From assembly GCF_025717605.1 (NCBI RefSeq), contig NZ_JAJIRQ010000008.1, positions 1 through 64,000 on the forward strand: a stretch of 64,000 bases of DNA, in the 5' to 3' direction. Made by a program: the position numbers and the translations under genes. The notes beneath the pieces were generated by a model. The model searched no databases and was not told the DNA's origin. It worked only from the letters and a program-made list of their open reading frames with translations. Below, piece after piece: positions 1 to 64,000 of the stretch (positions are counted from its first letter, which is position 1; every line of letters begins with the position of its first letter). The DNA comes from Paucibacter sp. TC2R-5. GTDB lineage: Bacteria > Pseudomonadota > Gammaproteobacteria > Burkholderiales > Burkholderiaceae_C.

Positions 1-163
1 TGCTGGGCGATCCGTCAAGATGACTTGCCTGGACGCATACGCCAGGGCGGTCGAAACCCGCCGTGGCTGAGATGGCTGCCAGCGCAAAGTAAAAATGCCA
101 GCTCGGTTCAAAACCGGGCTGGCATTTTTGTGAATGGAAATCGGAAATGGAAGCTTGGCTCTG
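1..163. other. Window edge and intergenic stretch
   Basis: The first 90 bases are open in plus frame 1 to about 172 and in plus frame 2 to a TGA at 68-70. Either could be the 3' end of a gene cut by the window edge, but nothing in the short translations is recognisable, so no CDS is called. A strong hairpin at 91-129 separates this stretch from the minus-strand cluster that ends at 164. Confidence 0.4.
91..129. terminator. Bidirectional Rho-independent terminator
   Basis: A 12-bp perfect stem pairs 91-102 (AAAAATGCCAGC) with 118-129 (GCTGGCATTTTT), and an inner CGGTT/AACCG stem pairs 104-108 with 112-116. The T tract on one side and A tract on the other allow it to stop transcripts from both directions. 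It closes the minus-strand glycan cluster and probably an unseen plus-strand gene to the left. Confidence 0.85.
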
Positions 164-1018
164 TCAGTTAAAGAAGTCAGTGATGACCGTCCTGATGTCG
201 CGCCGCTTGATCAGTTCATAGCCCTGCAAGGCATATGTTTCGCGTTTGGTGCCATCTTCGACCAGTGCCAAGCAGGCAGCCTGGATGTCGGCTGTCTTAA
301 CGAAATTCAGCCCACCGCCGCGCAGATCGGCCTCAATCTCCAAGTCATCGCTGAAATCACAGACGACCGCCTTGCGGTTAGCCATCAAATAGGACACTCG
401 AACTATCTCGAAGATGTTGCCACGAGAGAAATTGACCACCACCTTGGACCGAGCGATGAACTCGTCGCGTTGCTTGCCCCAAACATTGCACAGCGTCATC
501 ACCGACATGCCGGTCAGGTCCGGCCGAAGGCCGGCAATATTGTGCAAGGAGTCAAAGCGATCAGGCGTGATATTGCCGTAGTACAGCACATCAATGTCTT
601 GTTCCAGGCCGCGCGGGATCTTTTCCAAGTTGGGCGCGTAGGCAGTCTTGGCGTAATAGGCCGGGAACTTGGGGCTCAGCAAATTCCAGGTGTCCACATT
701 GGCCTGGCTGTAGTCCCAAATTTGGAACTTGTTTGCCACATGGTGAGCGCCCGTGCCGAACAAGGACTTGCCGGCGTAGCGCTCCATATTGAAAAAGATC
801 GTGTTGGCCGGGAAAGTGTCGATCAATCCGAGCTGCATGGGGATCTGAAACCCGAAGACGATATTCAGCGCCTCGGGGTCGAAATGATTGACACGTCTAT
901 CGACACTATGTCCTAGAGCCGCAAAGCCCCAGTGGTAAGACTCCACCACCTCGTTATAGGCCTCCAAAATACCGATTTTGGGGTAGAACGGGTTGTACTG
1001 AACCAAGCATATTTTCAT
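164..1018 (-). CDS. Putative glycosyltransferase, CgeB/GT1-like
   Basis: 284 aa, last gene of the minus-strand glycan cluster. The C-terminal half resembles the CgeB-like glycosyltransferase group: a strand-turn 'DVLYYGNITPDRFDSL', then 'RSKVVVNFSRGNIFEIVRVS' and a following 'ANRKAVVCD', the usual nucleotide-sugar binding side of a GT-B fold. The first domain of the large gene at 52583-54679 has the same layout, so the two are probably distant relatives. Start chosen at the ATG at 1018 (MKICLVQYN); a longer open frame to 1381 would overlap the upstream SGNH gene by more than 300 nt and reads like shadow sequence. No signal peptide is seen, so a cytoplasmic role is likely. Sugar donor and acceptor cannot be told from sequence. 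Confidence 0.6.
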   Translation of the reverse strand: MKICLVQYNPFYPKIGILEAYNEVVESYHWGFAALGHSVDRRVNHFDPEALNIVFGFQIPMQLGLIDTFPANTIFFNMERYAGKSLFGTGAHHVANKFQIWDYSQANVDTWNLLSPKFPAYYAKTAYAPNLEKIPRGLEQDIDVLYYGNITPDRFDSLHNIAGLRPDLTGMSVMTLCNVWGKQRDEFIARSKVVVNFSRGNIFEIVRVSYLMANRKAVVCDFSDDLEIEADLRGGGLNFVKTADIQAACLALVEDGTKRETYALQGYELIKRRDIRTVITDFFN

Positions 1019-1047
1019 GAACTCATGCCCTTGGGAAATGCGATATT

Positions 1048-1989
1048 TCAGACTGGAGCCAGATCTTGCGGATGAGCTCGAATCAGATAGCGCTCCGCGC
1101 TTTGCACCAACACCAATTGGGCGTTGACGCTTGCACAATATTGGAAATCGATCATCGTGTTCCAGACGAAATGCACTTGGCCGAAGAAGGCGGAGAGCAG
1201 ATCGGAGAAGCCCACGTCGAATGAATAGCTGTCGCCGAAGATCACTACCGAGGTCTGATAGGGCGCGCGCTCGTTTTGCAGCACATAGTGATTGCCGACA
1301 TGGGCGCCTGTCGTAGCCATCAGGCGGTTGTCGTAAACCACACGGGCTCTGCGGGCGATGCTGATGACGCTCTCGAAACAAAGCTCGTCGGTGTATTTCA
1401 GCAGCAGATCATGGCGCCACCAACTGCGCGCCAGTGGCACCCGCTCGAAATCGAAGCTCAGCTCCGGGCAAACCGACTGCATCAGCTCACAAAAACCGAA
1501 CCAAGCGCCGCTGGCACACCAATGGCTATTGCCCCGCCAGCACAACTCAGCGCGCCAGGATTCGGCCCGCAAGCGCTCGACCGGATAGACCAAGCCTGAC
1601 GGTATACGTTGAAGCAGTTGCAAGGCCGGTCGCGCTTGCGTTGCAGTCTGGCTACCTTGTGGCCAGCGTGCGTGCGGAATGATGGATTGCTTCTCTGGCA
1701 CTACCAGATGGGCGAAGCGCGCACCTATGGCCGCACTATGGGCCTGGCGGCGCGCAAAGGTCTGCTGCCAAGCCTGCAGAGTGGGCTCGTCCAGTGTCAC
1801 TTGACCCAAATACTGTTGCTCCCAGGCGTTATTGCCATTGGCGATGTACTGCCAACCATCCAGCCCGGCGATCGCTACTTGGTCGACAGACAGCTTTTCG
1901 AATGGCTGATCGTAGTGGCGGGCAAACAAAGCGCGATTGGTATGGGCCAGCTCGCGCTCGACAGCCAAGAACTCGCTCAGTCGGCTCAT
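1048..1989 (-). CDS. SGNH hydrolase-like protein, AlgX/AlgJ type
   Basis: 313 aa. Two motifs place it in the AlgX/AlgJ/DHHW branch of SGNH hydrolase-like proteins, which O-acetylate or bind polysaccharides: 'GDSYS' at about residues 252-256 (nucleophile Ser254) and 'NSHWCASGAW' at about 154-163, matching the family's D-x-H-W block with the catalytic His. Here the Asp is replaced by Asn154, so activity may be altered. No clear signal peptide or membrane segment is visible, which is odd for a family usually in the periplasm, and no MBOAT partner lies next to it. It sits 3 nt downstream of the GT2 gene and 29 nt before the final glycosyltransferase, so it is co-transcribed with glycan genes. Confidence 0.6.
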   Translation of the reverse strand: MSRLSEFLAVERELAHTNRALFARHYDQPFEKLSVDQVAIAGLDGWQYIANGNNAWEQQYLGQVTLDEPTLQAWQQTFARRQAHSAAIGARFAHLVVPEKQSIIPHARWPQGSQTATQARPALQLLQRIPSGLVYPVERLRAESWRAELCWRGNSHWCASGAWFGFCELMQSVCPELSFDFERVPLARSWWRHDLLLKYTDELCFESVISIARRARVVYDNRLMATTGAHVGNHYVLQNERAPYQTSVVIFGDSYSFDVGFSDLLSAFFGQVHFVWNTMIDFQYCASVNAQLVLVQSAERYLIRAHPQDLAPV

Positions 1990-1992
1990 GAT

Positions 1993-2997
1993 TCAGGCCG
2001 CTGCCAAGACCGGCGTGGTGGCCAGCTCCTGGCGACTGCTGGCGCCGCTATAGACATGCCAAAGTGCGAGAAACGCCTCTTCGGCGCCCTCCTCGGCCGC
2101 CGCCAGGCCGGGCATCACCGAGGTCAATTCGGCCATATCTTGCTCATGACCATAGCGCAGCTTGATCAAGGGGCACAAACCGGCCAGATTGGTCGCCGCC
2201 TGCGTCGCTGTCAGCTTACCCAAGCGGCGTCCGCCAAGCGTCAGGGCAATATAGGCCAGATGCGCCAACTTCATCGGCCGGCCCATGGCATTGGCCGAAT
2301 GCTGCTCGGCACTGGTGCGAAAGTAGCCCAGATGCTCGTTGATATAGCCCAGCGATCCGCTCAAGCTGGCCTTCAAGAATGCGCCCAGATCTTCCAGTCC
2401 CGTGAAGCAAATGCCGCCCATGCTGGGGTCATCAAGCTGTACGGCCATCTCAGCGGAGAAGGTGGCATTGGAGAACTCGCCCAGCCAATTGCTGCTGACC
2501 GCTGCAGTCTGGGCAAACAAGAGATCGCAACCCAGGACCAGCATGCGCTGAGGATGTTGAGCAATGGCGGGAGGCACCGGCAAATCCCGCATTGGCTGCC
2601 CGGACTCCAGGGCTGTCCAGCGCCGGCTCACCACACAGTTCAAGGCGGCTTGGCGATGGGCGTCGAGATGGCGCTCGTAGAAGCTCGGATAGGGAATGTC
2701 ATCGTCCAGTAGAAGATGAAACAACTCGCTGGGGCCGCCGGCTTGTTCGCGGTAAAGCCTCAGCAGATGCCGAAAGTTGTTGTAGGCGCCGTTGCGCGGG
2801 CCGGCCACAACCAAAACCTGCAAGTCGGCCACCAAGCTCTTGAGTGGTTCGGCATTCAGCATTGCGACAAAGGTCTGATCAGGGCTGTCGTCCGAGATGA
2901 TCACCCGGGCTGGCTTGACCGTCTGGTGGCGCAACGCTGTCAGCAGTTCGATCAAGTACTTGGGCTTGTAGGCCGGAACCAGGGTGGTGATTTGCAT
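1993..2997 (-). CDS. Glycosyltransferase family 2 protein
   Basis: 334 aa. The N-terminus is a GT-A fold of family 2: 'MQITTLVPAYKPKYL' (nucleotide-binding strand), 'VIISDDSPD' at about 37-45, and 'LLLDDDIPYP' at about 98-107, the metal-binding DxD region. The rest is less conserved, with 'GGICFTGLEDLGAF' resembling the acceptor side. The ATG at 2997 is preferred because the family begins right at the Val-Pro-x-Tyr strand; an open frame runs upstream to 3267 but overlaps the aminotransferase gene. It is likely to transfer the modified sugar made by the neighbouring ketoisomerase/aminotransferase pair, but donor and acceptor are inferred from context only. Confidence 0.8.
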   Translation of the reverse strand: MQITTLVPAYKPKYLIELLTALRHQTVKPARVIISDDSPDQTFVAMLNAEPLKSLVADLQVLVVAGPRNGAYNNFRHLLRLYREQAGGPSELFHLLLDDDIPYPSFYERHLDAHRQAALNCVVSRRWTALESGQPMRDLPVPPAIAQHPQRMLVLGCDLLFAQTAAVSSNWLGEFSNATFSAEMAVQLDDPSMGGICFTGLEDLGAFLKASLSGSLGYINEHLGYFRTSAEQHSANAMGRPMKLAHLAYIALTLGGRRLGKLTATQAATNLAGLCPLIKLRYGHEQDMAELTSVMPGLAAAEEGAEEAFLALWHVYSGASSRQELATTPVLAAA

Positions 2998-3014
2998 GAT
3001 GGATGAGTGACTGT

Positions 3015-4124
3015 TTAGCGGAGGGCCGCCTTGACCACCGAAGCAACCCGGTTGACATCCTCGACTGTCATATAGGGGGCGATGGGCAGGCTCAGCAGCT
3101 CGCTTTGCAGGCGTTCTGCGATCGGAAGGTTTGGCCAGCTTTGCTGCGCAAAGGCCTGCTGGCGGTGGCACGCGATCGGGTAATGCACCATATGCCCGAT
3201 ACCAGCTTCGCTCAGCGCCGCTTGTAAATGCTCGCGTCGGTCGGTCCGCAGCACCATCAGATGCCATGCTGACTCTGCCCCCTCAATCTGCTTTGGCAAC
3301 TGCAGCGGAGCGTCTTGCAAGGCCGCCATATAGGCTGCGGCGAGGCGGCGGCGGCTGGCATTCTCGGCGTCCAACTCGGGCAGCTTGACGCGCAGCACGG
3401 CAGCCTGAAGTTCATCAAGGCGCGAATTGACACCCGCCAACTCATGGTGGTACTTGATGCTGGAGCCGTAGTTGCGCAGCATGCGCAGCCGCGCAGCGAG
3501 CGCATCGTCATTGGTTGTGATGGCACCGCCATCGCCAAGTGCGCCAAGGTTCTTACCCGGGTAAAAGCTGAAACCGGCGGCATCACCAAGGCCACCTGTG
3601 CGCCGTCCCAGGTAACGCGCCCCATGCGCCTGGGCAGCGTCCTCGATTACCTTCAGGCCATGGCGCTGAGCGATTTCCATGATCGGAGCCATGTCAGCGG
3701 GCTGGCCGTACAGATGCACCGGCATGATGGCTCGAGTAGCCGGGGTAATGGCTGCCTCAATGCAGGCAGGATCAAGGTTATGCGTAGCAATATCGGGTTC
3801 TACCGGCACTGGCTTGGCACCTGCCTGACTCACCGCCAGCCAAGTGGCGATAAAGGTATTGGATGGCACGATGACTTCGTCGCCGGTACCGATCCCATAA
3901 GCCCGTAAAACCAGGTGTAAGGCATCCAAGCCATCGGCAACACCAATGCAATGCTTGACGCCACAGAATTCTGCAAACTCATGCTCAAAGCTGGCAACCT
4001 CTTCTCCCAAGATGTACCAACCCGAGTCCAGCACGCGGGCAATCGCCGCGCGTATGCCCGCATCGTGGGCCGCGTTAACCCGCTTGAGATCAAGAAAGGG
4101 GATCGTTTGATTCTGCAAGCTCAT
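3015..4124 (-). CDS. DegT/DnrJ/EryC1 sugar aminotransferase (FdtB/QdtB-like)
   Basis: 369 aa, full length for PLP-dependent sugar aminotransferases. Hallmarks are '[15 protein letters not shown]' (about 61-75), '[10 protein letters not shown]' (89-98), 'EDAAQAHGA' (161-169) and the PLP-lysine motif '[15 protein letters not shown]' with Lys191. In the family, members next to a FdtA/QdtA ketoisomerase aminate dTDP-3-keto-6-deoxyhexose at C3, giving dTDP-3-amino-3,6-dideoxy-galactose or -glucose. The start overlaps the ketoisomerase stop by 4 nt (ATGA), so the two are translationally coupled. Which epimer (Fuc3N or Qui3N) is made depends on the partner and cannot be read here. Confidence 0.88.
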
Positions 4125-4531
4125 TTACTCCACCTCGCCCTCATGAACTCGGCGTAATCGCGGTGGTAATCGTCTTCCGAGAATTTGGTCGAGGCCAGCA
4201 CCATGCAGACGGCGCCGGACGAGAAGTTATCGAGCTCGCGCCACATCATTGGGCAGACATAGAGCCCCTGGTAGGAGCGATTCATGTGTACGCGTTTCTT
4301 GTCCTTGCCATCATCGAGCAGCACATCAAAGCTGCCCGACATAGCAACGATGAACTGATGCAATGTCTTGTGCGCATGGCCGCCGCGCTCTGAACCACCG
4401 GGCACGTCATACAAATAATAGACGCGCTGGATGTCGAAGGGGATGTGAACCCCGCCTTCGATAAAGGTTAGGTTTCCGCGGGGATCATGAATTTTTGGTA
4501 GATCAAGGATCTGGCAGCGATCAATGGACAT
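4121..4531 (-). CDS. dTDP-6-deoxy-3,4-keto-hexulose isomerase (FdtA/QdtA-like)
   Basis: 136 aa, a single cupin domain of the WxcM/FdtA family. '[10 protein letters not shown]' (about 16-25), '[19 protein letters not shown]' with His52 and His54 (the acid/base pair of FdtA), and 'VCPMMWREL' are characteristic. It would move the keto group of dTDP-4-keto-6-deoxyglucose from C4 to C3 for the aminotransferase that follows. ATG 4531 is chosen because an AAAGGG ribosome site sits about 8 nt upstream; an ATG 36 nt earlier lacks one. It is the first gene after an internal terminator-like hairpin and may have its own promoter in the 84-nt gap. Confidence 0.85.
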
Positions 4532-4591
4532 GGACACACCCTTTAGCTTATGGCTGCCATTGTGCATCCAGCCTTTGTGCCAAAGGCGGCG

Positions 4592-4612
4592 AAAAAGGCC
4601 CTGAAATGGGCC
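4592..4612 (-). terminator. Terminator-like hairpin inside the glycan cluster
   Basis: On the minus strand GGCCC (4612-4608) pairs with GGGCC (4601-4597) across a 6-nt loop and is followed by five U residues (4596-4592). It lies 4 nt after the acyl ligase stop. A second perfect 7-bp hairpin, GCCTTTG/CAAAGGC, lies just downstream at 4571-4587. The stem is short, so partial termination or attenuation is more likely than full stop. Confidence 0.55.
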
Positions 4613-4615
4613 AGA

Positions 4616-5956
4616 TCAGCGCCGCATCTTTTTGAAGCGAGCCGAATAGATTTCTTGATCCAGTAACTCTACTTTCGCAGGCACTTTGAAGGCCGCCAGC
4701 TTTGCCAGGCAGGCCTTACGCACGCGAAGCCGCAGTTCTGACAGAGGTTCGGCATCGTGCAACGCTATCTTGGCAACGACGATTTGGCCAAGCAGGGCAT
4801 GCTTCTCCCCAACCACCACCACATCGGCGACATTGGGCAGCGCCAAGATGACGTCTTCAACCTCGGCTGGATAGACTTTTTGCCCACCCACATTGATCAG
4901 ATCGGTAACCCGACCGAGGATACGGAAGTAGTCGCCATCGACTTCGACCCGGTCCTGTGTATTGAACCAACCCTCAGCGTCAAAACCCGAGGCTGCGTTC
5001 AAGTAACCGAGCATTCGATAGTCCGAGCGTATCCACAGAATGCCATCGCGGACCTCGGTCTCAAAGCCAGAGCCGCCAATGCGAACCCAGAGCGAGCCGT
5101 CGGGACGCGACTGCGAACGCAACACACCGACTTCGGATAGTCCATAGGTTTGTTGGAGTTCAACCGCTGGAAATTTGGCTCGGATGCGGTCAAGTGTCGC
5201 CTGCGGCATGGTCTCGGTGCCGTAGGTGATGCGCTTGAGTGAACTCAAGTCATAACGTTGCGCCAGATCTGTCGCGGCCAGCAGGGTCAAAAACGAAGGT
5301 GTCGTGGGCAACAACTCGACGCGGTGATTCTGGATCGCTTCGCAAATCGTCGGGATGCTGCGATTCTCAGCCGTGACCACCGTACCAAGACTGGCTGTGA
5401 TGGCAAGAATCGTGTTGATGCCGCCGAAATGATCGAGCATCAAGAAGGGTATCGCCACGACTGGGGTGCGGGCAACGCGAAACTTGTCCATCACCCGCTC
5501 AAAATCATGCAGCATGCCCTTGGGCTTGCCGGTGGATCCGGACGAAAACAGCACCAAGCCAGCGCGAACGCTGGCACGCAGTTCGTCCAACAAAGCGTTG
5601 CTGACTGGCACCGAACGTGGTCTCAAAGCCCAGCTCAAACCGTCGGGCGAGAATTCGATCAGATGGTCACAGCCTGAGATGGCCAGTGCCTCGGACTCCT
5701 CGATGACGGAGCCGCGCGTCATGGGTACCACCATGGTCTTCAGCGAGGCCAAGGCCAAAATAATACTGAACACCTCAGGGGCATAGTCGGCGAGCACCAC
5801 AACGGTCTGGCCAGCACTCACCCCCTGTCGGCTCAGCGTTTCAGTGAAACGCCGAATATCAGCCGAAACCTGGCCATAGGTGCAAACTTGGCCTTTGTGA
5901 ACAAAGGCAGCACGCTGCGGATCAGCGGATGCAAAGCGCTCAAGCAGCCACTGCAT
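4616..5956 (-). CDS. AMP-forming acyl-CoA/acyl-ACP synthetase (ANL superfamily)
   Basis: 446 aa, a little short for the family. The core motif A3 'LFSSGSTGKPKGM' is at about 136-148, A5 'QQTYGLSEVG' and A7/A8 'GYLN...GWFNTQDRVE...GRVTDLINVGGQKVYPAEVE' follow, and the protein ends in 'ARFKKMRR', where a terminal Lys takes the place of the A10 lysine although the usual Gly is absent. It should adenylate a carboxylic acid and load it on CoA or on one of the two cluster carrier proteins. It begins 2 nt after the small carrier-protein gene, which makes that ACP (5959-6195) the likely partner. Substrate is unknown. Confidence 0.82.
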   Translation of the reverse strand: MQWLLERFASADPQRAAFVHKGQVCTYGQVSADIRRFTETLSRQGVSAGQTVVVLADYAPEVFSIILALASLKTMVVPMTRGSVIEESEALAISGCDHLIEFSPDGLSWALRPRSVPVSNALLDELRASVRAGLVLFSSGSTGKPKGMLHDFERVMDKFRVARTPVVAIPFLMLDHFGGINTILAITASLGTVVTAENRSIPTICEAIQNHRVELLPTTPSFLTLLAATDLAQRYDLSSLKRITYGTETMPQATLDRIRAKFPAVELQQTYGLSEVGVLRSQSRPDGSLWVRIGGSGFETEVRDGILWIRSDYRMLGYLNAASGFDAEGWFNTQDRVEVDGDYFRILGRVTDLINVGGQKVYPAEVEDVILALPNVADVVVVGEKHALLGQIVVAKIALHDAEPLSELRLRVRKACLAKLAAFKVPAKVELLDQEIYSARFKKMRR

Positions 5957-5958
5957 GG

Positions 5959-6195
5959 TCAGGCCGCGAGTTGCTCACCCAGCACCAGGGCGATCAGCTT
6001 GTATGAGGTGGCATTGGCGGCGTCCTCGTCTGGAATCGACACGCCGAAACTCTCTTCCAAAGCCAGGATCAAATTCATCTGCCGCAGCGAATCCCAGCCG
6101 GGTACGTTGTCCATGCTGGAATCGACATCCAGCGTACCGGCCTCGACCTCCAGGACCGAGGCCATGACTTTCTTCAACAAAACTTGATCAAGCAT
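5959..6195 (-). CDS. Acyl carrier protein (cluster ACP 2)
   Basis: 78 aa with the four-helix carrier layout and the phosphopantetheine site 'GWDSLRQMNL' (Ser36). ATG 6195 is used because it gives a normal ACP length; the longer open frame upstream runs through the FkbH gene. The start overlaps the FkbH stop by 8 nt, so the two are coupled. In polyketide clusters FkbH-like proteins load a glyceryl unit from 1,3-bisphosphoglycerate on a stand-alone ACP of this size, which is the most direct role here; loading by the adjacent acyl ligase is the alternative. Confidence 0.88.
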   Translation of the reverse strand: MLDQVLLKKVMASVLEVEAGTLDVDSSMDNVPGWDSLRQMNLILALEESFGVSIPDEDAANATSYKLIALVLGEQLAA

Positions 6196-7975
6196 TGCGT
6201 AACTCCACCCATTCACTGTCGGCCAGCTGCACTGCGGCCAAATTTGCTTCGTAGGAGCGACTTCCGTCACTCGCCTGCGCCAGCCTGGGCAATCCCAAGC
6301 GGTCATAGAAGTCTGCCACCTGTGCGTTCTTGGCGGTCGGATGATAAGCGGCTCGCAGCCAGCGTTTTCCCCGCGCAAGCGCGTCGGCGCAGACTGCGCG
6401 CCAGACCGCGAACTCTATGCCCCGCCCTATCACCCGGCAGCTCATCAGAAAGCTGTGAACGACAACTGCGTCGCCTTCGTCCTCGGTAATCAGTACGCCG
6501 GTCAAACCGTGTTCGGCCAATCGGTCGCTGACCGAGAACGAATAGACCAAGGCATCGCTGCGCGCCATCAGCGCTTGCACCTCACCGGCCGCCAAGCGTC
6601 TCGTGCTCAAGTTGAACTGATTGGACTTCGCCATCAGTTCGGTGATGCGTGCCACTTGCGCTGTAGCGTCGCGCTGCAGTGTCACAGCCAATTGCAGGGA
6701 TTGAAGGTAGTCTTGCTGGCTGGCAAAGCCTGCTTGCAACTCACTTGCCTGAGCTAGTGCTCGGTATTGCTGAGTCTTGTTGCTGCTTGAACCTTTTGAA
6801 GAACCGACGCCGAACAGCGGTGCGATCTCATCGCGCACCAGCGCTGGATAGTCTTGCAAGGCCTTGGGCACTTGGAATACCCGCACCTGCGGCAACTGCT
6901 CGCGCACAGCCTCGATCTCGAAGGCCGAATCGTCAACAAAGACAAAACTGTCTAGCCCCAAATTGAGCTGCTCGGACAAGGCGCGCAGATTGCTGGGCTT
7001 GTCCAGCCAGTTGACCTGTTTGCAAAGGATCTGCGCGTCACGCAGCACCATGTCAGGGTGCGTGAGCAAGACCTCGTCGACATCCGCTGGATTGTTCTTG
7101 CTGTTCAGACACAACAAGACGCCCTGCCGCTCCAGCGCCTTGAACTGCTGCTGAACAGTCCAAAATACATTGCCGGGGAAGCTGTGGCGGTCCAGCTTCA
7201 GGCCACCAATCCCGTCCTCGCCCACGATCCCGCCCCACAAAGTGTTGTCACAGTCCAGCACCAGCACCTTGTAAAAATGGCTGCCGAAGCCGCGCGTGGC
7301 CCGGCCGACCTGCTCTGCTAAGGCGTCGACAAAACCAGCCGTATAGGGTGCCTTGGCGCGGAAGTAAAAGCGAGCATCGAAGGCATGTCGGGCGCCGAAC
7401 TGGCTCAGCAAGCCGGCCATGTCTACCAGCTTGACCTGAACCTGGTCCGCCGCCAGCGCGCCAAGGCCCTGGTTGAAGGAATCAAGTGCCCGCTGTTGCG
7501 CGCTGTCGGCTGGCACCAGCACGTTCAACAAATGTGCACTGCACAGCAGGACCTGACCTATGCCTTGCGCTGCATCCAAGGCCAACGCCAGACGATGGAG
7601 GTAGTCGGCCTGTGCGGACGCCCAAGCGCCGTCCTCCAACGCGCCAATCTGACTTTCCCAAGAAGGCTGCAGGTTGTCGAAAAAGGGAAGAATCAGCAGC
7701 AGATCAACGCCGGCATGGGCCTGCACATCGCCGAGTAAATCGTCATACGTGCCCTTGGCGACTTGCAGGCGTACACCGGCCAGATAGGCATGGCGGCGCA
7801 GATAAGTGGCCAGCAGGTCAACTGTGATGTTGGCCGCCAAACCCAGCTTCAAACTGCGGAATTCAGTGGAACTGTGATCCAGGTGTTTGAGCGCCTCCAT
7901 AACCTCGAACTGGGCAGCGTCGGCACGGGCCAAGACCGCCAAAGCGGCCTGCGTCGCCTCGTCAGCAATCACCAT
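6188..7975 (-). CDS. FkbH-like HAD-superfamily protein (glyceryl-ACP synthesis type)
   Basis: 595 aa. The central HAD domain carries motif I 'VLDCDNTLWGGIVGEDG' with Asp241 and Asp243, followed by 'LCLNSKNNPADVDEVL' and 'FVFVDDSAFEIEAVRE'; the N-terminal 200 residues look SGNH-like and the C-terminal 180 ('KSNQFNLSTRRL', 'SCRVIGRGIEFAVW') match the GNAT-like tail of FkbH proteins. Characterised relatives dephosphorylate 1,3-bisphosphoglycerate and transfer the glyceryl group to an ACP. Start at ATG 7975 overlaps the previous stop by 7 nt. In this setting it may make a glyceryl or hydroxy-acyl group that ends on an amino sugar; that use is inferred. Confidence 0.85.
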   Translation of the reverse strand: MVIADEATQAALAVLARADAAQFEVMEALKHLDHSSTEFRSLKLGLAANITVDLLATYLRRHAYLAGVRLQVAKGTYDDLLGDVQAHAGVDLLLILPFFDNLQPSWESQIGALEDGAWASAQADYLHRLALALDAAQGIGQVLLCSAHLLNVLVPADSAQQRALDSFNQGLGALAADQVQVKLVDMAGLLSQFGARHAFDARFYFRAKAPYTAGFVDALAEQVGRATRGFGSHFYKVLVLDCDNTLWGGIVGEDGIGGLKLDRHSFPGNVFWTVQQQFKALERQGVLLCLNSKNNPADVDEVLLTHPDMVLRDAQILCKQVNWLDKPSNLRALSEQLNLGLDSFVFVDDSAFEIEAVREQLPQVRVFQVPKALQDYPALVRDEIAPLFGVGSSKGSSSNKTQQYRALAQASELQAGFASQQDYLQSLQLAVTLQRDATAQVARITELMAKSNQFNLSTRRLAAGEVQALMARSDALVYSFSVSDRLAEHGLTGVLITEDEGDAVVVHSFLMSCRVIGRGIEFAVWRAVCADALARGKRWLRAAYHPTAKNAQVADFYDRLGLPRLAQASDGSRSYEANLAAVQLADSEWVELRNA

Positions 7976-9165
7976 GACATTGAGCTCCCGCCATTGACCC
8001 TGAGGTTCTGGCCGGTCACATAGGCGGCCTGCTCGGAGGCCAGATAGGCAACAGCGCCTGCGGTGTCCTCGGGCTCAGCCAAGCGACGCAGCGGGGTCTG
8101 CCGTGCGACCATCAATTGATGCTTTTCCGAAACGGCGGCGATGAAGGCCGTATTGGTCATCCCCGGCGACACCAGATTGACAGTAATGCCTTGCGGACCC
8201 AACTCGGCCGCCAGATAGCGGGTTAGCGTCGACAGCGCGCCTTTGGCGATCGCGTAGGCGGTCCAACCAGCCACCGGCACCCCGTCCCAGGATTGAGAGC
8301 CGATCGAAATCACCCGCCCACTGCCTGCCAACACCATGGCCGGCTTGCAGGCCTGGATCATCAGCAAGGCGCTCTTGAGCTGAACGTCTAGTTGCTGCTG
8401 TACTTCGTCCCAGGCCAACTCCTCGATTGAGCGCGCGACGATGCGTGGCGAGGCAGCATTGACAAGCACGGTGATGCCGCCGAAATGCTCGACTGCCGCA
8501 TTTGCCAGCTTGGCCGCACCGTCGGGCGTTGACACATCGGCTTGCACGGCTAGCGCGGTGGCACCGCCCTCCTTCAACTGGGCCACCAACTTGAGTGCCT
8601 TGTCCTGACTTGCTTTGTAATTGACGACCACCGCGAAGCCATCGGCCGCCAGCTTGGCGCAGATCGCCCGGCCTATGCCACCGGCCCCGCCTGTAACGAT
8701 GGCGACCTTCAAGCGAACGCCGGGTGCGGCCGGCTTAGGCTTGGGCGGCTCCAGCAACTTGACCTTGCCGCCGCCGCTAAGCACGACTTGGCCGTGCTGG
8801 TTGCAGATGCGGGTGTCAAGCTCCAGCAGGCGCTCGCGCGGATGCTTTTTGAGCACAGTGCAGGTCACGGTCAAGGTGTCACCCAGACGTACCGGCAGAT
8901 TGAACTCCATGGATTGCGACACCCACAGCGCGCCGGGGCCAGGCAGCTTGGTGCCGATGACGGTCGAGATAAAGGACGCGCCGAGCATGCCGTGGACGAC
9001 GATCTCCTTGAACGAGGTCTCACTGGCGTAATCGGGGTCCACATGCAGGGGGTTGTCGTCACCGGTCAACTCGACAAAGCGACGGATATCGGCTTCGCCA
9101 ATCTGTTTGACCAGGGATTGCTGATCTCCCTCTTTGACCGCGTCAAAATCGGCAAAAACATTCAT
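7969..9165 (-). CDS. Fused MaoC-type (R)-hydratase and SDR 3-ketoacyl reductase
   Basis: 398 aa with two domains. Residues about 10-130 are a MaoC/hot-dog hydratase with the hydratase-2 motif 'LTGDDNPLHVDPDYA' (catalytic Asp and His). Residues about 150-398 are a FabG-like short-chain dehydrogenase: 'VTGGAGGIGRAI' cofactor loop, 'LVNAAS', and the catalytic 'YAIAK' Tyr-Lys pair. The enzyme could reduce 3-ketoacyl-ACP to the (R)-3-hydroxy form and interconvert it with the enoyl form. ATG 9165 overlaps the KAS III stop by 4 nt (ATGA), linking it to the condensing enzyme. The longer frame to 9186 lacks a better start. Confidence 0.85.
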   Translation of the reverse strand: MNVFADFDAVKEGDQQSLVKQIGEADIRRFVELTGDDNPLHVDPDYASETSFKEIVVHGMLGASFISTVIGTKLPGPGALWVSQSMEFNLPVRLGDTLTVTCTVLKKHPRERLLELDTRICNQHGQVVLSGGGKVKLLEPPKPKPAAPGVRLKVAIVTGGAGGIGRAICAKLAADGFAVVVNYKASQDKALKLVAQLKEGGATALAVQADVSTPDGAAKLANAAVEHFGGITVLVNAASPRIVARSIEELAWDEVQQQLDVQLKSALLMIQACKPAMVLAGSGRVISIGSQSWDGVPVAGWTAYAIAKGALSTLTRYLAAELGPQGITVNLVSPGMTNTAFIAAVSEKHQLMVARQTPLRRLAEPEDTAGAVAYLASEQAAYVTGQNLRVNGGSSMSW

Positions 9166-10184
9166 TGCGGAACTCCCAGGGTCCAACGCCAGACGCTGGC
9201 CGCGAAATTGAAACCGGCACCCACACCGGCCAGGGCGACTAGATCGCCGTTTTTGATGTGCCCGCCGCGTACCGCCTCGCTCAGGGCAATGGCCAAAGAT
9301 GCCGAGCCACTATTGCCGATCTGCGCCACATTGGTGTAAGTCTTGTCCAGCCCCAGGCCCATCTTGCGAACCAGATACTCGATTAAGCGCAGATTGGCCT
9401 GATGGAAAATCATGAAATCCAAGGTCTTTACTTCCACCTCAGCCTTGGCGCAGGCGCGTCGAATGGTCGGCGGCAAATGCGTGATGGCCTGCTTCCAAGT
9501 GGCGATGCCGTTCATCTCCATCAGGTCGACGGTCGCATCAAACGGCCGGCCGTTATTGGCGAATGAGGCGCCGCCGCCGCGCAGACGAACCGCCTCGTAA
9601 TTGGACGGGTCGGTATGGAAAGCGGAGGACTGTACGCCCTCTCCCGGCTTGGCCGGGCCTAGCACAGCGGCGCCGGCGCCGTCACTCAGATAGATGGCGG
9701 TGTTAGCGTCCTTACGGTCGATATAGCGGCTGCACATCTCTACACCAATGACCAGAGCGTAGCCAACGCTGGTGTCGACCCGCATACGGTCGCTTGCGCT
9801 CGTCAGGCCAGCCACAAAGCCGGAACAATTGGCCTGTAAATCAAAGGTCTGGGCGTTGGAAGCGACTAACTGCTGCGCGACCTTGACCGATAGCGGCGGA
9901 AACTGATAGTCGCCTGAAAAAGTGCAGCAGACAATCAGACCCAACTGGTCCGCTGCGATACCGGCCATTGCCAGCGCCTGCCTTGCGGCCGCGACCGAAA
10001 AGCCCCAGGCCGTGTCGTCGACGGCGGCTATGTAGCGTCGCTCAATGCCGGTTTTCTCGATGATCCATTCCGGCGTCACGTCCAGATGCCGGCAAAGGGT
10101 CTCGTTGTCCTCAAACTGGGCAGGCAGATGATGGCCGACGCCGATGATGGAAACCGCAGGAAGGTGAGGATTCAAGACTGTCAT
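9162..10184 (-). CDS. 3-oxoacyl-ACP synthase III-like condensing enzyme (FabH family)
   Basis: 340 aa from ATG 10184. All three catalytic residues of KAS III are present: Cys120 in 'QANCSGF', His261 in 'IFHQANLRL' and Asn291 in 'IGNSGSASLA'. The N-terminus 'VSIIGVGHHLPAQFEDNETL' and 'WIIEKTGIERRY' are typical. It should start a short acyl chain by condensing acetyl-CoA (or a similar primer) with malonyl-ACP. A TTG at 10199 gives five more residues and would overlap the preceding stop by 4 nt; neither start has a clear ribosome site. Location in a sugar cluster rather than with fab genes argues for a dedicated acyl decoration. Confidence 0.85.
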   Translation of the reverse strand: MTVLNPHLPAVSIIGVGHHLPAQFEDNETLCRHLDVTPEWIIEKTGIERRYIAAVDDTAWGFSVAAARQALAMAGIAADQLGLIVCCTFSGDYQFPPLSVKVAQQLVASNAQTFDLQANCSGFVAGLTSASDRMRVDTSVGYALVIGVEMCSRYIDRKDANTAIYLSDGAGAAVLGPAKPGEGVQSSAFHTDPSNYEAVRLRGGGASFANNGRPFDATVDLMEMNGIATWKQAITHLPPTIRRACAKAEVEVKTLDFMIFHQANLRLIEYLVRKMGLGLDKTYTNVAQIGNSGSASLAIALSEAVRGGHIKNGDLVALAGVGAGFNFAASVWRWTLGVPQ

Positions 10185-10195
10185 TGGGGGCAAGG

Positions 10196-10888
10196 TCAAG
10201 CAGGATGGGGGGCGGACATAAAGGCTCGCAGCTCTTCGTTGTGCGCGTGGATTTGATGGATGGTGGCCGTTCCGCCATGGCCCGGCAGCACCAAGACATC
10301 GGGCGCGATCCAGGCAAATAGACCGCGCAACGAGCGACGCAATTGATCATGGTCCTCGCCCGGCAATTTGGACAGAGCGGTACGGCGGGCGTAAAGCGAG
10401 TCACCGGAAAACATCAGGCCATCGACCAGAATGGCTGCGCTGCCCGGCGTGTGGCCGGGCAGCGGGTGAAAACTGAATTGCCGTCCGATCAATTCCAGCG
10501 CGGCGTCGCCATCGTCAATCAGGCTGAACTCGGGCAGAGCGATGCGATTCTTAAGCTTGAAGGCGGCCATCATGAAGTTGGACAGCTTGGCCTGCTTAAG
10601 ATCGGCTGCGCTCAGGTAGACCGGCAGGCCGTAGGTTTGTTGCAGCCAGGCGGTCCCGCCAACATGGTCGAAATGCCCGTGGGTGCAAAGCACCGCCACT
10701 GGCCGCCACCCGCTTGTGACGATTGCAGCCTCGATGCAGGCGCGGTCCAGGCCAGGATCGATGACGACGCAGGCGCCGCCCTGCCCCGCATCTGACGGGC
10801 CGGCGAGCAAGTAGGTGTTGGAATGCAAATCTGTATTGGTGACGCGCAGCAGCGTGCCGCCCAACAGAGATTCGAACATGTGTTTCAC
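10196..10888 (-). CDS. MBL-fold metallo-hydrolase, probable thioesterase/hydrolase
   Basis: 230 aa, a single metallo-beta-lactamase domain of the glyoxalase II-like group. The metal site 'THGHFDHVGG' gives His70, His72, Asp74 and His75; later ligands are in 'PLPGHTPGS' and 'FSGDSLY' and 'LPGHGG'. GTG 10888 is taken as start because a GGAG site lies 9 nt before it; the ATG at 10879 is the alternative. Sitting between two enzymes of acyl-ACP chemistry, it may cleave an acyl thioester, but the family is broad and the substrate is not shown by sequence. Confidence 0.78.
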   Translation of the reverse strand: MKHMFESLLGGTLLRVTNTDLHSNTYLLAGPSDAGQGGACVVIDPGLDRACIEAAIVTSGWRPVAVLCTHGHFDHVGGTAWLQQTYGLPVYLSAADLKQAKLSNFMMAAFKLKNRIALPEFSLIDDGDAALELIGRQFSFHPLPGHTPGSAAILVDGLMFSGDSLYARRTALSKLPGEDHDQLRRSLRGLFAWIAPDVLVLPGHGGTATIHQIHAHNEELRAFMSAPHPA

Positions 10889-10889
10889 T

Positions 10890-11606
10890 TCAGTTAACTC
10901 CGCCGAGATAGACCGTTTGGGCGGTCACATAGGCACTGCGTTCGGACGCGAAGAAGTCCACCACATTGAAGATATCGTCCGGCTGCGCATACCGCGGCAG
11001 TGGCAGACCTGCCACCACGGCATCGATCTTGTCCTTGGGCAGTTGGGCCAACATATCGGTCTCGATTGCCGTGATGGCCAGGGTGTTGCAGGTCACGTTG
11101 AAGGCGGCAAACTCGCGCGCCATCACGTTCGCCAGGGTAGAAATCGCGGCCTTGCTGGCGGCGTAAACCGAGTCACCCATCGGTTCCAAGCTGCTGGCCA
11201 TAGAGCCGATATTGATGATGCGGCCCCATTTGGGTTTGCGCATCAGCTTGGCCGCCTCACGCGAGACCAAGAAGGTGCCGAGGATATTGACCTCCAACAT
11301 GGTCTTGGCTGCCGCGGCCGGCATGATCATCGCGTATTGAGAAACCAACTGCGCGGCATTGTTGATGACGATATCGATTTGGCCGAACTCCTGGCGGATG
11401 CGCGCGAAACCCTGTGCCACCGAGGCCGGGTCGGCGATGTCCACTGCCATCGAGGTATAGCCGGGCAACTCGTCCTCATCTTCGTGACGGTTGAAGCCAA
11501 TCACCCGCGCTTCGCCGGCCAAAAAATGCTCGGTCAACAACCGTCCGACGCCGCGCCGCGCTCCGGTGATCAACACCACCTTGCCGACATAGCTGGTAAC
11601 GCTCAT
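10890..11606 (-). CDS. SDR-family oxidoreductase (FabG-like)
   Basis: 238 aa, a classical short-chain dehydrogenase. The cofactor loop 'ITGARRGVG' is near residue 14-21, 'VINNAAQ' follows, and the catalytic Ser and 'YAASK' Tyr/Lys are in 'NIGSMASSLEPMGDSVYAASK'. It ends 'YVTAQTVYLGGVN', the normal FabG-type tail. It lies 5 nt after the ACP gene and 1 nt before the MBL gene. As the MaoC fusion also carries an SDR domain, the cluster has two reductases, possibly for different acyl or sugar intermediates. Confidence 0.83.
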   Translation of the reverse strand: MSVTSYVGKVVLITGARRGVGRLLTEHFLAGEARVIGFNRHEDEDELPGYTSMAVDIADPASVAQGFARIRQEFGQIDIVINNAAQLVSQYAMIMPAAAAKTMLEVNILGTFLVSREAAKLMRKPKWGRIINIGSMASSLEPMGDSVYAASKAAISTLANVMAREFAAFNVTCNTLAITAIETDMLAQLPKDKIDAVVAGLPLPRYAQPDDIFNVVDFFASERSAYVTAQTVYLGGVN

Positions 11607-11611
11607 CCTAC

Positions 11612-11914
11612 TCAGGCCAGCAGTTCGAGAATATAGGCCTGTAGCGACGTCACATCGCTGAACGGCACTGGGTCACGGCTCATCGCCTTGTCGTCGGTCA
11701 GGCTGATGGTGCGTCCAAATTTGTCGCTCACCAGAGTTTCCAGATCAACGATGACCGAGACCAAGGAGAGCGAGTCCAACTCGGACCCCTCACCGAAGAG
11801 GCTGGTGCTGGTGCCGATCTCGATTTGCTCGTCGGCTGCACGTTCCTCGTTCAGGGCACGCAGAGCTTGGTAAATCAACTCCAGAACCGACACGGCGTTG
11901 TCATTCGTTGTCAT
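11612..11914 (-). CDS. Acyl carrier protein (cluster ACP 1)
   Basis: 100 aa, longer than a housekeeping ACP. The attachment site is 'SELDSLSLVSVIVD' with Ser48, in a typical carrier-protein helix. ATG 11914 is preferred since a TTGGAG site lies 8 nt before it; an ATG 6 nt earlier and a TTG at 11932 are also in frame. It differs clearly from the 78-aa ACP at 5959-6195. Placed before the SDR, MBL and KAS III genes, it most likely carries the chain those enzymes build. Confidence 0.85.
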   Translation of the reverse strand: MTTNDNAVSVLELIYQALRALNEERAADEQIEIGTSTSLFGEGSELDSLSLVSVIVDLETLVSDKFGRTISLTDDKAMSRDPVPFSDVTSLQAYILELLA

Positions 11915-11944
11915 CTGCATCACTCCAATCAAGTATTCAAGAAA

Positions 11945-12535
11945 TTAGCTTTGGCTGCTGGCTCTGGGTCGACCGGCTTTGATCAAGGCATTCATGCGCG
12001 GCAGCGCGGCTGCTTGGTACTCAGCTTCCAGCATGCCGAAGCAGACAGCGTCCTGAAAATGCCCATTGAGGAAGTAATGGCGGCGCAAGCGCCCTTCTTC
12101 CTTCATGCCCAAGAACTTCTGCCATTTGATCATCAGCAGGTTGTCGGACGAGATCGTACCGAAGACGCGTTCCAGCTTGAGTTGCTCAAAGACCAACTGA
12201 TAGACCAGCTTCATCGCCTCGACCGCAGCCGGGATACCGCGCACCGCTTCCTGCTCGCCGATCAAGAAGCGACCGGGCTCGGCATGGCGATGTTGTTCGT
12301 CGATGCCGGTGATGGCGACCATACCGACCGGCGCTCCGTCCTTCAGACAGATCAGAAAGTTGTATTCACTGCTCGGCCGTGCGGCTATCCACGCCGCTTG
12401 CTGTGCCACCGTCGTCGCACCGCGGTTGAGGTTGGCGGCGCGATCGCTTTGGCGCCAGCTGAAAGTCAGCGCCGCATGCTCAGGCGCCAAGGGAATCAGG
12501 TCGACGAACTCGCCGTGCAAGGTCAGGGCGGGCAT
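11945..12535 (-). CDS. GNAT-family N-acyltransferase (RimJ/PseH-like)
   Basis: 196 aa from ATG 12535. It matches the GNAT_3/PseH layout: 'LIPLAPEHAALTFSWRQ' near the N-terminus, 'GMVAITGIDEQHRHAEPGRF' (beta4), the acyl-CoA loop region 'AVRGIPAAVEAMKLV' and 'ERVFGTISSDNLLMIKWQKF'. PseH and relatives acetylate amino sugars, so this enzyme is a good candidate to place the acyl group on the 3-amino sugar made by the FdtA/FdtB-like pair; no hexapeptide-repeat FdtC-type acyltransferase is present in the window. The start lies 5 nt after the methyltransferase stop; the upstream extension in the open frame overlaps that gene. Confidence 0.75.
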   Translation of the reverse strand: MPALTLHGEFVDLIPLAPEHAALTFSWRQSDRAANLNRGATTVAQQAAWIAARPSSEYNFLICLKDGAPVGMVAITGIDEQHRHAEPGRFLIGEQEAVRGIPAAVEAMKLVYQLVFEQLKLERVFGTISSDNLLMIKWQKFLGMKEEGRLRRHYFLNGHFQDAVCFGMLEAEYQAAALPRMNALIKAGRPRASSQS

Positions 12536-12540
12536 CTCGT

Positions 12541-13464
12541 TCAGGCCTTGGGTGTCAGCACCATCGCCAGCGCGCTCGGTACGGGTTGGCCGGGGCTGGT
12601 CGGCGCGTAGGCATTGGCGAAAAAGCAATTCTCCATGTGCAGGCCGGCCGCCTCGACTTGGTCCCAGACCTCCTGCGGCTGACGGTAGAGATAGATGTGA
12701 TCGGCATGCGCAGCATTCAGAGCCGCCGTAACGAATAACTTGCCGTCATTGCTGCACAGACCCTTCAAGCCCTTCAACAAGGCGACCGGGTCCTCCAGAT
12801 GCTCCAGCACCTCCACGCAAACCACTGCCGCGAAGCGTTGCTCGCCGGGCTGTTCGATGATGTTTTGCTGACGGGTCTGGTAGCGTGAGGCGAAGCCGAA
12901 GCTCGCGACATGACTGGCTGTGAACTGCAGCGACAGCGGACTGATATCAAGACCTACGCCGCGCAACCCGACGTCGTTCTGCAAAGCCAGACGAGAGTAG
13001 ATGCCTGTGCCGACGCCCACTTCAGCAAACTCAAGCACCTGCCGAGCCCGCATCCAGGGCAGGAAGTAGCTCTTGAAGTACTCAATCTGCTGATAGTGAT
13101 GAGGCCACAGATAGTGCGAGAGCAAGAGTCCGGGCAGGTACTGGCGGCGCATGTAGTCGTCGTTGTAATAGACCTCGGCGGCCGCCTCTGCGTAGGTCTT
13201 GGCAGGGTAGCTGAGCTCTTTCTCGAAGCGCTTTTGGCGCCGCATCGAGTCCATCACAAAGGCAGCATAGCCCTTCACCGCATCCAGCAGCGCCGTATCG
13301 TCCGTGTAGAACTGGCTCAGCATGGCCGAAAAATCGGTTTCCCAGGCTGGGCCGAATTCGGCCGCCGCGCGGTGCACGCTCTCGCGTGCAAAACGGGCCG
13401 ACCCATCCATCAGAGTGAGCAATTTGGCGATCGGCGCCTGAGCAGGGTTGGCGAATGCGTTCAT
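12541..13464 (-). CDS. Class I SAM-dependent methyltransferase
   Basis: 307 aa. A Rossmann methyltransferase domain starts after a roughly 140-residue N-terminal extension: motif I 'FAEVGVGTGIYS' (about 146-157), 'GVGLDISPLSL' (motif II) and 'VCVEVLEHLEDP' (motif IV). The N-terminal part, rich in aromatic residues around 'YYNDDYMRRQYLPG', is not recognised. ATG 13464 has GAGGGA 10 nt upstream. It is the first gene after the TolC gene (128-nt gap), so either it opens the glycan operon or is read through from the secretion genes. Target may be a sugar or the acyl chain; unproven. Confidence 0.78.
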   Translation of the reverse strand: MNAFANPAQAPIAKLLTLMDGSARFARESVHRAAAEFGPAWETDFSAMLSQFYTDDTALLDAVKGYAAFVMDSMRRQKRFEKELSYPAKTYAEAAAEVYYNDDYMRRQYLPGLLLSHYLWPHHYQQIEYFKSYFLPWMRARQVLEFAEVGVGTGIYSRLALQNDVGLRGVGLDISPLSLQFTASHVASFGFASRYQTRQQNIIEQPGEQRFAAVVCVEVLEHLEDPVALLKGLKGLCSNDGKLFVTAALNAAHADHIYLYRQPQEVWDQVEAAGLHMENCFFANAYAPTSPGQPVPSALAMVLTPKA

Positions 13465-13592
13465 GGACAGGCGATCCCTCAAAATTTCGTCTATGTGCCG
13501 CTAGTAGATCCCGAATCGCAAGGGGCTAAACGGCCGAACATGGGCGACGTAACAGTCTAACTCCTCGGCACAAGGCCGAAGTGGCTAAAGGC

Positions 13593-14948
13593 TCAGCGCA
13601 GCGGCGTTAGAACGCCCCGGCCCATTGACCACATTAAGGCCACTAACTGCTGAGCGTCGAAGAGCGCATTCACATGCGCCACCCGCATCGAGTAATAGTC
13701 GCCTTCGGCCGCCATGACATCGAAAAGCGAACGCCGGCCGAGCTGCTGCCACTGCTGCAAGGTCGAGGCACGCACGCGGTCGCTATTGCGCAAAATCTCG
13801 ACCACGCGGCGCGCCCTGTCGAGCGCCGAGGTGGCGGTCTCATAGGTTTCCAGCAGGCGGTAGCGTTTGACTTCCACTGTGTCATCGCGCTGCATGCTGG
13901 CTGCTTGATAGCGGCTCTTGGCTGCTTCGAAGCTAGCATCCGCGCCCGGCTGCAGCAGAGGAATATTCACTGTCACTCCGCCAATCCAGTCGCTTGAGCG
14001 ACCGACACCCGCCAGCGTCGTGCCGTTCATCAAGAGGCTGACACTGGGGCGCTGACCAGCCAAGACAGATTCGGCATAACTGCGTTGTGCGCTTGCTTGC
14101 GCGGCAGCCTGTGCTACATCAGGGGCTTGCAAGATGTCCGCTTGCATTTCGGCCAAATCGGGCAGTTGCGCCAGCACTGTGCTCAAGCTGGCACTGATGG
14201 GGAGCTGATCACCCACAAAGCGGCGCATTTTGATCTCGGTCTGACGCATCGCTGAAAGGGTTTGCTCATATTGCAAATCGGCCTGTTGCAGACTTTTTTG
14301 CGCCTGTACCAACTCGCTGGCGCGGCCTTTGTCGGCTTTGGTGATGACCTCGAGCGATTCCACCAAACAGGCCATCTTGCGTACATATTGGGTGTAGACC
14401 TGAGCTTGTAGGGTGTAACGGCTCCGATCCAGAGCCAAGCTAACTGTCTGCAAGGCCACCTGCTCTTCGGCGCTGCTTTGGCCATATTTGGCTGCGTTGG
14501 CCAATTGAACCCGCCATTCGGTCAGCTTGGTGATCCGCCCAGCGTCATAAAGTGGCGCTGTGACGCTGACGGTGGCGCTGCCTTGAGTTCCCGTCACTGT
14601 GTTTGCCCCTGGGACGGCGCGGCCAATATAGCCAGCTCGGCCGAGCAGATTTACCTGGGGCAACCGTGAAGCTTTGGCTTCAGCTACATCGGCCTCAGCG
14701 GCCTGGCTTAGGAGACGCAATGCGCCAATCGAGCGGCTGCGCTGCAAAGCCAATGCGACGAGATCTTGCAGTTGTACGCGGGGGTCGGCAGCGCTGGTCT
14801 CGACCATGGTGGCATCGCGGCCGGCTCGTGAAGGGCCCGCTTCGTCCTCAGCGCAACGACTTTGAACCTTGGCTTGCGCTCGGGCCGTCGGCACCGAAGC
14901 CAATAGGCTCAGACCCAGCAGCACAGACAACACAAGTGGTTTGGACAT
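13593..14948 (-). CDS. TolC-family outer-membrane protein of type I secretion system
   Basis: 451 aa with a signal peptide (hydrophobic 'VLSVLLGLSLLASV', cleavage near 'ARAQA', residue about 25). Two OEP repeats follow, with 'LVALALQRSRSIGALRL' and 'APLYDAGRI' in the first and 'VTVNIPLLQPGADASFEAAK' in the second; long helical stretches rich in Ala/Gln/Arg form the channel. As the last of the ABC-HlyD-TolC trio it should be the outer-membrane exit duct (LapE-like). 121 nt with a hairpin separate it from the HlyD gene. Confidence 0.88.
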   Translation of the reverse strand: MSKPLVLSVLLGLSLLASVPTARAQAKVQSRCAEDEAGPSRAGRDATMVETSAADPRVQLQDLVALALQRSRSIGALRLLSQAAEADVAEAKASRLPQVNLLGRAGYIGRAVPGANTVTGTQGSATVSVTAPLYDAGRITKLTEWRVQLANAAKYGQSSAEEQVALQTVSLALDRSRYTLQAQVYTQYVRKMACLVESLEVITKADKGRASELVQAQKSLQQADLQYEQTLSAMRQTEIKMRRFVGDQLPISASLSTVLAQLPDLAEMQADILQAPDVAQAAAQASAQRSYAESVLAGQRPSVSLLMNGTTLAGVGRSSDWIGGVTVNIPLLQPGADASFEAAKSRYQAASMQRDDTVEVKRYRLLETYETATSALDRARRVVEILRNSDRVRASTLQQWQQLGRRSLFDVMAAEGDYYSMRVAHVNALFDAQQLVALMWSMGRGVLTPLR

Positions 14949-15027
14949 GATAGAAAGTACGCAACAAAGAGGTTGATCCCCGATACCGCTACTACATCAC
15001 GTTTGGTGTCACACCGAAGTCTCGATT

Positions 15028-15046
15028 AGGGGCGGTTGCCGCCCCT
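15028..15046. terminator. GC-rich hairpin between hlyD-like and tolC-like genes
   Basis: A perfect 8-bp stem AGGGGCGG (15028-15035) pairs with CCGCCCCT (15039-15046) over a 3-nt loop. In the direction of the secretion genes (minus) it is not followed by a U run, so it may be an RNA-processing or attenuating element that lowers tolC expression and not a full terminator. Confidence 0.4.
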
Positions 15047-15069
15047 TTATGAGAGAGTGACTAACTTTC

Positions 15070-16293
15070 CTATCGCTCGCGTAACGCTTCTTGCGACTTC
15101 ATCATTGGCCGCACCAAATAGCTCAGCACACTGCGCTCACCGGTTCTGATCTCGACGGTGGCGGTCATGCCGGGAATCACCGGCAGCGTCTTACCTTTGA
15201 AGCGCAGGTTGTTGCGCTCGGCAGTCACTGTGGCGCGGTAATAGCCGCCTTCTGCGCTCTTCTCGGTTTCGCCCATGGCGTCGGGGCTGATGTATTCAAT
15301 CCGGCCGGTGAGGCCGCCATAGACGTTGTAGTCATAGCCCGAGAGCTTGACCTGCGCCAGCTGGCCGACGCGCACAAAGCCAATATCACGTGGCTTAATA
15401 CGGGCCTCGATCAGCACCCGTGGCCCAATGGGAGAAATCTCCATGATGGGCGCTCCGGCAGTGACAATTCCGCCCACCGTGCTGACACGAATGTTCTTGA
15501 CCACACCGTGCACCGGCGATTTGAAGGTCGTCCGGGTCATGGCATCCTCCCGCACGACCATCTGCTCATCAAGCTGGGACAGCTCGTTTTGTACCCGCAC
15601 CAACTCACCGCTGGCCTCCTGCCTAAAGCGGCTGATTCTTTCGGCACGTTGCTGCTGCAGCTCATTGACTTGACGGCTTAAACGCATCACCTCCACGTCG
15701 GACATCAATCCTTTGGCGGCCATGTCCTGGGACATTTTCTGTTCTCGGGCCAGCAGGCCGCTACTGCGTGCGATGCTACTGACCGCCTCGTCCATCAAGC
15801 GGCGCCGAGCCTCATAAGCCTCCATTTCGGCCTCGGCAATGCGCGGCACTGCCAGCACCTCGCGTGGGAAGACAAGCGGCTTGCCACTGGCCTCAGCGAT
15901 CAAACGAGCAGCCTGAGCCTTCAAGGCAATGCGTTTGGCCTGACCTTCGTTTTGCTGCGCTTCGACTCGTGTCGGGTCAAGTCGTGCCAACTCCTCACCC
16001 TCTTGGACTTCTTCACCCTCGCGCACGTAGAGTTCACGCAGAATGCCGCTCTCCAGGCTGGCAATGATTTGCTCACGCCCATCCGGCACGATGCGGCCAT
16101 CGCTGCGGGTAACTTCATCCACGGTGGCCAGTGCCGACCAGACGATGGCCACCGTGACGGCAATCAACATCAGGTATATCGCCCACATCGCATGAGGCAA
16201 GGGCTCCTCGATCTGGGCATGGCTCAAACCCGTGACAAACATGCCCTCTTCGCGACTCAGGGCCATGCCGCCCGATTTATTCTTGATGCTCAT
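15070..16293 (-). CDS. HlyD-family type I secretion membrane-fusion protein
   Basis: 407 aa. A single N-terminal membrane segment 'MWAIYLMLIAVTVAIVWSAL' (about 36-55) is followed by a lipoyl-like half 'GRIVPDGREQIIASLESGIL', a coiled coil (about 110-250, with 'RQVNELQQQRAERISRF'), the second lipoyl half 'FKSPVHGVVKNIRV' and a C-terminal 'VIPGMTATVEIRTGERSVLSYLVRP' that is the HlyD signature region. It bridges the ABC exporter and TolC. It starts 3 nt after the ABC gene, so the two are co-translated. LapC-like by context. Confidence 0.92.
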   Translation of the reverse strand: MSIKNKSGGMALSREEGMFVTGLSHAQIEEPLPHAMWAIYLMLIAVTVAIVWSALATVDEVTRSDGRIVPDGREQIIASLESGILRELYVREGEEVQEGEELARLDPTRVEAQQNEGQAKRIALKAQAARLIAEASGKPLVFPREVLAVPRIAEAEMEAYEARRRLMDEAVSSIARSSGLLAREQKMSQDMAAKGLMSDVEVMRLSRQVNELQQQRAERISRFRQEASGELVRVQNELSQLDEQMVVREDAMTRTTFKSPVHGVVKNIRVSTVGGIVTAGAPIMEISPIGPRVLIEARIKPRDIGFVRVGQLAQVKLSGYDYNVYGGLTGRIEYISPDAMGETEKSAEGGYYRATVTAERNNLRFKGKTLPVIPGMTATVEIRTGERSVLSYLVRPMMKSQEALRER

Positions 16294-16296
16294 GAT

Positions 16297-18669
16297 TTAT
16301 ACGGAGGCGGAACGCTGCACCGGCTGGGCCGAAGGGTGCATATGCAAATTGGCGCCGGCTCCATTGGACGCCGCAGGCTCTGTCGTTGCCGCACTGGGTC
16401 GCACGCCCGACAAGGCTGCCAGGACTTGGTCTCGCGGCCCATCCAACACCACTCGCCCGTTGTCCACCACGACGATGCGGGCCACCAGTTCCAGCACCGC
16501 AGGTCGGTGGGTCACAACCACCAAAGTGCAAGTACCGGCGGCATCACGCAATTGGCGCAAAAAAGCCATCTCGGACTGTGCATCCATAGAGCTGGTCGGC
16601 TCATCCATCAGCAAGATTTGCGGTTTGGTGACCAAGCTGCGGGCCAAGGCCACGAGCTGACGCTGGCCGCCTGAAAGAAGACCGCCCATTTCACCCACGG
16701 GCAAGTCCCAGCCCTTGGGATGACCGGCCACCACGCGGTCTAAGCCCGTCAGTCGAGCTACCTCGACGAGGCGCCCCGCGTCCAAGTGGGCGCGACCCAT
16801 CAAGACGTTATCGCGCAGCGTGCCGTGGAAGAGCCGCGGCTCTTGAGACACAAAGCCTACACGGGCACGGAACTCGGCCGGGTCGACCTGGCGCAAATCA
16901 ATGCCGTCTACATCCACCATCCCCTCGGTGGGCTGGTACAAGCCGGCCAGAAGGCGCAGGATGGTTGACTTGCCACTGCCGATACGGCCAAGCACAGCGA
17001 CGCGTTCGCCGGCCTGCAGGCGTAGATTGACGGCCTTCAAAATCTTTGGAGCTTCGCCTTGGCCCACCATTGGGTAAGAGAAACCCACATCATGGAGCCC
17101 AAGCTTGCCACTCACCTGGGTCAGCGGCACATAGTTGCGGCTGCCGTCGCGCTCGGTCGGTGAGTTCATCATGCGGTCCAGCGACAGCATGGCAGCGCGA
17201 GCGCCTTGATAACGCGTCGCCAAACTCACGAGACTACCCAGCGGCATGATGGCGCGTCCGGCAAACATGACCGCGCCGATCAAGGCGCCTGCAGTAATCA
17301 AGCCATCTTGAATCAGATACACGCCCCAGACCAGCATGACCAAGTTGATGGACTGCTGCAGCGTCATCGTGATGTTGCTGCTCCAACTCGACATGTTTCT
17401 CGCCTGCAACGAGGACTCGGCGGCAATGGCCGTGCTGGTTTCATAGCGGCGCAGGAACCTGCCTTCAGCGCCCGATGTTTTGAGGTCCTCAAGGCCCTCA
17501 ATGGCTTCGACCAGCGTGCCTTGCAGATCGGCGGTCTCGGCCATATTGGTGCGCATGGCCTTGCGCAAATAGCCTTGAATGGCATAGGTCAAAGCCAGAA
17601 TCAAAGGGATCGTGAGCACCAGCACCCAGCCCAGCGGGCCGCCGATCACAAAAGTCATCCCGACGAACAGAATAATGAAGGGCAAATCGGTAAGAGCCGA
17701 CATCGTGGCCGAGGTGAAGAACTCTCGCACGACTTCAATCTGAGCCAGGTAATGCGCGTAGGAGCCGGCCGACTCGGGCTTGTGCTCCATGCGCACGCCC
17801 AGCGTCTGGCGGAACAGCTTGGCGCCAATGATCATGTCGGCTTTGCGGCCGGCCAAGTCAATCAAATGGCTGCGCAACTGGCGCGCAAACATGTCGAATA
17901 TCAAGGCTACGCCTGCCCCTACCGCGAGGGTCCAAAGCGTCACCAGCGCTTGATTGGGAATCACCTTGTCGTAGATCACCGAAGTGACCAGGCCCGACAC
18001 AAGCATCAAAACATTGCTCAACAGCGCTGCCAACATGGCCGAGCGGTAATAGGGGACGAAGCGCTTCAAAGTGCCCCACAGCCAGTGTTCGCCTGCTACC
18101 CGCAGCAGCGGCTCGTCCCGGGTGTTGCGCATGTGTGCTTGCGACTGTTCTTGCGGCGAGGAAACCAGCACAAAGCCGCTGTACTCGGGCTCCAGTTCCG
18201 AAGTGAGCGCCGTGCAACTGGCGGCTTCTGGCCCGGGGAACACCACTTCATAGCGGCCGCCTGTAGGCTCTGTGCCGTCGTCCAATCGCTTGACCAGCAC
18301 GCACGCATCACCCTCGTTGAGCAACAGCACTGCCGGCATCAACAAGGGGTTGATATCGTCGATTGATTTGCGCAGCAGGCCGGCGTTATATCCGGCCTCA
18401 CGCATGACTCGCAGGGCTTGATCGGGCGCCAATGGCCCTTCAACCGGAGCGCCGGCCCGCAAGGACTCGGCCGATCGAGGTCGGCCATGATGGCGCGTCA
18501 CCCAAGCGAGTGCGGTCAGCAATGGGTCACCCATGGGCTGCTCAGCCAGACCTTGCAGCGGATCGGGAACCGAAGGCTCGCTGGCAACGGAGCTATCGGC
18601 GGCCAGCCTCAAGCCTTTGCCTGCTGTAGCAGCATTGCCGTCAAAAAATGGATCGTGACGCTGCGACAC
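16297..18669 (-). CDS. Type I secretion ABC transporter, LapB/LssB-like permease-ATPase
   Basis: 790 aa from GTG 18669, which has a perfect AAGGA site 5 nt upstream (an upstream TTG at 18702 has none). Residues about 45-140 form a C39-like domain: 'DPLLTALAWVTRHHGRPRSAESL' begins it (shown here only in part of its length), and it lacks the catalytic Cys, as in the LapB/LssB group that exports large RTX adhesins. Six membrane segments follow; the ATPase has Walker A 'GRIGSGKST' (about 561-569), signature 'LSGGQRQ' (about 665) and Walker B 'ILLMDEPTSSMD'. No adhesin or LapD/LapG gene is within the window. Confidence 0.9.
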   Translation of the reverse strand: MSQRHDPFFDGNAATAGKGLRLAADSSVASEPSVPDPLQGLAEQPMGDPLLTALAWVTRHHGRPRSAESLRAGAPVEGPLAPDQALRVMREAGYNAGLLRKSIDDINPLLMPAVLLLNEGDACVLVKRLDDGTEPTGGRYEVVFPGPEAASCTALTSELEPEYSGFVLVSSPQEQSQAHMRNTRDEPLLRVAGEHWLWGTLKRFVPYYRSAMLAALLSNVLMLVSGLVTSVIYDKVIPNQALVTLWTLAVGAGVALIFDMFARQLRSHLIDLAGRKADMIIGAKLFRQTLGVRMEHKPESAGSYAHYLAQIEVVREFFTSATMSALTDLPFIILFVGMTFVIGGPLGWVLVLTIPLILALTYAIQGYLRKAMRTNMAETADLQGTLVEAIEGLEDLKTSGAEGRFLRRYETSTAIAAESSLQARNMSSWSSNITMTLQQSINLVMLVWGVYLIQDGLITAGALIGAVMFAGRAIMPLGSLVSLATRYQGARAAMLSLDRMMNSPTERDGSRNYVPLTQVSGKLGLHDVGFSYPMVGQGEAPKILKAVNLRLQAGERVAVLGRIGSGKSTILRLLAGLYQPTEGMVDVDGIDLRQVDPAEFRARVGFVSQEPRLFHGTLRDNVLMGRAHLDAGRLVEVARLTGLDRVVAGHPKGWDLPVGEMGGLLSGGQRQLVALARSLVTKPQILLMDEPTSSMDAQSEMAFLRQLRDAAGTCTLVVVTHRPAVLELVARIVVVDNGRVVLDGPRDQVLAALSGVRPSAATTEPAASNGAGANLHMHPSAQPVQRSASV

Positions 18670-18726
18670 GTTAATCCTTGCTGTAAGTGGGGTACGCGTC
18701 AAAAGAACTGCGTGAATTCAGCTTCC

Positions 18727-20610
18727 TCATGCGAGCAGTGTTTCGCCCCGACGCTGAGACAAAGCCATGCGTTCAAACTCATGCTCAAGATCGCGCACAA
18801 CGGTGGGAATGTCAAACAATGCCGAGCTTCGGCCATGGTCACGCAAATAGCGCTTGTAGGATTCAATCCGGGCCGGGTTTTGACCCAACTGCACTGCCCT
18901 GGACTCGTATTCGGCCAGGCTAAAGGTAATCAAGTCAGGCAAACCAACGGCATTCAGCAAGCTACCTGCCATGCGCGAGATATAGCTGCGTCCTGAGCGG
19001 GTCAGGATGGGTGTTCCCATCCACAAACAGTCGCTCGCTGTAGTGCCGGCGTTATAGGGGAAGGTATCCAAGAATAGATCCGCCAAGGCAAACCGCGCCA
19101 AGTAGTCCGGCGGAGCCGCCCGAGGCGCAAAAATCAGCCGTTCTTCAAGCACATTGTGCTCGGCCGCCACACGCAACATATTGGCCTTGGCCCATTCGTT
19201 ATCGGCCAATAGCCACATCACGCTGCCCGGAACTTGCTCCAGGATGCGCATCCAACTGCTGAACACTTCTTCGTTGAATTTGTGGTTGTTGTTGAATGAG
19301 CAGTAGACGAAAGCGCTCTCTGGCAGCCCGTATTGCGCACGGCTAGGGGCCGGGCCGACTTCGCGTTGCCGGTCACTGACTTGGTAGCAATTGGGTAGAT
19401 AGATCGGACGTTCGGTGCAGTAGGGAAGGTATTCGGGCGGCATCACGAAGCGGTCTGCAATGATCCATTCCACGCCGGGTAGAGCGGATGTACCGGGCAA
19501 GCCCAAATAGCTGACTTGAATCGGTGCCGGACGGTAGGCCAAAATGTTGGGGCGGGCACCGCTGGTCAGGCCCTGCAGGTCGACCAAGATGTCAATGCCT
19601 GCTTCGGCGATCAATCGCGCGGCGGTCAGGTCGTCGACACCCGTGAGACGCACATGGTGGTCCATCGCCTTCAAGATGCGCGCCCGCTGAGCGGTTCCGT
19701 CTTCACGGCTCCAGCAAAAGGCATACACCTCGAAGCGCTCACGGTCATGCAACTCGAACAACTCAGGCGTCAACAGGCCGACCGCATGCATGCACAAGTC
19801 GCCGGACAAGTAGCCGATCTTGATACGCCCAGTACGAGGCTGGCGTGCCGTCGCAAGCTCATGCAGCGGCCGATCTTTGTAAGGCAGCACCTTCTCGTGC
19901 ACAAATCGCTGCGCCGCCATCAGCTGAAGGGCAGGATCATCACTGGCGCTCAACATGGCCAAAAGCGATGTGCCCACGAGCAATTGATTGTGTGAAACCG
20001 CACCAATGGGCTGATAGACGGGCCAATCACATTGTTTCTGGCGGATGTGGACATAGTGCTGGATCACATCGCCTTGGCCAGCCTTCAGCAAAAGGCTTTG
20101 TCGCATCAAGACTTGTGATTCCGCCAAGCGGCGCTGTGTCTCCAGCAGCCTTGCCGAATTGTTCAAAGCGTGCAGTATGAGTTCCAGCACGGCGGGATTG
20201 GCTCGGTCCAGTGCCTTGTCCTCGAACACCTTTCTCCACTCACCGAGGGCCTCTTCAATGCGCCCCAGATGTTCCAACTGATGGCCCATATTCAGGCGAG
20301 CCTGCGTGAATGTCGGACTCAGCGCAAGAGCGGTCGCGTAGACTTTTTCGGCTTCGGCATGTCGGTTCCTTGACCCCAGCAAGGTGCCCAAGTTGTAGCA
20401 AGCCACATGCAACAAGACAGATTTGGTATGGGTCGTCCAGTTTTGATAGAGCAAGATCGCAGTATCGATCAAGCCCTCCCGCTGCAACTTATCGGCCTTT
20501 TCCATCAACACACTGAGTTCCATCGCACCGGAGCGTGCCAGATCAAGCAATTGCTCAAGCTCTGGGCTGCTGGCGAGCGTGTTTTTTGTAGCAGGAGTGG
20601 TTTTGTCCAT
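18727..20610 (-). CDS. TPR-containing O-linked GlcNAc transferase-like glycosyltransferase (SPINDLY type, GT41)
   Basis: 627 aa. The N-terminal 190 residues are tetratricopeptide-like helices ('YNLGTLLGSRNRHAEAEKVYATALALSP' region, about 72-99). Residues 260-620 match the GT41 catalytic domain: 'IGYLSGDLCMHAVGLLTPEL' with His275 in the position of the OGT active-site His, 'HDRERFEVYAF', 'DLQGLTSGARPNILAYRPAP', 'SFNNNHKFN' with Lys444 in the UDP-binding position, and 'DTFPYNAGTTASDCLWMGTP'. Such enzymes glycosylate Ser/Thr of proteins in the cytoplasm. It is the first gene of the secretion run (57 nt before the ABC gene), which points to a secreted protein as target. Donor sugar unknown. Confidence 0.87.
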   Translation of the reverse strand: MDKTTPATKNTLASSPELEQLLDLARSGAMELSVLMEKADKLQREGLIDTAILLYQNWTTHTKSVLLHVACYNLGTLLGSRNRHAEAEKVYATALALSPTFTQARLNMGHQLEHLGRIEEALGEWRKVFEDKALDRANPAVLELILHALNNSARLLETQRRLAESQVLMRQSLLLKAGQGDVIQHYVHIRQKQCDWPVYQPIGAVSHNQLLVGTSLLAMLSASDDPALQLMAAQRFVHEKVLPYKDRPLHELATARQPRTGRIKIGYLSGDLCMHAVGLLTPELFELHDRERFEVYAFCWSREDGTAQRARILKAMDHHVRLTGVDDLTAARLIAEAGIDILVDLQGLTSGARPNILAYRPAPIQVSYLGLPGTSALPGVEWIIADRFVMPPEYLPYCTERPIYLPNCYQVSDRQREVGPAPSRAQYGLPESAFVYCSFNNNHKFNEEVFSSWMRILEQVPGSVMWLLADNEWAKANMLRVAAEHNVLEERLIFAPRAAPPDYLARFALADLFLDTFPYNAGTTASDCLWMGTPILTRSGRSYISRMAGSLLNAVGLPDLITFSLAEYESRAVQLGQNPARIESYKRYLRDHGRSSALFDIPTVVRDLEHEFERMALSQRRGETLLA

Positions 20611-20878
20611 GGCGATAGGTCCGCAAAGCGCGGCTCGTGAAGGCTTAAGCGATGTTAGAGCGCTGCCCCAAAACGGGCGGCTTGATTAGGCCGGGTAATT
20701 GGCGGCATTTCCTGGCTCCGCGGCAGCGAACTCTGCGGGCTTACCCTTGACACAGGCGAAAAAGGCTGTCGGGACCGGCTATTTTTGTGCTTCAGTTCGA
20801 GCCCCGGCTGACGAAAATTCAGGCAAGCCCTCTGGAGGGGGAGACGGCCGATACCGGTCGCTATAAGTAGAGCTAAAA

Positions 20879-21385
20879 ATGCTGAATGCAATTCTGACTC
20901 GTTGGGCCAGGACACGCGTAGCGTCCTCGTCAGCAAACGCGCTCGGGGCCTCGCGCTTTTCGATTTTGGGGCGCAGCACCGAATGCCCGCCAAGCCGCCC
21001 AAGCGCTCAGGGCGCGGACTCCGTTTGGCAGTCCCTGCTGCGTTTGATGCCGGGCGAGGCTGACCCTTTAGGCACTGCCTTGCCCTGCCAAAGCGTACTC
21101 CTGCACAACGTGCCGAACGCACGCGCAGCCTTCGAGGCTTGCCTGAGTGGATTGCACAGCGGCGATATCGAAGAGTTGCAGCGCAGCATTCAGCGCAGCC
21201 GAAGTCTGCGTGATCTGTGGCATCTGCGCACCTGGCTGTACACGGAAGTTGCCCGAGCCTTCTCGCAGGCCGAGGCCGAAGTGCGTCTGAGCCGGCTCAA
21301 TGCCCATTTCCAGTTTGGCGCCAGCTTTGGTTTCGGCAGCCAGAATCTCGGTGCATCGGGTCCGACACGAGTGGCCAAGCATTGA
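20879..21385 (+). CDS. Hypothetical protein
   Basis: 168 aa if ATG 20879 is used. Not recognised. The C-terminal two thirds look genuinely coding: 'ARAAFEACLSGLHSGDIEEL', 'SIQRSRSLRDLWHLRTWLYT' and 'AEAEVRLSRLNAHFQ' make amphipathic helices, while the first 40 residues are low-complexity and may not be translated. A TATAAG box at 20862-20867 lies very close to this ATG, which also argues for a later start. The stop overlaps the next gene by 1 nt (TGATG). It is divergent from the glycosyltransferase at 18727-20610, with 268 nt between. Confidence 0.55.
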   Translation: MLNAILTRWARTRVASSSANALGASRFSILGRSTECPPSRPSAQGADSVWQSLLRLMPGEADPLGTALPCQSVLLHNVPNARAAFEACLSGLHSGDIEELQRSIQRSRSLRDLWHLRTWLYTEVARAFSQAEAEVRLSRLNAHFQFGASFGFGSQNLGASGPTRVAKH

Positions 21386-21744
21386 TGAGCCTGCATCTGA
21401 CCTTGCGCGACATTCCGCACTTTCCTCCGCCCTGGTCCTATGCCTGCGTAGGCCGGTCCAACGAGCGCCGGGGGCGCATCGCAACGCGTCGCGCTTTCGT
21501 TGAGCTCAAACTCGCATTCCTGCGCGTCGCGGCGGAAGTGCCGGGCGAGATGGGTCGCCATTTACAAACGCTGGTGCGTCACGCCAGCGAACCGATTGAG
21601 CTGTGGCTGTTGCATGCCAGCTTGCTCGCCGCTGTTCCCAAGGATCTGGAACCGGAACTTGGTCGAGTCCAGCAGCACCGCCTCAGCTTGATGGCGGCCT
21701 TGGCTCAAAACTATCCTGACAGAGCGCCCGGAGAATCCCGCTGA
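21385..21744 (+). CDS. Hypothetical protein, translationally coupled to upstream gene
   Basis: 119 aa from ATG 21385, whose A is the last base of the previous stop codon. Not recognised. 'LTLRDIPHFPPPWSYACVGR' opens it, followed by helices 'ELKLAFLRVAAEVPGEMGRH' and 'PIELWLLHASLLAAVPKDL'. The composition (Leu/Ala/Arg, few Cys, no membrane segment) suggests a small soluble helical protein. A longer frame from 21217 runs inside the previous gene and is not used. The pair may form a complex; nothing shows its function. Confidence 0.55.
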   Translation: MSLHLTLRDIPHFPPPWSYACVGRSNERRGRIATRRAFVELKLAFLRVAAEVPGEMGRHLQTLVRHASEPIELWLLHASLLAAVPKDLEPELGRVQQHRLSLMAALAQNYPDRAPGESR

Positions 21745-21817
21745 GCCTGCGGAAAGGCGTCATCGCTAGCGCCAATTTATGACACTTGCTGCGAGCAAGG
21801 CAGAATGCGGCTCAAGT

Positions 21818-22825
21818 ATGAACATCATCATCCTCGACGACTACCAAGACGCGGTGCGCAAATTGCGCTGTGCGGCCAAGCTAGAGCATCTCAATGCCAA
21901 GGTCTTCACCAACACGGTCAAGGGCATAGGCCAGTTATCGGTGCGTCTGCGCGACGCCGAAGTGCTGGTATTGATCCGCGAGCGCACCCAGTTCAGCCGG
22001 CAACTACTGGAAAAGCTGCCCAAGCTCAAGCTTATCGCTCAGACCGGCCGAGTCGGAGCCCATATCGACGTTGAGGCCTGCACCAAACTCGGTATCGCGG
22101 TTTGCGAAGGAGTCGGCGCGCCAACCGCGCCGGCCGAGCTGACTTGGGCCTTGATCATGGCCGCGATGCGCCGCTTGCCCCATTACATCAGCAATCTGAA
22201 GCATGGCGTGTGGCAGCAGTCGGGTTTGAAGGCGGCCTCGATGCCGCCAAATTTTGGGCTCGGCATGGTCTTGCGGGGCAAGACGCTCGGGATTTGGGGC
22301 TATGGCAAGATTGGCCAAATTGTCGCCGGCTATGGGCGAGCTTTTGGCATGCAGGTGCAGGTCTGGGGCAGCGAGGCCTCTCGTTTGCGCGCTGAAGCGG
22401 ACGGGTATGTCGCTGTGACAAGCAGGGAGGCGCTGTTCGAGACCAGCGATGTGCTCACGGTCCATCTGCGCTTGTGTGAGCAGACGCGGGGCTTGATCGG
22501 CCCCGAAGATTTGGCTCGCATGCGGCCCACCTCCCTCTTCGTCAACACTTCCAGAGCCGAACTGCTGACCGAGGGCGCTTTGGTCTCGGCATTGAATCGC
22601 GGCCGTCCCGGCATGGCCGCTATTGATGTGTTCGAGAGCGAACCCATCTTGCAAGGCCACCCCTTGCTGCGCCTGGAGAATGCCGTGTGCACGCCGCACA
22701 TTGGCTATGTGGAACAAGATAGCTATGAGCTCTATCTCAATGCCGCCTTTGACAATGTGCTGAACTTCATCAAGTCCGAGCCGACGAATATCGTCAACCC
22801 GGAGGCCTTGCGGGTCATGCGGTGA
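21818..22825 (+). CDS. D-isomer specific 2-hydroxyacid dehydrogenase family protein
   Basis: 335 aa. NAD-binding domain with 'LGIWGYGKIGQIVAGYGRAF' (GxGxxG), preceded by a catalytic domain 'AQTGRVGAHIDVEACTKLGI'. Catalytic triad residues are seen in 'NTSRAELLTEG' (Arg), 'AIDVFESEP' (Glu) and 'CTPHIGYVE' (His). Family members reduce 2-keto acids or act as phosphoglycerate dehydrogenase-like enzymes; the exact substrate is open. ATG 21818 starts right at the first Rossmann-like strand 'MNIIILDDYQD'; the frame is open 39 nt upstream. It overlaps the chromate transporter start by one base. Confidence 0.85.
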   Translation: MNIIILDDYQDAVRKLRCAAKLEHLNAKVFTNTVKGIGQLSVRLRDAEVLVLIRERTQFSRQLLEKLPKLKLIAQTGRVGAHIDVEACTKLGIAVCEGVGAPTAPAELTWALIMAAMRRLPHYISNLKHGVWQQSGLKAASMPPNFGLGMVLRGKTLGIWGYGKIGQIVAGYGRAFGMQVQVWGSEASRLRAEADGYVAVTSREALFETSDVLTVHLRLCEQTRGLIGPEDLARMRPTSLFVNTSRAELLTEGALVSALNRGRPGMAAIDVFESEPILQGHPLLRLENAVCTPHIGYVEQDSYELYLNAAFDNVLNFIKSEPTNIVNPEALRVMR

Positions 22826-23400
22826 TGGCGAACCCCGGCCCTGCCTCGCTCGCCGAGCTGTTCTGGGCTTTCAATCGGCTGGCCTTGCAAGGCTTCGGCG
22901 GAGTGCTGGCAGTGGCGCAGCGCGAACTGGTTGAACGTCTGGGCTGGCTCAGCCGGGAAGAATTTTTGGACACCTTTGCGATTGCTCAGGTGCTGCCCGG
23001 GCCGAATATCGTCAACATCTCATTGATGCTGGGCGACCGTTTCTTTGGCGCTCGGGGCGCTTTTGTAGCCTTGGCCGGGATGCTGGCGTTTCCTTCTCTG
23101 ATCGTCATTGGCATGGCAGCACTGTACGGCGAATTTGCCCATCTACCCGTGATCAGCAATGCCTTGCGTGGCATGGGTGCGGTTTCGGCCGGCTTGATCA
23201 TGGCCACCGGCTGCAAGCTGTTGCCTAGCCTGAAAAAGAGCCCGCTGGGAAGACTGGCTGCACTGCTGCTGGCCTTGGCGACGATTGTGGCCGTGGTGGT
23301 GTTGCGCCTGCCCTTGCCACAACTGCTGCTGAGTCTTGGAGGGCTGGGCATGGCAGTGGCTTGGTGGCGCCTGAGGCAAGCGGACAAGGCTGCAGCATGA
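22825..23400 (+). CDS. chrA: Chromate transporter, N-terminal half protein
   Basis: 191 aa membrane protein of the CHR family. 'FGGVLAVAQRELVERLGWLS' and 'AIAQVLPGPNIVNISLMLG' are the CHR signature segments, followed by several hydrophobic helices. The family exists either as one long protein with two CHR domains or as two short proteins encoded in tandem; this is the first of such a pair. Start ATG 22825 overlaps the preceding stop (GTGATG); GTG 22822 is possible. It ends in a 4-nt ATGA overlap with the second half. Confidence 0.85.
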   Translation: MANPGPASLAELFWAFNRLALQGFGGVLAVAQRELVERLGWLSREEFLDTFAIAQVLPGPNIVNISLMLGDRFFGARGAFVALAGMLAFPSLIVIGMAALYGEFAHLPVISNALRGMGAVSAGLIMATGCKLLPSLKKSPLGRLAALLLALATIVAVVVLRLPLPQLLLSLGGLGMAVAWWRLRQADKAAA

Positions 23401-23942
23401 CGGCAGCTCAGCCCGATCTCTGGGCCTTGTTCTTGCACTTCTTGACGCTGTCGCTGCTGTCAATTGGTGGGGCCATCACCACTGCCCCAGAAATGCATCG
23501 TTACTTGGTCGGTGAGCAACACTGGCTCAGCGACACGCAGTTCACCGCCTCGATCGCCCTGGCGCAGGCTGCACCAGGCCCCAACGTTTTGTTCGTCGCG
23601 GTACTGGGCTGGAATGTCGCTGGGCTGGCGGGGGCTTTTGCCGCGATGGCCGGCATCATGCTGCCCTCCACCACCTTGGTGCTGGCCGCCACCCGCTGGG
23701 CGCGCAATAACCGGGAGAGCATCGGTGTGCGCGCCTTCACAGCCGGCATGGCTCCTATCACCTTGGGCCTGTTGCTGGCGACTGGCTGGCTATTGGCTCA
23801 GCCCTTTCTGACGGCGCCTGAGCATCTCTGGAGCACCTTGGCGCTGATGGCTGCTACCTTGGCCCTGACCCTCAGGACAAAGATCAGCTTGGTCTGGATG
23901 GTATTGGGCGGCGGCGTGCTGGGGGCGCTGGGCTGGGTGTAA
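23397..23942 (+). CDS. chrA: Chromate transporter, C-terminal half protein
   Basis: 181 aa, second short CHR-domain protein. 'FLTLSLLSIGGAITTAPEMH', 'ASIALAQAAPGPNVLFVAVL' and 'GIMLPSTTLVLAATRW' mirror the first half with the same PGPN motif. It presumably forms a heterodimer with the upstream protein and moves chromate or a related anion across the inner membrane. ATG 23397 sits in the ATGA overlap, a clear coupling signal. Confidence 0.85.
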   Translation: MTAAQPDLWALFLHFLTLSLLSIGGAITTAPEMHRYLVGEQHWLSDTQFTASIALAQAAPGPNVLFVAVLGWNVAGLAGAFAAMAGIMLPSTTLVLAATRWARNNRESIGVRAFTAGMAPITLGLLLATGWLLAQPFLTAPEHLWSTLALMAATLALTLRTKISLVWMVLGGGVLGALGWV

Positions 23943-23951
23943 GCATCACCG

Positions 23952-24038
23952 ATCAAAAGAAGGCTTATCTAGCCTTTCAAGATCGAAAGAGGGCTACTAG
24001 CCTTCTAAGATCGAAAGAGGGCTACTAGCCCTCTTTCG
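23952..24038. repeat. Three tandem hairpin-forming repeats (28-30 bp), convergent terminator
   Basis: Three copies begin at GATC 23952, 23982 and 24010. Copies 2 and 3 are identical over their first 22 bases (GATCGAAAGAGGGCTACTAGCC) in two 11-base halves; copy 1 is diverged. Each contains an inverted repeat, best in copy 3: GAAAGAGGGC (24014-24023) with GCCCTCTTTC (24029-24038). The array lies between the convergent chromate transporter and upp genes, and the last copy overlaps the upp stop codon. It probably acts as a multi-hairpin terminator for both sides. Confidence 0.7.
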
Positions 24039-24657
24039 TCCCGAAGATCTTGTCGCCGGCGTCGCCGAGTCCCGGGATGATGTAACCCTGCTCATTCAAA
24101 TGGCTGTCGATTGCTGCCGTCCAGCAGCGCACATCCGGGTGCGCGGCGGTCAGCGCGGCCACGCCTTCGGGGGCGGCCACCAGCACCAAGGCCCGGATGT
24201 CTTTGCAACCGCGTTTCTTCAGCAAATCGATGGTGGCAATCATCGAGCCGCCAGTCGCCAGCATCGGGTCGACGATCAGAGCCGTGCGCTCATCCAACTG
24301 GCCGACAAAGCGCTCAAAATAATGCACCGGCTGCAAGGTTTCATGGTCGCGGGCCAAACCGACCACGCTGATTTTGGCGTTAGGGATCATGTCCAAGACG
24401 CCGTCCATCATCCCTAAGCCAGCACGCAGAATTGGCACCACCGTGACCTTGCGGCCGGCGATCTGGTCCACCTCGGTTGGGCCGCTCCAGCAGTCAATGG
24501 TGGTTTTCTCGAGCGGGAAGTCGGCGGTCGCCTCATAGGCCAACAAGCGCCCGACTTCGCCGGTCAGCTCGCGAAACTTCTTGGTCGAGATGTCGGCCTC
24601 GCGCATCAAGCCGATTTTGTGTTTGACGAGCGGGTGTTGAACTTCGATGACGCTCAT
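24025..24657 (-). CDS. upp: Uracil phosphoribosyltransferase
   Basis: 210 aa, the normal length. Makes UMP from uracil and PRPP in pyrimidine salvage. The PRPP-binding loop '[17 protein letters not shown]' and the N-terminal '[18 protein letters not shown]' are diagnostic, and the C-terminal '[17 protein letters not shown]' closes the uracil pocket. Start ATG 24657 overlaps the rlmB stop by 4 nt. The last codons lie inside the hairpin repeats at 24010-24038. Confidence 0.96.
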
Positions 24658-25418
24658 GGCTTTGGCTCTTTGTTTGAAGAAGAAGCTGTGCGCTGACGCA
24701 GCGCTTCGAACAAGCACACGCCCGCCGCCACGGACACATTCAGGCTCTCCACCGAACCCTGCATCGGAATACGCACCAGCTCATCGCAAGTCTTGGCGGT
24801 CAGCTGACGCAGGCCATCCCCTTCCGCGCCCAGCACAAAGGCGATCGGGCGATTCAAGTCCAGGTCATAGATGGACTTCTCGGCCTGATCCGAGGTGCCT
24901 ACGACCCAGATGTCATAGTCCTTCAGCTCCTTGAGCGAACGGGCCAGATTCGTCACCATCAGATAGGGCACGGTCTCGGCTGCGCCGCTGGCGACCTTGG
25001 CCACCGTCGCGTTGAGACCCACGGCATGGTCTTTGGGGGCGAGCACCGCATGCGCGCCGGCACCATCGGCCACGCGCAGGCAAGCGCCCAGATTGTGTGG
25101 GTCGGTGACGCCGTCCAGCACCAAGACCAGGGGCATGCCCTCAATGGTCTCGATCACATCGTCCAGGAACTGCGGCATTGCCAACGCCTGCACCTTGGCG
25201 ACCACGCCTTGGTGGCGGGTGGTGCCGGCGATCTTGGCCAAGTGTTCATCATCGCTTTCGATCAGCTTGGCGCCGCTGTCGCGGGCGCGGTCGACAAAGG
25301 CGCGCATGCGCTGGTCGCGCCGCGTGGTGTCGTAGTGGATTTCGCTGATCGACGTGGGGTGCGTCTTAAGGCGCACGGTGACGGCGTGAAAGCCGAAAAG
25401 AATTTTGTTGGAGCTCAT
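24654..25418 (-). CDS. rlmB: 23S rRNA (guanosine(2251)-2'-O)-methyltransferase
   Basis: 254 aa, SpoU/TrmH family. N-terminal substrate-binding domain begins '[17 protein letters not shown]'. The C-terminal knotted SPOUT domain shows the three motifs '[17 protein letters not shown]', '[13 protein letters not shown]' and '[18 protein letters not shown]'. It methylates G2251 in the peptidyl-transferase P loop. ATG 25418 overlaps the upstream acyltransferase-like gene's stop by 4 nt, and its own stop overlaps the upp start likewise. Confidence 0.93.
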
Positions 25419-26170
25419 CCTCGCATCGTAGCGGCAAGCTTGAGCATTCCGATCAAAACGGGCTGGTGAAGCATGTAGAAAGTCAGCGACCAACGCCCCA
25501 ATAAAGCCAGCGGCGCGAGCTTAGGCGAAATATCAGCCCGGCACCAAGACGCGCGGTGGATCAACAGCCATCTGCCCAGTGCAAACCCAAAAAGTAGCAC
25601 ACCCAGCCAGGGCAAGATCGGGACATAGTCTTCAGCGATGGGCTTGTGGGTCACCAGCCCCAGCCAGTTGGTCCAGCGCGAGTCGAAGAATGGATGACTC
25701 AAAAGCTGCGGCGCCATCAAGGCGAATGCGCCCAAGGCGCAACAAGCCCATATTGGCAGGCGAGGCCCGGCAAAGCGCAGCAGCAAGAGCATCAAAGCCA
25801 TGCCGTGCAGCACACCGAAGCTGATGAAGCTGCGCGGATACATCATGTAGGAGCCGATAGAGACGGCGATCGCACAAGCTGCTATTTGTACCCAGCGACG
25901 CCAAAACCTGGGCCAACTCAAGCCTTGCTGCAGGGCCAGCGCCTGCCCCATGCCGGCACACAGCAAAAACAGGCTGACGATCAAGGTGCGCTGACCGGTC
26001 CAGAAAGCATCCCGGTAGAAGTCCTGGCTGATCCAGCCGAAATGATTCAAATCAAAGGCGAAATGAAAGGCTGCCATCCAGACGATGGCCGCACCGCGCA
26101 AGGCATCCAGCCTGGGATATCGAGCCGTAGACCCGAACGAAGAAGTTGAAGAAGACGAGTGCACGAGCAA
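25415..26170 (-). CDS. Heparan-alpha-glucosaminide N-acetyltransferase-like membrane protein (DUF1624)
   Basis: About 251 aa integral membrane protein. 'YPRLDALRGAAIVWMAAFHF' opens the HGSNAT catalytic domain, followed by some six to seven hydrophobic helices and a C-terminal 'LALLGRWSLTFYMLHQPVLIG', the typical last segment with a conserved His. The bacterial family's substrates are not established. The start is uncertain: TTG 26170 and GTG 26164 are the only candidates and neither has a clear ribosome site. It is coupled to rlmB by an ATGA overlap. Confidence 0.78.
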   Translation of the reverse strand: MLVHSSSSTSSFGSTARYPRLDALRGAAIVWMAAFHFAFDLNHFGWISQDFYRDAFWTGQRTLIVSLFLLCAGMGQALALQQGLSWPRFWRRWVQIAACAIAVSIGSYMMYPRSFISFGVLHGMALMLLLLRFAGPRLPIWACCALGAFALMAPQLLSHPFFDSRWTNWLGLVTHKPIAEDYVPILPWLGVLLFGFALGRWLLIHRASWCRADISPKLAPLALLGRWSLTFYMLHQPVLIGMLKLAATMRG

Positions 26171-26323
26171 CGAGGTTTTAAATGAGCAGCGAGTGAGCAG
26201 TCTAAGCGGCGCGTGCAGTTCAACTCACAGCAGCGACGGTTCAATTCACTTCGACTTGTGCGTGCAAGCCCTGTGTTACCGTCAGCGCTGCATGAACTCT
26301 GATTGGGCAGACAGGCGCAAAGC

Positions 26324-29014
26324 ATGAGCCAAAGCCAACTTCCACCGCCAGCTGACAGGCCAGAAAGCTCCAGAATCGCGCTGATTCGTCGCGGCTTGGC
26401 CTATTGGCCAGCCTTGTTGGCAGCTCTTGGTGGGCTTGGCTTGTCATTTGTGCTGCTGTGGGCGCGTCAGACCCAACAATTGGCCAACGAGCAGGCACAG
26501 CTCAACAGCGAATTAAGTGCCATCCGCACCCGCTTGGAGGCTGTGGCCCAAGCGACCTTCAGCCCCACTGTCGGCCTTGAGGCCATGATTCAGTTGGACG
26601 GCGGCATCTCAAACGCCCGGTTCGAGGCGCTCAACCGCCGTGTCGTCAAGCTGCTGCCTGAGGTGCGCAGCATCGTCGCTGCACCTGATGATGTCGCCCG
26701 TTATGTCTACCCGCTGCAAGGTAACGAGGCGGTATTGAATCTGCGCTATCGCGAGGTTCCGCTGCAATACGCCCAGATACAACAGGCCCGGGCTCTGGGC
26801 CAGCCCTTGCTGGTCGGGCCCGTCAAACTGGTTCAAGGCGGCCAAGGCATCATCCAGCGCACGCCGGTGTTTCTGCCTGCGACCGGCTCATCGGCAGACG
26901 CTGGCACAGGTTCAGACCAAAGTGCCGGTCGCTACTGGGGGGTAATCTCGGTGGTGGCGGATTTGGACCTGTTCATGCGCGCGGCGGGATTGAACGACCA
27001 CGCGAGCCTGCGCCTGGCGGTCTTTCAGCTGCAGGCGGATCGCCTCACGATTCGTGCCCCGATCTGGGGCGATCCGGCATTGGCGACACTGCCAACAGCC
27101 GTACATCAATCGGTCCAATTGCCCGGCGCCACTTGGTCGATCTCAGCGGCTCCTGGCGCCACACCGGATTGGCGCGCCAAGGCCTATGGTCTGGAGTTTT
27201 TCGCCAGCCTGCTCGGCAGTGCTGCATTGAGTGGCGTGGCTTCGTTGGCGGTGTACCGGCGCCGTATGTTGCTGCAGCAAAACCGCATGCTGGCGCAGCA
27301 GATCGAACAAAGCCTGCGTACCCAGACCGATTTGGAGGCCGCGCAGTCTCGCTTTAAGAGCCTGACCGAGCTGTCCGCTGATTGGGTTTGGGAGCAGGAC
27401 GAGAACTTTTTGTTCACCTTCACTTCACGCTCCACCGAAGAAGCCACCCAGGTTGGCAGCCCCCAGTTGCTCGGGCTCAAACGCTGGGAGTCGCCTGCCT
27501 TGGCACCGGGCACCGATTGGTCCGGGCATATCGCATCGGTTGAGCGCCATCAGCCATTTCGAAATTTCGAATATGCCCAATATGCGGAGGACGGCACCCT
27601 GCGCTACGTCAGTATTTCTGGCCGTGCTTTTTTTGATGCACAAGGGCGCTTCAAAGGCTACCGCGGGACGGGTCGCAACATCACCGAAAGCAAGCTCGCG
27701 GAACGCGAATTGCGCGAATCAAAGGCGGCCTTGACCTTGGCGCTGGATCGTCTGCAAGCCGTGCTGAACGCCGCGCAGGAGTTTTCCATCATCGCCACCG
27801 ATTTGGAGGGGAGAGTCAGCTTATTCAACCGCGGTGCCGAACACATGCTCGGCTACACGCAGGCGGAGATGGTGGGGCTGTCCCCTGCCCGCTTGCATCT
27901 TGCCAGCGAGGTCATCGCGCGCGGAGCCGAGTTGAGCGCAAGCTTGGGGCGCCCCATCCAGGGCTTCGATGTCTTTGTCGAAGTGGCGCGCAGCAGCGGC
28001 AGCGAGACGCGTGTATGGACCTATGTGCGCCAGGATGGCAGCCATTTGGAAGTGTCCTTGACCGTCAGCCTGGTGCTCTCCCAAACCGGTGAGCCCAGCG
28101 GTTTCTTGGGCATTGCCCGTGACATCACCGCGCAAAGACAGGCCCAGCGGCAGCTGGCGGATCTGAATGCGGAATTGGAGTCCAGGGTGGAAAGCCGAAC
28201 AGCCGAGCTCAAACAGGCCCAGGCGGTGCTCAGCCAAGCCAAGGAGGAGTTGCTGCGATCGGAGAAGATGGCGGCTTTAGGTTCCTTGGTGGCCGGCATT
28301 GCGCATGAGCTGAATACGCCGCTAGGCAACTGCCTGACCACGGCCTCCACATTGGAGGAGTTGACCGCACAAATCCGGCGCAGCTTCGAGCATGGGCAGA
28401 TGCGCCGCTCGGTGCTGGAAGCCTATTTGAACGATGCCCAAACAGCCAGCAGCATCATGCTGCGCAGCATGGCCACCGCCAATGAGTTGGTCGCGCATTT
28501 CAAGCAGATATCGGTCGATCAGACTTCGGCACAGCGGCGCCGCTTCAGCTTGCAATCGGTCGTCGAAGATGTACTCAGCCTCTTGCGGACCCAGCTGCGT
28601 AAGGCTGGTGTCGAGGTCAAGGTCGACCTGGATCGAACGCAAGAACTGGACAGCTTTCCAGGCCCGCTAGGTCAGGTCTTGACCAATCTGATTCTCAACG
28701 CCAATCTGCACGCTTTTGAGGCGAGACCGAGCGGGGCGTGCATCCACATTCGAGCGGTCGCGGTGGACGAGCGGAGCTTCACCCTGACGGTCGAGGACAA
28801 CGGTTGCGGCATGCGGGCAGAGGTGCAGCGCCGCGCCTTTGATCCCTTCTTCACCACCAAGATGGGCTCGGGCGGCACCGGCCTGGGCCTGAACATCGTC
28901 TACAACATCGTCACCGGCATTCTGGGTGGCCAGATCGAGTTGCATAGCGAGCCAGGAATGGGCAGCCGCTTTGTGATGCGGCTACCTTTTGTGGCGCCTT
29001 TTGTGGCGCCCTGA
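26324..29014 (+). CDS. Membrane sensor histidine kinase with CHASE and PAS domains
   Basis: 896 aa from ATG 26324. A first membrane segment (about 26-46) is followed by a periplasmic CHASE-type domain (about 75-270), a second segment near 290-310, a coiled coil, two PAS domains (about 350-470 and 480-610, with 'YRGTGRNITESKLAERELRE' and 'GIARDITAQRQAQRQL' as PAC ends), a HisKA-like dimerisation helix with 'GIAHELNTPLGN' (His661) and an HATPase_c domain: 'NLILNANLHAFE' N box, 'VEDNGCGM' and 'GGTGLGLNIVYNI'. No response regulator is adjacent, so it is an orphan kinase. Its last codons contain a 12-bp tandem duplication (28985-29008). Confidence 0.9.
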   Translation: MSQSQLPPPADRPESSRIALIRRGLAYWPALLAALGGLGLSFVLLWARQTQQLANEQAQLNSELSAIRTRLEAVAQATFSPTVGLEAMIQLDGGISNARFEALNRRVVKLLPEVRSIVAAPDDVARYVYPLQGNEAVLNLRYREVPLQYAQIQQARALGQPLLVGPVKLVQGGQGIIQRTPVFLPATGSSADAGTGSDQSAGRYWGVISVVADLDLFMRAAGLNDHASLRLAVFQLQADRLTIRAPIWGDPALATLPTAVHQSVQLPGATWSISAAPGATPDWRAKAYGLEFFASLLGSAALSGVASLAVYRRRMLLQQNRMLAQQIEQSLRTQTDLEAAQSRFKSLTELSADWVWEQDENFLFTFTSRSTEEATQVGSPQLLGLKRWESPALAPGTDWSGHIASVERHQPFRNFEYAQYAEDGTLRYVSISGRAFFDAQGRFKGYRGTGRNITESKLAERELRESKAALTLALDRLQAVLNAAQEFSIIATDLEGRVSLFNRGAEHMLGYTQAEMVGLSPARLHLASEVIARGAELSASLGRPIQGFDVFVEVARSSGSETRVWTYVRQDGSHLEVSLTVSLVLSQTGEPSGFLGIARDITAQRQAQRQLADLNAELESRVESRTAELKQAQAVLSQAKEELLRSEKMAALGSLVAGIAHELNTPLGNCLTTASTLEELTAQIRRSFEHGQMRRSVLEAYLNDAQTASSIMLRSMATANELVAHFKQISVDQTSAQRRRFSLQSVVEDVLSLLRTQLRKAGVEVKVDLDRTQELDSFPGPLGQVLTNLILNANLHAFEARPSGACIHIRAVAVDERSFTLTVEDNGCGMRAEVQRRAFDPFFTTKMGSGGTGLGLNIVYNIVTGILGGQIELHSEPGMGSRFVMRLPFVAPFVAP

Positions 29015-29025
29015 CCCTTCAGCCT

Positions 29026-32000
29026 TTAGGCAACCCAGCGGCGCGCATTGCGGAACATGCGCATCCAGGGGCTCAGTTCATTGACGTCGCCAGAAGTACA
29101 GCTCATCTGCACATTGCGGAACACGCGCTCGGGGTGCGGCATCAAGACAGTGAAACGGCCGTCGGCGGTGGTCACAGATGTCAAACCGTCCGGGCTGCCA
29201 TTGGGGTTGAGCGGATAGGTCTCGGTGGGCTGGCCGTGGTGGTCCACATAGCGCATGGCGCGTGCCACCTTGCTAGCATCACCTCGCTGCGAGAAGTCGG
29301 CAAAACCTTCGCCATGGGCCACGGCGATCGGCAGGCGCGAGCCTTCCATGCCCTTGAAGAACAAGCTCGGGCTGTCCAGCACTTCAACCATCGCCAACCT
29401 AGCTTCGAACTGCTCGCTCTTGTTGCGCGTGAACTTGGGCCAGTCTTGCGCGCCGGGGATGATGGGCGACAAAGCCGCCATCATCTGGCAGCCATTGCAA
29501 ACCCCGAGGGCAAAGCTGTCCTGGCGGGCAAAGAAGGCCTTGAACTGCTCGGCCAAAACCGGGTTGAACATCACCGAGCGGGCCCATCCTTCGCCGGCAC
29601 CCAAGGTGTCACCGTAGCTGAAGCCGCCGCAGGCGACAAAGCCCTTGAACTGTTCCAAGGTCACGGCGCCGGACTGCAGATCGCTCATATGAACGTCATA
29701 GGTGTCGAAGCCGGCCTTGGCCATCGCATAGCTCATCTCGACATGCGAATTGACGCCCTGCTCGCGCAGGATGGCCATTTTCGGCTTGGCACCCAGATTG
29801 ATGAAAGGCGCGGCCACATCGTCCTGCGGATCAAAGCTCAGATGCACATGGCGGCCGGGGTCGCCGGCCACACCGGTCTGAGCATGTTCGCTGTCGGCGC
29901 AAGCCGGGTTGTCGCGCAGCTGGGCGATCCGCCAGGAGACTTGATCCCATTCCTTGTGCAAGGTTTCGACTGGCGCGCTGAACACCTTCTTGGCATCGCG
30001 CCAGACTTCCATGCAGGAATTGCCATTGGGCTTGCCGACCACATGGCTGAGCTTGGACAGGCCATGGGCGCGCAAGACCTGCAACGCTGAGTCACGGTCC
30101 GCTGTGCGCACCTGCAAGACGACGCCTAACTCCTCGTTGAAAAGGGCCTTGAGCGTCAGCTCCTCGCGGCGAGCACCGACCTGCCCCGCCCAGTTCTTGG
30201 CGTCGCCGGTATCGGCGCGGCTGTCGCTGACGCCATCACCCTCGGTGATCAACATGTCCACATTCAAGCTGACGCCGATATGGCCGGCAAAAGCCATCTC
30301 GCAGGCGGTCGCCCACAGGCCGCCGTCGCCACGGTCGTGATAGGCCAGCAACTTGCCGGCGGCGCGCAGCTCATTGACGGCCGCGACCAAACTCTTCAGT
30401 TGCGAGGCGTCGTCCAGATCGGGCACAGCGCCACCGAATTGATTCAGCGCCTGCGCCAGGATCGATCCGCCCATGCGGTGCTGGCCGGCACCCAGGTCAA
30501 CCAGGATCAGGCTGGTGTCGCCGGCATCGGTGCGCAATTGCGGTGTCAGCGTGCCGCGCACATCGGCAATCGTCGCGAAGGAGGAGATGATCAAGGAAAC
30601 CGGCGCGGTGACCTGTTGGACATCGCCGTTAGCATCGGACCAACGCGTGCGCATCGACAGCGAATCCTTGCCGACCGGGATCGAGATGCCCAGCTCGGGG
30701 CACAAGTCCATGCCGACCGCCTTGACGGTATCGAACAGCGCCGCGTCTTCGCCCGGTTCACCACAGGCCGCCATCCAGTTTGCCGACAGCTTGACGCGCG
30801 GCAACTCGATCGGCGCGGCGAGCAAATTCGTGATGCTTTCGGCCACCGCCATGCGGCCCGATGCAGCGGCATTGACCGCCGCCAAAGGCGTGCGCTCGCC
30901 CATCGCAAACGCTTCGCCGGCAAAGCCCTTGAAATCGGCCAGCGTGACCGCGCAATCGGCCACCGGCACCTGCCAAGGACCGACCATCTGGTCGCGGGAA
31001 TTCAGGCCACCGACCGTGCGGTCACCGATGGTGATCAAAAAGCGTTTCGATGCCACCGTTGGATGGCGCAGCACGTCGAGAGCAACCGTCGCCAGATCGA
31101 CGCCGGTCAGCGCCAACACGCCGCCATTGCGCTCGACGCGTGTGACATCGCGGTGCACTTTGGGCGGCTTGCCCAAAAGCACTTCCATCGGCATATCGAT
31201 GGCGCGCTCGCCGCCCTCACCGTCTTCCAGGATCAGCTCGCGTGCCTCGGTCGTCACGCCGACCACGCCAAACGGGCAGCGCTCGCGCTCGCACATGCTG
31301 CGGAACAGCTCCAGGCTCTCGGGTGCGATCGCCAGCACATAGCGTTCCTGGCTCTCGTTGCACCAGATTTCCTTGGGCGCCAGGCCGGACTCTTCCAGCG
31401 GCACCTTGCTCAAGTCGAAGCGCGCGCCACGATGGGCGTCATTGACCAATTCCGGGAAAGCGTTCGAGATGCCGCCGGCGCCGACATCGTGAATCGCCAG
31501 AATCGGGTTCTTCTCGGCCAGACCCCAGCAATGGTTGATGACCTCTTGCACACGCCGCTCGATTTCGGGGTTACCGCGCTGGACCGAATCGAAGTCCAGG
31601 TCGGCCGTGTTGGTGCCGGCCGCCATCGAGCTGGCCGCGCTGCCGCCCATGCCGATGCGCATGCCGGGGCCGCCAAGCTGGATCAACAGCGAGCCGGCCG
31701 GGAATTCGATCTTGTGGGTCTGGTCGCTGCGAATCGCGCCCAGGCCGCCGGCAATCATGATGGGCTTGTGATAGCCGCGCTGCACGCCGTCGACTTCCTG
31801 CTCATAGACGCGGAAGTAACCAGCCAGAGCCGGGCGGCCGAACTCGTTATTGAAGGCGGCGCCACCGAGCGGCCCTTCGATCATGATTTGCAAGGCGCTG
31901 GCGATATGCGAGGGCTTGCCGATATTGGCCTGCTCCCAGGGCTCGCTAAAGCCCGGCAGGCGCAGATTCGAGACCGAGAAACCGGTCAGGCCCGCCTTGG

Positions 32001-33021
32001 GCTTGGCGCCGCGCCCGGTCGCACCTTCGTCACGGATCTCACCACCGGCGCCGGTCGAGGCACCCGGAAACGGAGAAATGGCGGTCGGATGGTTGTGCGT
32101 CTCGACCTTCATCAAGACATGGGCGGTTTCCTCGCGTGCCTGGTACTTCGGCGCGCGCGCATCACCGGCCGGCATCCAGCGCTCGATCTGGTGGCCTTCC
32201 ATGATGGAAGAGTTGTCCGAGTAAGCGACGATGGTGTGCTGCGGGCTCAGCTTCTCGGTATTGCGGATCATGCCGAACAAACTCAGCGGCTGGTCGACGC
32301 CGTCAACGGTGAACTTGGCGTTGAAGATCTTGTGGCGGCAATGCTCGGAATTTGCCTGCGCAAACATCATCAGCTCGACATCGCTGGGGTTGCGCCCCAA
32401 AGTCTTGAAGGCCGCTTCGAGATAGTCGATCTCGTCCACCGACAGTGCCAGACCAAAGGTCGTGTTGGCCGACTCCAGCGCCGCCCTGCCCTGCCCCAGC
32501 ACGTCCACATGTTCGAGCGGCTGTGCTTCTCGCTCGTCAAACAGATGGGCAGCGTCTTCGCTGGCCAAAAGCACGCTTTCGGTCATGCGGTCATGCAGCA
32601 GGTCGGCACAGGCCTGCAGCTCCGCCGCGGTCAGCACCTTCACGCCGCCCAGCAGACCTGACTTCAGCGTAATGCGGAACTCGGTCACGCGCTCGACCCG
32701 GTGCAGCTTCAGCCCGCAGTTGTGGGCGATATCGGTGGCCTTGGACGCCCAAGGACTGACGGTACCCAAGCGAGGTGCCACCAGCACCAACTGCCCCTCA
32801 TTGCCCCCCACATAAGCATCGCCATAGTTCAACAGCGCGGCCAGCTTGACTTGATCGTCCGCGTTCAGCGCGCTATCGCACCAAACCCAATGCACATGGC
32901 GGGCATGCACGGCGTTGATGCGCTCGTTGACCGATTGCAGCTGCGGCAACAAGGCCTGGGCACGGAATGCGGAGAGTGCGTTGCCGCCTTCAAAAGAGAG
33001 CAGTTGCTTGGAGGTGGCCAT
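29026..33021 (-). CDS. purL: Phosphoribosylformylglycinamidine synthase
   Basis: 1331 aa, the long single-chain form of proteobacteria. It converts FGAR to FGAM in purine synthesis using ATP and glutamine. The central part has '[20 protein letters not shown]' and '[19 protein letters not shown]' near-motif (seen here as [13 protein letters not shown]); the C-terminal glutaminase has '[19 protein letters not shown]', the nucleophile in 'GVCNGCQMM' (Cys1175) and 'PHPERVFR'. ATG 33021 is the family start ('[16 protein letters not shown]'); the frame stays open to 33180 without homology. It converges with the kinase gene with 11 nt between. Confidence 0.97.
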
Positions 33022-33361
33022 GGAGTCCCGTAGCGTCGGCGCGCTGCAAGCGGCATTGGCCGAGTTTGCAGCGCTAGATTTGCGAATTGCTGGCGCGAAC
33101 CGACAAGGTCCGGCCAAGAAAGTGCGCATTTTACCGATCTGCTGCGTCTGACCGGCGATAGACGCAAAACAACCGTTCACGCATTCGCTCGCCCGTTCGT
33201 GACAAAGCGCACGGCTTGGTCAAGCCCACCGCAACATCTTGAAACAGTTGGCCGACACAGCCGCATGGGATCTCCCTAAAGTCGCCCCCATGGCTGAGGC
33301 CATACCCCACACAAGGTCCCCCCCGACCTACCCGCAGTAAACGCAGTAAAAGGTCCAAACC
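33022..33361. other. Divergent intergenic region (340 nt) between purL and DUF5666 gene
   Basis: It must contain promoters for both divergent genes, but no convincing -35/-10 pair or operator was found. A 9-bp direct repeat CGCAGTAAA occurs twice just before the ribosome site AAAAGG of the lipoprotein gene (about 33332-33352). The open frame extending purL upstream here reads as non-coding. Confidence 0.5.
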
Positions 33362-35305
33362 ATGAACAAGCACTCGATCACTGGCTGGCAAAAAAGTCTA
33401 GGCTTAGGAATTTGCATCATCAGCGCCGCAGCGCTGATTGCCTGTGGTGGCGGCGGTGGCGCCGCTAGCCCCACGCCCGAGGTGACTCCGGCCGCGCCGC
33501 CCCCAACGGCTGCCAACGCGTCCACGCTGACGCTGATCGAAGGCACGATCACCGGCTTCGGCAGCGTGGTGATCGACGGCGTTCGCTACTCGGATGCGGG
33601 CACCAAGGTCGAAATCGGCGACAACCCGGAACTGAAGAAATTGGCCACCCTGGGAGACCTGCGCACTGGCATGCGGGTGCAGGGCGAGATCAACAAGGAC
33701 GGCGTGCTGCAAAACCTGCTGGTCAACTTCGCTTTGGTCGGCACCGTGTCGGCGATCGACCTTGCTGGCGGCAGCATCACGGTCTTCGGCCAAACCATCA
33801 AGATCACCAGCGGTGGGCAATTGCCGACCGTGTTGGACGGGTTCAACAGCCTGAGTCAATTGCAGGTCGGCGACTTGCTCAAGGTGGCCGGCTCGGTCGC
33901 GGCCGACGGCGGCATCACGGCCACCCGCATCGAGCGCAAGCTCAAGGAAGGTGGTGAGCTCTATCGCTTGAGTGGCCCTGTACAGACCTTGGACGCGAGC
34001 GCCAAGCGCTTTGCGCTCGGCGGCAATAGCAGTGTGACCGTTGACTACGCCAAGGCCAAGGTGTTGCCTGAAGGTGCGGTGATCGAAAACGGCAAGCTGG
34101 TCAGCGTGGTCGCCACCGCCGCCCCGGTAACAAGCGGCGGCCAGACGGTGCTGACGGCCAGTGCGGTCGAGGTCAAGTCGCGTCAAACGCCCGATGCCAA
34201 GGAACTCAGCATTGGCGGGCAGATCAATGATTTCAAGAGCTTGGCTTCGCTGCGCATCGGCGATGTGCTGGTGGACGCCAGCAGTGCGGAGTTGAAGGAA
34301 GGCACCGTGCTCGCCGACCTCGTCAACGGTGCCCAGGCCTATGCCAAGGGCAGTTTGACGGCCGGCGTTTTGAAGGCTGCGAGCCTGAAGGTCTTCAAGC
34401 CCGAAACCGCCTTGAAGGCCATGCTGATCGGCCAGGTAACGGACTTTGTGTCGTTCGCCAACTTCAAGCTGCGCGGCACCGATGTGGATGCCTCACAGGC
34501 GACCTTTAGCAAGGGCAAGGCGGCCGACTTGGCCACCGGCGCCTGGGTCAGCATCAGTGGCCAGTTGACGGCCAGCGGCGTGTTGGCCAAGACGGTCGAG
34601 ATCCTGCCACCACCTGCCGACAAGCCGGCCAGGCTGGAAGGCGCCATCAGCGGCGTTGATTTGGCAACGAAACGTTTCAGCCTGCTCGGCACCACAGTCC
34701 AGTGGAGCGACACGACCAAGCTGAACCCCAGCAATATTTCGCTCGCCAACTTGGCCAATGGCGTGGTCTTGGTGCTTGAGGGCAGCTACTCGGAGGCCAG
34801 CGGCCTGTTCACTGCGAGCAGTGTCAAGGTCATCGCCACCACCGGTGTGCTCAAGACCGTGGGCTTCTCGGGCATCGCCTTTGATGTGACGGACACCGGC
34901 TTCAAGGTCGGCAGCAATAGCGTCGTGTTGGGTCAAAACATCAAGTTCGAGCCGACCGGCACCACCGTGGCCGACCTTAAGAACGGCGCCAAGATCAGCG
35001 TGCAAGCGACACTGAGCAATGTGGACGGCAAGGCCACGCTGACCGCGACCAAGATCGAGGTGCAAAAGCCCGAGAAGGACGGCGAGGGAGTCGAGTATGT
35101 TTACCTGAGCGGTTTAATCGCGGACTTCGTCAGCAGCGCCGACTTCAAGATCGGCAGCCAGAAGGTCAATGCCAGCGGCAGCGGCGTGGAGTTCATTGAC
35201 GGCGATGCCGCCAAGTTGGCCAGCGGCTTGAAAGTCGAGATCAAGGGCAGCGTCGGCAAGGACGGCACTTTGATCGCCAAGCGCGTGCATTTCATGCCGG
35301 GCTGA
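33362..35305 (+). CDS. DUF5666 repeat lipoprotein
   Basis: 647 aa with a lipoprotein signal: a hydrophobic run 'GICIISAAALIAC' and lipobox Cys28, then a Gly and Pro/Ala-rich linker. The rest consists of about seven repeats of a roughly 70-80 residue beta domain, each with a 'I.G.I..(F)..L..F.LG...V' pattern and a following 'V.V.G.....G...A..I' strand pair, as in DUF5666. Likely anchored in the outer membrane facing the periplasm or outside; function unknown. ATG 33362 has AAAAGG upstream. A clear terminator follows, so it is a single-gene unit. Confidence 0.82.
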   Translation: MNKHSITGWQKSLGLGICIISAAALIACGGGGGAASPTPEVTPAAPPPTAANASTLTLIEGTITGFGSVVIDGVRYSDAGTKVEIGDNPELKKLATLGDLRTGMRVQGEINKDGVLQNLLVNFALVGTVSAIDLAGGSITVFGQTIKITSGGQLPTVLDGFNSLSQLQVGDLLKVAGSVAADGGITATRIERKLKEGGELYRLSGPVQTLDASAKRFALGGNSSVTVDYAKAKVLPEGAVIENGKLVSVVATAAPVTSGGQTVLTASAVEVKSRQTPDAKELSIGGQINDFKSLASLRIGDVLVDASSAELKEGTVLADLVNGAQAYAKGSLTAGVLKAASLKVFKPETALKAMLIGQVTDFVSFANFKLRGTDVDASQATFSKGKAADLATGAWVSISGQLTASGVLAKTVEILPPPADKPARLEGAISGVDLATKRFSLLGTTVQWSDTTKLNPSNISLANLANGVVLVLEGSYSEASGLFTASSVKVIATTGVLKTVGFSGIAFDVTDTGFKVGSNSVVLGQNIKFEPTGTTVADLKNGAKISVQATLSNVDGKATLTATKIEVQKPEKDGEGVEYVYLSGLIADFVSSADFKIGSQKVNASGSGVEFIDGDAAKLASGLKVEIKGSVGKDGTLIAKRVHFMPG

Positions 35306-35329
35306 ACGGCTCTAGGCACTGACTAAACG

Positions 35330-35361
35330 AAAGGGCCATGCCTCGCGGCAAGGCCCTTTTC
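35330..35361 (+). terminator. Rho-independent terminator after DUF5666 gene
   Basis: AAAGGGCC (from 35330) pairs with GGCCCTTT (35352-35359), with an inner TGCC/GGCA stem and a TCGC loop, followed by a U run ending at 35360. The reverse strand also has an A/T edge, so it may serve the convergent deaminase gene ending at 35381. Confidence 0.85.
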
Positions 35362-35380
35362 TATTTCAATGCGGACAGTT

Positions 35381-36694
35381 TTACAGGCCGGCCTTCATCT
35401 GACCGACGATGTGCTCGATGCGGTCCAGCACGCCGACCTGATCGACCGTGGTCAAGACCCGACCCTTGAGCACTTGGCGGCCACCGACCCAGACGTCGGA
35501 CACATGCTCGCGCCCGGCCACGTAAACCAGTTGCGCCTCGGGGTTGTAAACCGGCCGGCATTCCAACGCGTCAAGCGCAACTGCCACGACGTCGGCCAAT
35601 TTGCCCACTTCGAGCGAGCCCAGATCGCTAGCGCGGCCCATCGCCTTGGCGGCGCGGATGGTGGCCATCTCCAGCGCCGTGCGGGCCGACACCGTGGTCG
35701 AATTGCAGGTCGAGCCCTTGGCCAGCAAAGCCGCAGCGCGGATTTCGCCAAACATGTCCTGGCGGTTGTTCGAAGCCGCGCCGTCGGTACCCAGAATTAC
35801 GTTGACGCCGGCGGCTTCCAGGGCTGTGACGGGGCAAACACCTGAGGCCAGCTTCATATTCGAGTTGGGGTTGTGCACGAGATGCACTTTTTGCGCGGCC
35901 AGCATCGCAATCTCGGCCTCGTTCAGATGCACCATGTGCACGGCCATCATCTTCTCGTTCAAGACGCCCAGCTTGTTCAGGCGCTCAAGCGGGCGCATGC
36001 CGTGCTGCTGCACGCTGGAGTCGACCTCGAACTGGGTCTCGTGAATATGGCAATGCATCTGCATCTCATATTTTTCAGACAGCTCCCGCAAGGCGACAAA
36101 GGTCTCGTCCGACACCGTGTAAGGCGCATGCGGGGCCGAGGTCCAGTCCAGCGAGGCCTCGCCTTTGAACTGCTCATAGGCAGCCAGGCCGTTGGCGATG
36201 TATTCGGCCGCATTGGCCGCATAGCCGGTCGGGAAGTCGATCACATTGATGGACACACCGGCGCGGATGCCGCTGTCCAGCGCCGCCCGCGCCATCGCGG
36301 CGGGGAAGAAGTACATATCGTTCAGATAGGTGACGCCGCCGCGCAGTGCTTCGCAGGCCGACAGCATCGAACCCTGGTAGGTCCAGTCATCGCTGACCCA
36401 CTTCTTCTCCAGCGGCCAGATATGGTTTTGCAGCCAATCCATCAAAGGCACATCGTCGGCGACGCCACGCAGCAAGGACATCGCCGAATGGGTGTGGCCG
36501 TTGATCAGGCCGGGGATCAAGACATGTTCGCCCAGCTCGACGCGCTCGGCGTCCGGGTACTGGGCCTCGGCCTCAGCCCAGGGCAGAACAGCAGCGATGC
36601 GCTCGCCGCTGATCACCAGGGCGTGATCTTTCAACACGCCGCTGCCGGGAGCCATGCTCAGCAGCCAGCGAGCTTTCAGAATGGTGGTTTTCAT
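35381..36694 (-). CDS. mtaD: TRZ/ATZ-family amidohydrolase, probable 5'-methylthioadenosine/S-adenosylhomocysteine deaminase
   Basis: 437 aa, usual for the family. Metal ligands in 'GHTHSAMSLLRG' (His67, His69), 'HCHIHETQFE' and 'GTDGAASNNRQDM'. The sequence 'DDVPLMDWLQNHIWPLEKKW' is typical of MTA/SAH deaminases, which turn MTA into methylthioinosine. Related TRZ/ATZ enzymes deaminate other rings, so the substrate is a family-based guess. It lies 60 nt downstream of the nucleoside hydrolase gene; shared purine-nucleoside salvage makes co-regulation plausible. Confidence 0.82.
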   Translation of the reverse strand: MKTTILKARWLLSMAPGSGVLKDHALVISGERIAAVLPWAEAEAQYPDAERVELGEHVLIPGLINGHTHSAMSLLRGVADDVPLMDWLQNHIWPLEKKWVSDDWTYQGSMLSACEALRGGVTYLNDMYFFPAAMARAALDSGIRAGVSINVIDFPTGYAANAAEYIANGLAAYEQFKGEASLDWTSAPHAPYTVSDETFVALRELSEKYEMQMHCHIHETQFEVDSSVQQHGMRPLERLNKLGVLNEKMMAVHMVHLNEAEIAMLAAQKVHLVHNPNSNMKLASGVCPVTALEAAGVNVILGTDGAASNNRQDMFGEIRAAALLAKGSTCNSTTVSARTALEMATIRAAKAMGRASDLGSLEVGKLADVVAVALDALECRPVYNPEAQLVYVAGREHVSDVWVGGRQVLKGRVLTTVDQVGVLDRIEHIVGQMKAGL

Positions 36695-36754
36695 CTTTAC
36701 TCCATGAGTTTTGGTGCGATGGCCATGACTGTAGCCTTTTGAGGCTTAAGCGAC

Positions 36755-37732
36755 TTAGGCTGCGTCGAAAGCCTGATCGAAAATAGCCAGCACACGCTCA
36801 GCCTGCACCGCAATGCAAACCTGCTGCGCGGGGCAGCCGCTCCAAGGCGTTTGCGCGCCGCTGGGCTTGCGGAAGTCTTGGATGGTTTGGCCGCGCGCAA
36901 TGCCCTCGGTCACCACACGCACCGGCCCAGCACGCAGCGTGAAGGCCTCCGGCTCGATGGCATAAACGATGGCGCTGGCGTCATGTGCATAGACGCCATT
37001 GATGCCGTCCACCGATTGATAGAAATCCTGATAGTGGCGCGTGGCTTGCCAGAGGAAGTCGCCCACCTTCCCTCCACGCCCTTGGAGACTGGATAGATAG
37101 GCCTCACTCATCACCGTTTCGTGCGTAACGTCCAAGCCCACAATCACAACCGGCCAATCGGCGCTGAAGACCAGATCCGCCGCCTCGGGGTCGTTGATGA
37201 TATTGGCTTCGGCAACCGGCGTCACATTGCCGCAGCGCGCTTGAGTGCCGAAGGCGCCGCCCATCACGATGACGCGGTGTACCTTGCTCGCAATGCTGGG
37301 GTCATGGCGCAAAGCTAGTGCCAGATTGGTCAAGGGGCCGACGGCAATCAAGGTGATCGCACCGGGTTCGGCATTGACCATATCGCAAATCAGCTGGAAA
37401 GCGGGCCGTGCATCCAGGGGGCTAACTTCGACATTGATCATGCCGGCCACGCCGCCCAGACCATCGTCGCCATGCACATGGACGGAGAACTCACGCTCTG
37501 CATCCACATGCAAGGGCCCGGCGGCACCTTTGGCGACCGGCACCGCTTGCTCGAAAAACGCCGCCAGCAGTTGCCCGTTCCGGCTCGTCACCTCGACAGA
37601 GGCGTTGCCAAAAACCGTCGTGATGGCTCGCAAATCCAGCGCCGGATGGCGCGCCAGCAGGTAAAGCGCCATCGCATCGTCGATACCAGGGTCGGTATCG
37701 AAAATCACCGGCATGGGGTGTATTTTTTTCAT
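36755..37732 (-). CDS. Inosine/uridine-preferring nucleoside hydrolase
   Basis: 325 aa. The Ca-binding motif 'IFDTDPGIDDAMAL' (Asp12, Asp14, Asp18, Asp19) opens the protein; 'VMGGAF' and 'EANIINDPEAADLVF' with 'NGVYAHDASAI' give the remaining active-site residues. It splits the N-glycosidic bond of ribonucleosides, releasing ribose that the adjacent ribokinase would phosphorylate. ATG 37732 (MKKIHPMPV) is preferred over an upstream in-frame start. Part of the lacI-rbsK operon. Confidence 0.92.
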   Translation of the reverse strand: MKKIHPMPVIFDTDPGIDDAMALYLLARHPALDLRAITTVFGNASVEVTSRNGQLLAAFFEQAVPVAKGAAGPLHVDAEREFSVHVHGDDGLGGVAGMINVEVSPLDARPAFQLICDMVNAEPGAITLIAVGPLTNLALALRHDPSIASKVHRVIVMGGAFGTQARCGNVTPVAEANIINDPEAADLVFSADWPVVIVGLDVTHETVMSEAYLSSLQGRGGKVGDFLWQATRHYQDFYQSVDGINGVYAHDASAIVYAIEPEAFTLRAGPVRVVTEGIARGQTIQDFRKPSGAQTPWSGCPAQQVCIAVQAERVLAIFDQAFDAA

Positions 37733-37770
37733 TGCAATATCTCGCAAAAATTGAATCTCGCAAATTAGAT

Positions 37771-38730
37771 TCAGGCCAACTCGCCACGACGTGGCATCGC
37801 CGCCTGCACTCCACTGCGGCTGACCGCAATCGAAGCGGCCGCCTGGCCCAGGCGTACCGCGTCGGCAGCCGTCATGCCCTCGGCCAAGCCGGTGACCAGG
37901 CCGCCGACAAAAGTGTCGCCTGCCCCCACTGTGTCGATGGCTCGAACGGGCAACACCGGAAAATGCTGCATCGCTTCATTCGTGCACAGCAAGGCACCGT
38001 CGGAGCCCAGCGTGATCAGCACCTGCTTGACGCCGCTTTGCAACAACTGTGCCGCTGCCAGTCGGGCTTGCGCCAGCACAACGACCGGCTCGGCCAAGTC
38101 GGCCGTTTCAACATGAGGCCGCCCAGCGAGCTGATGGGCTTCGGTTTCATTCAACACCAACCAATCGGTCAGGCTCAACAATCCTGCCGGCAAGGCAAGC
38201 GCTGGAGCGGCGTTCAACACCGTGACAGCGCCACTCTTGCGAGCAAGCTCGAAAGCGGCTTGGATCGCCTCCAGCGGCACCTCGAGTTGCGCCACCACCA
38301 CCGCCGCTGCCCGCACAGTCGCCGCTGCGGCCTGCACATCGGCAGCGCTCAGGTCCGCATTGCTGCCGGGCACATAGACGATGGAATTCTCGCCGTCGCT
38401 GCTGCCGACCATGATGACGGCAATGCCGGGCAAGGCCTCAGCGTCGCGCACCACTGCGTCGCAAGCGACCCCCTCGGCCGCCAAGGCTTGCAGCAGCTCG
38501 CCCCCATATTGGCGCATGCCGACGCGGGCCACAAAATCCACTTCAGCGTTCAGGCGCGCCGCCGCCACCGCTTGGTTGCCGCCCTTGCCGCCCGGCGCCA
38601 TCACAAAAGCATCGCCGGTCAAGGTTTCACCGGGTGCCGGCAAGCGCGGCGCATGGGCCACCATATCCATATTGATGCTACCAACCACGAGTACGCGGCC
38701 TGCTTTGTTCTTTGTCATAAGTTCAGTCAT
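37771..38730 (-). CDS. rbsK: Ribokinase
   Basis: 319 aa, PfkB family. N-terminal signature 'VVGSINMDMVAHAPRLPAPG', 'APGGKGGNQAVAAARL' and C-terminal 'VRAIDTVGAGDTFVGG' with catalytic Asp272. It phosphorylates ribose to ribose-5-phosphate. Start ATG 38730 overlaps the LacI-family gene's stop by 4 nt, and the nucleoside hydrolase follows 38 nt downstream. No ribose ABC transporter is in the window, so the likely ribose source is nucleosides. Confidence 0.93.
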   Translation of the reverse strand: MTELMTKNKAGRVLVVGSINMDMVAHAPRLPAPGETLTGDAFVMAPGGKGGNQAVAAARLNAEVDFVARVGMRQYGGELLQALAAEGVACDAVVRDAEALPGIAVIMVGSSDGENSIVYVPGSNADLSAADVQAAAATVRAAAVVVAQLEVPLEAIQAAFELARKSGAVTVLNAAPALALPAGLLSLTDWLVLNETEAHQLAGRPHVETADLAEPVVVLAQARLAAAQLLQSGVKQVLITLGSDGALLCTNEAMQHFPVLPVRAIDTVGAGDTFVGGLVTGLAEGMTAADAVRLGQAAASIAVSRSGVQAAMPRRGELA

Positions 38731-39761
38731 CCCTGCATGCCCAGCTGCGGTGGCGCGGTGCTCTCGCGCAGCACCAATCGCGGCGTCAGCAGCACGTCTT
38801 TTATGGCGGCCGCTGGATTCTCGATGCGCGCAATGAGCACCCGCCCGGCCTCTGCACCCAGGCGCCTGACGCCGCAGCCGACGGTGGTCAAGGCCGGAAA
38901 CACATAACGGCTCAATTCAATATCATCAAAACCGACGATGGACAGCTGCTGCGGCAGCTTCAGGCCCAACTCGGTCGCGGCTCTGAGTGCGCCGATTGCC
39001 ATCATGTCGTTGCTTGCAAAAATGGCGGTGACGGGGTTCGAGCTTGCCCGATCAGCCTGAGCGCGCAAGATGCGCCGCGCGGCCTCATAGCCGCCGGGGC
39101 TGCTGAAGTCGCTCGCCGTGACCAAAGCTTCGTCGACCTCGATCCCGGCCTCACGTAGCGCATGGCGCCAGCCCTCCACGCGTTCTCGGGCAACCTCGAA
39201 TTCGGCGGGGCCGCTGATGCAAGCAATGCGGCGGTGCCCAAGGTCAATCAAATGCTTGACGGCGTTGCTGGCACCTTGGCTGTTGTCCACACTGACCCTG
39301 TCGGCGCGTGCACCGGCAACCAGCCGGTCCACCGTCACCGAGGGCACGCTGGCCAGCTTGAAAATCCGCGCCAGCGCTTCGTCGTCACCGGCCGAAGATA
39401 GCAACAGCCCGTCGACGCGCTTTTCCAGCAAGGTGCGCATGTATTGCTGCTGACGCTTGGGGTCGTTGTCGGAGTTGCACAGAAACACCGAGTAGCCGGC
39501 GAGGCGGCAACATTCCTCGACGCCGCACACCAGCTCCGCAAAAAACGGGTTTTGCACATTCGGCACCAAGACGCCAATGATCTTGGTTTCGCTCTTGCGC
39601 AAGGAGCGCGCCACCGCGCTGGGCAAATAGCCGATTTCATCGACCGCCGCCAGCACGCGCCGGCGTGCATCGGCGCTGACCGGCCGGGTGTCGTTCAAAA
39701 CATGGGAGACGGTGGTAAAGGACACGCCGGCCAGGATGGCTACGTCTTTGATCGTGCTCAA
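38727..39761 (-). CDS. LacI-family transcriptional regulator (RbsR-like)
   Basis: 344 aa. Helix-turn-helix at residues 3-25 ('IKDVAILAGVSFTTVSHVLN') with hinge 'LPSAVARSLRKSETKIIGVL', then a periplasmic-binding-protein-like effector domain ('FASNDMMAIGALRAATELGL', 'VGFDDIELSRYVFPALTTV'). The start is TTG 39761, since MSTIKDVA is the standard family opening and no ATG or GTG is in place. It should bind the perfect palindrome at 39796-39809 and control its own operon with rbsK and the nucleoside hydrolase. Likely effector ribose or a related metabolite (inferred). Confidence 0.9.
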   Translation of the reverse strand: MSTIKDVAILAGVSFTTVSHVLNDTRPVSADARRRVLAAVDEIGYLPSAVARSLRKSETKIIGVLVPNVQNPFFAELVCGVEECCRLAGYSVFLCNSDNDPKRQQQYMRTLLEKRVDGLLLSSAGDDEALARIFKLASVPSVTVDRLVAGARADRVSVDNSQGASNAVKHLIDLGHRRIACISGPAEFEVARERVEGWRHALREAGIEVDEALVTASDFSSPGGYEAARRILRAQADRASSNPVTAIFASNDMMAIGALRAATELGLKLPQQLSIVGFDDIELSRYVFPALTTVGCGVRRLGAEAGRVLIARIENPAAAIKDVLLTPRLVLRESTAPPQLGMQG

Positions 39762-39795
39762 GTGTGCTGACTCAGATGGGGTAAGGGCCTATGGA

Positions 39796-39809
39796 GGCAA
39801 ACGTTTGCC
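39796..39809. promoter_or_regulatory. LacI/RbsR-type operator
   Basis: GGCAAACGTTTGCC, a perfect 14-bp palindrome with the central CG typical of LacI-family sites (GCAAACGTTTGC type). It lies 35 nt upstream of the regulator's TTG start, in the promoter zone of the rbsK operon, which fits autoregulation. Confidence 0.85.
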
Positions 39810-39933
39810 AATTTGCGCAAGCATAGCCCAAGCCGGGAGCTCTTTGCAGCGCTCGACGAAGATATTCGCAGATCGCACGCGCTTGGCGGAACTTTCGCTT
39901 GATCGCCAAGTCCTGCAACGAGCTTGGGGTGCG

Positions 39934-39969
39934 AAAAAAAACCTCGCGCCCAAAAAGGGCTGCGAGGTT
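39934..39969 (-). terminator. Terminator after gltA
   Basis: On the minus strand AACCTCGC (39969-39962) and GCCC pair with GGGC and GCGAGGTT (39947-39940) over a U-rich loop, followed by a run of seven to eight U. It lies about 55 nt after the citrate synthase stop and closes the sdh-gltA transcript. Confidence 0.92.
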
Positions 39970-40023
39970 TGCTTTCGCTGCTGTAGCCGAGCGCCCTTGC
40001 CGAGCGCAGTGCCGCTACTGCGC

Positions 40024-41334
40024 TCAGCGCTTGTTGATCGCCAGCACGTCGCGTGCGGTGGCACCGACGAACAACTGGCGTGGGCGGCCAATCTTGTACT
40101 CTGGATCGCCGATCATTTCATTCAACTGGGCGATCCAGCCGACCGTGCGAGCCAAGGCGAAGATCGCCGTGAACAAGCTGACGGGGATGCCAATGGCGCG
40201 CTGCACGATGCCGGAGTAGAAGTCGACATTCGGGTACAGCTTGCGCGACACGAAATAGTCGTCTTCCAGAGCGATTTTCTCCAAGGCCATGGCGAGCTTG
40301 AACAGTGGATCGTCATGCAGACCCAGGGCCGTCAAGACCTCGTGGCAGGTTTCACGCATCAGCTTGGCGCGCGGGTCATAGTTCTTGTAGACCCGGTGAC
40401 CGAAGCCCATCAGCTTGACGCCGGAGTTCTTGTCCTTGACCTGCTTGATGAACTCGCCGATCTTCTCGACGCCGCCATTGCGCTGGATTTCTTCCAGCAT
40501 GGTCAGTGCCGCTTCGTTGGCGCCGCCGTGAGCCGGGCCCCACAAGCAAGCCACGCCGGCGGCGATGGCCGCAAACGGGTTGGTGCCGCTTGAGCCGCAC
40601 AGGCGCACGGTCGAGGTCGAGGCGTTTTGCTCATGGTCAGCGTGCAAGATGAAGATGCGCTCCATGGCCCGCACCAGCACTTCGTTCGGCTCGTACTTCT
40701 CGCAAGGTGTCGCGAACATCATGTGCATGAAATTGGCTGTGTAGCCCAGATCATTGCGCGGATAGATGAAGGGCTGGCCGATCGAATACTTGTAAGCCAT
40801 CGCGACCAGGGTCGGCATCTTGGCAATCAGGCGGATCGCGGCGATTTCGCGGTGCTCCGGATTGTTGATGTCGGTGCTGTCGTGATAGAAGGCCGACATC
40901 GCGCCGACCAGGCCGGTCATCACCGCCATCGGGTGCGCGTCACGGCGGAAGCCACGCAGGAAGAACTGCATCTGCTCATTGACCATGGTGTGATGCGTCA
41001 CACGGTGATCAAAGTCGGCTTTTTGAGCCGCGTTTGGCAGCTCTCCGTAAAGCAGCAAATGACAGGTTTCCAGGAAGTCGCAGTTGGTGGCCAACTGCTC
41101 GATCGGGTAGCCGCGGTACAGCAGTTCGCCCTTGTCACCGTCGATATAGGTAATGGTCGAATTGCACGAAGCAGTCGACAAGAAGCCGGGGTCGTAAGTG
41201 AACTTGCCCGTTTGCGCGTAGAGCTTGCGGATATCGATCACATCCGGGCCGACCGAGCCTTTGTAGATCGGCAGATCCATAGGAGGGCTGCCGTCCGAGA
41301 ACGACAGGGTGGCTTTGACGTCTGACGGGGTCAT
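40024..41334 (-). CDS. gltA: Citrate synthase (type II)
   Basis: 436 aa, the length of the hexameric, NADH-sensitive type of Gram-negative bacteria. Key segments are '[15 protein letters not shown]' and '[19 protein letters not shown]', each with a catalytic His, plus the Asp in '[20 protein letters not shown]'. It condenses oxaloacetate and acetyl-CoA to start the TCA cycle. It is the last gene of the sdhCDABE-gltA run, 43 nt after sdhE. Confidence 0.97.
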
Positions 41335-41377
41335 GAGCTTGTCCTTTTGACTTCTGAAAACACTTAAATAGAAACTT

Positions 41378-41686
41378 TTAAGCAGTGGTGGTTCTGAGCA
41401 TGCTCAGAACCTCTTGAACATCGGGTCTATCCAACTCGTCCGTCGCTTCCTTGCGGCGCAGCAGCAGGTCCAGCAAATCGTTATCGGCCAGATCCATCAA
41501 TACACGCAGCCCCTCGGCCTGAGTTTCGGTCAAACTGTCCGAATAGCTGTTGAAGAAGCGCTCAATGAAGAGATCATTCTCCAGCAGGCCGCGCCGGCAA
41601 CGCCAGCGCAGTTTGGAAAGCGCCCGCTCGTCGATCAATGCACCGGTGGGTGCGGCTTCGGGCTTCATTTCAACAGCAGGCTTCAT
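41378..41686 (-). CDS. sdhE: FAD assembly factor SdhE
   Basis: 102 aa. '[19 protein letters not shown]' corresponds to the RGxxE motif that contacts SdhA, and the compact helical fold ('[19 protein letters not shown]') fits. SdhE helps attach FAD covalently to SdhA. ATG 41686 is used; the ORF opens one codon earlier with TTG. It lies between sdhB and gltA, its usual place in Betaproteobacteria. The N-terminal 15 residues are Pro/Ala-rich and variable. Confidence 0.9.
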
Positions 41687-41719
41687 CAATGGGCTTCAAG
41701 GGTTAGCAGACGAGGCGCA

Positions 41720-42424
41720 TCAGACCGCGCGGCGAACCATCATTTCCTTGATCTTGCCGATCGCCTTTGTCGGGTTCAGGCCCTTGGGGCAAACATCGAC
41801 GCAATTCATGATGGTGTGGCAACGGAACAAGCGGTACGGGTCTTCCAGGTTATCCAGACGCTCGGCGGTCGCTTCATCGCGGCTATCGGCAATGAAGCGA
41901 TAGGCTTGCAACAGACCAGCCGGGCCGACGAACTTGTCCGGGTTCCACCAGAAGCTTGGGCAAGAGGTCGAGCAACTTGCACACAAGATGCACTCATACA
42001 GGCCGTTGAGCTCATCGCGCTCTTCGGGGTACTGCAGGCGCTCCTTGTCGGGCAGCGGCGTGTCGTTGATCAAATAAGGCTTGATCGAGTTGTACTGCTT
42101 GAAGAACTGCGTCATGTCGACGATCAAGTCGCGCACCACCGGCAGACCCGGCAGCGGCTTCAAGACGATCACGCCGGGCAAGGTGCGCATATTGGTCAGG
42201 CAGGCCAGACCATTCTTGCCGTTGATATTCATTGCGTCTGAACCGCACACGCCTTCGCGGCAGCTGCGGCGGAAGCTCAGAGTCGGGTCCAGCGCCTTCA
42301 ACTTGCCCAGCGCGTCGAGCAACATGCGCTCGGTGCCGTCCAGCTCGACCTCCAAGGTCTGCATATAGGGCTTGGCATCCTTGTCCGGGTCGTAGCGGTA
42401 AATCTGAAAGGTACGCTTGGTCAT
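41720..42424 (-). CDS. sdhB: Succinate dehydrogenase iron-sulfur subunit
   Basis: 234 aa. The 2Fe-2S ligands are in 'SCREGVCGSDAMNINGKNGLAC'-like segment (about 56-77), the 4Fe-4S and 3Fe-4S ligands in 'CILCASCSTSCPSF' and 'CHTIMNCVDVCPKGLNP'. It passes electrons from the SdhA flavin to ubiquinone in the membrane. ATG 42424 begins 'MTKRTFQIYRYDPD'; the frame upstream overlaps the spacer to sdhA. Confidence 0.97.
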   Translation of the reverse strand: MTKRTFQIYRYDPDKDAKPYMQTLEVELDGTERMLLDALGKLKALDPTLSFRRSCREGVCGSDAMNINGKNGLACLTNMRTLPGVIVLKPLPGLPVVRDLIVDMTQFFKQYNSIKPYLINDTPLPDKERLQYPEERDELNGLYECILCASCSTSCPSFWWNPDKFVGPAGLLQAYRFIADSRDEATAERLDNLEDPYRLFRCHTIMNCVDVCPKGLNPTKAIGKIKEMMVRRAV

Positions 42425-42462
42425 TGTGTTTTCCTTGACTTCTTGTCTGTGGCAATCGCGCG

Positions 42463-44262
42463 TTAGAACGTGCGAACCTTGGGCGGAATAGATTCCACCG
42501 TCAGCGGCTTCAGGTTCACTGGTTTGTAGTCCAGGCGATTGCCTTCCGAATACCACAGCGTGTGTTTCATCCACTCGGCGTCGTTACGGCCATTCGGATG
42601 CTCAGGGGTGTCAGCATAGTCGTCCACCGTGTGCGCACCACGGCTTTCGCGGCGAGCCGCTGCCGAGATCATGGTGGCCTTGGCCGCTTCCATCAGGTTC
42701 TCGACCTCCAGCGCTTCGATGCGGGCGGTGTTGAAGACTTTGGACTTGTCCTTCAGCGTGATGGACTTGGCGCGCTCGGCGATGGCGAGAATCTTGCCGA
42801 CGCCTTCGTCCAGCGTCGCTTGGGTGCGGAACACACCGGCGTACTGTTGCATGGCGTTGCGCAAATCATTGGCCACGTCCTGCGCGTATTCGCCGGCGGC
42901 GCTTTCATCCAAACGCGCCACACGAGCGGCCGACTCGGCCCCCGCATCTTGCGGCAGCGGCTTGTGGATCTTGCTCTTCAGGCCCGACTCAACGATATGG
43001 TTGCCGGCCGCACGTCCGAACACCAACAAGTCCAGCAGCGAGTTGGTGCCCAGACGGTTGGCGCCGTGCACGCTCACGCATGCGCATTCACCCACCGCAT
43101 ACAGGCCGTTCACGACCGCGTTCGGGTTGCCATCTTTGGGGACCACGACCTGACCGTAGATATTGGTCGGGATGCCGCCCATCTGGTAATGGATGGTCGG
43201 CACGACAGGAATCGATTCCTTGGTGATGTCGACGTTGGCAAAGTTGTGGCCAATCTCGAACACCGAAGGCAGACGCTTCATGATGGTGTCGCCGCCCAAG
43301 TGGGTCATATCGAGCTCGATATAGTCCTTGTTCGGACCGCAGCCGCGACCTTCCTTGATCTCCTGGTCCATGCAGCGTGAGACGAAGTCACGTGGCGCCA
43401 AGTCCTTCAAGGTTGGCGCGTAGCGCTCCATGAAGCGCTCGCCATTGCAGTTGCGCAAAATCGCGCCTTCGCCACGGCAGCCTTCGGTCAGCAGCACGCC
43501 GGCCCCGGCCACGCCGGTCGGGTGGAACTGCCAGAACTCCATGTCTTCCAGCGGGATGCCGGCGCGCGCCGCCATGCCCAGGCCGTCACCGGTGTTGATG
43601 AAGGCATTGGTGGACGCCGCGAAGATGCGCCCTGCTCCGCCTGTGGCCAACAGCACGGTCTTGGCTTCCATGATGTGCAGCTCACCGGTTTCCATTTCCA
43701 GCGCGGTCACGCCGACCACGTCGCCGGCCTCGTCCTTGATCAGGTCCAAGGCCATCCACTCGACGAAGAACTGGGTCTTGGCCTTGACGTTTTGCTGATA
43801 CAGCGTGTGCAGCATCGCGTGACCGGTACGGTCGGCTGCAGCGCAAGCGCGCTGCACCGGCTTTTCACCGTAGTTGGCGGTGTGGCCGCCGAAGGGGCGC
43901 TGGTAAATCGTGCCGTCGGCATTGCGGTCGAAAGGCATGCCGAAGTGCTCAAGCTCGTACACCACCTTGGGCGCTTCGCGGCACATGAATTCGATGGCGT
44001 CTTGGTCACCCAGCCAGTCCGAACCCTTGACGGTATCGAAGAAGTGATAGTGCCAGTTGTCCTCGCTCATATTGCCCAGCGAAGCGCTGACGCCGCCCTG
44101 TGCGGCGACCGTGTGGGAGCGCGTCGGGAAGACCTTGGACAGCACTGCCACATTCAGGCCCGCCAGGGACAGTTGCAAGGAGGCGCGCATGCCCGAGCCA
44201 CCGGCTCCGACGATGACCACATCAAACTTACGCTTTGGAATCGACTTATTTGCCACCGTCAT
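42463..44262 (-). CDS. sdhA: Succinate dehydrogenase flavoprotein subunit
   Basis: 599 aa. FAD-binding 'VVIVGAGGSGMRASLQLS', the covalent-FAD His50 in 'TRSHTVAAQGG', the substrate site 'QFHPTGVAGAGVLLTEGCRGEG' (first His-Pro-Thr) and 'MGGIPTNIYGQV' are all present. Oxidises succinate to fumarate. ATG 44262 shares its first base with the sdhD stop (TGATG), so the two are coupled. 38 nt separate it from sdhB. Confidence 0.97.
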   Translation of the reverse strand: MTVANKSIPKRKFDVVIVGAGGSGMRASLQLSLAGLNVAVLSKVFPTRSHTVAAQGGVSASLGNMSEDNWHYHFFDTVKGSDWLGDQDAIEFMCREAPKVVYELEHFGMPFDRNADGTIYQRPFGGHTANYGEKPVQRACAAADRTGHAMLHTLYQQNVKAKTQFFVEWMALDLIKDEAGDVVGVTALEMETGELHIMEAKTVLLATGGAGRIFAASTNAFINTGDGLGMAARAGIPLEDMEFWQFHPTGVAGAGVLLTEGCRGEGAILRNCNGERFMERYAPTLKDLAPRDFVSRCMDQEIKEGRGCGPNKDYIELDMTHLGGDTIMKRLPSVFEIGHNFANVDITKESIPVVPTIHYQMGGIPTNIYGQVVVPKDGNPNAVVNGLYAVGECACVSVHGANRLGTNSLLDLLVFGRAAGNHIVESGLKSKIHKPLPQDAGAESAARVARLDESAAGEYAQDVANDLRNAMQQYAGVFRTQATLDEGVGKILAIAERAKSITLKDKSKVFNTARIEALEVENLMEAAKATMISAAARRESRGAHTVDDYADTPEHPNGRNDAEWMKHTLWYSEGNRLDYKPVNLKPLTVESIPPKVRTF

Positions 44263-44621
44263 CACAGTCTCCACAACACTTGAATCGCCCAGCCGGCGCA
44301 TCCCACCAACCACACCAAGGAGGCCACCTGCAAGAACAGGCGCACACCGACCGGCTTCACATAGTCCATCCAGATATCACGCACCCCAACCCAGGCGTGG
44401 AACGCCAGCGACAAGATCGTCACAAAGGTCAAAACCTTCATCCATTGCTGGGAAAAAATCGCCGCCCAATGGTCATAACCCAATTCACCGGGCATCAAAA
44501 ACTGCACCAGCAAAGCGACCGTGAACAGGGCCATCAAAACCGCCGTGATGCGCTGAGCCAGCCAATCACGCAGTCCGTAATGCGCACCGACGACGATGCG
44601 CTTGGAACCAAAAGTACTCAT
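44262..44621 (-). CDS. sdhD: Succinate dehydrogenase membrane anchor subunit
   Basis: 119 aa with three membrane helices (about 25-45, 60-80 and 92-115). 'AQRITAVLMALFTV' and 'AFHAWVGVRDIWMDYVKP' are family features; His75 and the Asp86-Tyr87 pair are in the quinone/heme region. Anchors the complex in the inner membrane with SdhC. It starts 22 nt after sdhC. Confidence 0.92.
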   Translation of the reverse strand: MSTFGSKRIVVGAHYGLRDWLAQRITAVLMALFTVALLVQFLMPGELGYDHWAAIFSQQWMKVLTFVTILSLAFHAWVGVRDIWMDYVKPVGVRLFLQVASLVWLVGCAGWAIQVLWRL

Positions 44622-44643
44622 GCTTGTGTTCTCCGAGTTCTAT

Positions 44644-45084
44644 TCAATACAAGCCAAACAACTTGGCGCCGAGCAACACGGTCAAGACCACGCTGCTGAC
44701 CAAGGTGAACACGGCCGAGTTATGCCCCTGCTCCTTGCTGACGCTGTGTGTGGCATCCATCCACAGATGCCGCACACCGGCGATGAAATGGTGCAGATAG
44801 GCCCACAGCAGACCCAAGACCACCAGCTTGACGAACCAGGCCGGCACGAAGCCGATGCCCGCTACGAAGGCATTGGTGAAGCTTTCATAGGAGATCTCCG
44901 AGGTCAGGCTGTTGTCAAACAGCCAGATCACGAAGGGCAGGAGCAAGAACATCATCACGCCGCTGACCCGGTGCAGGATCGACACGATGCCGGCCGGCGG
45001 CAAGCGATACGAAACGATCTGCGTGATATGAATATTGGTAAAAACCGGCCGTTTGGGCCTTGATCCGTTGGTGGTGTTCGTCAT
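44644..45084 (-). CDS. sdhC: Succinate dehydrogenase cytochrome b556 subunit
   Basis: 146 aa, three membrane helices. 'IVSILHRVSGVMMF' contains the conserved Ser-x-x-His-Arg quinone site, and 'HHFIAGVRHLWMD' holds the probable heme ligand His99. First gene of the sdhCDAB-sdhE-gltA run; 97 nt separate it from the gntR gene that reads in the same direction. Confidence 0.94.
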   Translation of the reverse strand: MTNTTNGSRPKRPVFTNIHITQIVSYRLPPAGIVSILHRVSGVMMFLLLPFVIWLFDNSLTSEISYESFTNAFVAGIGFVPAWFVKLVVLGLLWAYLHHFIAGVRHLWMDATHSVSKEQGHNSAVFTLVSSVVLTVLLGAKLFGLY

Positions 45085-45181
45085 ACCCAGCCTTTTGTTG
45101 TAATCAAATGAAACTCGCGCAGTTTATTGCAATGCAGCACGACCCATTGGCCCGACGTACCCGCCGCGCAACGCGAAAGGA

Positions 45182-45961
45182 TTAGTTAAGCTCATTGCGA
45201 TAGAAGTGCGAGGTGGTGCTATACAAGCCGCGGCGCAACTCTACCGCCTTGTCGCCATAGGTGAAGGACAGTCGCTCAACGCTGAGCAGCGGTGCGCCAA
45301 CCGGCACCTGCAAGAGTTCCGCAGAGGCCTCATCGGCCGCAACGGCCCGAATTTTCTCTTCAGCCCGAATCATCTGCACGCCGAACTCACGCTCAAACAA
45401 ACCGTAAAACGGCCCGCGGTGAAGATTCAGGCGCTCGGTGGTCAGGCCCTTGAATAAATCGCCCGGCAGCCAGATATCGTCCAGCACCACCGGCACGCCT
45501 TTGCTACTCAGCAGGCGGCGCACTTCCACCATGGCGTCCCCGGTGCGCATTTGCAAGGCGCGGGCAATTGCTGTTGTGGCGCGCTGGCGCCGGCAGTCCA
45601 GCAGTTGCCGCTCTAACGACTCCGAACCTTCGTCGGGCATCAGGCGCAAAAAACGGTATTGCACTTTTTGCTCGGCGTGGGTAGCCACAAAAGTGCCGCG
45701 CCCTTGACGGCGCACCAGTAAATTTTCGGCCGCCATCTCGTCGATGGCCTTGCGCACCGTGCCCTGGCTGACGCCAAAACGCTTGGCCAGGTCCAGCTCA
45801 CTGGGGATCAAGTCGCCCGCCTTCCATTCCCCTGACTGCAACTTGGCAGTGATTAGAGCCTTGATTTGGGCATACAAAGGGCTGAATGAGGGCGAATCCG
45901 TCGCATCCGAGCGAGCAGGGGCTTCAGCAATTGATCGAGGAGAGCTCGGCATGGTTGCCAT
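45182..45961 (-). CDS. GntR-family transcriptional regulator (HutC subfamily)
   Basis: 259 aa. Winged helix at about 30-95 ('LIPSELDLAKRFGVSQGTVRKAIDEM' region, 'LLVRRQGRGTFVA'), followed by a UTRA/HutC effector domain ('YRFLRLMPDEG', 'VEVRRLLSSKGVPVVLDDIWLP', 'ELLQVPVGAPLLSVERLSF'). Placed between sdhC and the divergent mdh gene, with a strong palindrome at 46017-46030, it probably controls TCA genes in response to a small metabolite; the effector is unknown. ATG 45961 is used, ATG 45952 is possible. Confidence 0.88.
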   Translation of the reverse strand: MATMPSSPRSIAEAPARSDATDSPSFSPLYAQIKALITAKLQSGEWKAGDLIPSELDLAKRFGVSQGTVRKAIDEMAAENLLVRRQGRGTFVATHAEQKVQYRFLRLMPDEGSESLERQLLDCRRQRATTAIARALQMRTGDAMVEVRRLLSSKGVPVVLDDIWLPGDLFKGLTTERLNLHRGPFYGLFEREFGVQMIRAEEKIRAVAADEASAELLQVPVGAPLLSVERLSFTYGDKAVELRRGLYSTTSHFYRNELN

Positions 45962-46016
45962 TGCAGCACAAGCCGGCGAAGCTTGTCCATTGAATGATCA
46001 CAAGAAAACCATTGAC

Positions 46017-46037
46017 GTCTTATATAAGACATAAGAC
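46017..46037. promoter_or_regulatory. Probable GntR operator between gntR and mdh
   Basis: GTCTTATATAAGAC (46017-46030) is a perfect 14-bp palindrome, directly followed by another ATAAGAC half site (46031-46037). It lies 56 nt upstream of gntR and 170 nt upstream of mdh. A possible mdh promoter, TTGGTT (46040-46045) and GATAAT (46061-46066, 15-nt spacer), starts right beside it, so binding would affect both directions. Confidence 0.75.
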
Positions 46038-46206
46038 AGTTGGTTTTGCGCAAAAATGGCGATAATCGCAAAAGCAGCAGCGTCGCAGCGATGTCGGAAC
46101 TAGGGGATAGCCCTGAGTCTGGCCTACACTTGCGGCGCACCCTTGGGCGAGGCTCAAGGGCAGACCGAATTTGTCCCCTTTTTCAACACTCTCGGAGCCA
46201 TCACAC

Positions 46207-47193
46207 ATGAGCAAGAAACCCGTTCGCGTTGCCGTCACCGGCGCTGCAGGCCAAATCGGCTACGCCCTGCTGTTCCGCATTGCCTCCGGCGAAATGCTGG
46301 GCAAGGACCAGCCCGTCATCCTGCAACTGCTGGAAGTTCCTGTCGAAGGCCCGCAAAAAGCGCTCAAGGGCGTGATGATGGAATTGGAAGACTGTGCATT
46401 CCCGTTGCTGGTCGGCATGGAAGCGCACAGCGACCCGATGACAGCCTTCAAGGACACCGACTACGCCCTGCTGGTGGGCTCGATGCCCCGCAAAGCCGGC
46501 ATGGAGCGCGCCGAGTTGCTGGCCATCAATGGCCAGATCTTCACCGCGCAAGGCAAGGCACTGAACGCTGTCGCGTCACGCAACGTCAAGGTGCTGGTCG
46601 TCGGCAACCCTGCCAATACCAATGCCTATATCGCGATGAAGTCGGCACCGGATCTGCCGGCCAAGAACTTCACCGCCATGCTGCGCCTGGACCATAACCG
46701 CGCTGCATCGCAAATCGCTGCCAAGACCGGCAAACCGGTCGCTTCGATCGAGAAGCTGGCCGTGTGGGGCAACCACTCGCCAACCATGTACGCCGACTAC
46801 CGCTTCGCCACGATTGACGGCGCTTCGGTGGCCGCCATGATCAACGACCAGGTCTGGAACAAAGACACCTTCTTGCCGACTGTAGGCAAGCGTGGCGCTG
46901 CCATCATCGAAGCGCGTGGCCTGTCCTCGGCCGCATCGGCCGCCAACGCCGCCATCGACCATATGCGCGACTGGGCCTTGGGCACCAATGGCAAGTGGGT
47001 GACGATGGGTATCCCGTCGAATGGCGAATACGGCATCCCCAAGGAAATCATGTTCGGCTTCCCGGTCACTTGCGAAGGTGGCGAGTACAAGATCGTCGCT
47101 GGTCTGGAGATCGATGCCTTCTCGCAAGAGTGCATCAACAAGACCCTGGCAGAGTTGCAAGGCGAGCAGGACGGCGTCAAGCATCTGCTGTGA
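46207..47193 (+). CDS. mdh: Malate dehydrogenase (NAD)
   Basis: 328 aa. '[20 protein letters not shown]' is the NAD site, '[15 protein letters not shown]' the mobile loop with substrate arginines, and 'LDHNRAAS', '[15 protein letters not shown]' contain the catalytic Asp and His. This is the long MDH form common in Burkholderiales. It interconverts malate and oxaloacetate. ATG 46207 ([12 protein letters not shown]) is chosen. It is divergent from gntR and ends at a strong terminator. Confidence 0.97.
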
Positions 47194-47243
47194 TGCCCTG
47201 GCCTCAACCCGAAGTTGAGGCGCGCAAAAAAGCTCAGTAAGCT

Positions 47244-47279
47244 AAGGGTTGGCGTGAAGACATGCCAACCCTTTTTTTT
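47244..47279 (+). terminator. Terminator after mdh
   Basis: AAGGGTTGGC (47244-47253) pairs perfectly with GCCAACCCTT (47264-47273) over a 10-nt loop and is followed by a run of U. It lies 51 nt after the mdh stop, making mdh monocistronic. Confidence 0.93.
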
Positions 47280-47329
47280 CTAAATGATCCGCTCAGCCAC
47301 CCTTTTGTCACCCTTTTGTCAGCCACGTC

Positions 47330-48340
47330 GTGAATCAAGTTGTGAGTCAAGCCCTGCATCCTAAATTGGCGCTGTTCGAGGACGGCGAAGTCGCCACCGC
47401 GCTGCCGGTGGTCGATCATTACTGCGGTGTTGAGGTCCGCATGCGCAAAAGCCTGGAACTGCAGGCACAAATGGGGCCGGTGTTCGACATCACACTGGAT
47501 TGCGAGGACGGCGCGCCAATCGGCGGCGAAGCCGAACATATCTCCCTGGTGGCGGAGATGCTCAACAGTGCCAACAACGCCCATGGCCGCGTCGGCGCAC
47601 GTGTGCACCCCTTGAGCAGTGCTAGCTTCGAGGCTGATGTCGATGGCCTGATTGGCAAGGCGGGTGAGCGCTTGGCCTATCTGATGGTTCCCAAGCCGCG
47701 CAGCGCTGCCGAGGTGGAAGCAGCTTGCCAGTTCATCGACGCCAGCCTGCAGCGCCATGGCATTGCCAAGCCTTTGCCGGTTCATGTCCTGATCGAAACC
47801 CATGGCGCTCTGCGCGATGTTCAGAAAATTGCCGCCCATCCCCGTATCGAGTCGCTGTCTTTTGGTTTGATGGACTTTGTTTCTGCGCATCGCGGAGCGA
47901 TACCGCGTCACGCATTGAGCTCCGAAGGCCAGTTCAGCCATCCCCTGGTGACGCGAGCCAAGCTTGAAATTGCGGCGGCCGCTCATGCTTTCGCCAAGAC
48001 GCCCTCGCATTGCGTGGTGACCGAGTTCAAACATGCCGCCGCCATCGAAGCCGCAGCGGCAAGGGCGGCGCGCGAATTCGGTTACACCCGCATGTGGAGC
48101 ATTCACCCCAGCCAGATCCAGCCCATCATCGACGCCTTCGCGCCAAGCGTGGCAGAGATCGACGAGGCCATAGACATCATCCATGCGGCGATGGCTGCCG
48201 CGTGGGCCCCGATTCAGCACCACGACGTGCTGCATGATCGCGCCAGCTACCGCTATTTTTGGCATGTGCTGGAGCGCGCGCATCGCACCGGCCAAGCCTT
48301 GCCCATTGAAGTGGCACTGGAGTTTTTCGGCTCAGCCTGA
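47330..48340 (+). CDS. HpcH/HpaI aldolase/citrate lyase family protein (CitE-like CoA ester lyase)
   Basis: 336 aa from GTG 47330 (a second GTG at 47342 is as likely). 'VFDITLDCEDGAPIGGEAEH' carries the metal-binding acidic residues, 'LAYLMVPKPRSAAEVEAAC' and 'HVLIETHGALRDVQKIAAHP' the substrate Glu, and 'SFGLMDFVSAHRG' the Asp. The fold is a TIM barrel acting on CoA esters such as malyl-CoA or citramalyl-CoA, often giving glyoxylate or pyruvate and acyl-CoA. The position by mdh and acnB suggests a link with C4/C2 acid metabolism; the exact substrate is unproven. Confidence 0.8.
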   Translation: MNQVVSQALHPKLALFEDGEVATALPVVDHYCGVEVRMRKSLELQAQMGPVFDITLDCEDGAPIGGEAEHISLVAEMLNSANNAHGRVGARVHPLSSASFEADVDGLIGKAGERLAYLMVPKPRSAAEVEAACQFIDASLQRHGIAKPLPVHVLIETHGALRDVQKIAAHPRIESLSFGLMDFVSAHRGAIPRHALSSEGQFSHPLVTRAKLEIAAAAHAFAKTPSHCVVTEFKHAAAIEAAAARAAREFGYTRMWSIHPSQIQPIIDAFAPSVAEIDEAIDIIHAAMAAAWAPIQHHDVLHDRASYRYFWHVLERAHRTGQALPIEVALEFFGSA

Positions 48341-48451
48341 ACTCAAAGACCCGCTTGTTGCACCAAGAGACAAATTGCTGACTCAAGGCCAATCAAACGG
48401 GCACCTTCTGCACCGACAATCAAACCATTGCGACCTCGGAAATATCTTTTC

Positions 48452-49021
48452 ATGCAAACGATCCGCCCATTATTCAAGTCTTCCGTCCTTGCCTGCGCCT
48501 TGGCGCTGGCGTCAGCACCTGCCTGGTCCGCCGTTGCAGACAGCAGCAAAGCCAAGAGCCGCCCAGCAGCCAAAGCAACGCCGGCTCCAAAAGCGCCTAT
48601 CGCCGAGCCGGTAGACAACACGCCCTTGAACGAAGAGCAAATCGCCGTCGCACCACAGGTGCATGCCGGTGATGCCAACTGCGAGTTCAAGAACAAGGTG
48701 ACGGTGACGCCGGATCCCGAAAATCCCGGTCGCTTCCGCCTTCAGTTCGGCAAACTGGTCTACAACATGGTCCCGGAACCGACTACGACAGGCGCGGTGC
48801 GCCTTGAAGACAAAAAAGCCGGCGTGGTGTGGTTGCAGATTCCGACGAAGTCGATGTTGATGAACACCAAGGTAGGCCAGCGCATGGTGGACTACTGCAT
48901 GCATTCCGCACAGGTTTCCGAGGCGCAATCGGCCGCGCTGTCCAGTGCGCAAGAAGAAAGCAGCCCCAAGCCCAGCGGCGGCAGCAGTGCCTTGTCGGGC
49001 GGGGCTGCAGACAAACGCTGA
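48452..49021 (+). CDS. Exported hypothetical protein
   Basis: 189 aa with a signal peptide ('SVLACALALASAPAWSA', cleavage near residue 27). A Lys/Pro/Ala-rich linker (about 33-62) precedes a folded part of about 80 residues ('ANCEFKNKVTVTPDPENPGR', 'RLQFGKLVYNMVPEPTTTGA', 'LMNTKVGQRMVDYCMHSAQV') with two cysteines that may form a disulfide. The C-terminus is Ser/Gly rich. Likely periplasmic; function not recognised. Confidence 0.8.
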   Translation: MQTIRPLFKSSVLACALALASAPAWSAVADSSKAKSRPAAKATPAPKAPIAEPVDNTPLNEEQIAVAPQVHAGDANCEFKNKVTVTPDPENPGRFRLQFGKLVYNMVPEPTTTGAVRLEDKKAGVVWLQIPTKSMLMNTKVGQRMVDYCMHSAQVSEAQSAALSSAQEESSPKPSGGSSALSGGAADKR

Positions 49022-49101
49022 GTCAAGGCAAAACCCGCAGCAAGTGCTTTCACCGGGGCCACCCTGCTTTGGCGTAAAAACTTGCTGCGGTACGCTGAAT
49101 T

Positions 49102-49126
49102 AAGTACGTATAATGAATGCATACTT
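49102..49126 (+). promoter_or_regulatory. vapBC promoter and autoregulatory operator
   Basis: An imperfect inverted repeat pairs AAGTACGTAT (49102-49111) with ATGCATACTT (49117-49126), 8 of 10 positions matching. A TATAAT -10 box (49109-49114) lies inside it; the -35 is weak. AbrB-type antitoxins repress their own promoter through such sites. Confidence 0.65.
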
Positions 49127-49146
49127 TCTTCCTCGGGAGGTTCAGC

Positions 49147-49392
49147 ATGGAAGCTACCGTTGCCGAACGCGGCCAAATCACCCTGCCCAAGGCCGTGCGT
49201 GACGCATTGGGCTTGAGCAAGGGCTCGACACTCAAGGTCGAGCTTGACGGTGCGCGCATCATCTTGCGCAAAAATGTCGATGACGCCATCTCTCGGGCGC
49301 GTGGACGCTTCAAGCTGCCTGAGGGCACCAGCTCCGATGATGTGATGCGCGATCTGCGCGGCCGCGCTCCCGGCGACCCGATCTCGGAATGA
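49147..49392 (+). CDS. vapB: AbrB/VapB-type antitoxin
   Basis: 81 aa. The swapped-hairpin AbrB domain is at 1-45 ('EATVAERGQITLPKAVRDAL', 'STLKVELDGARIILRK'), and the tail ('RFKLPEGTSSDDVMRDLRGR') would bind and block the toxin. ATG 49147 has a GGGAGG site 5-6 nt upstream. It precedes the PIN toxin by 18 nt and should bind the operator at 49102-49126. Confidence 0.88.
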   Translation: MEATVAERGQITLPKAVRDALGLSKGSTLKVELDGARIILRKNVDDAISRARGRFKLPEGTSSDDVMRDLRGRAPGDPISE

Positions 49393-49410
49393 CGCGCTCA
49401 AAGCTCAACC

Positions 49411-49833
49411 ATGATCGCCGTTGACACCTCCGTTTTGATCGATCTGCTGGGCGATGACGCCCGCGCCGACGCGGCCGAAGCTTGCCTTCGACTGGCGCTG
49501 AGCTCCGGTCCGGTGGTGGTGTGTGACGTGGTGGTGAGCGAAGTCACCGCCGGCCTTGGACATGGCTCCGAAGTGATGGATGTGCTGGAGGAAATGGGCC
49601 TACGCTTTTTGGCCCTGGACCAACGCGCAGCCATCCGCGCCGGCGAGATGCAACGCAAGTACAAGCAGCGGGCGCTCGCGGGGCCAAGCTCTGCCGCGTC
49701 TCAGCGCACGATTCCTGATTTCTTGGTGGGCGCACATGCCATGCTGCAGTGCGACGCCCTGCTCACCCGCGACGAAGGTTTTTTTCGCGACTATTTCAAG
49801 GGGCTGAAGGTCATCACGCCGACCCTGCCCTGA
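49411..49833 (+). CDS. vapC: PIN-domain ribonuclease toxin (VapC family)
   Basis: 140 aa. The four acidic residues of PIN nucleases are in place: Asp5 ('AVDTSVLIDLL'), Glu44 ('VVVSEVTAGL'), Asp103 ('IPDFLVGAH') and Asp121 ('LLTRDEGFF'). It would cut RNA, commonly tRNA or rRNA, when free of VapB. Full length, no disruption, so probably active. Located in a stretch of TCA genes, suggesting later insertion. Confidence 0.88.
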   Translation: MIAVDTSVLIDLLGDDARADAAEACLRLALSSGPVVVCDVVVSEVTAGLGHGSEVMDVLEEMGLRFLALDQRAAIRAGEMQRKYKQRALAGPSSAASQRTIPDFLVGAHAMLQCDALLTRDEGFFRDYFKGLKVITPTLP

Positions 49834-49884
49834 TTTTTTCCTGTCCCTTATCCAACCTCATAGCAAGCTCTGGAGAGAACGACC

Positions 49885-52470
49885 ATGCTGCAAGCCTACC
49901 GCCAACATGTTGCCGAACGCGCCGCCCTCGGCATCCCGCCGCTGGCCCTCGACGCCAAGCAGACCGCCGAACTGATCGAGTTGATCAAGACCCCGCCCGC
50001 TGGCGAGGGCGAGTTCCTGATGGATCTGCTGACGCACCGGATTCCGCCCGGTGTCGATGATGCCGCCAAGGTCAAGGCCAGCTTCCTGGCGGCCGTGGCC
50101 CACGGTGACTTGGCGGTCGGTCTGATTTCCAAGAACCGCGCCACCGAGTTGCTCGGCACCATGGTCGGCGGCTATAACGTCAAGCCTTTGATCGACCTGC
50201 TGGACGACACGGAAGTAGCAGCCACGGCCGCAGCCGCGCTGAAGAAGACGCTGCTGATGTTCGACTTCTTCCATGACGTCGCTGAAAAAGCCAAGGCCGG
50301 CAATGCGCAGGCCAAGGACGTGATGCAGAGTTGGGCCAATGCCGAGTGGTTCACCACCCGCCCTGAAGTGGCAAAGAAGATCACCGTGACCGTCTTCAAG
50401 GTCACCGGCGAGACCAATACCGACGATCTGTCCCCTGCCCCGGACGCTTGGAGCCGCCCGGACATTCCGCTGCACTATCTGGCGATGCTGAAGAACGCCC
50501 GCCCCGGCATAACGCCCGAAGAAGACGGCAAGCGCGGCCCGATGAAGTTCATCGAGGACCTCAAGTCCAAGGGCAATTTGGTCGCCTATGTCGGCGATGT
50601 GGTCGGCACCGGATCTAGCCGCAAGTCGGCCACCAACAGCGTCATCTGGGCGACCGGCGAAGACATTCCCTTCGTGCCGAATAAGCGCTTTGGCGGCGTC
50701 ACGCTGGGTGGCAAGATCGCGCCTATCTTCTTCAACACACAGGAAGACTCGGGCGCCTTGCCTATCGAGGTCGACGTTAGCGCCTTCAATATGGGCGACG
50801 TGATCGACATCTACCCCTACGATGGCAAGATCGAGAAGGACGGAAAAGTTGCCGCCTCCTTCAAGCTCAAGAGCGACGTGCTGTTCGACGAAGTGCGTGC
50901 CGGTGGCCGCATCAACTTGATCATCGGCCGCTCGCTGACAGCCAAGGCACGTGACTTCCTGGGTCTGCCTGCCGCCACCACTTTCCGCTTGCCAACTGCG
51001 CCAATCGCAACCAAGGCCGGCTTCACGCTTGCGCAGAAGATGGTCGGCCGCGCCGTCGGTCTGCCTGAAGGCCAGGGCGTGCGTCCCGGTACTTATTGCG
51101 AGCCACGCATGACGACGGTCGGCAGCCAGGACACCACCGGTCCGATGACCCGTGACGAGTTGAAGGACCTGGCTTGCCTGGGCTTCAGCGCCGATTTGGT
51201 GATGCAGTCCTTCTGCCACACCGCGGCCTATCCAAAGCCGGTCGACGTCAAGACCCACCGCGAACTGCCCGCCTTCATCAGCAGCCGTGGCGGCGTGGCG
51301 CTGCGTCCTGGCGACGGCGTGATTCACAGCTGGCTGAACCGTCTGCTGCTGCCCGACACCGTCGGCACCGGCGGAGACAGCCACACCCGTTTCCCGATCG
51401 GCATTTCCTTCCCCGCCGGCTCTGGTCTGGTCGCCTTCGGCGCCGCTACCGGCGTGATGCCGCTGGACATGCCCGAGTCGGTGCTGGTGCGCTTCAAGGG
51501 CCAGATGCAGCCCGGCATCACGCTGCGCGACCTGGTGCACGCCATCCCCTTGTATGCGATCAAGGCCGGTTTGCTGACCGTCGCCAAGGCCGGCAAGATC
51601 AATGAATTCTCGGGCCGCATCCTTGAGATCGAAGGCCTGCCGGACCTCAAGGTCGAGCAAGCATTTGAGCTGAGCGATGCCTCCGCCGAGCGTTCCGCTG
51701 CAGGCTGCACCGTGCACCTGAACCCCGCCCCGATCAAGGAATATCTGACCAGCAATATCGTGCTGATGAAGAACATGATCGCCGACGGCTATCAGGACAA
51801 GCGCACGCTGGAGCGCCGTATCGCTGCGGTCGAAGCCTGGTTGGCCAACCCACAGCTGATGGCTGCCGACAAGGACGCCGAATACGCTCATGTGATCGAG
51901 ATCGATCTGGCCGACATCAAGGAACCCATCCTGTGCTGCCCTAACGATCCGGACGATGCCAAGTTCCTGAGCGAAGTGGCCGGCACCAAGATCGACGAGG
52001 TCTTCATCGGTTCTTGCATGACCAATATCGGCCACTTCCGTGCCGCCTCCAAGCTGCTCGAAGGCCGTCGCGATATCCCCGTTAAGCTGTGGGTCGCACC
52101 GCCAACCAAGATGGATGCATCCGAGCTGACCAAGGAAGGCCATTACGGCACCTTCGGCGCGGCTGGTGCCCGCATGGAAATGCCCGGTTGCAGCTTGTGC
52201 ATGGGCAACCAGGCACAGGTGCGTGAAGGTGCCACAGTGGTGTCCACCAGCACCCGCAACTTCCCGAACCGCCTGGGCAAGAACAGCAATGTTTACCTGG
52301 CCTCGGCCGAGTTGTCGGCGATCGCGTCCAAGTTGGGCCGCATCCCGACCGTGGCCGAGTACCACGCCGACATGGGTGTCATCAACAAGGACAGCAGCCA
52401 GATTTACAAGTACCTGAACTTCGATCAAATCGAGGAGTACTCGGACACCGCCAAGGGCGTGCAAGGCTGA
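49885..52470 (+). CDS. acnB: Aconitate hydratase B / 2-methylisocitrate dehydratase
   Basis: 861 aa, full length. The N-terminal HEAT-like domain of AcnB ('[21 protein letters not shown]') is followed by the swivel domain ('[20 protein letters not shown]') and the catalytic domains; the 4Fe-4S ligands are Cys711 ('[10 protein letters not shown]'), Cys769 and Cys772 ('[11 protein letters not shown]'). It isomerises citrate to isocitrate. It begins 51 nt after vapC; a terminator follows the stop. Confidence 0.97.
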
Positions 52471-52526
52471 TAACGGGGTAGCTAAGCTGACATCGCGTCG
52501 GCTTGGCTCAGTTTGATGACAAAGAG

Positions 52527-52555
52527 GGCCCGCGGTTCAAATCGCGGGCCTTTTT
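52527..52555. terminator. Terminator after acnB, possibly bidirectional
   Basis: GGCCCGCG (52527-52534) pairs perfectly with CGCGGGCC (52543-52550), followed by five U on the plus strand. On the minus strand the hairpin is followed by CUCUUU, so it may also stop the convergent glycosyltransferase gene that ends at 52583. Confidence 0.9.
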
Positions 52556-52582
52556 CTATTCAGCGGACAGACCAGTTGATGC

Positions 52583-54679
52583 TCAGCGCCAGACGCCCTC
52601 GCGGTTTTCTTTTTGCGTGGCGTAGTAGGTGTAGAGGATTTCGTCGGTGACGTTCTCGGTTTTCAGCAGTCCCTTGCTCGCCATTTTGTGCGACCAGGTT
52701 CGGTCGGCCCCGTAATGACCGACCCACGGTACTTGCAAGACCAGCTCCCGTCGTATCGGGGTCAGGTGTTGCGGATTGCGGTAATAGCCTTCCGGCGCGT
52801 CGACCCAGACCTTGTTCTTGATGCTGTAGAAAACCGACTTGAACGGGCCGCCTTCGACACTGACCCGGGCCGAGAAGCCGACACAGTCGACCCCAGTAAG
52901 CAGCGGGTAGATGGTGTCAACATAATGCTCAGAAATGACGTCATCGTCGTCCACGAAATTGACATACTCGCCCTGGGCAATGTCAATCATGGCCTGTAGC
53001 TTGGGGCCATACTGGCGGCTGCGGTTGTCCTCCAGCACCAGCAACTCCACATCGGGATAGCGAGCGACTTGAGGCTCCAAGATATCCAGCAGCCGCTTGC
53101 GCAGCTCTCGCCTTGCCGGCAAGGTGGGCACAAGAATCGACCATTTGAACTTGCGGGCCTCGCCTGCTCCTGACGCTGCACCAGCCTGTGGTTTGATCAA
53201 GCGATGGGCTGCATCGACATCATCGCTGGGCAGACGGAGATCGGTCTGCTTGGTGCGAGCCGTTGTGCGTTCACGCAGCGAAGTCTCGACCTTGCGCAAC
53301 AGCAGGCGAGAATAACGCGCCTGCTCGGGCTCGCAGTGCCTACCGTCAAGATCAAGCGGCTCGGCGCCCAGCAGCTCGAAGCGATGTTCGAACCAGTCCA
53401 AGGACCAAAAGAAATCGCTGCAGGCTCGGCCTATGCATTCGTGCAGCGCTTGCAGAGCAACCGGCGACGAGCCGGGCTCAAGCCCAAATGCGCCGGGCAA
53501 CTCCAAATGCAATTCACCGCCCACTTGCAATAGGCGCAAAGCGTTGCTCAGCAAGGCTTTCAGCTTGCACTCGTCGAGGTCCAGCCGCCCGGCCTGTATG
53601 ACATCTGCGCTAGTTTCGGCTAACTCCACCTGCCCCTGGTGCACTGTCTTGCTGCTGAGCGGGAAGTTGTGCGGCGCGCACAGGTCAAGCATCCAGTCGG
53701 GCTCGCTGGAGGCTTGCGCGTCGAGGTTGAGCCAGCCGGCCCGATACGCCGCCCCCGCCCCCAGACTGATGCAGTTGGGTGACCAGGCGCCTGCAGGGCG
53801 AGCTTGATGATGAGCTTGAGTCATTGCGCAAGCCGAGACCAGCACATCGGCATAGGCTTTGGCAGGGTCGCTCGCCTCGAAGCGCTGCAAAGCAAGTCGC
53901 GCTCGCTCGAAGAAAGTGGCGCTGCCAAACTGCTGCTGAAAAAAGGACTCAAGCTCCTCGTCCCTCAGCCAGAACACTGTCTCATCGAACGGAGGAAGGA
54001 CGTCGGTATGCGCCGCACGCTCCGAGATCACGGGCGTACCCAGCGACATGCAATGCGTCACGCGAGCTTGCTCGAACCGGCTGCTTTCGTAGAAATGCAT
54101 ATTGATCACGGCCTTGGCCTGCTTGATGAACTCGTCGCGCTCAGGGCCGTACAGCGGTCCGTCAAACACCGCCACGCTCAGACCCAGGGCTTCGATGCGC
54201 TCCAACCAGCCGCGCCGGCGCTCATTGATGCTGCCGAAAAACAGCAAGTCAATGGGCCTGTCTTCCAGGGGAATGGCGGACGCTGGCTTCAGGTAGGGCG
54301 CAAACCACAAGGGCAGCACCGGGATATCGTTTGGGATTGCCGCGTAGGCGCTGCGATTGCCGGCATGGTAGTCCACGACGCTATTGCTGGCCAGCAGTTG
54401 CAGGTACTCCGGCGAGACCGTGGCTCCACCCTCCCCTAACTGTTCCAAGTTGACGAATACGCAGGCGTGGCTTTGGGTCTGGCTGGCCTCAAAGCCCAGA
54501 TGCGCGCCGAAGACGAAATTGATCGCGTCGTAGCGCAAGCGATTCTTGGACATGCTGACGCTGGCGCCCAGGCGGCGGAACTGGTATCGAAAATACCGGG
54601 CCTGATCCAAGAAACCCAGCGAATGCACATAGTTAGCGGGCTGCTGAATGCACAAATGGATATCGGGCGTCGAGCTCAT
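52583..54679 (-). CDS. Three-part glycosyltransferase fusion (CgeB-like, methyltransferase-like, GT2)
   Basis: 698 aa from ATG 54679. Part 1 (about 1-285) is a CgeB-like GT-B domain: 'RPIDLLFFGSINERRRGWLE', 'EFIKQAKAVINMHFYESSRF', 'ARVTHCMSLGTPVISERAAH'. Part 2 (about 300-480) reads like a SAM methyltransferase without an intact motif I: 'CISLGAGAAYRAGWLNLDAQ' and 'LSNALRLLQVGGELHLELPG'. Part 3 (about 515-698) is a GT2 domain: 'WSILVPTLPARRELRKRLLD', 'LLVLEDNRSRQYGPKLQAMI', and the acidic 'VNFVDDDDVISEHYVDTIYP'. It stands alone between two terminators. Probably makes or modifies a surface glycan; donors unknown. The longer frame upstream is not used. Confidence 0.72.
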   Translation of the reverse strand: MSSTPDIHLCIQQPANYVHSLGFLDQARYFRYQFRRLGASVSMSKNRLRYDAINFVFGAHLGFEASQTQSHACVFVNLEQLGEGGATVSPEYLQLLASNSVVDYHAGNRSAYAAIPNDIPVLPLWFAPYLKPASAIPLEDRPIDLLFFGSINERRRGWLERIEALGLSVAVFDGPLYGPERDEFIKQAKAVINMHFYESSRFEQARVTHCMSLGTPVISERAAHTDVLPPFDETVFWLRDEELESFFQQQFGSATFFERARLALQRFEASDPAKAYADVLVSACAMTQAHHQARPAGAWSPNCISLGAGAAYRAGWLNLDAQASSEPDWMLDLCAPHNFPLSSKTVHQGQVELAETSADVIQAGRLDLDECKLKALLSNALRLLQVGGELHLELPGAFGLEPGSSPVALQALHECIGRACSDFFWSLDWFEHRFELLGAEPLDLDGRHCEPEQARYSRLLLRKVETSLRERTTARTKQTDLRLPSDDVDAAHRLIKPQAGAASGAGEARKFKWSILVPTLPARRELRKRLLDILEPQVARYPDVELLVLEDNRSRQYGPKLQAMIDIAQGEYVNFVDDDDVISEHYVDTIYPLLTGVDCVGFSARVSVEGGPFKSVFYSIKNKVWVDAPEGYYRNPQHLTPIRRELVLQVPWVGHYGADRTWSHKMASKGLLKTENVTDEILYTYYATQKENREGVWR

Positions 54680-54888
54680 GGAGGCTTCTTTCCGGGCTGA
54701 AATTTGGGCGAGTTTTGCCGTGGTGCCTTGGCGCATTTGGGCGCAGCCGGGCGCATTTGGGCATTCAAGCCCAGATTCCACAAGGATATTAAGAACAAGC
54801 TTTGAACAAAGCACCGTGGAGCCAGGCAAATCGCGGGCAATTTGCACGAGGGATGGTTTTGGCACCTTCGTCTGACCAAAGCTTCGCG

Positions 54889-54914
54889 TTGAGCTTGCAA
54901 TCCATGGCTACAAT
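54889..54914 (+). promoter_or_regulatory. Candidate gcv promoter
   Basis: A good -10 box TACAAT lies at 54909-54914, placing a start site near 54921, a few bases before the riboswitch. The best -35 is TTGAGC (54889-54894), but the 14-nt spacer is short, so only the -10 is convincing. The rest of the 519-nt gap to the left (54680-54888) shows nothing else recognisable. Confidence 0.4.
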
Positions 54915-54921
54915 GCGCCCC

Positions 54922-55136
54922 GTCAGGAGAGAGTTCCCTCGCGGGAGCCGCCGAAGGCGCAGTGGCACTGGTGATCCCACGCTGCGAACGCTCAGGCAAA
55001 AGGACTGATAAAACGCCCGTTCACAAAACGTCGGGCGTCCTCACTGGAGAGAGACGGGTCTTTGAGCCCGTCCACTGAAGGGGCAAGCTGCGGGCAATAC
55101 GCCGGCGGCCAATCTCTCAAGTAAAGCGGACAGCGA
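54922..55136 (+). promoter_or_regulatory. Tandem glycine riboswitch
   Basis: Two glycine aptamers in a row. The first starts with GGAGAGAG (54926) and has the conserved core GCCGCCGAAGG and ends with CTCAGGCAAAAGGACTG (54991-55007). The second starts with GGAGAGAG (55046), has CACTGAAGGGGCAAGC and ends with CAAGTAAAGCGGACAG (55118-55133). Such switches turn on glycine cleavage genes when glycine is high. It stands directly upstream of gcvT. Confidence 0.95.
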
Positions 55137-55190
55137 GGGCATCCCCCCTACTCCTTGGTTGGAGTAGGTCAGTTGACTGCCCTCGAAGGA
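55134..55190 (+). promoter_or_regulatory. Riboswitch expression platform and gcvT ribosome site
   Basis: After the second aptamer, CGAGGGCA (55134-55141) can pair with TGCCCTCG (55178-55185), enclosing a perfect hairpin CCTACTCC/GGAGTAGG (55147-55154 with 55161-55168). The outer stem ends at the base just before the AAGGA ribosome site (55186-55190). There is no U run, so control of translation fits better than termination. Confidence 0.65.
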
Positions 55191-55198
55191 TTTCCGCC

Positions 55199-56329
55199 AT
55201 GTCTAGCTCCGACAACTCCACCCCCTTGCTAAAGACCCCGCTGCACGCCTTGCACATTGAGCTGGGCGCCAAGATGGTGCCTTTCGGCGGTTACGACATG
55301 CCGGTTCAGTACGCTATGGGCGTGATGGCCGAGCACAAACACACCCGCGCCGCGGCCGGCTTGTTTGACGTCTCGCACATGGGCCAGGTGCTGCTCAAGG
55401 GCGACGGCGCCAGCGCCGCTCTGGAAACCATCGTGCCGGTGGACGTGATCGACCTGGGCCTGTTCAAGCAGCGCTACGCGCTGTTCACCAATGAAACCGG
55501 CGGCATCTTGGATGACTTGATGATCGCGCGCCGCCCGGACGACCTGTTCGTCGTCGTCAACGCCGGCTGCAAGGTGCAAGACATCGCCCACATGCAGGCC
55601 AAGATTGGTGACAAGTGCCAGGTCTTACCCCTGCCCGAGCAAGCGCTGTTGGCGCTGCAAGGCCCGCAGGCGGTGACCGCGCTGTCGCGCCTGAACCCCG
55701 ACGTTGCCAAGCTGACCTTCATGACCGGCGGCTTCTTCAATCTGGACGGCATTGAGACCTTCCTGACCCGATCCGGCTATACCGGCGAAGACGGTTTCGA
55801 GATCTCGGTGGCCGGTGATCAAGCCGAGTTGCTGGCGCGCAAGCTGCTGGCACAGCCCGAAGTCAAGCCTATCGGCTTGGGCGCGCGCGACTCGCTGCGC
55901 CTGGAAGCCGGCCTGTGCTTGTACGGCCATGACATCAACACCGAATCCACCCCGGTTGAAGCTTCGCTGACCTGGGCAATTCAGAAGGTTCGCCGCGCCG
56001 GTGGCGCGCGTGCCGGCGGTTACCCCGGTGCGGCCGTGGTGGACGCCCAACTCGCCAATGGCGCGGCGCGCAAACGTGTCGGTCTGGTCAGCTCGGAGCG
56101 CATGCCGGTGCGTGAAGGGGCGAAGTTGGTCAACGCAGACGGCCTTGAAGTCGGCGTTGTCACCAGCGGCACGCTGGGCCCCACGGTTGGTAAACCGGTC
56201 GCCTTGGCCTACCTGAGCAAAGAATATTCGGCCATTGGCACCGAGGTCTTCGCCATCGTGCGCGACAAGCGCACGCCGATGACGGTCAGCAGCACGCCTT
56301 TCACACCTAACGGTTATTTCCGCGGGTGA
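55199..56329 (+). CDS. gcvT: Glycine cleavage system aminomethyltransferase (T protein)
   Basis: 376 aa. 'LHALHIELGAKMVPFGGYDM' and 'HTRAAAGLFDVSHMGQVLLKG' open the folate-binding domain, 'TRSGYTGEDGFEISV' is diagnostic, and the C-terminal barrel contains 'VGLVSSERMPVREGAKLV' and 'GTLGPTVGKPVALAYL'. It transfers the methylene unit from aminomethyl-lipoyl H protein to tetrahydrofolate and releases ammonia. First gene after the glycine riboswitch; AAGGA lies 8 nt before ATG 55199. Confidence 0.97.
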   Translation: MSSSDNSTPLLKTPLHALHIELGAKMVPFGGYDMPVQYAMGVMAEHKHTRAAAGLFDVSHMGQVLLKGDGASAALETIVPVDVIDLGLFKQRYALFTNETGGILDDLMIARRPDDLFVVVNAGCKVQDIAHMQAKIGDKCQVLPLPEQALLALQGPQAVTALSRLNPDVAKLTFMTGGFFNLDGIETFLTRSGYTGEDGFEISVAGDQAELLARKLLAQPEVKPIGLGARDSLRLEAGLCLYGHDINTESTPVEASLTWAIQKVRRAGGARAGGYPGAAVVDAQLANGAARKRVGLVSSERMPVREGAKLVNADGLEVGVVTSGTLGPTVGKPVALAYLSKEYSAIGTEVFAIVRDKRTPMTVSSTPFTPNGYFRG

Positions 56330-56378
56330 TTGCGCTAAATTTTTCTCGTCCCTTTTCCATCAATACACGGAGCACAGC

Positions 56379-56756
56379 ATGAGCAACATCAAGTACACGC
56401 ACGACCACGAATGGGTCCAGATCGAAGCCGACGGCGTTGTCACCGTGGGCATCACCGTACACGCGCAAGACGCGCTGGGCGATGTGGTGTTTGTGGATCT
56501 GCCTTCGGTCGGCACAAGCTTTGCTTCCAAAGAAGTCGCCGGCGTGGTCGAGTCCGTCAAGGCGGCGGCTGATGTCTACATGCCCGTCAGCGGTGAGATC
56601 ACCGAGGTCAACGAAGCGCTGCGCGACGATCCGTCGCTGGCCAACACCGACCCGCTGAAGGCCGGCTGGTTCTTCAAGGTCAAGCTCAGCAATGCCGCCG
56701 AACTCGACGGTTTGATGGACAGCGCTGCCTACGACGAGTTGGTTAAGAACAGCTGA
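56379..56756 (+). CDS. gcvH: Glycine cleavage system H protein
   Basis: 125 aa. The lipoyl-lysine is Lys61 in 'VAGVVESVKAAADVYMPVSG', and 'TVGITVHAQDALGDVVFVDL' is the usual N-terminal sheet. It shuttles the aminomethyl group between P, T and L proteins on its lipoyl arm. It starts 49 nt after gcvT and precedes gcvP, in the same transcript. Confidence 0.97.
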   Translation: MSNIKYTHDHEWVQIEADGVVTVGITVHAQDALGDVVFVDLPSVGTSFASKEVAGVVESVKAAADVYMPVSGEITEVNEALRDDPSLANTDPLKAGWFFKVKLSNAAELDGLMDSAAYDELVKNS

Positions 56757-56864
56757 TCGCTGCCTTGCCCGCGCCGGCCGGCATCCTGCTGACCGGTGCT
56801 TGAAGAGAATAAAGAAATGGGCTTGGCGGCACCACAAGTGCGGCTTGCCCCTCAAGGATTTGCC

Positions 56865-59762
56865 ATGTTGATGTCTGCTAACAAGCCCCTGGTCGCGCTC
56901 GAGAACGCCGCCGAATTCCACGCTCGCCATATCGGCCCCGATGCGGCTGATGAAGCCGGCATGCTGTCGGTGATCGGTGCGGCCTCGCGCCGTGCGCTGA
57001 TCGATGCGGTGGTGCCCGCCAATATCAAGCGCAGCAATGCGATGAACTTGCCGGCGGTCGCCTCGGAAGCGCAGGCGCTGGCCGAGTTGAAGGCTATGGC
57101 CGCGCAGAACAAGGTCTTGAAGAGCTATATCGGCCAGGGCTATTACGACACCCTGACCCCCGGCGTCATCCTGCGCAACATCCTTGAGAACCCCGCCTGG
57201 TACACCGCTTACACGCCTTACCAGGCCGAGATTTCGCAAGGTCGCATGGAGGCCCTGGTCAACTTCCAGACCATGGTTACCGACCTGACAGGCATGGCCA
57301 TCGCCAACGGCTCGATGCTGGATGAAGCCACGGCAGCCGCCGAGGCAATGACGCTCGCCTTGCGCGTGGGCAAGAGCAAGTCGCAGGTGTTTTATGTCGC
57401 CGATGACGTGCTGCCGCAGACGCTGGAAGTGGTGCAGACCCGCGCCAAGCCGCTGGGCTTGACGGTGCAAGTGGGCCCGGCCGCCGACGTAGGCAAGAGC
57501 GAATGCTTTGCCGCCTTGCTGCAATACCCTGGCCTGCAAGGCGATGTGCGCAGCCTGCAGGCCGCGGCCGATGCGGTTCACGGTCAAGGCGCTTTGCTGA
57601 TTGCCGCCGCGGACCTGCTGGCTCTGACGCTGATCAAGTCGCCCGCCGAGATGGGCGCCGACATTGCCGTCGGCAACACACAGCGCTTCGGCATGCCCAT
57701 GGGCAATGGCGGCCCACACGCCGCTTATATGGCCTGCAAGGACGAATACAAGCGCAGCCTGCCCGGCCGCTTGGTAGGCGTCAGCATCGACGCGCATGGC
57801 GCGCCGGCCTACCGCCTGGCGCTGCAGACGCGCGAGCAACATATCCGCCGCGAGAAGGCCACGTCCAACATCTGTACCGCACAGGTGTTGCCGGCCGTCG
57901 TCGCCAGCATGTACGCGGTTTATCACGGCCCTGTGGGCCTGAAGCGCATCGCTCAGCGCGTCGCCAGCTTCACGGCGGTGCTGGCGCAAAGCCTGCAAGG
58001 CCTGGGCTGGACGCTGGCCAACGCAAGCGCCTTTGATACGCTGACCGTCAACACCGGCGGCAAGACCGATGGCATCCTCGCCGCTGCGGTGGCCGCCGGT
58101 ATGAATCTGCGCCGCGCCTCGCCTGAGAGCGTCAGCATCTCGCTGGACGAAACCACCACCCGTGCCGATTTGCAAGCGCTGCTCGAGGTGTTCTCGGCCG
58201 GCAAGGCCAAGGCCGACTTCAGCGCGTTTGAGAAGGGCGTCGCCAGCCTGATCCCAGCCGAGTTGCAACGCAGCAGCACCTACCTGACGCATCCGGTCTT
58301 CAACCGCTATCACTCCGAAACCGAAATGCTGCGTTACTTGCGCGGCCTGTCGGACAAAGACTTGGCGCTGGACCGCTCGATGATCCCGTTGGGTTCGTGC
58401 ACGATGAAGTTGAACGCCACCAGCGAGATGATCCCGATCACCTGGCCGGAGTTCGCCAATATTCACCCGTTTGCACCACACGATCAACTCAAGGGTTATG
58501 CGCTGCTGAACGAGCAGCTGACCGCTTGGTTGTGCCAAGCCACCGGCTATGCCGGCATCTCCTTGCAGCCGAACGCCGGCTCGCAGGGCGAGTACGCTGG
58601 CCTGTTGGCGATCAAGGCTTTCCACGAAGCTCGCCATGAAGGTCATCGCAAGATCTGCCTGATTCCTGAGTCGGCGCACGGCACCAACCCGGCTTCGGCG
58701 CAGATGGTGGGCATGACCGTCGTCGTCACCAAGTGCGACAAGGAAGGCAATATTGATCTGGTCGACCTGAAGGCCAAGTGCGAACAGCACAGTGCCAATC
58801 TGGCCGCCATCATGATCACCTACCCCTCCACTTATGGTGTGTTCGACACCCATGTGAAGGAGATCTGCGCGCTGGTGAAGAGCCATGGCGGGCGTGTCTA
58901 TGTGGACGGCGCAAACATGAACGCCTTGGTCGGTGTGGCAGCGCCCGGCGAGTTTGGCGGCGACGTGTCGCACCTGAATCTTCACAAGACCTTCTGCATC
59001 CCGCATGGCGGCGGCGGCCCGGGCGTTGGCCCGGTTTGCGTGGTGGCCGATCTGGTGCCTTATCTGCCGACACACCGCTCCGGCGGCTATGTCAGCGAGA
59101 CTGCAATCGGTGCGGTTTCGGCTGCCCCGCTGGGCAATGCGGCCGTCTTGCCGATCAGCTGGATGTATTGCCGGATGATGGGCGCCGACGGCCTGCAAGC
59201 GGCAACCGAGGTCGCGATTCTGTCAGCCAACTATGTGGCGGCTCGCCTAGCAGACGCGTTTGACATTCACTTCAGCAGCAATGTGACCAGCCTCAAGGGC
59301 GGCGGCGTTGCGCATGAGTGCATTTTGGACATCCGTCCGCTGAAAGATGCGACCGGTGTTGGCGCCGAAGATGTGGCCAAGCGTTTGATCGACTACGGCT
59401 TCCATGCGCCGACGCTGTCCTTCCCGGTGGCCGGCACCTTGATGGTGGAGCCGACCGAGAGCGAGTCCAAATTCGAGTTGGATCGTTTTTGCGACGCCAT
59501 GCTCGCCATCCGAGCCGAGATCGCCAAGGTGGCGGACGGCACTTGGAGCCGCGAAGACAACCCCTTGGTCAACGCGCCGCACACGGCCGAGGCCTTGCTG
59601 AAGGCTGAATGGAGCCATGGCTACAGCCGCGAAGAGGCGGCCTACCCGGTCGCCACGCTGCGCCGCCAGAAGTACTGGGTGCCAGTCGGCCGCGTCGACA
59701 ACGTCTGGGGCGACCGCAATCTGTCTTGCTCCTGCCCACCCATGAGCGACTACGAGGCTTGA
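56865..59762 (+). CDS. gcvP: Glycine dehydrogenase (decarboxylating), P protein
   Basis: 965 aa, the fused single-chain form. The N-terminal half ('[20 protein letters not shown]') and the PLP-bearing C-terminal half ('[20 protein letters not shown]', Lys708) are both present. It decarboxylates glycine and passes the rest to GcvH. ATG 56865 has a perfect AAGGA site 6 nt upstream; the frame is open to 56796 without homology. 108 nt separate it from gcvH; the L protein gene is not here and is probably shared. Confidence 0.97.
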
Positions 59763-59780
59763 TCAGCCGCTAGCCGCTCG

Positions 59781-59822
59781 AACCGACTGCGCGCACCACT
59801 GCCGCGCCGTCGGTTTTTTTTC
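59781..59822 (+). terminator. Terminator after gcvP
   Basis: AACCGAC (59781-59787) pairs with GTCGGTT (59809-59815), with a GC-rich inner GCGCG/CGCGC segment, followed by a run of eight U. It ends the riboswitch transcript before sdaA. Confidence 0.85.
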
Positions 59823-59849
59823 GCAGACATTTTTTGATGGAGGCCCCTT

Positions 59850-61238
<1,389 letters not shown>

Positions 61239-61255
61239 CGGCCGCTCTCAAACGT

Positions 61256-62038
61256 TCAAAGTTTGATGCCGATCGGCGGGTTGTCCTTGGGCAACCAGCG
61301 CCGATAGATTTTGAGAAAGCTGCCGTCACGCTTCATCTCGCGCAAATGCGCGACCCACGTGTTGACCGTCGCATCAGGGGTGTCAAGCGAAAAAGCGATA
61401 TAGCCTTCCGAGCTGGCGTAGCTGTAGACTATCTCCAGCGAATCCTCCGCAATGCCGGCCTTGGCCAGAATGTCAGGCATCGACAGCCGTTCGGTCGCAA
61501 AGAAAGGTGCCCGCTTGGCCAACAGCATCTTGATCGCGGTGACCGGCTCACTCACGCTGACCAAGTTTTGAAAGCCCAAGGTTTTCAATTCTTCGGCGGT
61601 AAACCAGTCGCGCACAACCAGCACCGCCGAGGCTCGCTTGGCATCTTCCATGCTGCGTAGCCGCATGCCGTTTTGGGCCGGTGCATAGATCGAACTGTAA
61701 AAGGTCACGATCGGACCTACCCACTTGAACTGTTTTTCCCGCTCTGGTGTGCGAGCCATCGAAAACAGCCCGACCTCGCCCCCGCCCTTCGCCTCTCGAA
61801 AGGCTCTTGCCCAGGGCAAGAATTCAATCGCCAAATCTGACCCTTGGCGGCGTTGAATCTCCTGCACGATCTCCACAGCCAAGCCACGCGGCAGGCCTTG
61901 TTCGGTGAAGTTGATCGGCGGAAATTCCTCACTCAAGAGCCGCAAGCTTGCGGCACAGGACGATACCAGGCATAAAGCGAAACCAAGCATTGCAAGGCCT
62001 CGTTGAACAAGTTGACAGAGAGACAGCTGCTTGGTCAT
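61256..62038 (-). CDS. Extracellular solute-binding protein family 3 (amino-acid type)
   Basis: 260 aa with a signal peptide ('GLAMLGFALCLVSSCAASL', cleavage near residue 31). 'LLSEEFPPINFTEQGLPRGL' and 'IEFLPWARAFREAKGGGEVG' with 'KWVGPIVTFYSSIYAP' are typical of the SBP_bac_3 proteins that bind small polar compounds without a dedicated ABC transporter. The ATG at 62038 is used; upstream frame to 62125 lacks a signal. Convergent with sdaA (17 nt). Ligand unknown. Confidence 0.83.
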   Translation of the reverse strand: MTKQLSLCQLVQRGLAMLGFALCLVSSCAASLRLLSEEFPPINFTEQGLPRGLAVEIVQEIQRRQGSDLAIEFLPWARAFREAKGGGEVGLFSMARTPEREKQFKWVGPIVTFYSSIYAPAQNGMRLRSMEDAKRASAVLVVRDWFTAEELKTLGFQNLVSVSEPVTAIKMLLAKRAPFFATERLSMPDILAKAGIAEDSLEIVYSYASSEGYIAFSLDTPDATVNTWVAHLREMKRDGSFLKIYRRWLPKDNPPIGIKL

Positions 62039-62079
62039 GAGAGCCCAAGGATAGCAGCGGGAGCTTGGCCGCCAAAAGG

Positions 62080-62104
62080 AAAGGGGCGCCGAAGCGCCCC
62101 TTTT
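62080..62104 (-). terminator. Terminator after RND permease gene
   Basis: On the minus strand GGGGCGC (62100-62094) pairs with GCGCCCC (62089-62083) over a CGAA/UUCG-type loop, a stable tetraloop, and is followed by UUUCC. It lies 22 nt after the RND permease stop. Confidence 0.82.
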
Positions 62105-62125
62105 CCACAAGCAGCGCTTGCTCAA

Positions 62126-64000
62126 TCAGTCATCGCCCCCCGGCGCCAGCGTCAAGCCGCCAAGCGAGGCCTTCTCGGCCGCGCCAGACTTGAGCTTGGG
62201 CTTGCGCTCCCGCACCAGGTAGGAGTACAGCACCGGCACCACGATCAAGGTCAACAGCGTCGACGTGATGACACCGCCGATGATGGCGCGGCCCATCGGT
62301 GCTTGCACCTCGCCGCCCTGGTTGAAAGCCAGCGCCATCGGCAGCATGCCGAACACCATCGCCGCCGTCGTCATGATGATGGGCCGCATGCGCACCAGGC
62401 CGGCTTGCAGCAAGGCTTCGGGGATGGTCGCCCCGCCTTTGCGCGCTTGGTTGGCAAAGTCGATCAGCAAAATCGCGTTCTTGCTGACCAGGCCCATCAG
62501 CATCACCAGGCCGATCATCGAGAACACATTCAACGTAGAGCCGGTCAAGAGCAAAGCCAGCATCACGCCGATCAAGGCCAAGGGCAGCGAGGCCATGATG
62601 GCAATCGGCTGCACAAAGCTGCCGAACTGACTGGCCAGCACGATGTAGATGAAGATCACGGCCAGACCCATCGCGGCGAGCAGACCCTTGAAGGCCTCCG
62701 CCTGCTGCTTGCCGGCGCCGTCCACATTGAAGCTCACCCCGGGCGGCAACTGCATGGACTTGATCATCTTCTGCACGTCGGCATTGACATCGCCGGAGGC
62801 ACGCCCCTCGGTGCCGGCAAACACGGCCTCGCGGCGCTGCAGGTTCTGACGCCGGATCACCTCAGGGTTGAAGACCGACTCGATCGTGGCGACTTGATCC
62901 AGCGAGATCGGCGAGCCATCTTTGGCGAACGCGACCGGCAGCTTGAGCATCTGATCAACCCGCTGACGTTGCTCGACCGGCAGACGCAAGAGCACCTCAA
63001 CCTGATTGCCGTCCGGCGTGGTCCAGTAGGTGGCCACGTCGCCATTGACATAGGCGCGCAGCGAGGCGGCGAGTTGCGGCGCGGTCAGGCCCAGCTCACG
63101 CACGGCCGAATCCTTCAGCTTGACAGCATAGGCCGGCAAGCCTTGCTTGACGGTGGTTTCCACGTCTACCGCACCGGGTACCTTCTTGATGCGAGCGACC
63201 AGATCATTGGCGACCTCGGTCAAGACGGTCGGATCGGAGCCCAGGATGGTGATCCAGATCGAGCGGTCGCCGCCGACGCTGGCGTCCACGCCGGGCAACT
63301 TGGCGATGTCGGCGCGGAAGGCGTCTTCCAACTGCTTCTGGCTGCGCTTGCGGTCTTTCTTGTCCACCAGGGCAATGCTCAAGGTAGCCTGATTGCGGCC
63401 GGTACTCATGCCCTCACCGGTGCCGCCGACGCTGGTCGAGATGGTCTTGATTTCCTTGTATTGCGACAAGATCTCTTCGATCTGCGCGACCTTGGTATTG
63501 CTGCGCTCCAGGCTGGAGGCCGTTGGCATGCGCAGATTGACCTGGATGAAGCTGTCATCGGTTTTTGGGGCGAACTCGCTGCCGACAAAGGCGCTCAAAC
63601 CCAAGGCCACGACAAAGCTGGCCACGCCTATCGACATCACCAGGCCGCGCGGCGTGATGGTGGCAAAACGCAGGCGGCGTGGCTGGCTGCGATCACGCAG
63701 GCCCTCGGCGTCAAACGGGCGACCAAAGGCCGGCAGCGGCGGCACAAACACGCGGTAGCGCCGGCCCGAAAAGGCCCAGCGAATCGTGCGCTCATAGGCG
63801 ATGTGCAAAAGGTCCATGCCCCGGTCGGTGGCGCGGATCAGGTGGCCGATCACCGGTACGCGTTTCAGATAGGTGCTCGGTGGGTCTTTCCAAATCGAGC
63901 TGAGCATGGGGTCCAGCGTAAAGCTGACGAACAAGCTCACCAGCACCGCCACCGCCACCGTGATACCGAAGGGGTAGAAGAACTTGCCGATGATGCCGCC
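62126..64000 (-). CDS. RND-family efflux permease, C-terminal part (cut by window end)
   Basis: 624 residues are visible and the frame continues to the window edge ('GGIIGKFFYPFGITVAVAVL'), so the gene starts beyond 64000. A complete protein would have about 1030-1060 residues. Visible are a membrane segment ending 'VSFTLDPMLSSIW', a periplasmic loop (about 130-420), and the last five membrane helices ('IAIMASLPLALIGVMLALLL', 'NVFSMIGLVMLMGLVSKNAI', 'AMVFGMLPMALAFNQGGEVQ', 'ITSTLLTLIVVPVLYSYL'). It is a proton-driven exporter of the AcrB/MdtB type; the membrane-fusion and outer-membrane partners are not in view and the substrate is not known. Confidence 0.92.
   Translation of the reverse strand, partial: GGIIGKFFYPFGITVAVAVLVSLFVSFTLDPMLSSIWKDPPSTYLKRVPVIGHLIRATDRGMDLLHIAYERTIRWAFSGRRYRVFVPPLPAFGRPFDAEGLRDRSQPRRLRFATITPRGLVMSIGVASFVVALGLSAFVGSEFAPKTDDSFIQVNLRMPTASSLERSNTKVAQIEEILSQYKEIKTISTSVGGTGEGMSTGRNQATLSIALVDKKDRKRSQKQLEDAFRADIAKLPGVDASVGGDRSIWITILGSDPTVLTEVANDLVARIKKVPGAVDVETTVKQGLPAYAVKLKDSAVRELGLTAPQLAASLRAYVNGDVATYWTTPDGNQVEVLLRLPVEQRQRVDQMLKLPVAFAKDGSPISLDQVATIESVFNPEVIRRQNLQRREAVFAGTEGRASGDVNADVQKMIKSMQLPPGVSFNVDGAGKQQAEAFKGLLAAMGLAVIFIYIVLASQFGSFVQPIAIMASLPLALIGVMLALLLTGSTLNVFSMIGLVMLMGLVSKNAILLIDFANQARKGGATIPEALLQAGLVRMRPIIMTTAAMVFGMLPMALAFNQGGEVQAPMGRAIIGGVITSTLLTLIVVPVLYSYLVRERKPKLKSGAAEKASLGGLTLAPGGDD

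What the first reader, a model, noticed from the sequence alone, without database searches (positions are those of the whole stretch)
164..13464. Candidate pathway for an unusual acyl-decorated 3-amino-3,6-dideoxyhexose
The cluster holds two ACPs, KAS III, MaoC-SDR, SDR, MBL hydrolase, FkbH, acyl ligase, GNAT, methyltransferase, FdtA/FdtB-like enzymes and glycosyltransferases. Flagellin glycosylation islands of pseudomonads combine sugar genes with ACP and KAS III genes to make hydroxy-acyl amino sugars, but this set has FkbH plus a C3 amination route. The product could be a 3-hydroxybutyryl-, glyceryl- or methylated acyl-amino sugar not yet described.
Basis: partly seen in the sequence, partly recalled or inferred. 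Interest (0 to 1): 0.78.

Follow-up and report, generated by a model that had tools for sequence, protein, structure and literature searches.

The report
Acyl-sugar island for secreted giant protein
A bacterium carries one gene block that appears to build an unusual acyl-tagged sugar, attach sugars to a giant repetitive protein and export that protein, and related bacteria carry a simpler acetyl version of the sugar genes in the same place, which makes the role of the parts testable.

Summary
In detail: 15 collinear genes at 164-13464 include two ACPs, KAS III, MaoC-SDR, SDR, MBL hydrolase, FkbH, acyl ligase, GNAT, methyltransferase, FdtA/FdtB and glycosyltransferases. The block is larger than reported: the same strand continues with a type I secretion system and a GT41 (O-GlcNAc-transferase-like) gene to 20610. 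In relatives the island ends next to a giant ALTTAQ-repeat gene; here the contig breaks there. All 57 of 299 family genomes with this GT41 clade also have ALTTAQ repeats. Key comparison: six relatives with the GT41-T1SS-ALTTAQ chassis carry more distant FdtA/FdtB genes plus a QdtC/FdtC-type N-acetyltransferase and no acyl module; window-type islands lack that enzyme and have GNAT plus the acyl-ACP module. The module keeps its order in 41 of 80 loci from about seven phyla, 30 of them with FdtA and FdtB. Best reading: an N-acylated (not N-acetylated) 3-amino-3,6-dideoxyhexose decorating a type I-secreted giant protein. The acyl structure is inferred (FkbH-loaded three-carbon unit, probably extended by KAS III), not shown. 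FkbH in a glycosylation locus is not itself new (Campylobacter cj1302). New variant of a known kind.

The parts
98..122 (.). terminator-like stem-loop read on both strands, just past the last gene
   Evidence: among 19 terminator-like sites; shuffles give 18.1, so only its position speaks for it
164..1018 (-). GTa, putative glycosyltransferase, conserved gene of window-type islands
   Evidence: no Pfam/NCBIfam match; orthologues 77-92% in five relatives' islands; 25% match to an L141 protein whose own best Pfam hit is a methyltransferase (1.2e-6) with Glyco_trans_1_2 only at 0.018
1048..1989 (-). unassigned protein, perhaps AlgJ/AlgX-like SGNH acyltransferase
   Evidence: no Pfam match; my visual reading of a GDSYS motif only; orthologues 67-88%
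1993..2997 (-). GT2 family glycosyltransferase
   Evidence: PF00535 1.2e-5; start codon chosen by eye
3015..4124 (-). FdtB/QdtB: dTDP-3-keto-6-deoxyhexose 3-aminotransferase
   Evidence: PF01041 4.7e-125; best solved relatives QdtB 3frk 404.3 bits and 2oga 404.2 bits
4121..4567 (-). FdtA/QdtA: dTDP-4-keto-6-deoxyglucose 3,4-ketoisomerase
   Evidence: PF05523 1.3e-57; nearest 5tpu, titled WlaRB TDP-quinovose 3,4-ketoisomerase
4616..5956 (-). AMP-forming acyl ligase
   Evidence: PF00501 2.6e-32 and C-terminal domain; present in 41 of 41 full-module loci
5959..6195 (-). ACP1
   Evidence: PF00550 1e-7; Ser kept in 69 of 69; start chosen by eye
6188..7975 (-). FkbH-like enzyme (glyceryl loading of ACP1, inferred)
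   Evidence: TIGR01686 2e-72; DxD 72 of 72, Cys between 68 of 72
7969..9165 (-). MaoC dehydratase/hydratase fused to SDR reductase
   Evidence: PF01575 4.2e-19, PF13561 2.1e-52; D/H 76 of 77, Lys 77 of 77
9162..10184 (-). KAS III (FabH-like) condensing enzyme
   Evidence: NF006829 1e-84, over its cut-off; Cys-His-Asn 55 of 55
10196..10888 (-). MBL-fold hydrolase, resembling hydroxyacylglutathione hydrolase
   Evidence: PF00753 5.4e-24; TIGR03413 59.7 bits, below its cut-off; metal ligands 51 of 51
10890..11606 (-). SDR, FabG-like ketoreductase
   Evidence: PF00106 9e-40; the residue counts mix in MaoC-SDR domains where no separate SDR exists and are not used
11612..11914 (-). ACP2
   Evidence: no Pfam hit; Ser 45 of 45
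11945..12535 (-). GNAT, proposed sugar N-acyltransferase
   Evidence: PF13302 2.2e-12; weak PseH 33.4 bits, below its cut-off
12541..13464 (-). SAM methyltransferase
   Evidence: PF08242 1.2e-12
13593..14948 (-). TolC-like outer membrane channel
   Evidence: PF02321 1.1e-24
15070..16293 (-). HlyD-type periplasmic adaptor
   Evidence: TIGR01843 9.4e-95, over its cut-off
16297..18702 (-). type I secretion ATPase/permease (LssB type)
   Evidence: TIGR03375 2.5e-237, over its cut-off
18727..20610 (-). TPR + GT41 protein O-glycosyltransferase (proposed)
   Evidence: PF13844 3.2e-78; nearest solved 2jlb XcOGT, then the eukaryotic OGTs

Best explanation
The window holds one variant of a type I-secretion-coupled protein glycosylation island. 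The TPR-GT41 enzyme and the other glycosyltransferases glycosylate a giant Ser/Thr-rich ALTTAQ-repeat protein in the cytoplasm; the ABC-HlyD-TolC channel exports it. FdtA and FdtB make dTDP-3-amino-3,6-dideoxyhexose (Qui3N somewhat favoured over Fuc3N). The GNAT then N-acylates it with a short hydroxyacyl group from ACP2, in place of the N-acetylation expected in sister islands. The acyl group comes from the eight-gene module: FkbH loads a glyceryl unit on ACP1, MaoC-SDR reworks it (dehydration and reduction would give lactyl-ACP1), KAS III extends it with malonyl, SDR reduces the ketone; the ligase and MBL hydrolase activate or edit acyl groups; the methyltransferase may O-methylate. Shown by sequence: enzyme families, intact catalytic residues, conserved order, and the contrast with the N-acetyltransferase islands. 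Inferred: each reaction, the acyl structure, the target protein.
For: (1) Families and catalytic residues. (2) RmlB is in the genome (C2, 500 bits), so the dTDP-4-keto-6-deoxyglucose precursor can be made; RmlA was not searched. (3) Conserved module: full order in 41 of 80 loci; AMP ligase in 41, GNAT in 36, FdtA in 31, FdtB in 33, both in 30 of the 41. (4) Contrast: chassis islands in G036, G258, G206, G007, G111 and G013 have FdtA, FdtB and a left-handed-helix acetyltransferase (the other five copies 80-87% identical to that of G013; solved relatives 7s43 and FdtD 4mzu; PF00132); no module gene matches at E 1e-5 in the stretches fetched from them. The window and the window-type islands have no match to that acetyltransferase. 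(5) GNAT mostly follows the Fdt genes: 49-84% identity in 29 of the 30 full-module loci with both (L091 only a partial hit; L115 31%); in the three with PseB/PseC hits it is 28% (L107), 30% (L136) or absent (L124). (6) Module genes share their distances among 28 loci (Spearman 0.53-0.93, GNAT included, ACP1 not tested), FdtA/FdtB less so (0.24-0.59). (7) GT41 clade and ALTTAQ: 57 of 57 against 81 of 299 overall; an ALTTAQ gene lies within about 2 kb of GTa in G297, G156, G252 and G077 and follows GTa in Roseateles toxinivorans (L072).
Against: The acyl structure is unknown and no experiment exists. The contrast in (4) is not a clean swap: FdtA and FdtB of the six sister islands are only 38-46% and 55-59% identical to the window's, and they lack the window's GTa and 1048-1989 genes, so their sugar may differ in more than the acyl. 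GNAT does not always follow Fdt: L102 has a 59% GNAT with no Fdt hit in 21 kb (L094 and L099 likewise, in shorter loci), and L140 has FdtA with a 26% GNAT. In two window-type islands (L072, L073) the FkbH cysteine is glycine. The genome has other left-handed-helix acetyltransferases elsewhere (46% on C14, 40% on C34), so N-acetylation by an unlinked enzyme is possible. The ALTTAQ link is positional: in this assembly the genes are on contigs C8 and C1, not joined to C44, and in some genomes with the GT41 clade the ALTTAQ hits listed (a capped list) are far away or on other contigs (G133, G236, G154). The Fisher value is not corrected for shared ancestry. In L137 and L141 the same module lies beside flagellin, so the target need not be the ALTTAQ protein everywhere.
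Confidence: 0.57

Rival explanations
1. Simple 3-hydroxybutyryl: KAS III makes acetoacetyl-ACP2, SDR reduces it, GNAT transfers 3-hydroxybutyrate to the 3-amine as in Pseudomonas syringae modified viosamine; FkbH/MaoC-SDR/ACP1 serve a second, separate acyl group.
For: KAS III, ketoreductase, ACP, acyltransferase and methyltransferase match the vioS/vioR/acp/vioB/vioM logic (PMC3927599, sections 2.1 and 2.3 read); KAS III Cys-His-Asn is intact in 55 of 55. The MaoC-SDR, FkbH, ACP1 triad also occurs without a KAS III hit (17 loci), so it can act alone.
Against: Where both are present they sit in one gene order and share evolutionary distances, which suggests one product; a 3-hydroxybutyryl group needs neither FkbH nor MaoC.
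Confidence: 0.25
2. The acyl sugar is for flagellin or for a surface polysaccharide rather than for the ALTTAQ protein; T1SS and GT41 are neighbours with their own job.
For: In L137 (Lysobacteraceae MAG) and L141 (Rubrivivax benzoatilyticus) the full module with FdtA/FdtB lies beside flagellin, in L141 with a GT41 gene. The genome has five flagellin-like hits.
Against: The flagellins are on C23, not on the island's contig; no flippase or polymerase gene was recognised at 164-20610; T1SS, Fdt genes and ALTTAQ stay together in six relatives that lack the acyl module.
Confidence: 0.25
3. FkbH simply supplies glyceryl (or methylated glyceryl) as the N-acyl group, as suggested by dimethylglyceric acid in Campylobacter flagellin.
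For: FkbH-domain gene cj1302 and dimethylglyceric-acid pseudaminic acids in C. jejuni (PMC7099621, passages); a methyltransferase is present here.
Against: Leaves KAS III, MaoC-SDR, SDR and ACP2 unexplained although KAS III, MaoC-SDR and ACP2 keep their catalytic residues.
Confidence: 0.15
4. A tetronate-like product: FkbH, ACP and FabH-like protein act as in the glycerate-utilisation operon and form a ring from glyceryl-ACP and a beta-ketothioester that ends on the sugar amine.
For: The gene set FkbH + ACP + FabH-like + dehydratase resembles that operon (PMC7489565 and PMC4979870, passages).
Against: No polyketide synthase is among the genes at 164-20610; the island has a ketoreductase and a reductase domain that would remove the keto group; the dehydratase here is MaoC-like and fused to an SDR.
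Confidence: 0.08

Closest known systems
dTDP-Qui3NAc / dTDP-Fuc3NAc pathways (QdtA-QdtB-QdtC, FdtA-FdtB-FdtC, FdtD)
   Same: Same ketoisomerase and 3-aminotransferase families.
   Different: No left-handed-helix N-acetyltransferase in the island; GNAT and an acyl-ACP module instead.
Pseudomonas syringae viosamine island and P. aeruginosa PAK flagellin glycosylation island
   Same: KAS III, 3-oxoacyl-ACP reductase, ACP, methyltransferase, aminotransferase, acyltransferase (PMC3927599, sections 2.1 and 2.3 read).
   Different: Those modify a 4-amino sugar on flagellin; here a C3 amination route, FkbH, MaoC-SDR, MBL, a second ACP, GT41 and type I secretion.
Flagellin islands of Enterobacteriaceae and Aeromonas (group II) with acyl genes
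   Same: FdtB, ACP, fatty acid CoA ligase and FabG occur among Enterobacteriaceae islands (PMC4875605, passages); ACP, 3-oxoacyl-ACP reductase and AMP-dependent synthetase in Aeromonas (PMC7874193, passages).
   Different: FkbH and FdtA are not mentioned in either main text (0 occurrences); target is flagellin.
Campylobacter jejuni flagellar glycosylation locus with fkbH-domain gene cj1302
   Same: FkbH in a protein glycosylation locus; dimethylglyceric acid on pseudaminic acid (PMC7099621, passages).
   Different: Pseudaminic acid on flagellin; the gene shown to be needed for the acyl there is cj1295.
Glycerate-utilisation operon of tetronate antibiotics
   Same: FkbH-like protein, free-standing ACP and FabH-like protein (PMC7489565, PMC4979870, passages).
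   Different: No polyketide synthase here; products there are antibiotics.
Bacterial GT41 transferases (XcOGT, 2jlb) and the TPR-glycosyltransferase FlmG of Caulobacter
   Same: TPR plus GT41 domain; FlmG is a TPR protein with a GT-B domain that glycosylates flagellin in the cytoplasm (PMC7591256, passages and start of abstract).
   Different: Here in a type I secretion operon; the paper does not give FlmG's family as GT41 (0 occurrences).

Membership tests
dTDP-3-amino-3,6-dideoxyhexose pathway (Qdt/Fdt) | 3,4-ketoisomerase of the FdtA/QdtA family | tested here: met
   PF05523 1.3e-57; Foldseek best hits QdtA, WlaRB and HCAN_0198 with TM about 0.9
dTDP-3-amino-3,6-dideoxyhexose pathway (Qdt/Fdt) | 3-aminotransferase with PLP lysine | tested here: met
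   best match QdtB; Lys kept in 51 of 52 aligned best hits, some of which are other sugar aminotransferases
dTDP-3-amino-3,6-dideoxyhexose pathway (Qdt/Fdt) | left-handed-helix N-acetyltransferase (QdtC/FdtC) in the cluster | tested here: not met
   no match in the window or in window-type islands; present in six sister islands; more distant copies elsewhere in the genome
dTDP-3-amino-3,6-dideoxyhexose pathway (Qdt/Fdt) | Qui (gluco) or Fuc (galacto) product | tested here: inconclusive
   nearest is the quinovose-type WlaRB; Arg where the Aneurinibacillus enzyme has His in the alignment; that these positions set specificity rests on the 4zu7 title and on recall
Pseudomonas-type flagellin glycosylation island | acyl amino sugar genes next to flagellin genes | tested here: not met
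   flagellin hits on contig C23, island on C44; L137 and L141 alone of 80 loci had a flagellin hit
FkbH glyceryl-ACP synthases | FkbH domain with DxD and adjacent ACP | tested here: met
   TIGR01686 2e-72; DxD 72 of 72; MaoC-SDR>FkbH>ACP1 in 68 of 80 loci
FkbH glyceryl-ACP synthases | transfer of glyceryl from 1,3-bisphosphoglycerate to the ACP | not testable with these tools
   needs an in vitro assay
Decarboxylating KAS III | Cys-His-Asn triad | tested here: met
   55 of 55 aligned
Type I secretion system | ABC exporter, HlyD adaptor and TolC in one operon with a linked substrate | tested here: inconclusive
   three components met; an ALTTAQ gene is linked in relatives but lies beyond the contig end here; secretion untested
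GT41 protein glycosyltransferase | TPR and Glyco_transf_41 domain | tested here: met
   PF13844 3.2e-78 with TPR hits
ALTTAQ repeat proteins (PF20080) | many 38-residue ALTTAQ repeats over the cut-off in the proposed substrate | tested here: met
   36 and 39 stretches in P0001 and P0002 of relatives; matches in the own genome

The most novel reading that the evidence does not exclude
A stand-alone, mobile acyl pathway conserved across about seven phyla turns glycolytic 1,3-bisphosphoglycerate into a polyhydroxy short-chain acyl-ACP (FkbH loading, MaoC-SDR conversion to lactyl-ACP, KAS III extension) as donor for sugar N-acylation. In the Roseateles/Paucibacter group it has been plugged into a previously undescribed system in which a GT41 enzyme coats a giant octapeptide-repeat protein with acyl-sugar glycans before type I secretion, with exchangeable acyl and sugar cassettes, much like serotypes.
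Probability: 0.3. Interest if true: 0.8.

Novelty: new variant of a known kind. Interest (0 to 1): 0.62.

Why it matters
If right, it links three things that my searches did not find described together: an ACP-dependent sugar acylation pathway spread over several phyla, a GT41 clade found with ALTTAQ repeat proteins in 57 of 57 genomes that have it, and type I secretion of those proteins. Relatives offer a near-swap (N-acetyl enzyme against acyl module on a shared GT41-T1SS-ALTTAQ chassis), so comparing strains by mass spectrometry should read out the acyl group. It would also give a function to PF20080 proteins and to a recurrent set of FkbH/KAS III/MaoC-SDR genes.

Tried and rejected
RTX protein as type I substrate: no PF00353 match in the genome, set aside in favour of ALTTAQ. 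Flagellin as target: no linkage in this genome, kept as a rival because of L137 and L141. FkbH as proof of novelty: rejected after PMC7099621. Viral contigs: two pattern stretches, none a relative. Papers: no paper held all terms for ALTTAQ, GT41 + type I secretion + glycosylation, flagellin glycosylation + FkbH + acyl carrier protein or FkbH + lactyl + glyceryl; type I secretion / giant adhesin / O-glycosylation terms gave seven papers, none on point by title and abstract start; some searches were seen as listings, and I opened only papers named in this report. These searches cover only the open library, so 'undescribed' is weak. The bryostatin loading module as a model for FkbH-dehydratase-reductase making D-lactyl-ACP is recalled; the passages seen (PMC4552970, PMC4979870) do not state it. 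Structure of the ALTTAQ C-terminal half: low confidence (mean pLDDT 57.9). On re-checking the sister islands' FdtA/FdtB proved more distant than a clean swap would need; I lowered the main confidence from 0.60 to 0.57 for that. SDR residue counts were dropped because cross-hits are mixed in.

Full report
What is there. The window is bases 1-64000 of contig C44 of a 5.13-Mb genome in 45 contigs. The nearest named relative of the island is Paucibacter sp. B2R-40 (contig length 64174 links G297 to L074), which the search places in the same genus. From 20610 down to 164 the minus strand carries, in order, TPR-GT41, type I secretion ATPase, HlyD, TolC, methyltransferase, GNAT, ACP2, SDR, MBL hydrolase, KAS III, MaoC-SDR, FkbH, ACP1, AMP ligase, FdtA, FdtB, GT2, an unassigned gene and GTa. 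Gaps are short or the genes overlap; the two largest, on either side of TolC, are about 120-130 bases. A terminator-like stem on both strands follows GTa (98-122); such sites are no more common here than in shuffles, so only its position counts.

The other end is missing here but visible in relatives. In G297, G156, G252 and G077 a long convergent stretch of ALTTAQ repeats ends within about 2 kb of GTa, and Roseateles toxinivorans has the same order (L072). Two stretches of 1233 and 1260 residues from G252 and G077 have 36 and 39 PF20080 matches; the second is cut by the end of the stretch fetched. In this genome ALTTAQ genes lie on C8, where one complete gene of 2416 codons is followed by a second that runs, with masked bases in it, to the contig end, and on C1. 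That C8 joins C44 is inferred.

A family-wide link. PF20080 matches 81 of 299 genomes of the family. The GT41 query matches 197 of 299, but its closest clade, which I cut at 500 bits where the best scores drop from 500 to 389, has 57 genomes, and all 57 are among the 81 (Fisher p 2e-42, uncorrected for ancestry; the cut was chosen after seeing the scores). Not all are close: in the capped hit lists G133 has the two about 430 kb apart, and G236 and G154 have them on different contigs. FkbH of the window type (48% identity or more) is in nine of the 299, the window's genome included.

The contrast with acetyl islands. One search fetched the chassis of 11 further genomes, chosen because GT41 and ALTTAQ hits were listed on one contig or (G013, G144) for being of the same genus, and more of G127. 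Six of the 11 (G036, G258, G206, G007, G111, G013) have GT41, ABC, HlyD and TolC, FdtA and FdtB genes, a left-handed-helix acetyltransferase and ALTTAQ. None of the 18 stretches fetched has a match at E 1e-5 to the window's GNAT, ACPs, MBL, KAS III, MaoC-SDR, FkbH or AMP ligase; one weak SDR hit lies in L163. In G013 the FdtA gene is fused to a hexapeptide-repeat domain like FdtD 4mzu, and one search finds acetyltransferase-like sequence beside FdtA in the other five too. Their FdtA and FdtB are only 38-46% and 55-59% identical to the window's, so this is not a one-gene swap. The other five genomes lack both Fdt genes of this type; G228 has CDP-glucose genes, G174 looks similar by eye, and G144, G056 and G076 were not resolved. 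The acetyltransferase's solved relatives are 7s43 and 4mzu. It has no match at E 1e-5 in the window or in the window-type loci, and among the 80 loci only ten match it, none of them with FdtA, FdtB and the full module together. G127 (L046) has the same chassis and an 89% FdtA but a different small FkbH/ACP/GNAT set, and Rubrivivax pictus (G011; L044, L049, L082) has the chassis and part of the module with a PseB-like gene. In the Ramlibacter MAG (L043 = L107) the module stands beside PseB, PseC, PseF and PseG, all over their NCBIfam cut-offs. This pattern is the best evidence that the acyl module feeds the amino group of a sugar.

The module. A scan of genome contigs with an eight-member MaoC-SDR alignment returned the best 80 of 84 loci. 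MaoC-SDR>FkbH>ACP1 is collinear in 68 of 80; ACP2>SDR>MBL>KASIII>MaoC-SDR>FkbH>ACP1 in 41 of 80; some of the rest are cut by contig ends, so these are lower bounds. By record titles the 41 come from Pseudomonadota, Actinomycetota, Gemmatimonadota, Eremiobacterota, a Geobacter MAG, Ignavibacteriae and Bacteroidetes; several are MAGs. FdtA and FdtB are both present in 30 of 41, PseB or PseC hits in three (L107, L124, L136). Seventeen loci have the MaoC-SDR, FkbH, ACP1 triad without a KAS III hit, seven of them with PseB/PseC hits and one with FdtA; at least one of these (L078) starts inside the module. Catalytic residues (sequences aligned over more than 60% of the query): KAS III Cys-His-Asn 55 of 55, MBL ligands 51 of 51, MaoC Asp/His 76 of 77, FkbH DxD 72 of 72, ACP serines 69 of 69 and 45 of 45. 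The cysteine inside the FkbH DxD motif, which I recall as the glyceryl carrier, is kept in 68 of 72 and is glycine in L072, L073 and L100, alanine in L129.

Mechanism. FdtA's nearest solved relative by sequence is WlaRB, a TDP-quinovose 3,4-ketoisomerase (5tpu; 46%), followed by HCAN_0198 and the Aneurinibacillus enzyme; FdtB's is QdtB, nearly tied with 2oga. I therefore lean to Qui3N, without proof. RmlB is elsewhere in the genome. The GNAT is the only N-acyltransferase candidate recognised in the island and mostly follows the Fdt genes (49-84% in 29 of 30 loci with both; exceptions L115, L140, L102, L094 and L099 are told under evidence). [quoted passage not shown] From this I infer FkbH loading of ACP1, MaoC dehydration and SDR reduction to lactyl-ACP1, KAS III extension to an ACP2-bound 3-oxoacyl group, and SDR reduction, giving for instance a 3,4-dihydroxypentanoyl donor. 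The role of the ligase and of the hydroxyacylglutathione-hydrolase-like MBL protein is open. Module genes share their distances (Spearman 0.53-0.93, GNAT included, 28 loci) more than they do with FdtA or FdtB (0.24-0.59), so the module seems to travel as a unit.

Target. GT41 with TPR is the OGT family. The ALTTAQ repeats show a Ser/Thr pair about every eight residues (read by eye); the model has one short helix per eight residues (repeat part pLDDT about 90, three-sequence alignment). The C-terminal part matches the FrpC self-processing module at 44% identity in Foldseek (E 2.8e-6), but that part of the model is of low confidence, so the match rests on sequence. That such domains belong to type I-secreted proteins is recalled. 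Cytoplasmic glycosylation before export is inferred from the operon.

Against known systems. The logic is close to the viosamine island of Pseudomonas syringae (PMC3927599, sections 2.1 and 2.3 read), but the sugar route, the extra enzymes and the probable target differ. FkbH in a glycosylation locus is known from Campylobacter (PMC7099621, passages), and FdtB with acyl genes from Enterobacteriaceae flagellin islands (PMC4875605, passages). I found no paper on ALTTAQ proteins or on this combination in the searches named; the library lacks most subscription journals. I file it as a new variant of a known kind.

Noticed in passing
L073:11159-12484 (ALTTAQ protein), model m241eaedc45ab: ALTTAQ repeats are predicted as a solenoid with one 4-6-residue helix per eight residues; apart from two FrpC entries, the next Foldseek matches are weak ones to mesothelin.
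   Followed up: partly
L040:3400-4148, L041 C-terminal part: C-terminal domain (judged from the L073 model) 44% identical in Foldseek to the FrpC self-processing module; the residue before the first proline of the domain is Thr in both proteins read.
   Followed up: no
L046 (G127): Same chassis with FdtA 89% and FdtB 77%, but a different FkbH (32%), ACP (35%) and GNAT (30%) in opposite orientation: a second acyl cassette.
   Followed up: partly
L135 (uncultured Roseateles MAG): GT41-ABC-HlyD-TolC chassis followed by a third, divergent acyl module (MaoC-SDR 39%, order AMP ligase-ACP2-SDR-MBL-KASIII).
   Followed up: no
L159/L160 (G228), L164/L165 (G174): Chassis with two large ALTTAQ genes where CDP-glucose genes (confirmed for G228; by eye for G174) stand in place of the Fdt genes.
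   Followed up: partly
L141 (Rubrivivax benzoatilyticus JA2) 5379-19735: Full module, FdtA/FdtB, a GT41 gene and a flagellin hit side by side: perhaps the same sugar on flagellin.
   Followed up: partly
L090, L092, L096, L103 (Duganella): Full module with FdtA/FdtB lies between two GT41 genes.
   Followed up: no
L072, L073, L100, L129: The FkbH cysteine between the two Asp is Gly or Ala.
   Followed up: no
L062 (own genome C23:590000-609999): Four flagellin hits with a nearby protein that looks like a GT2/TPR enzyme by eye, so the flagellins may have their own glycosylation genes.
   Followed up: no
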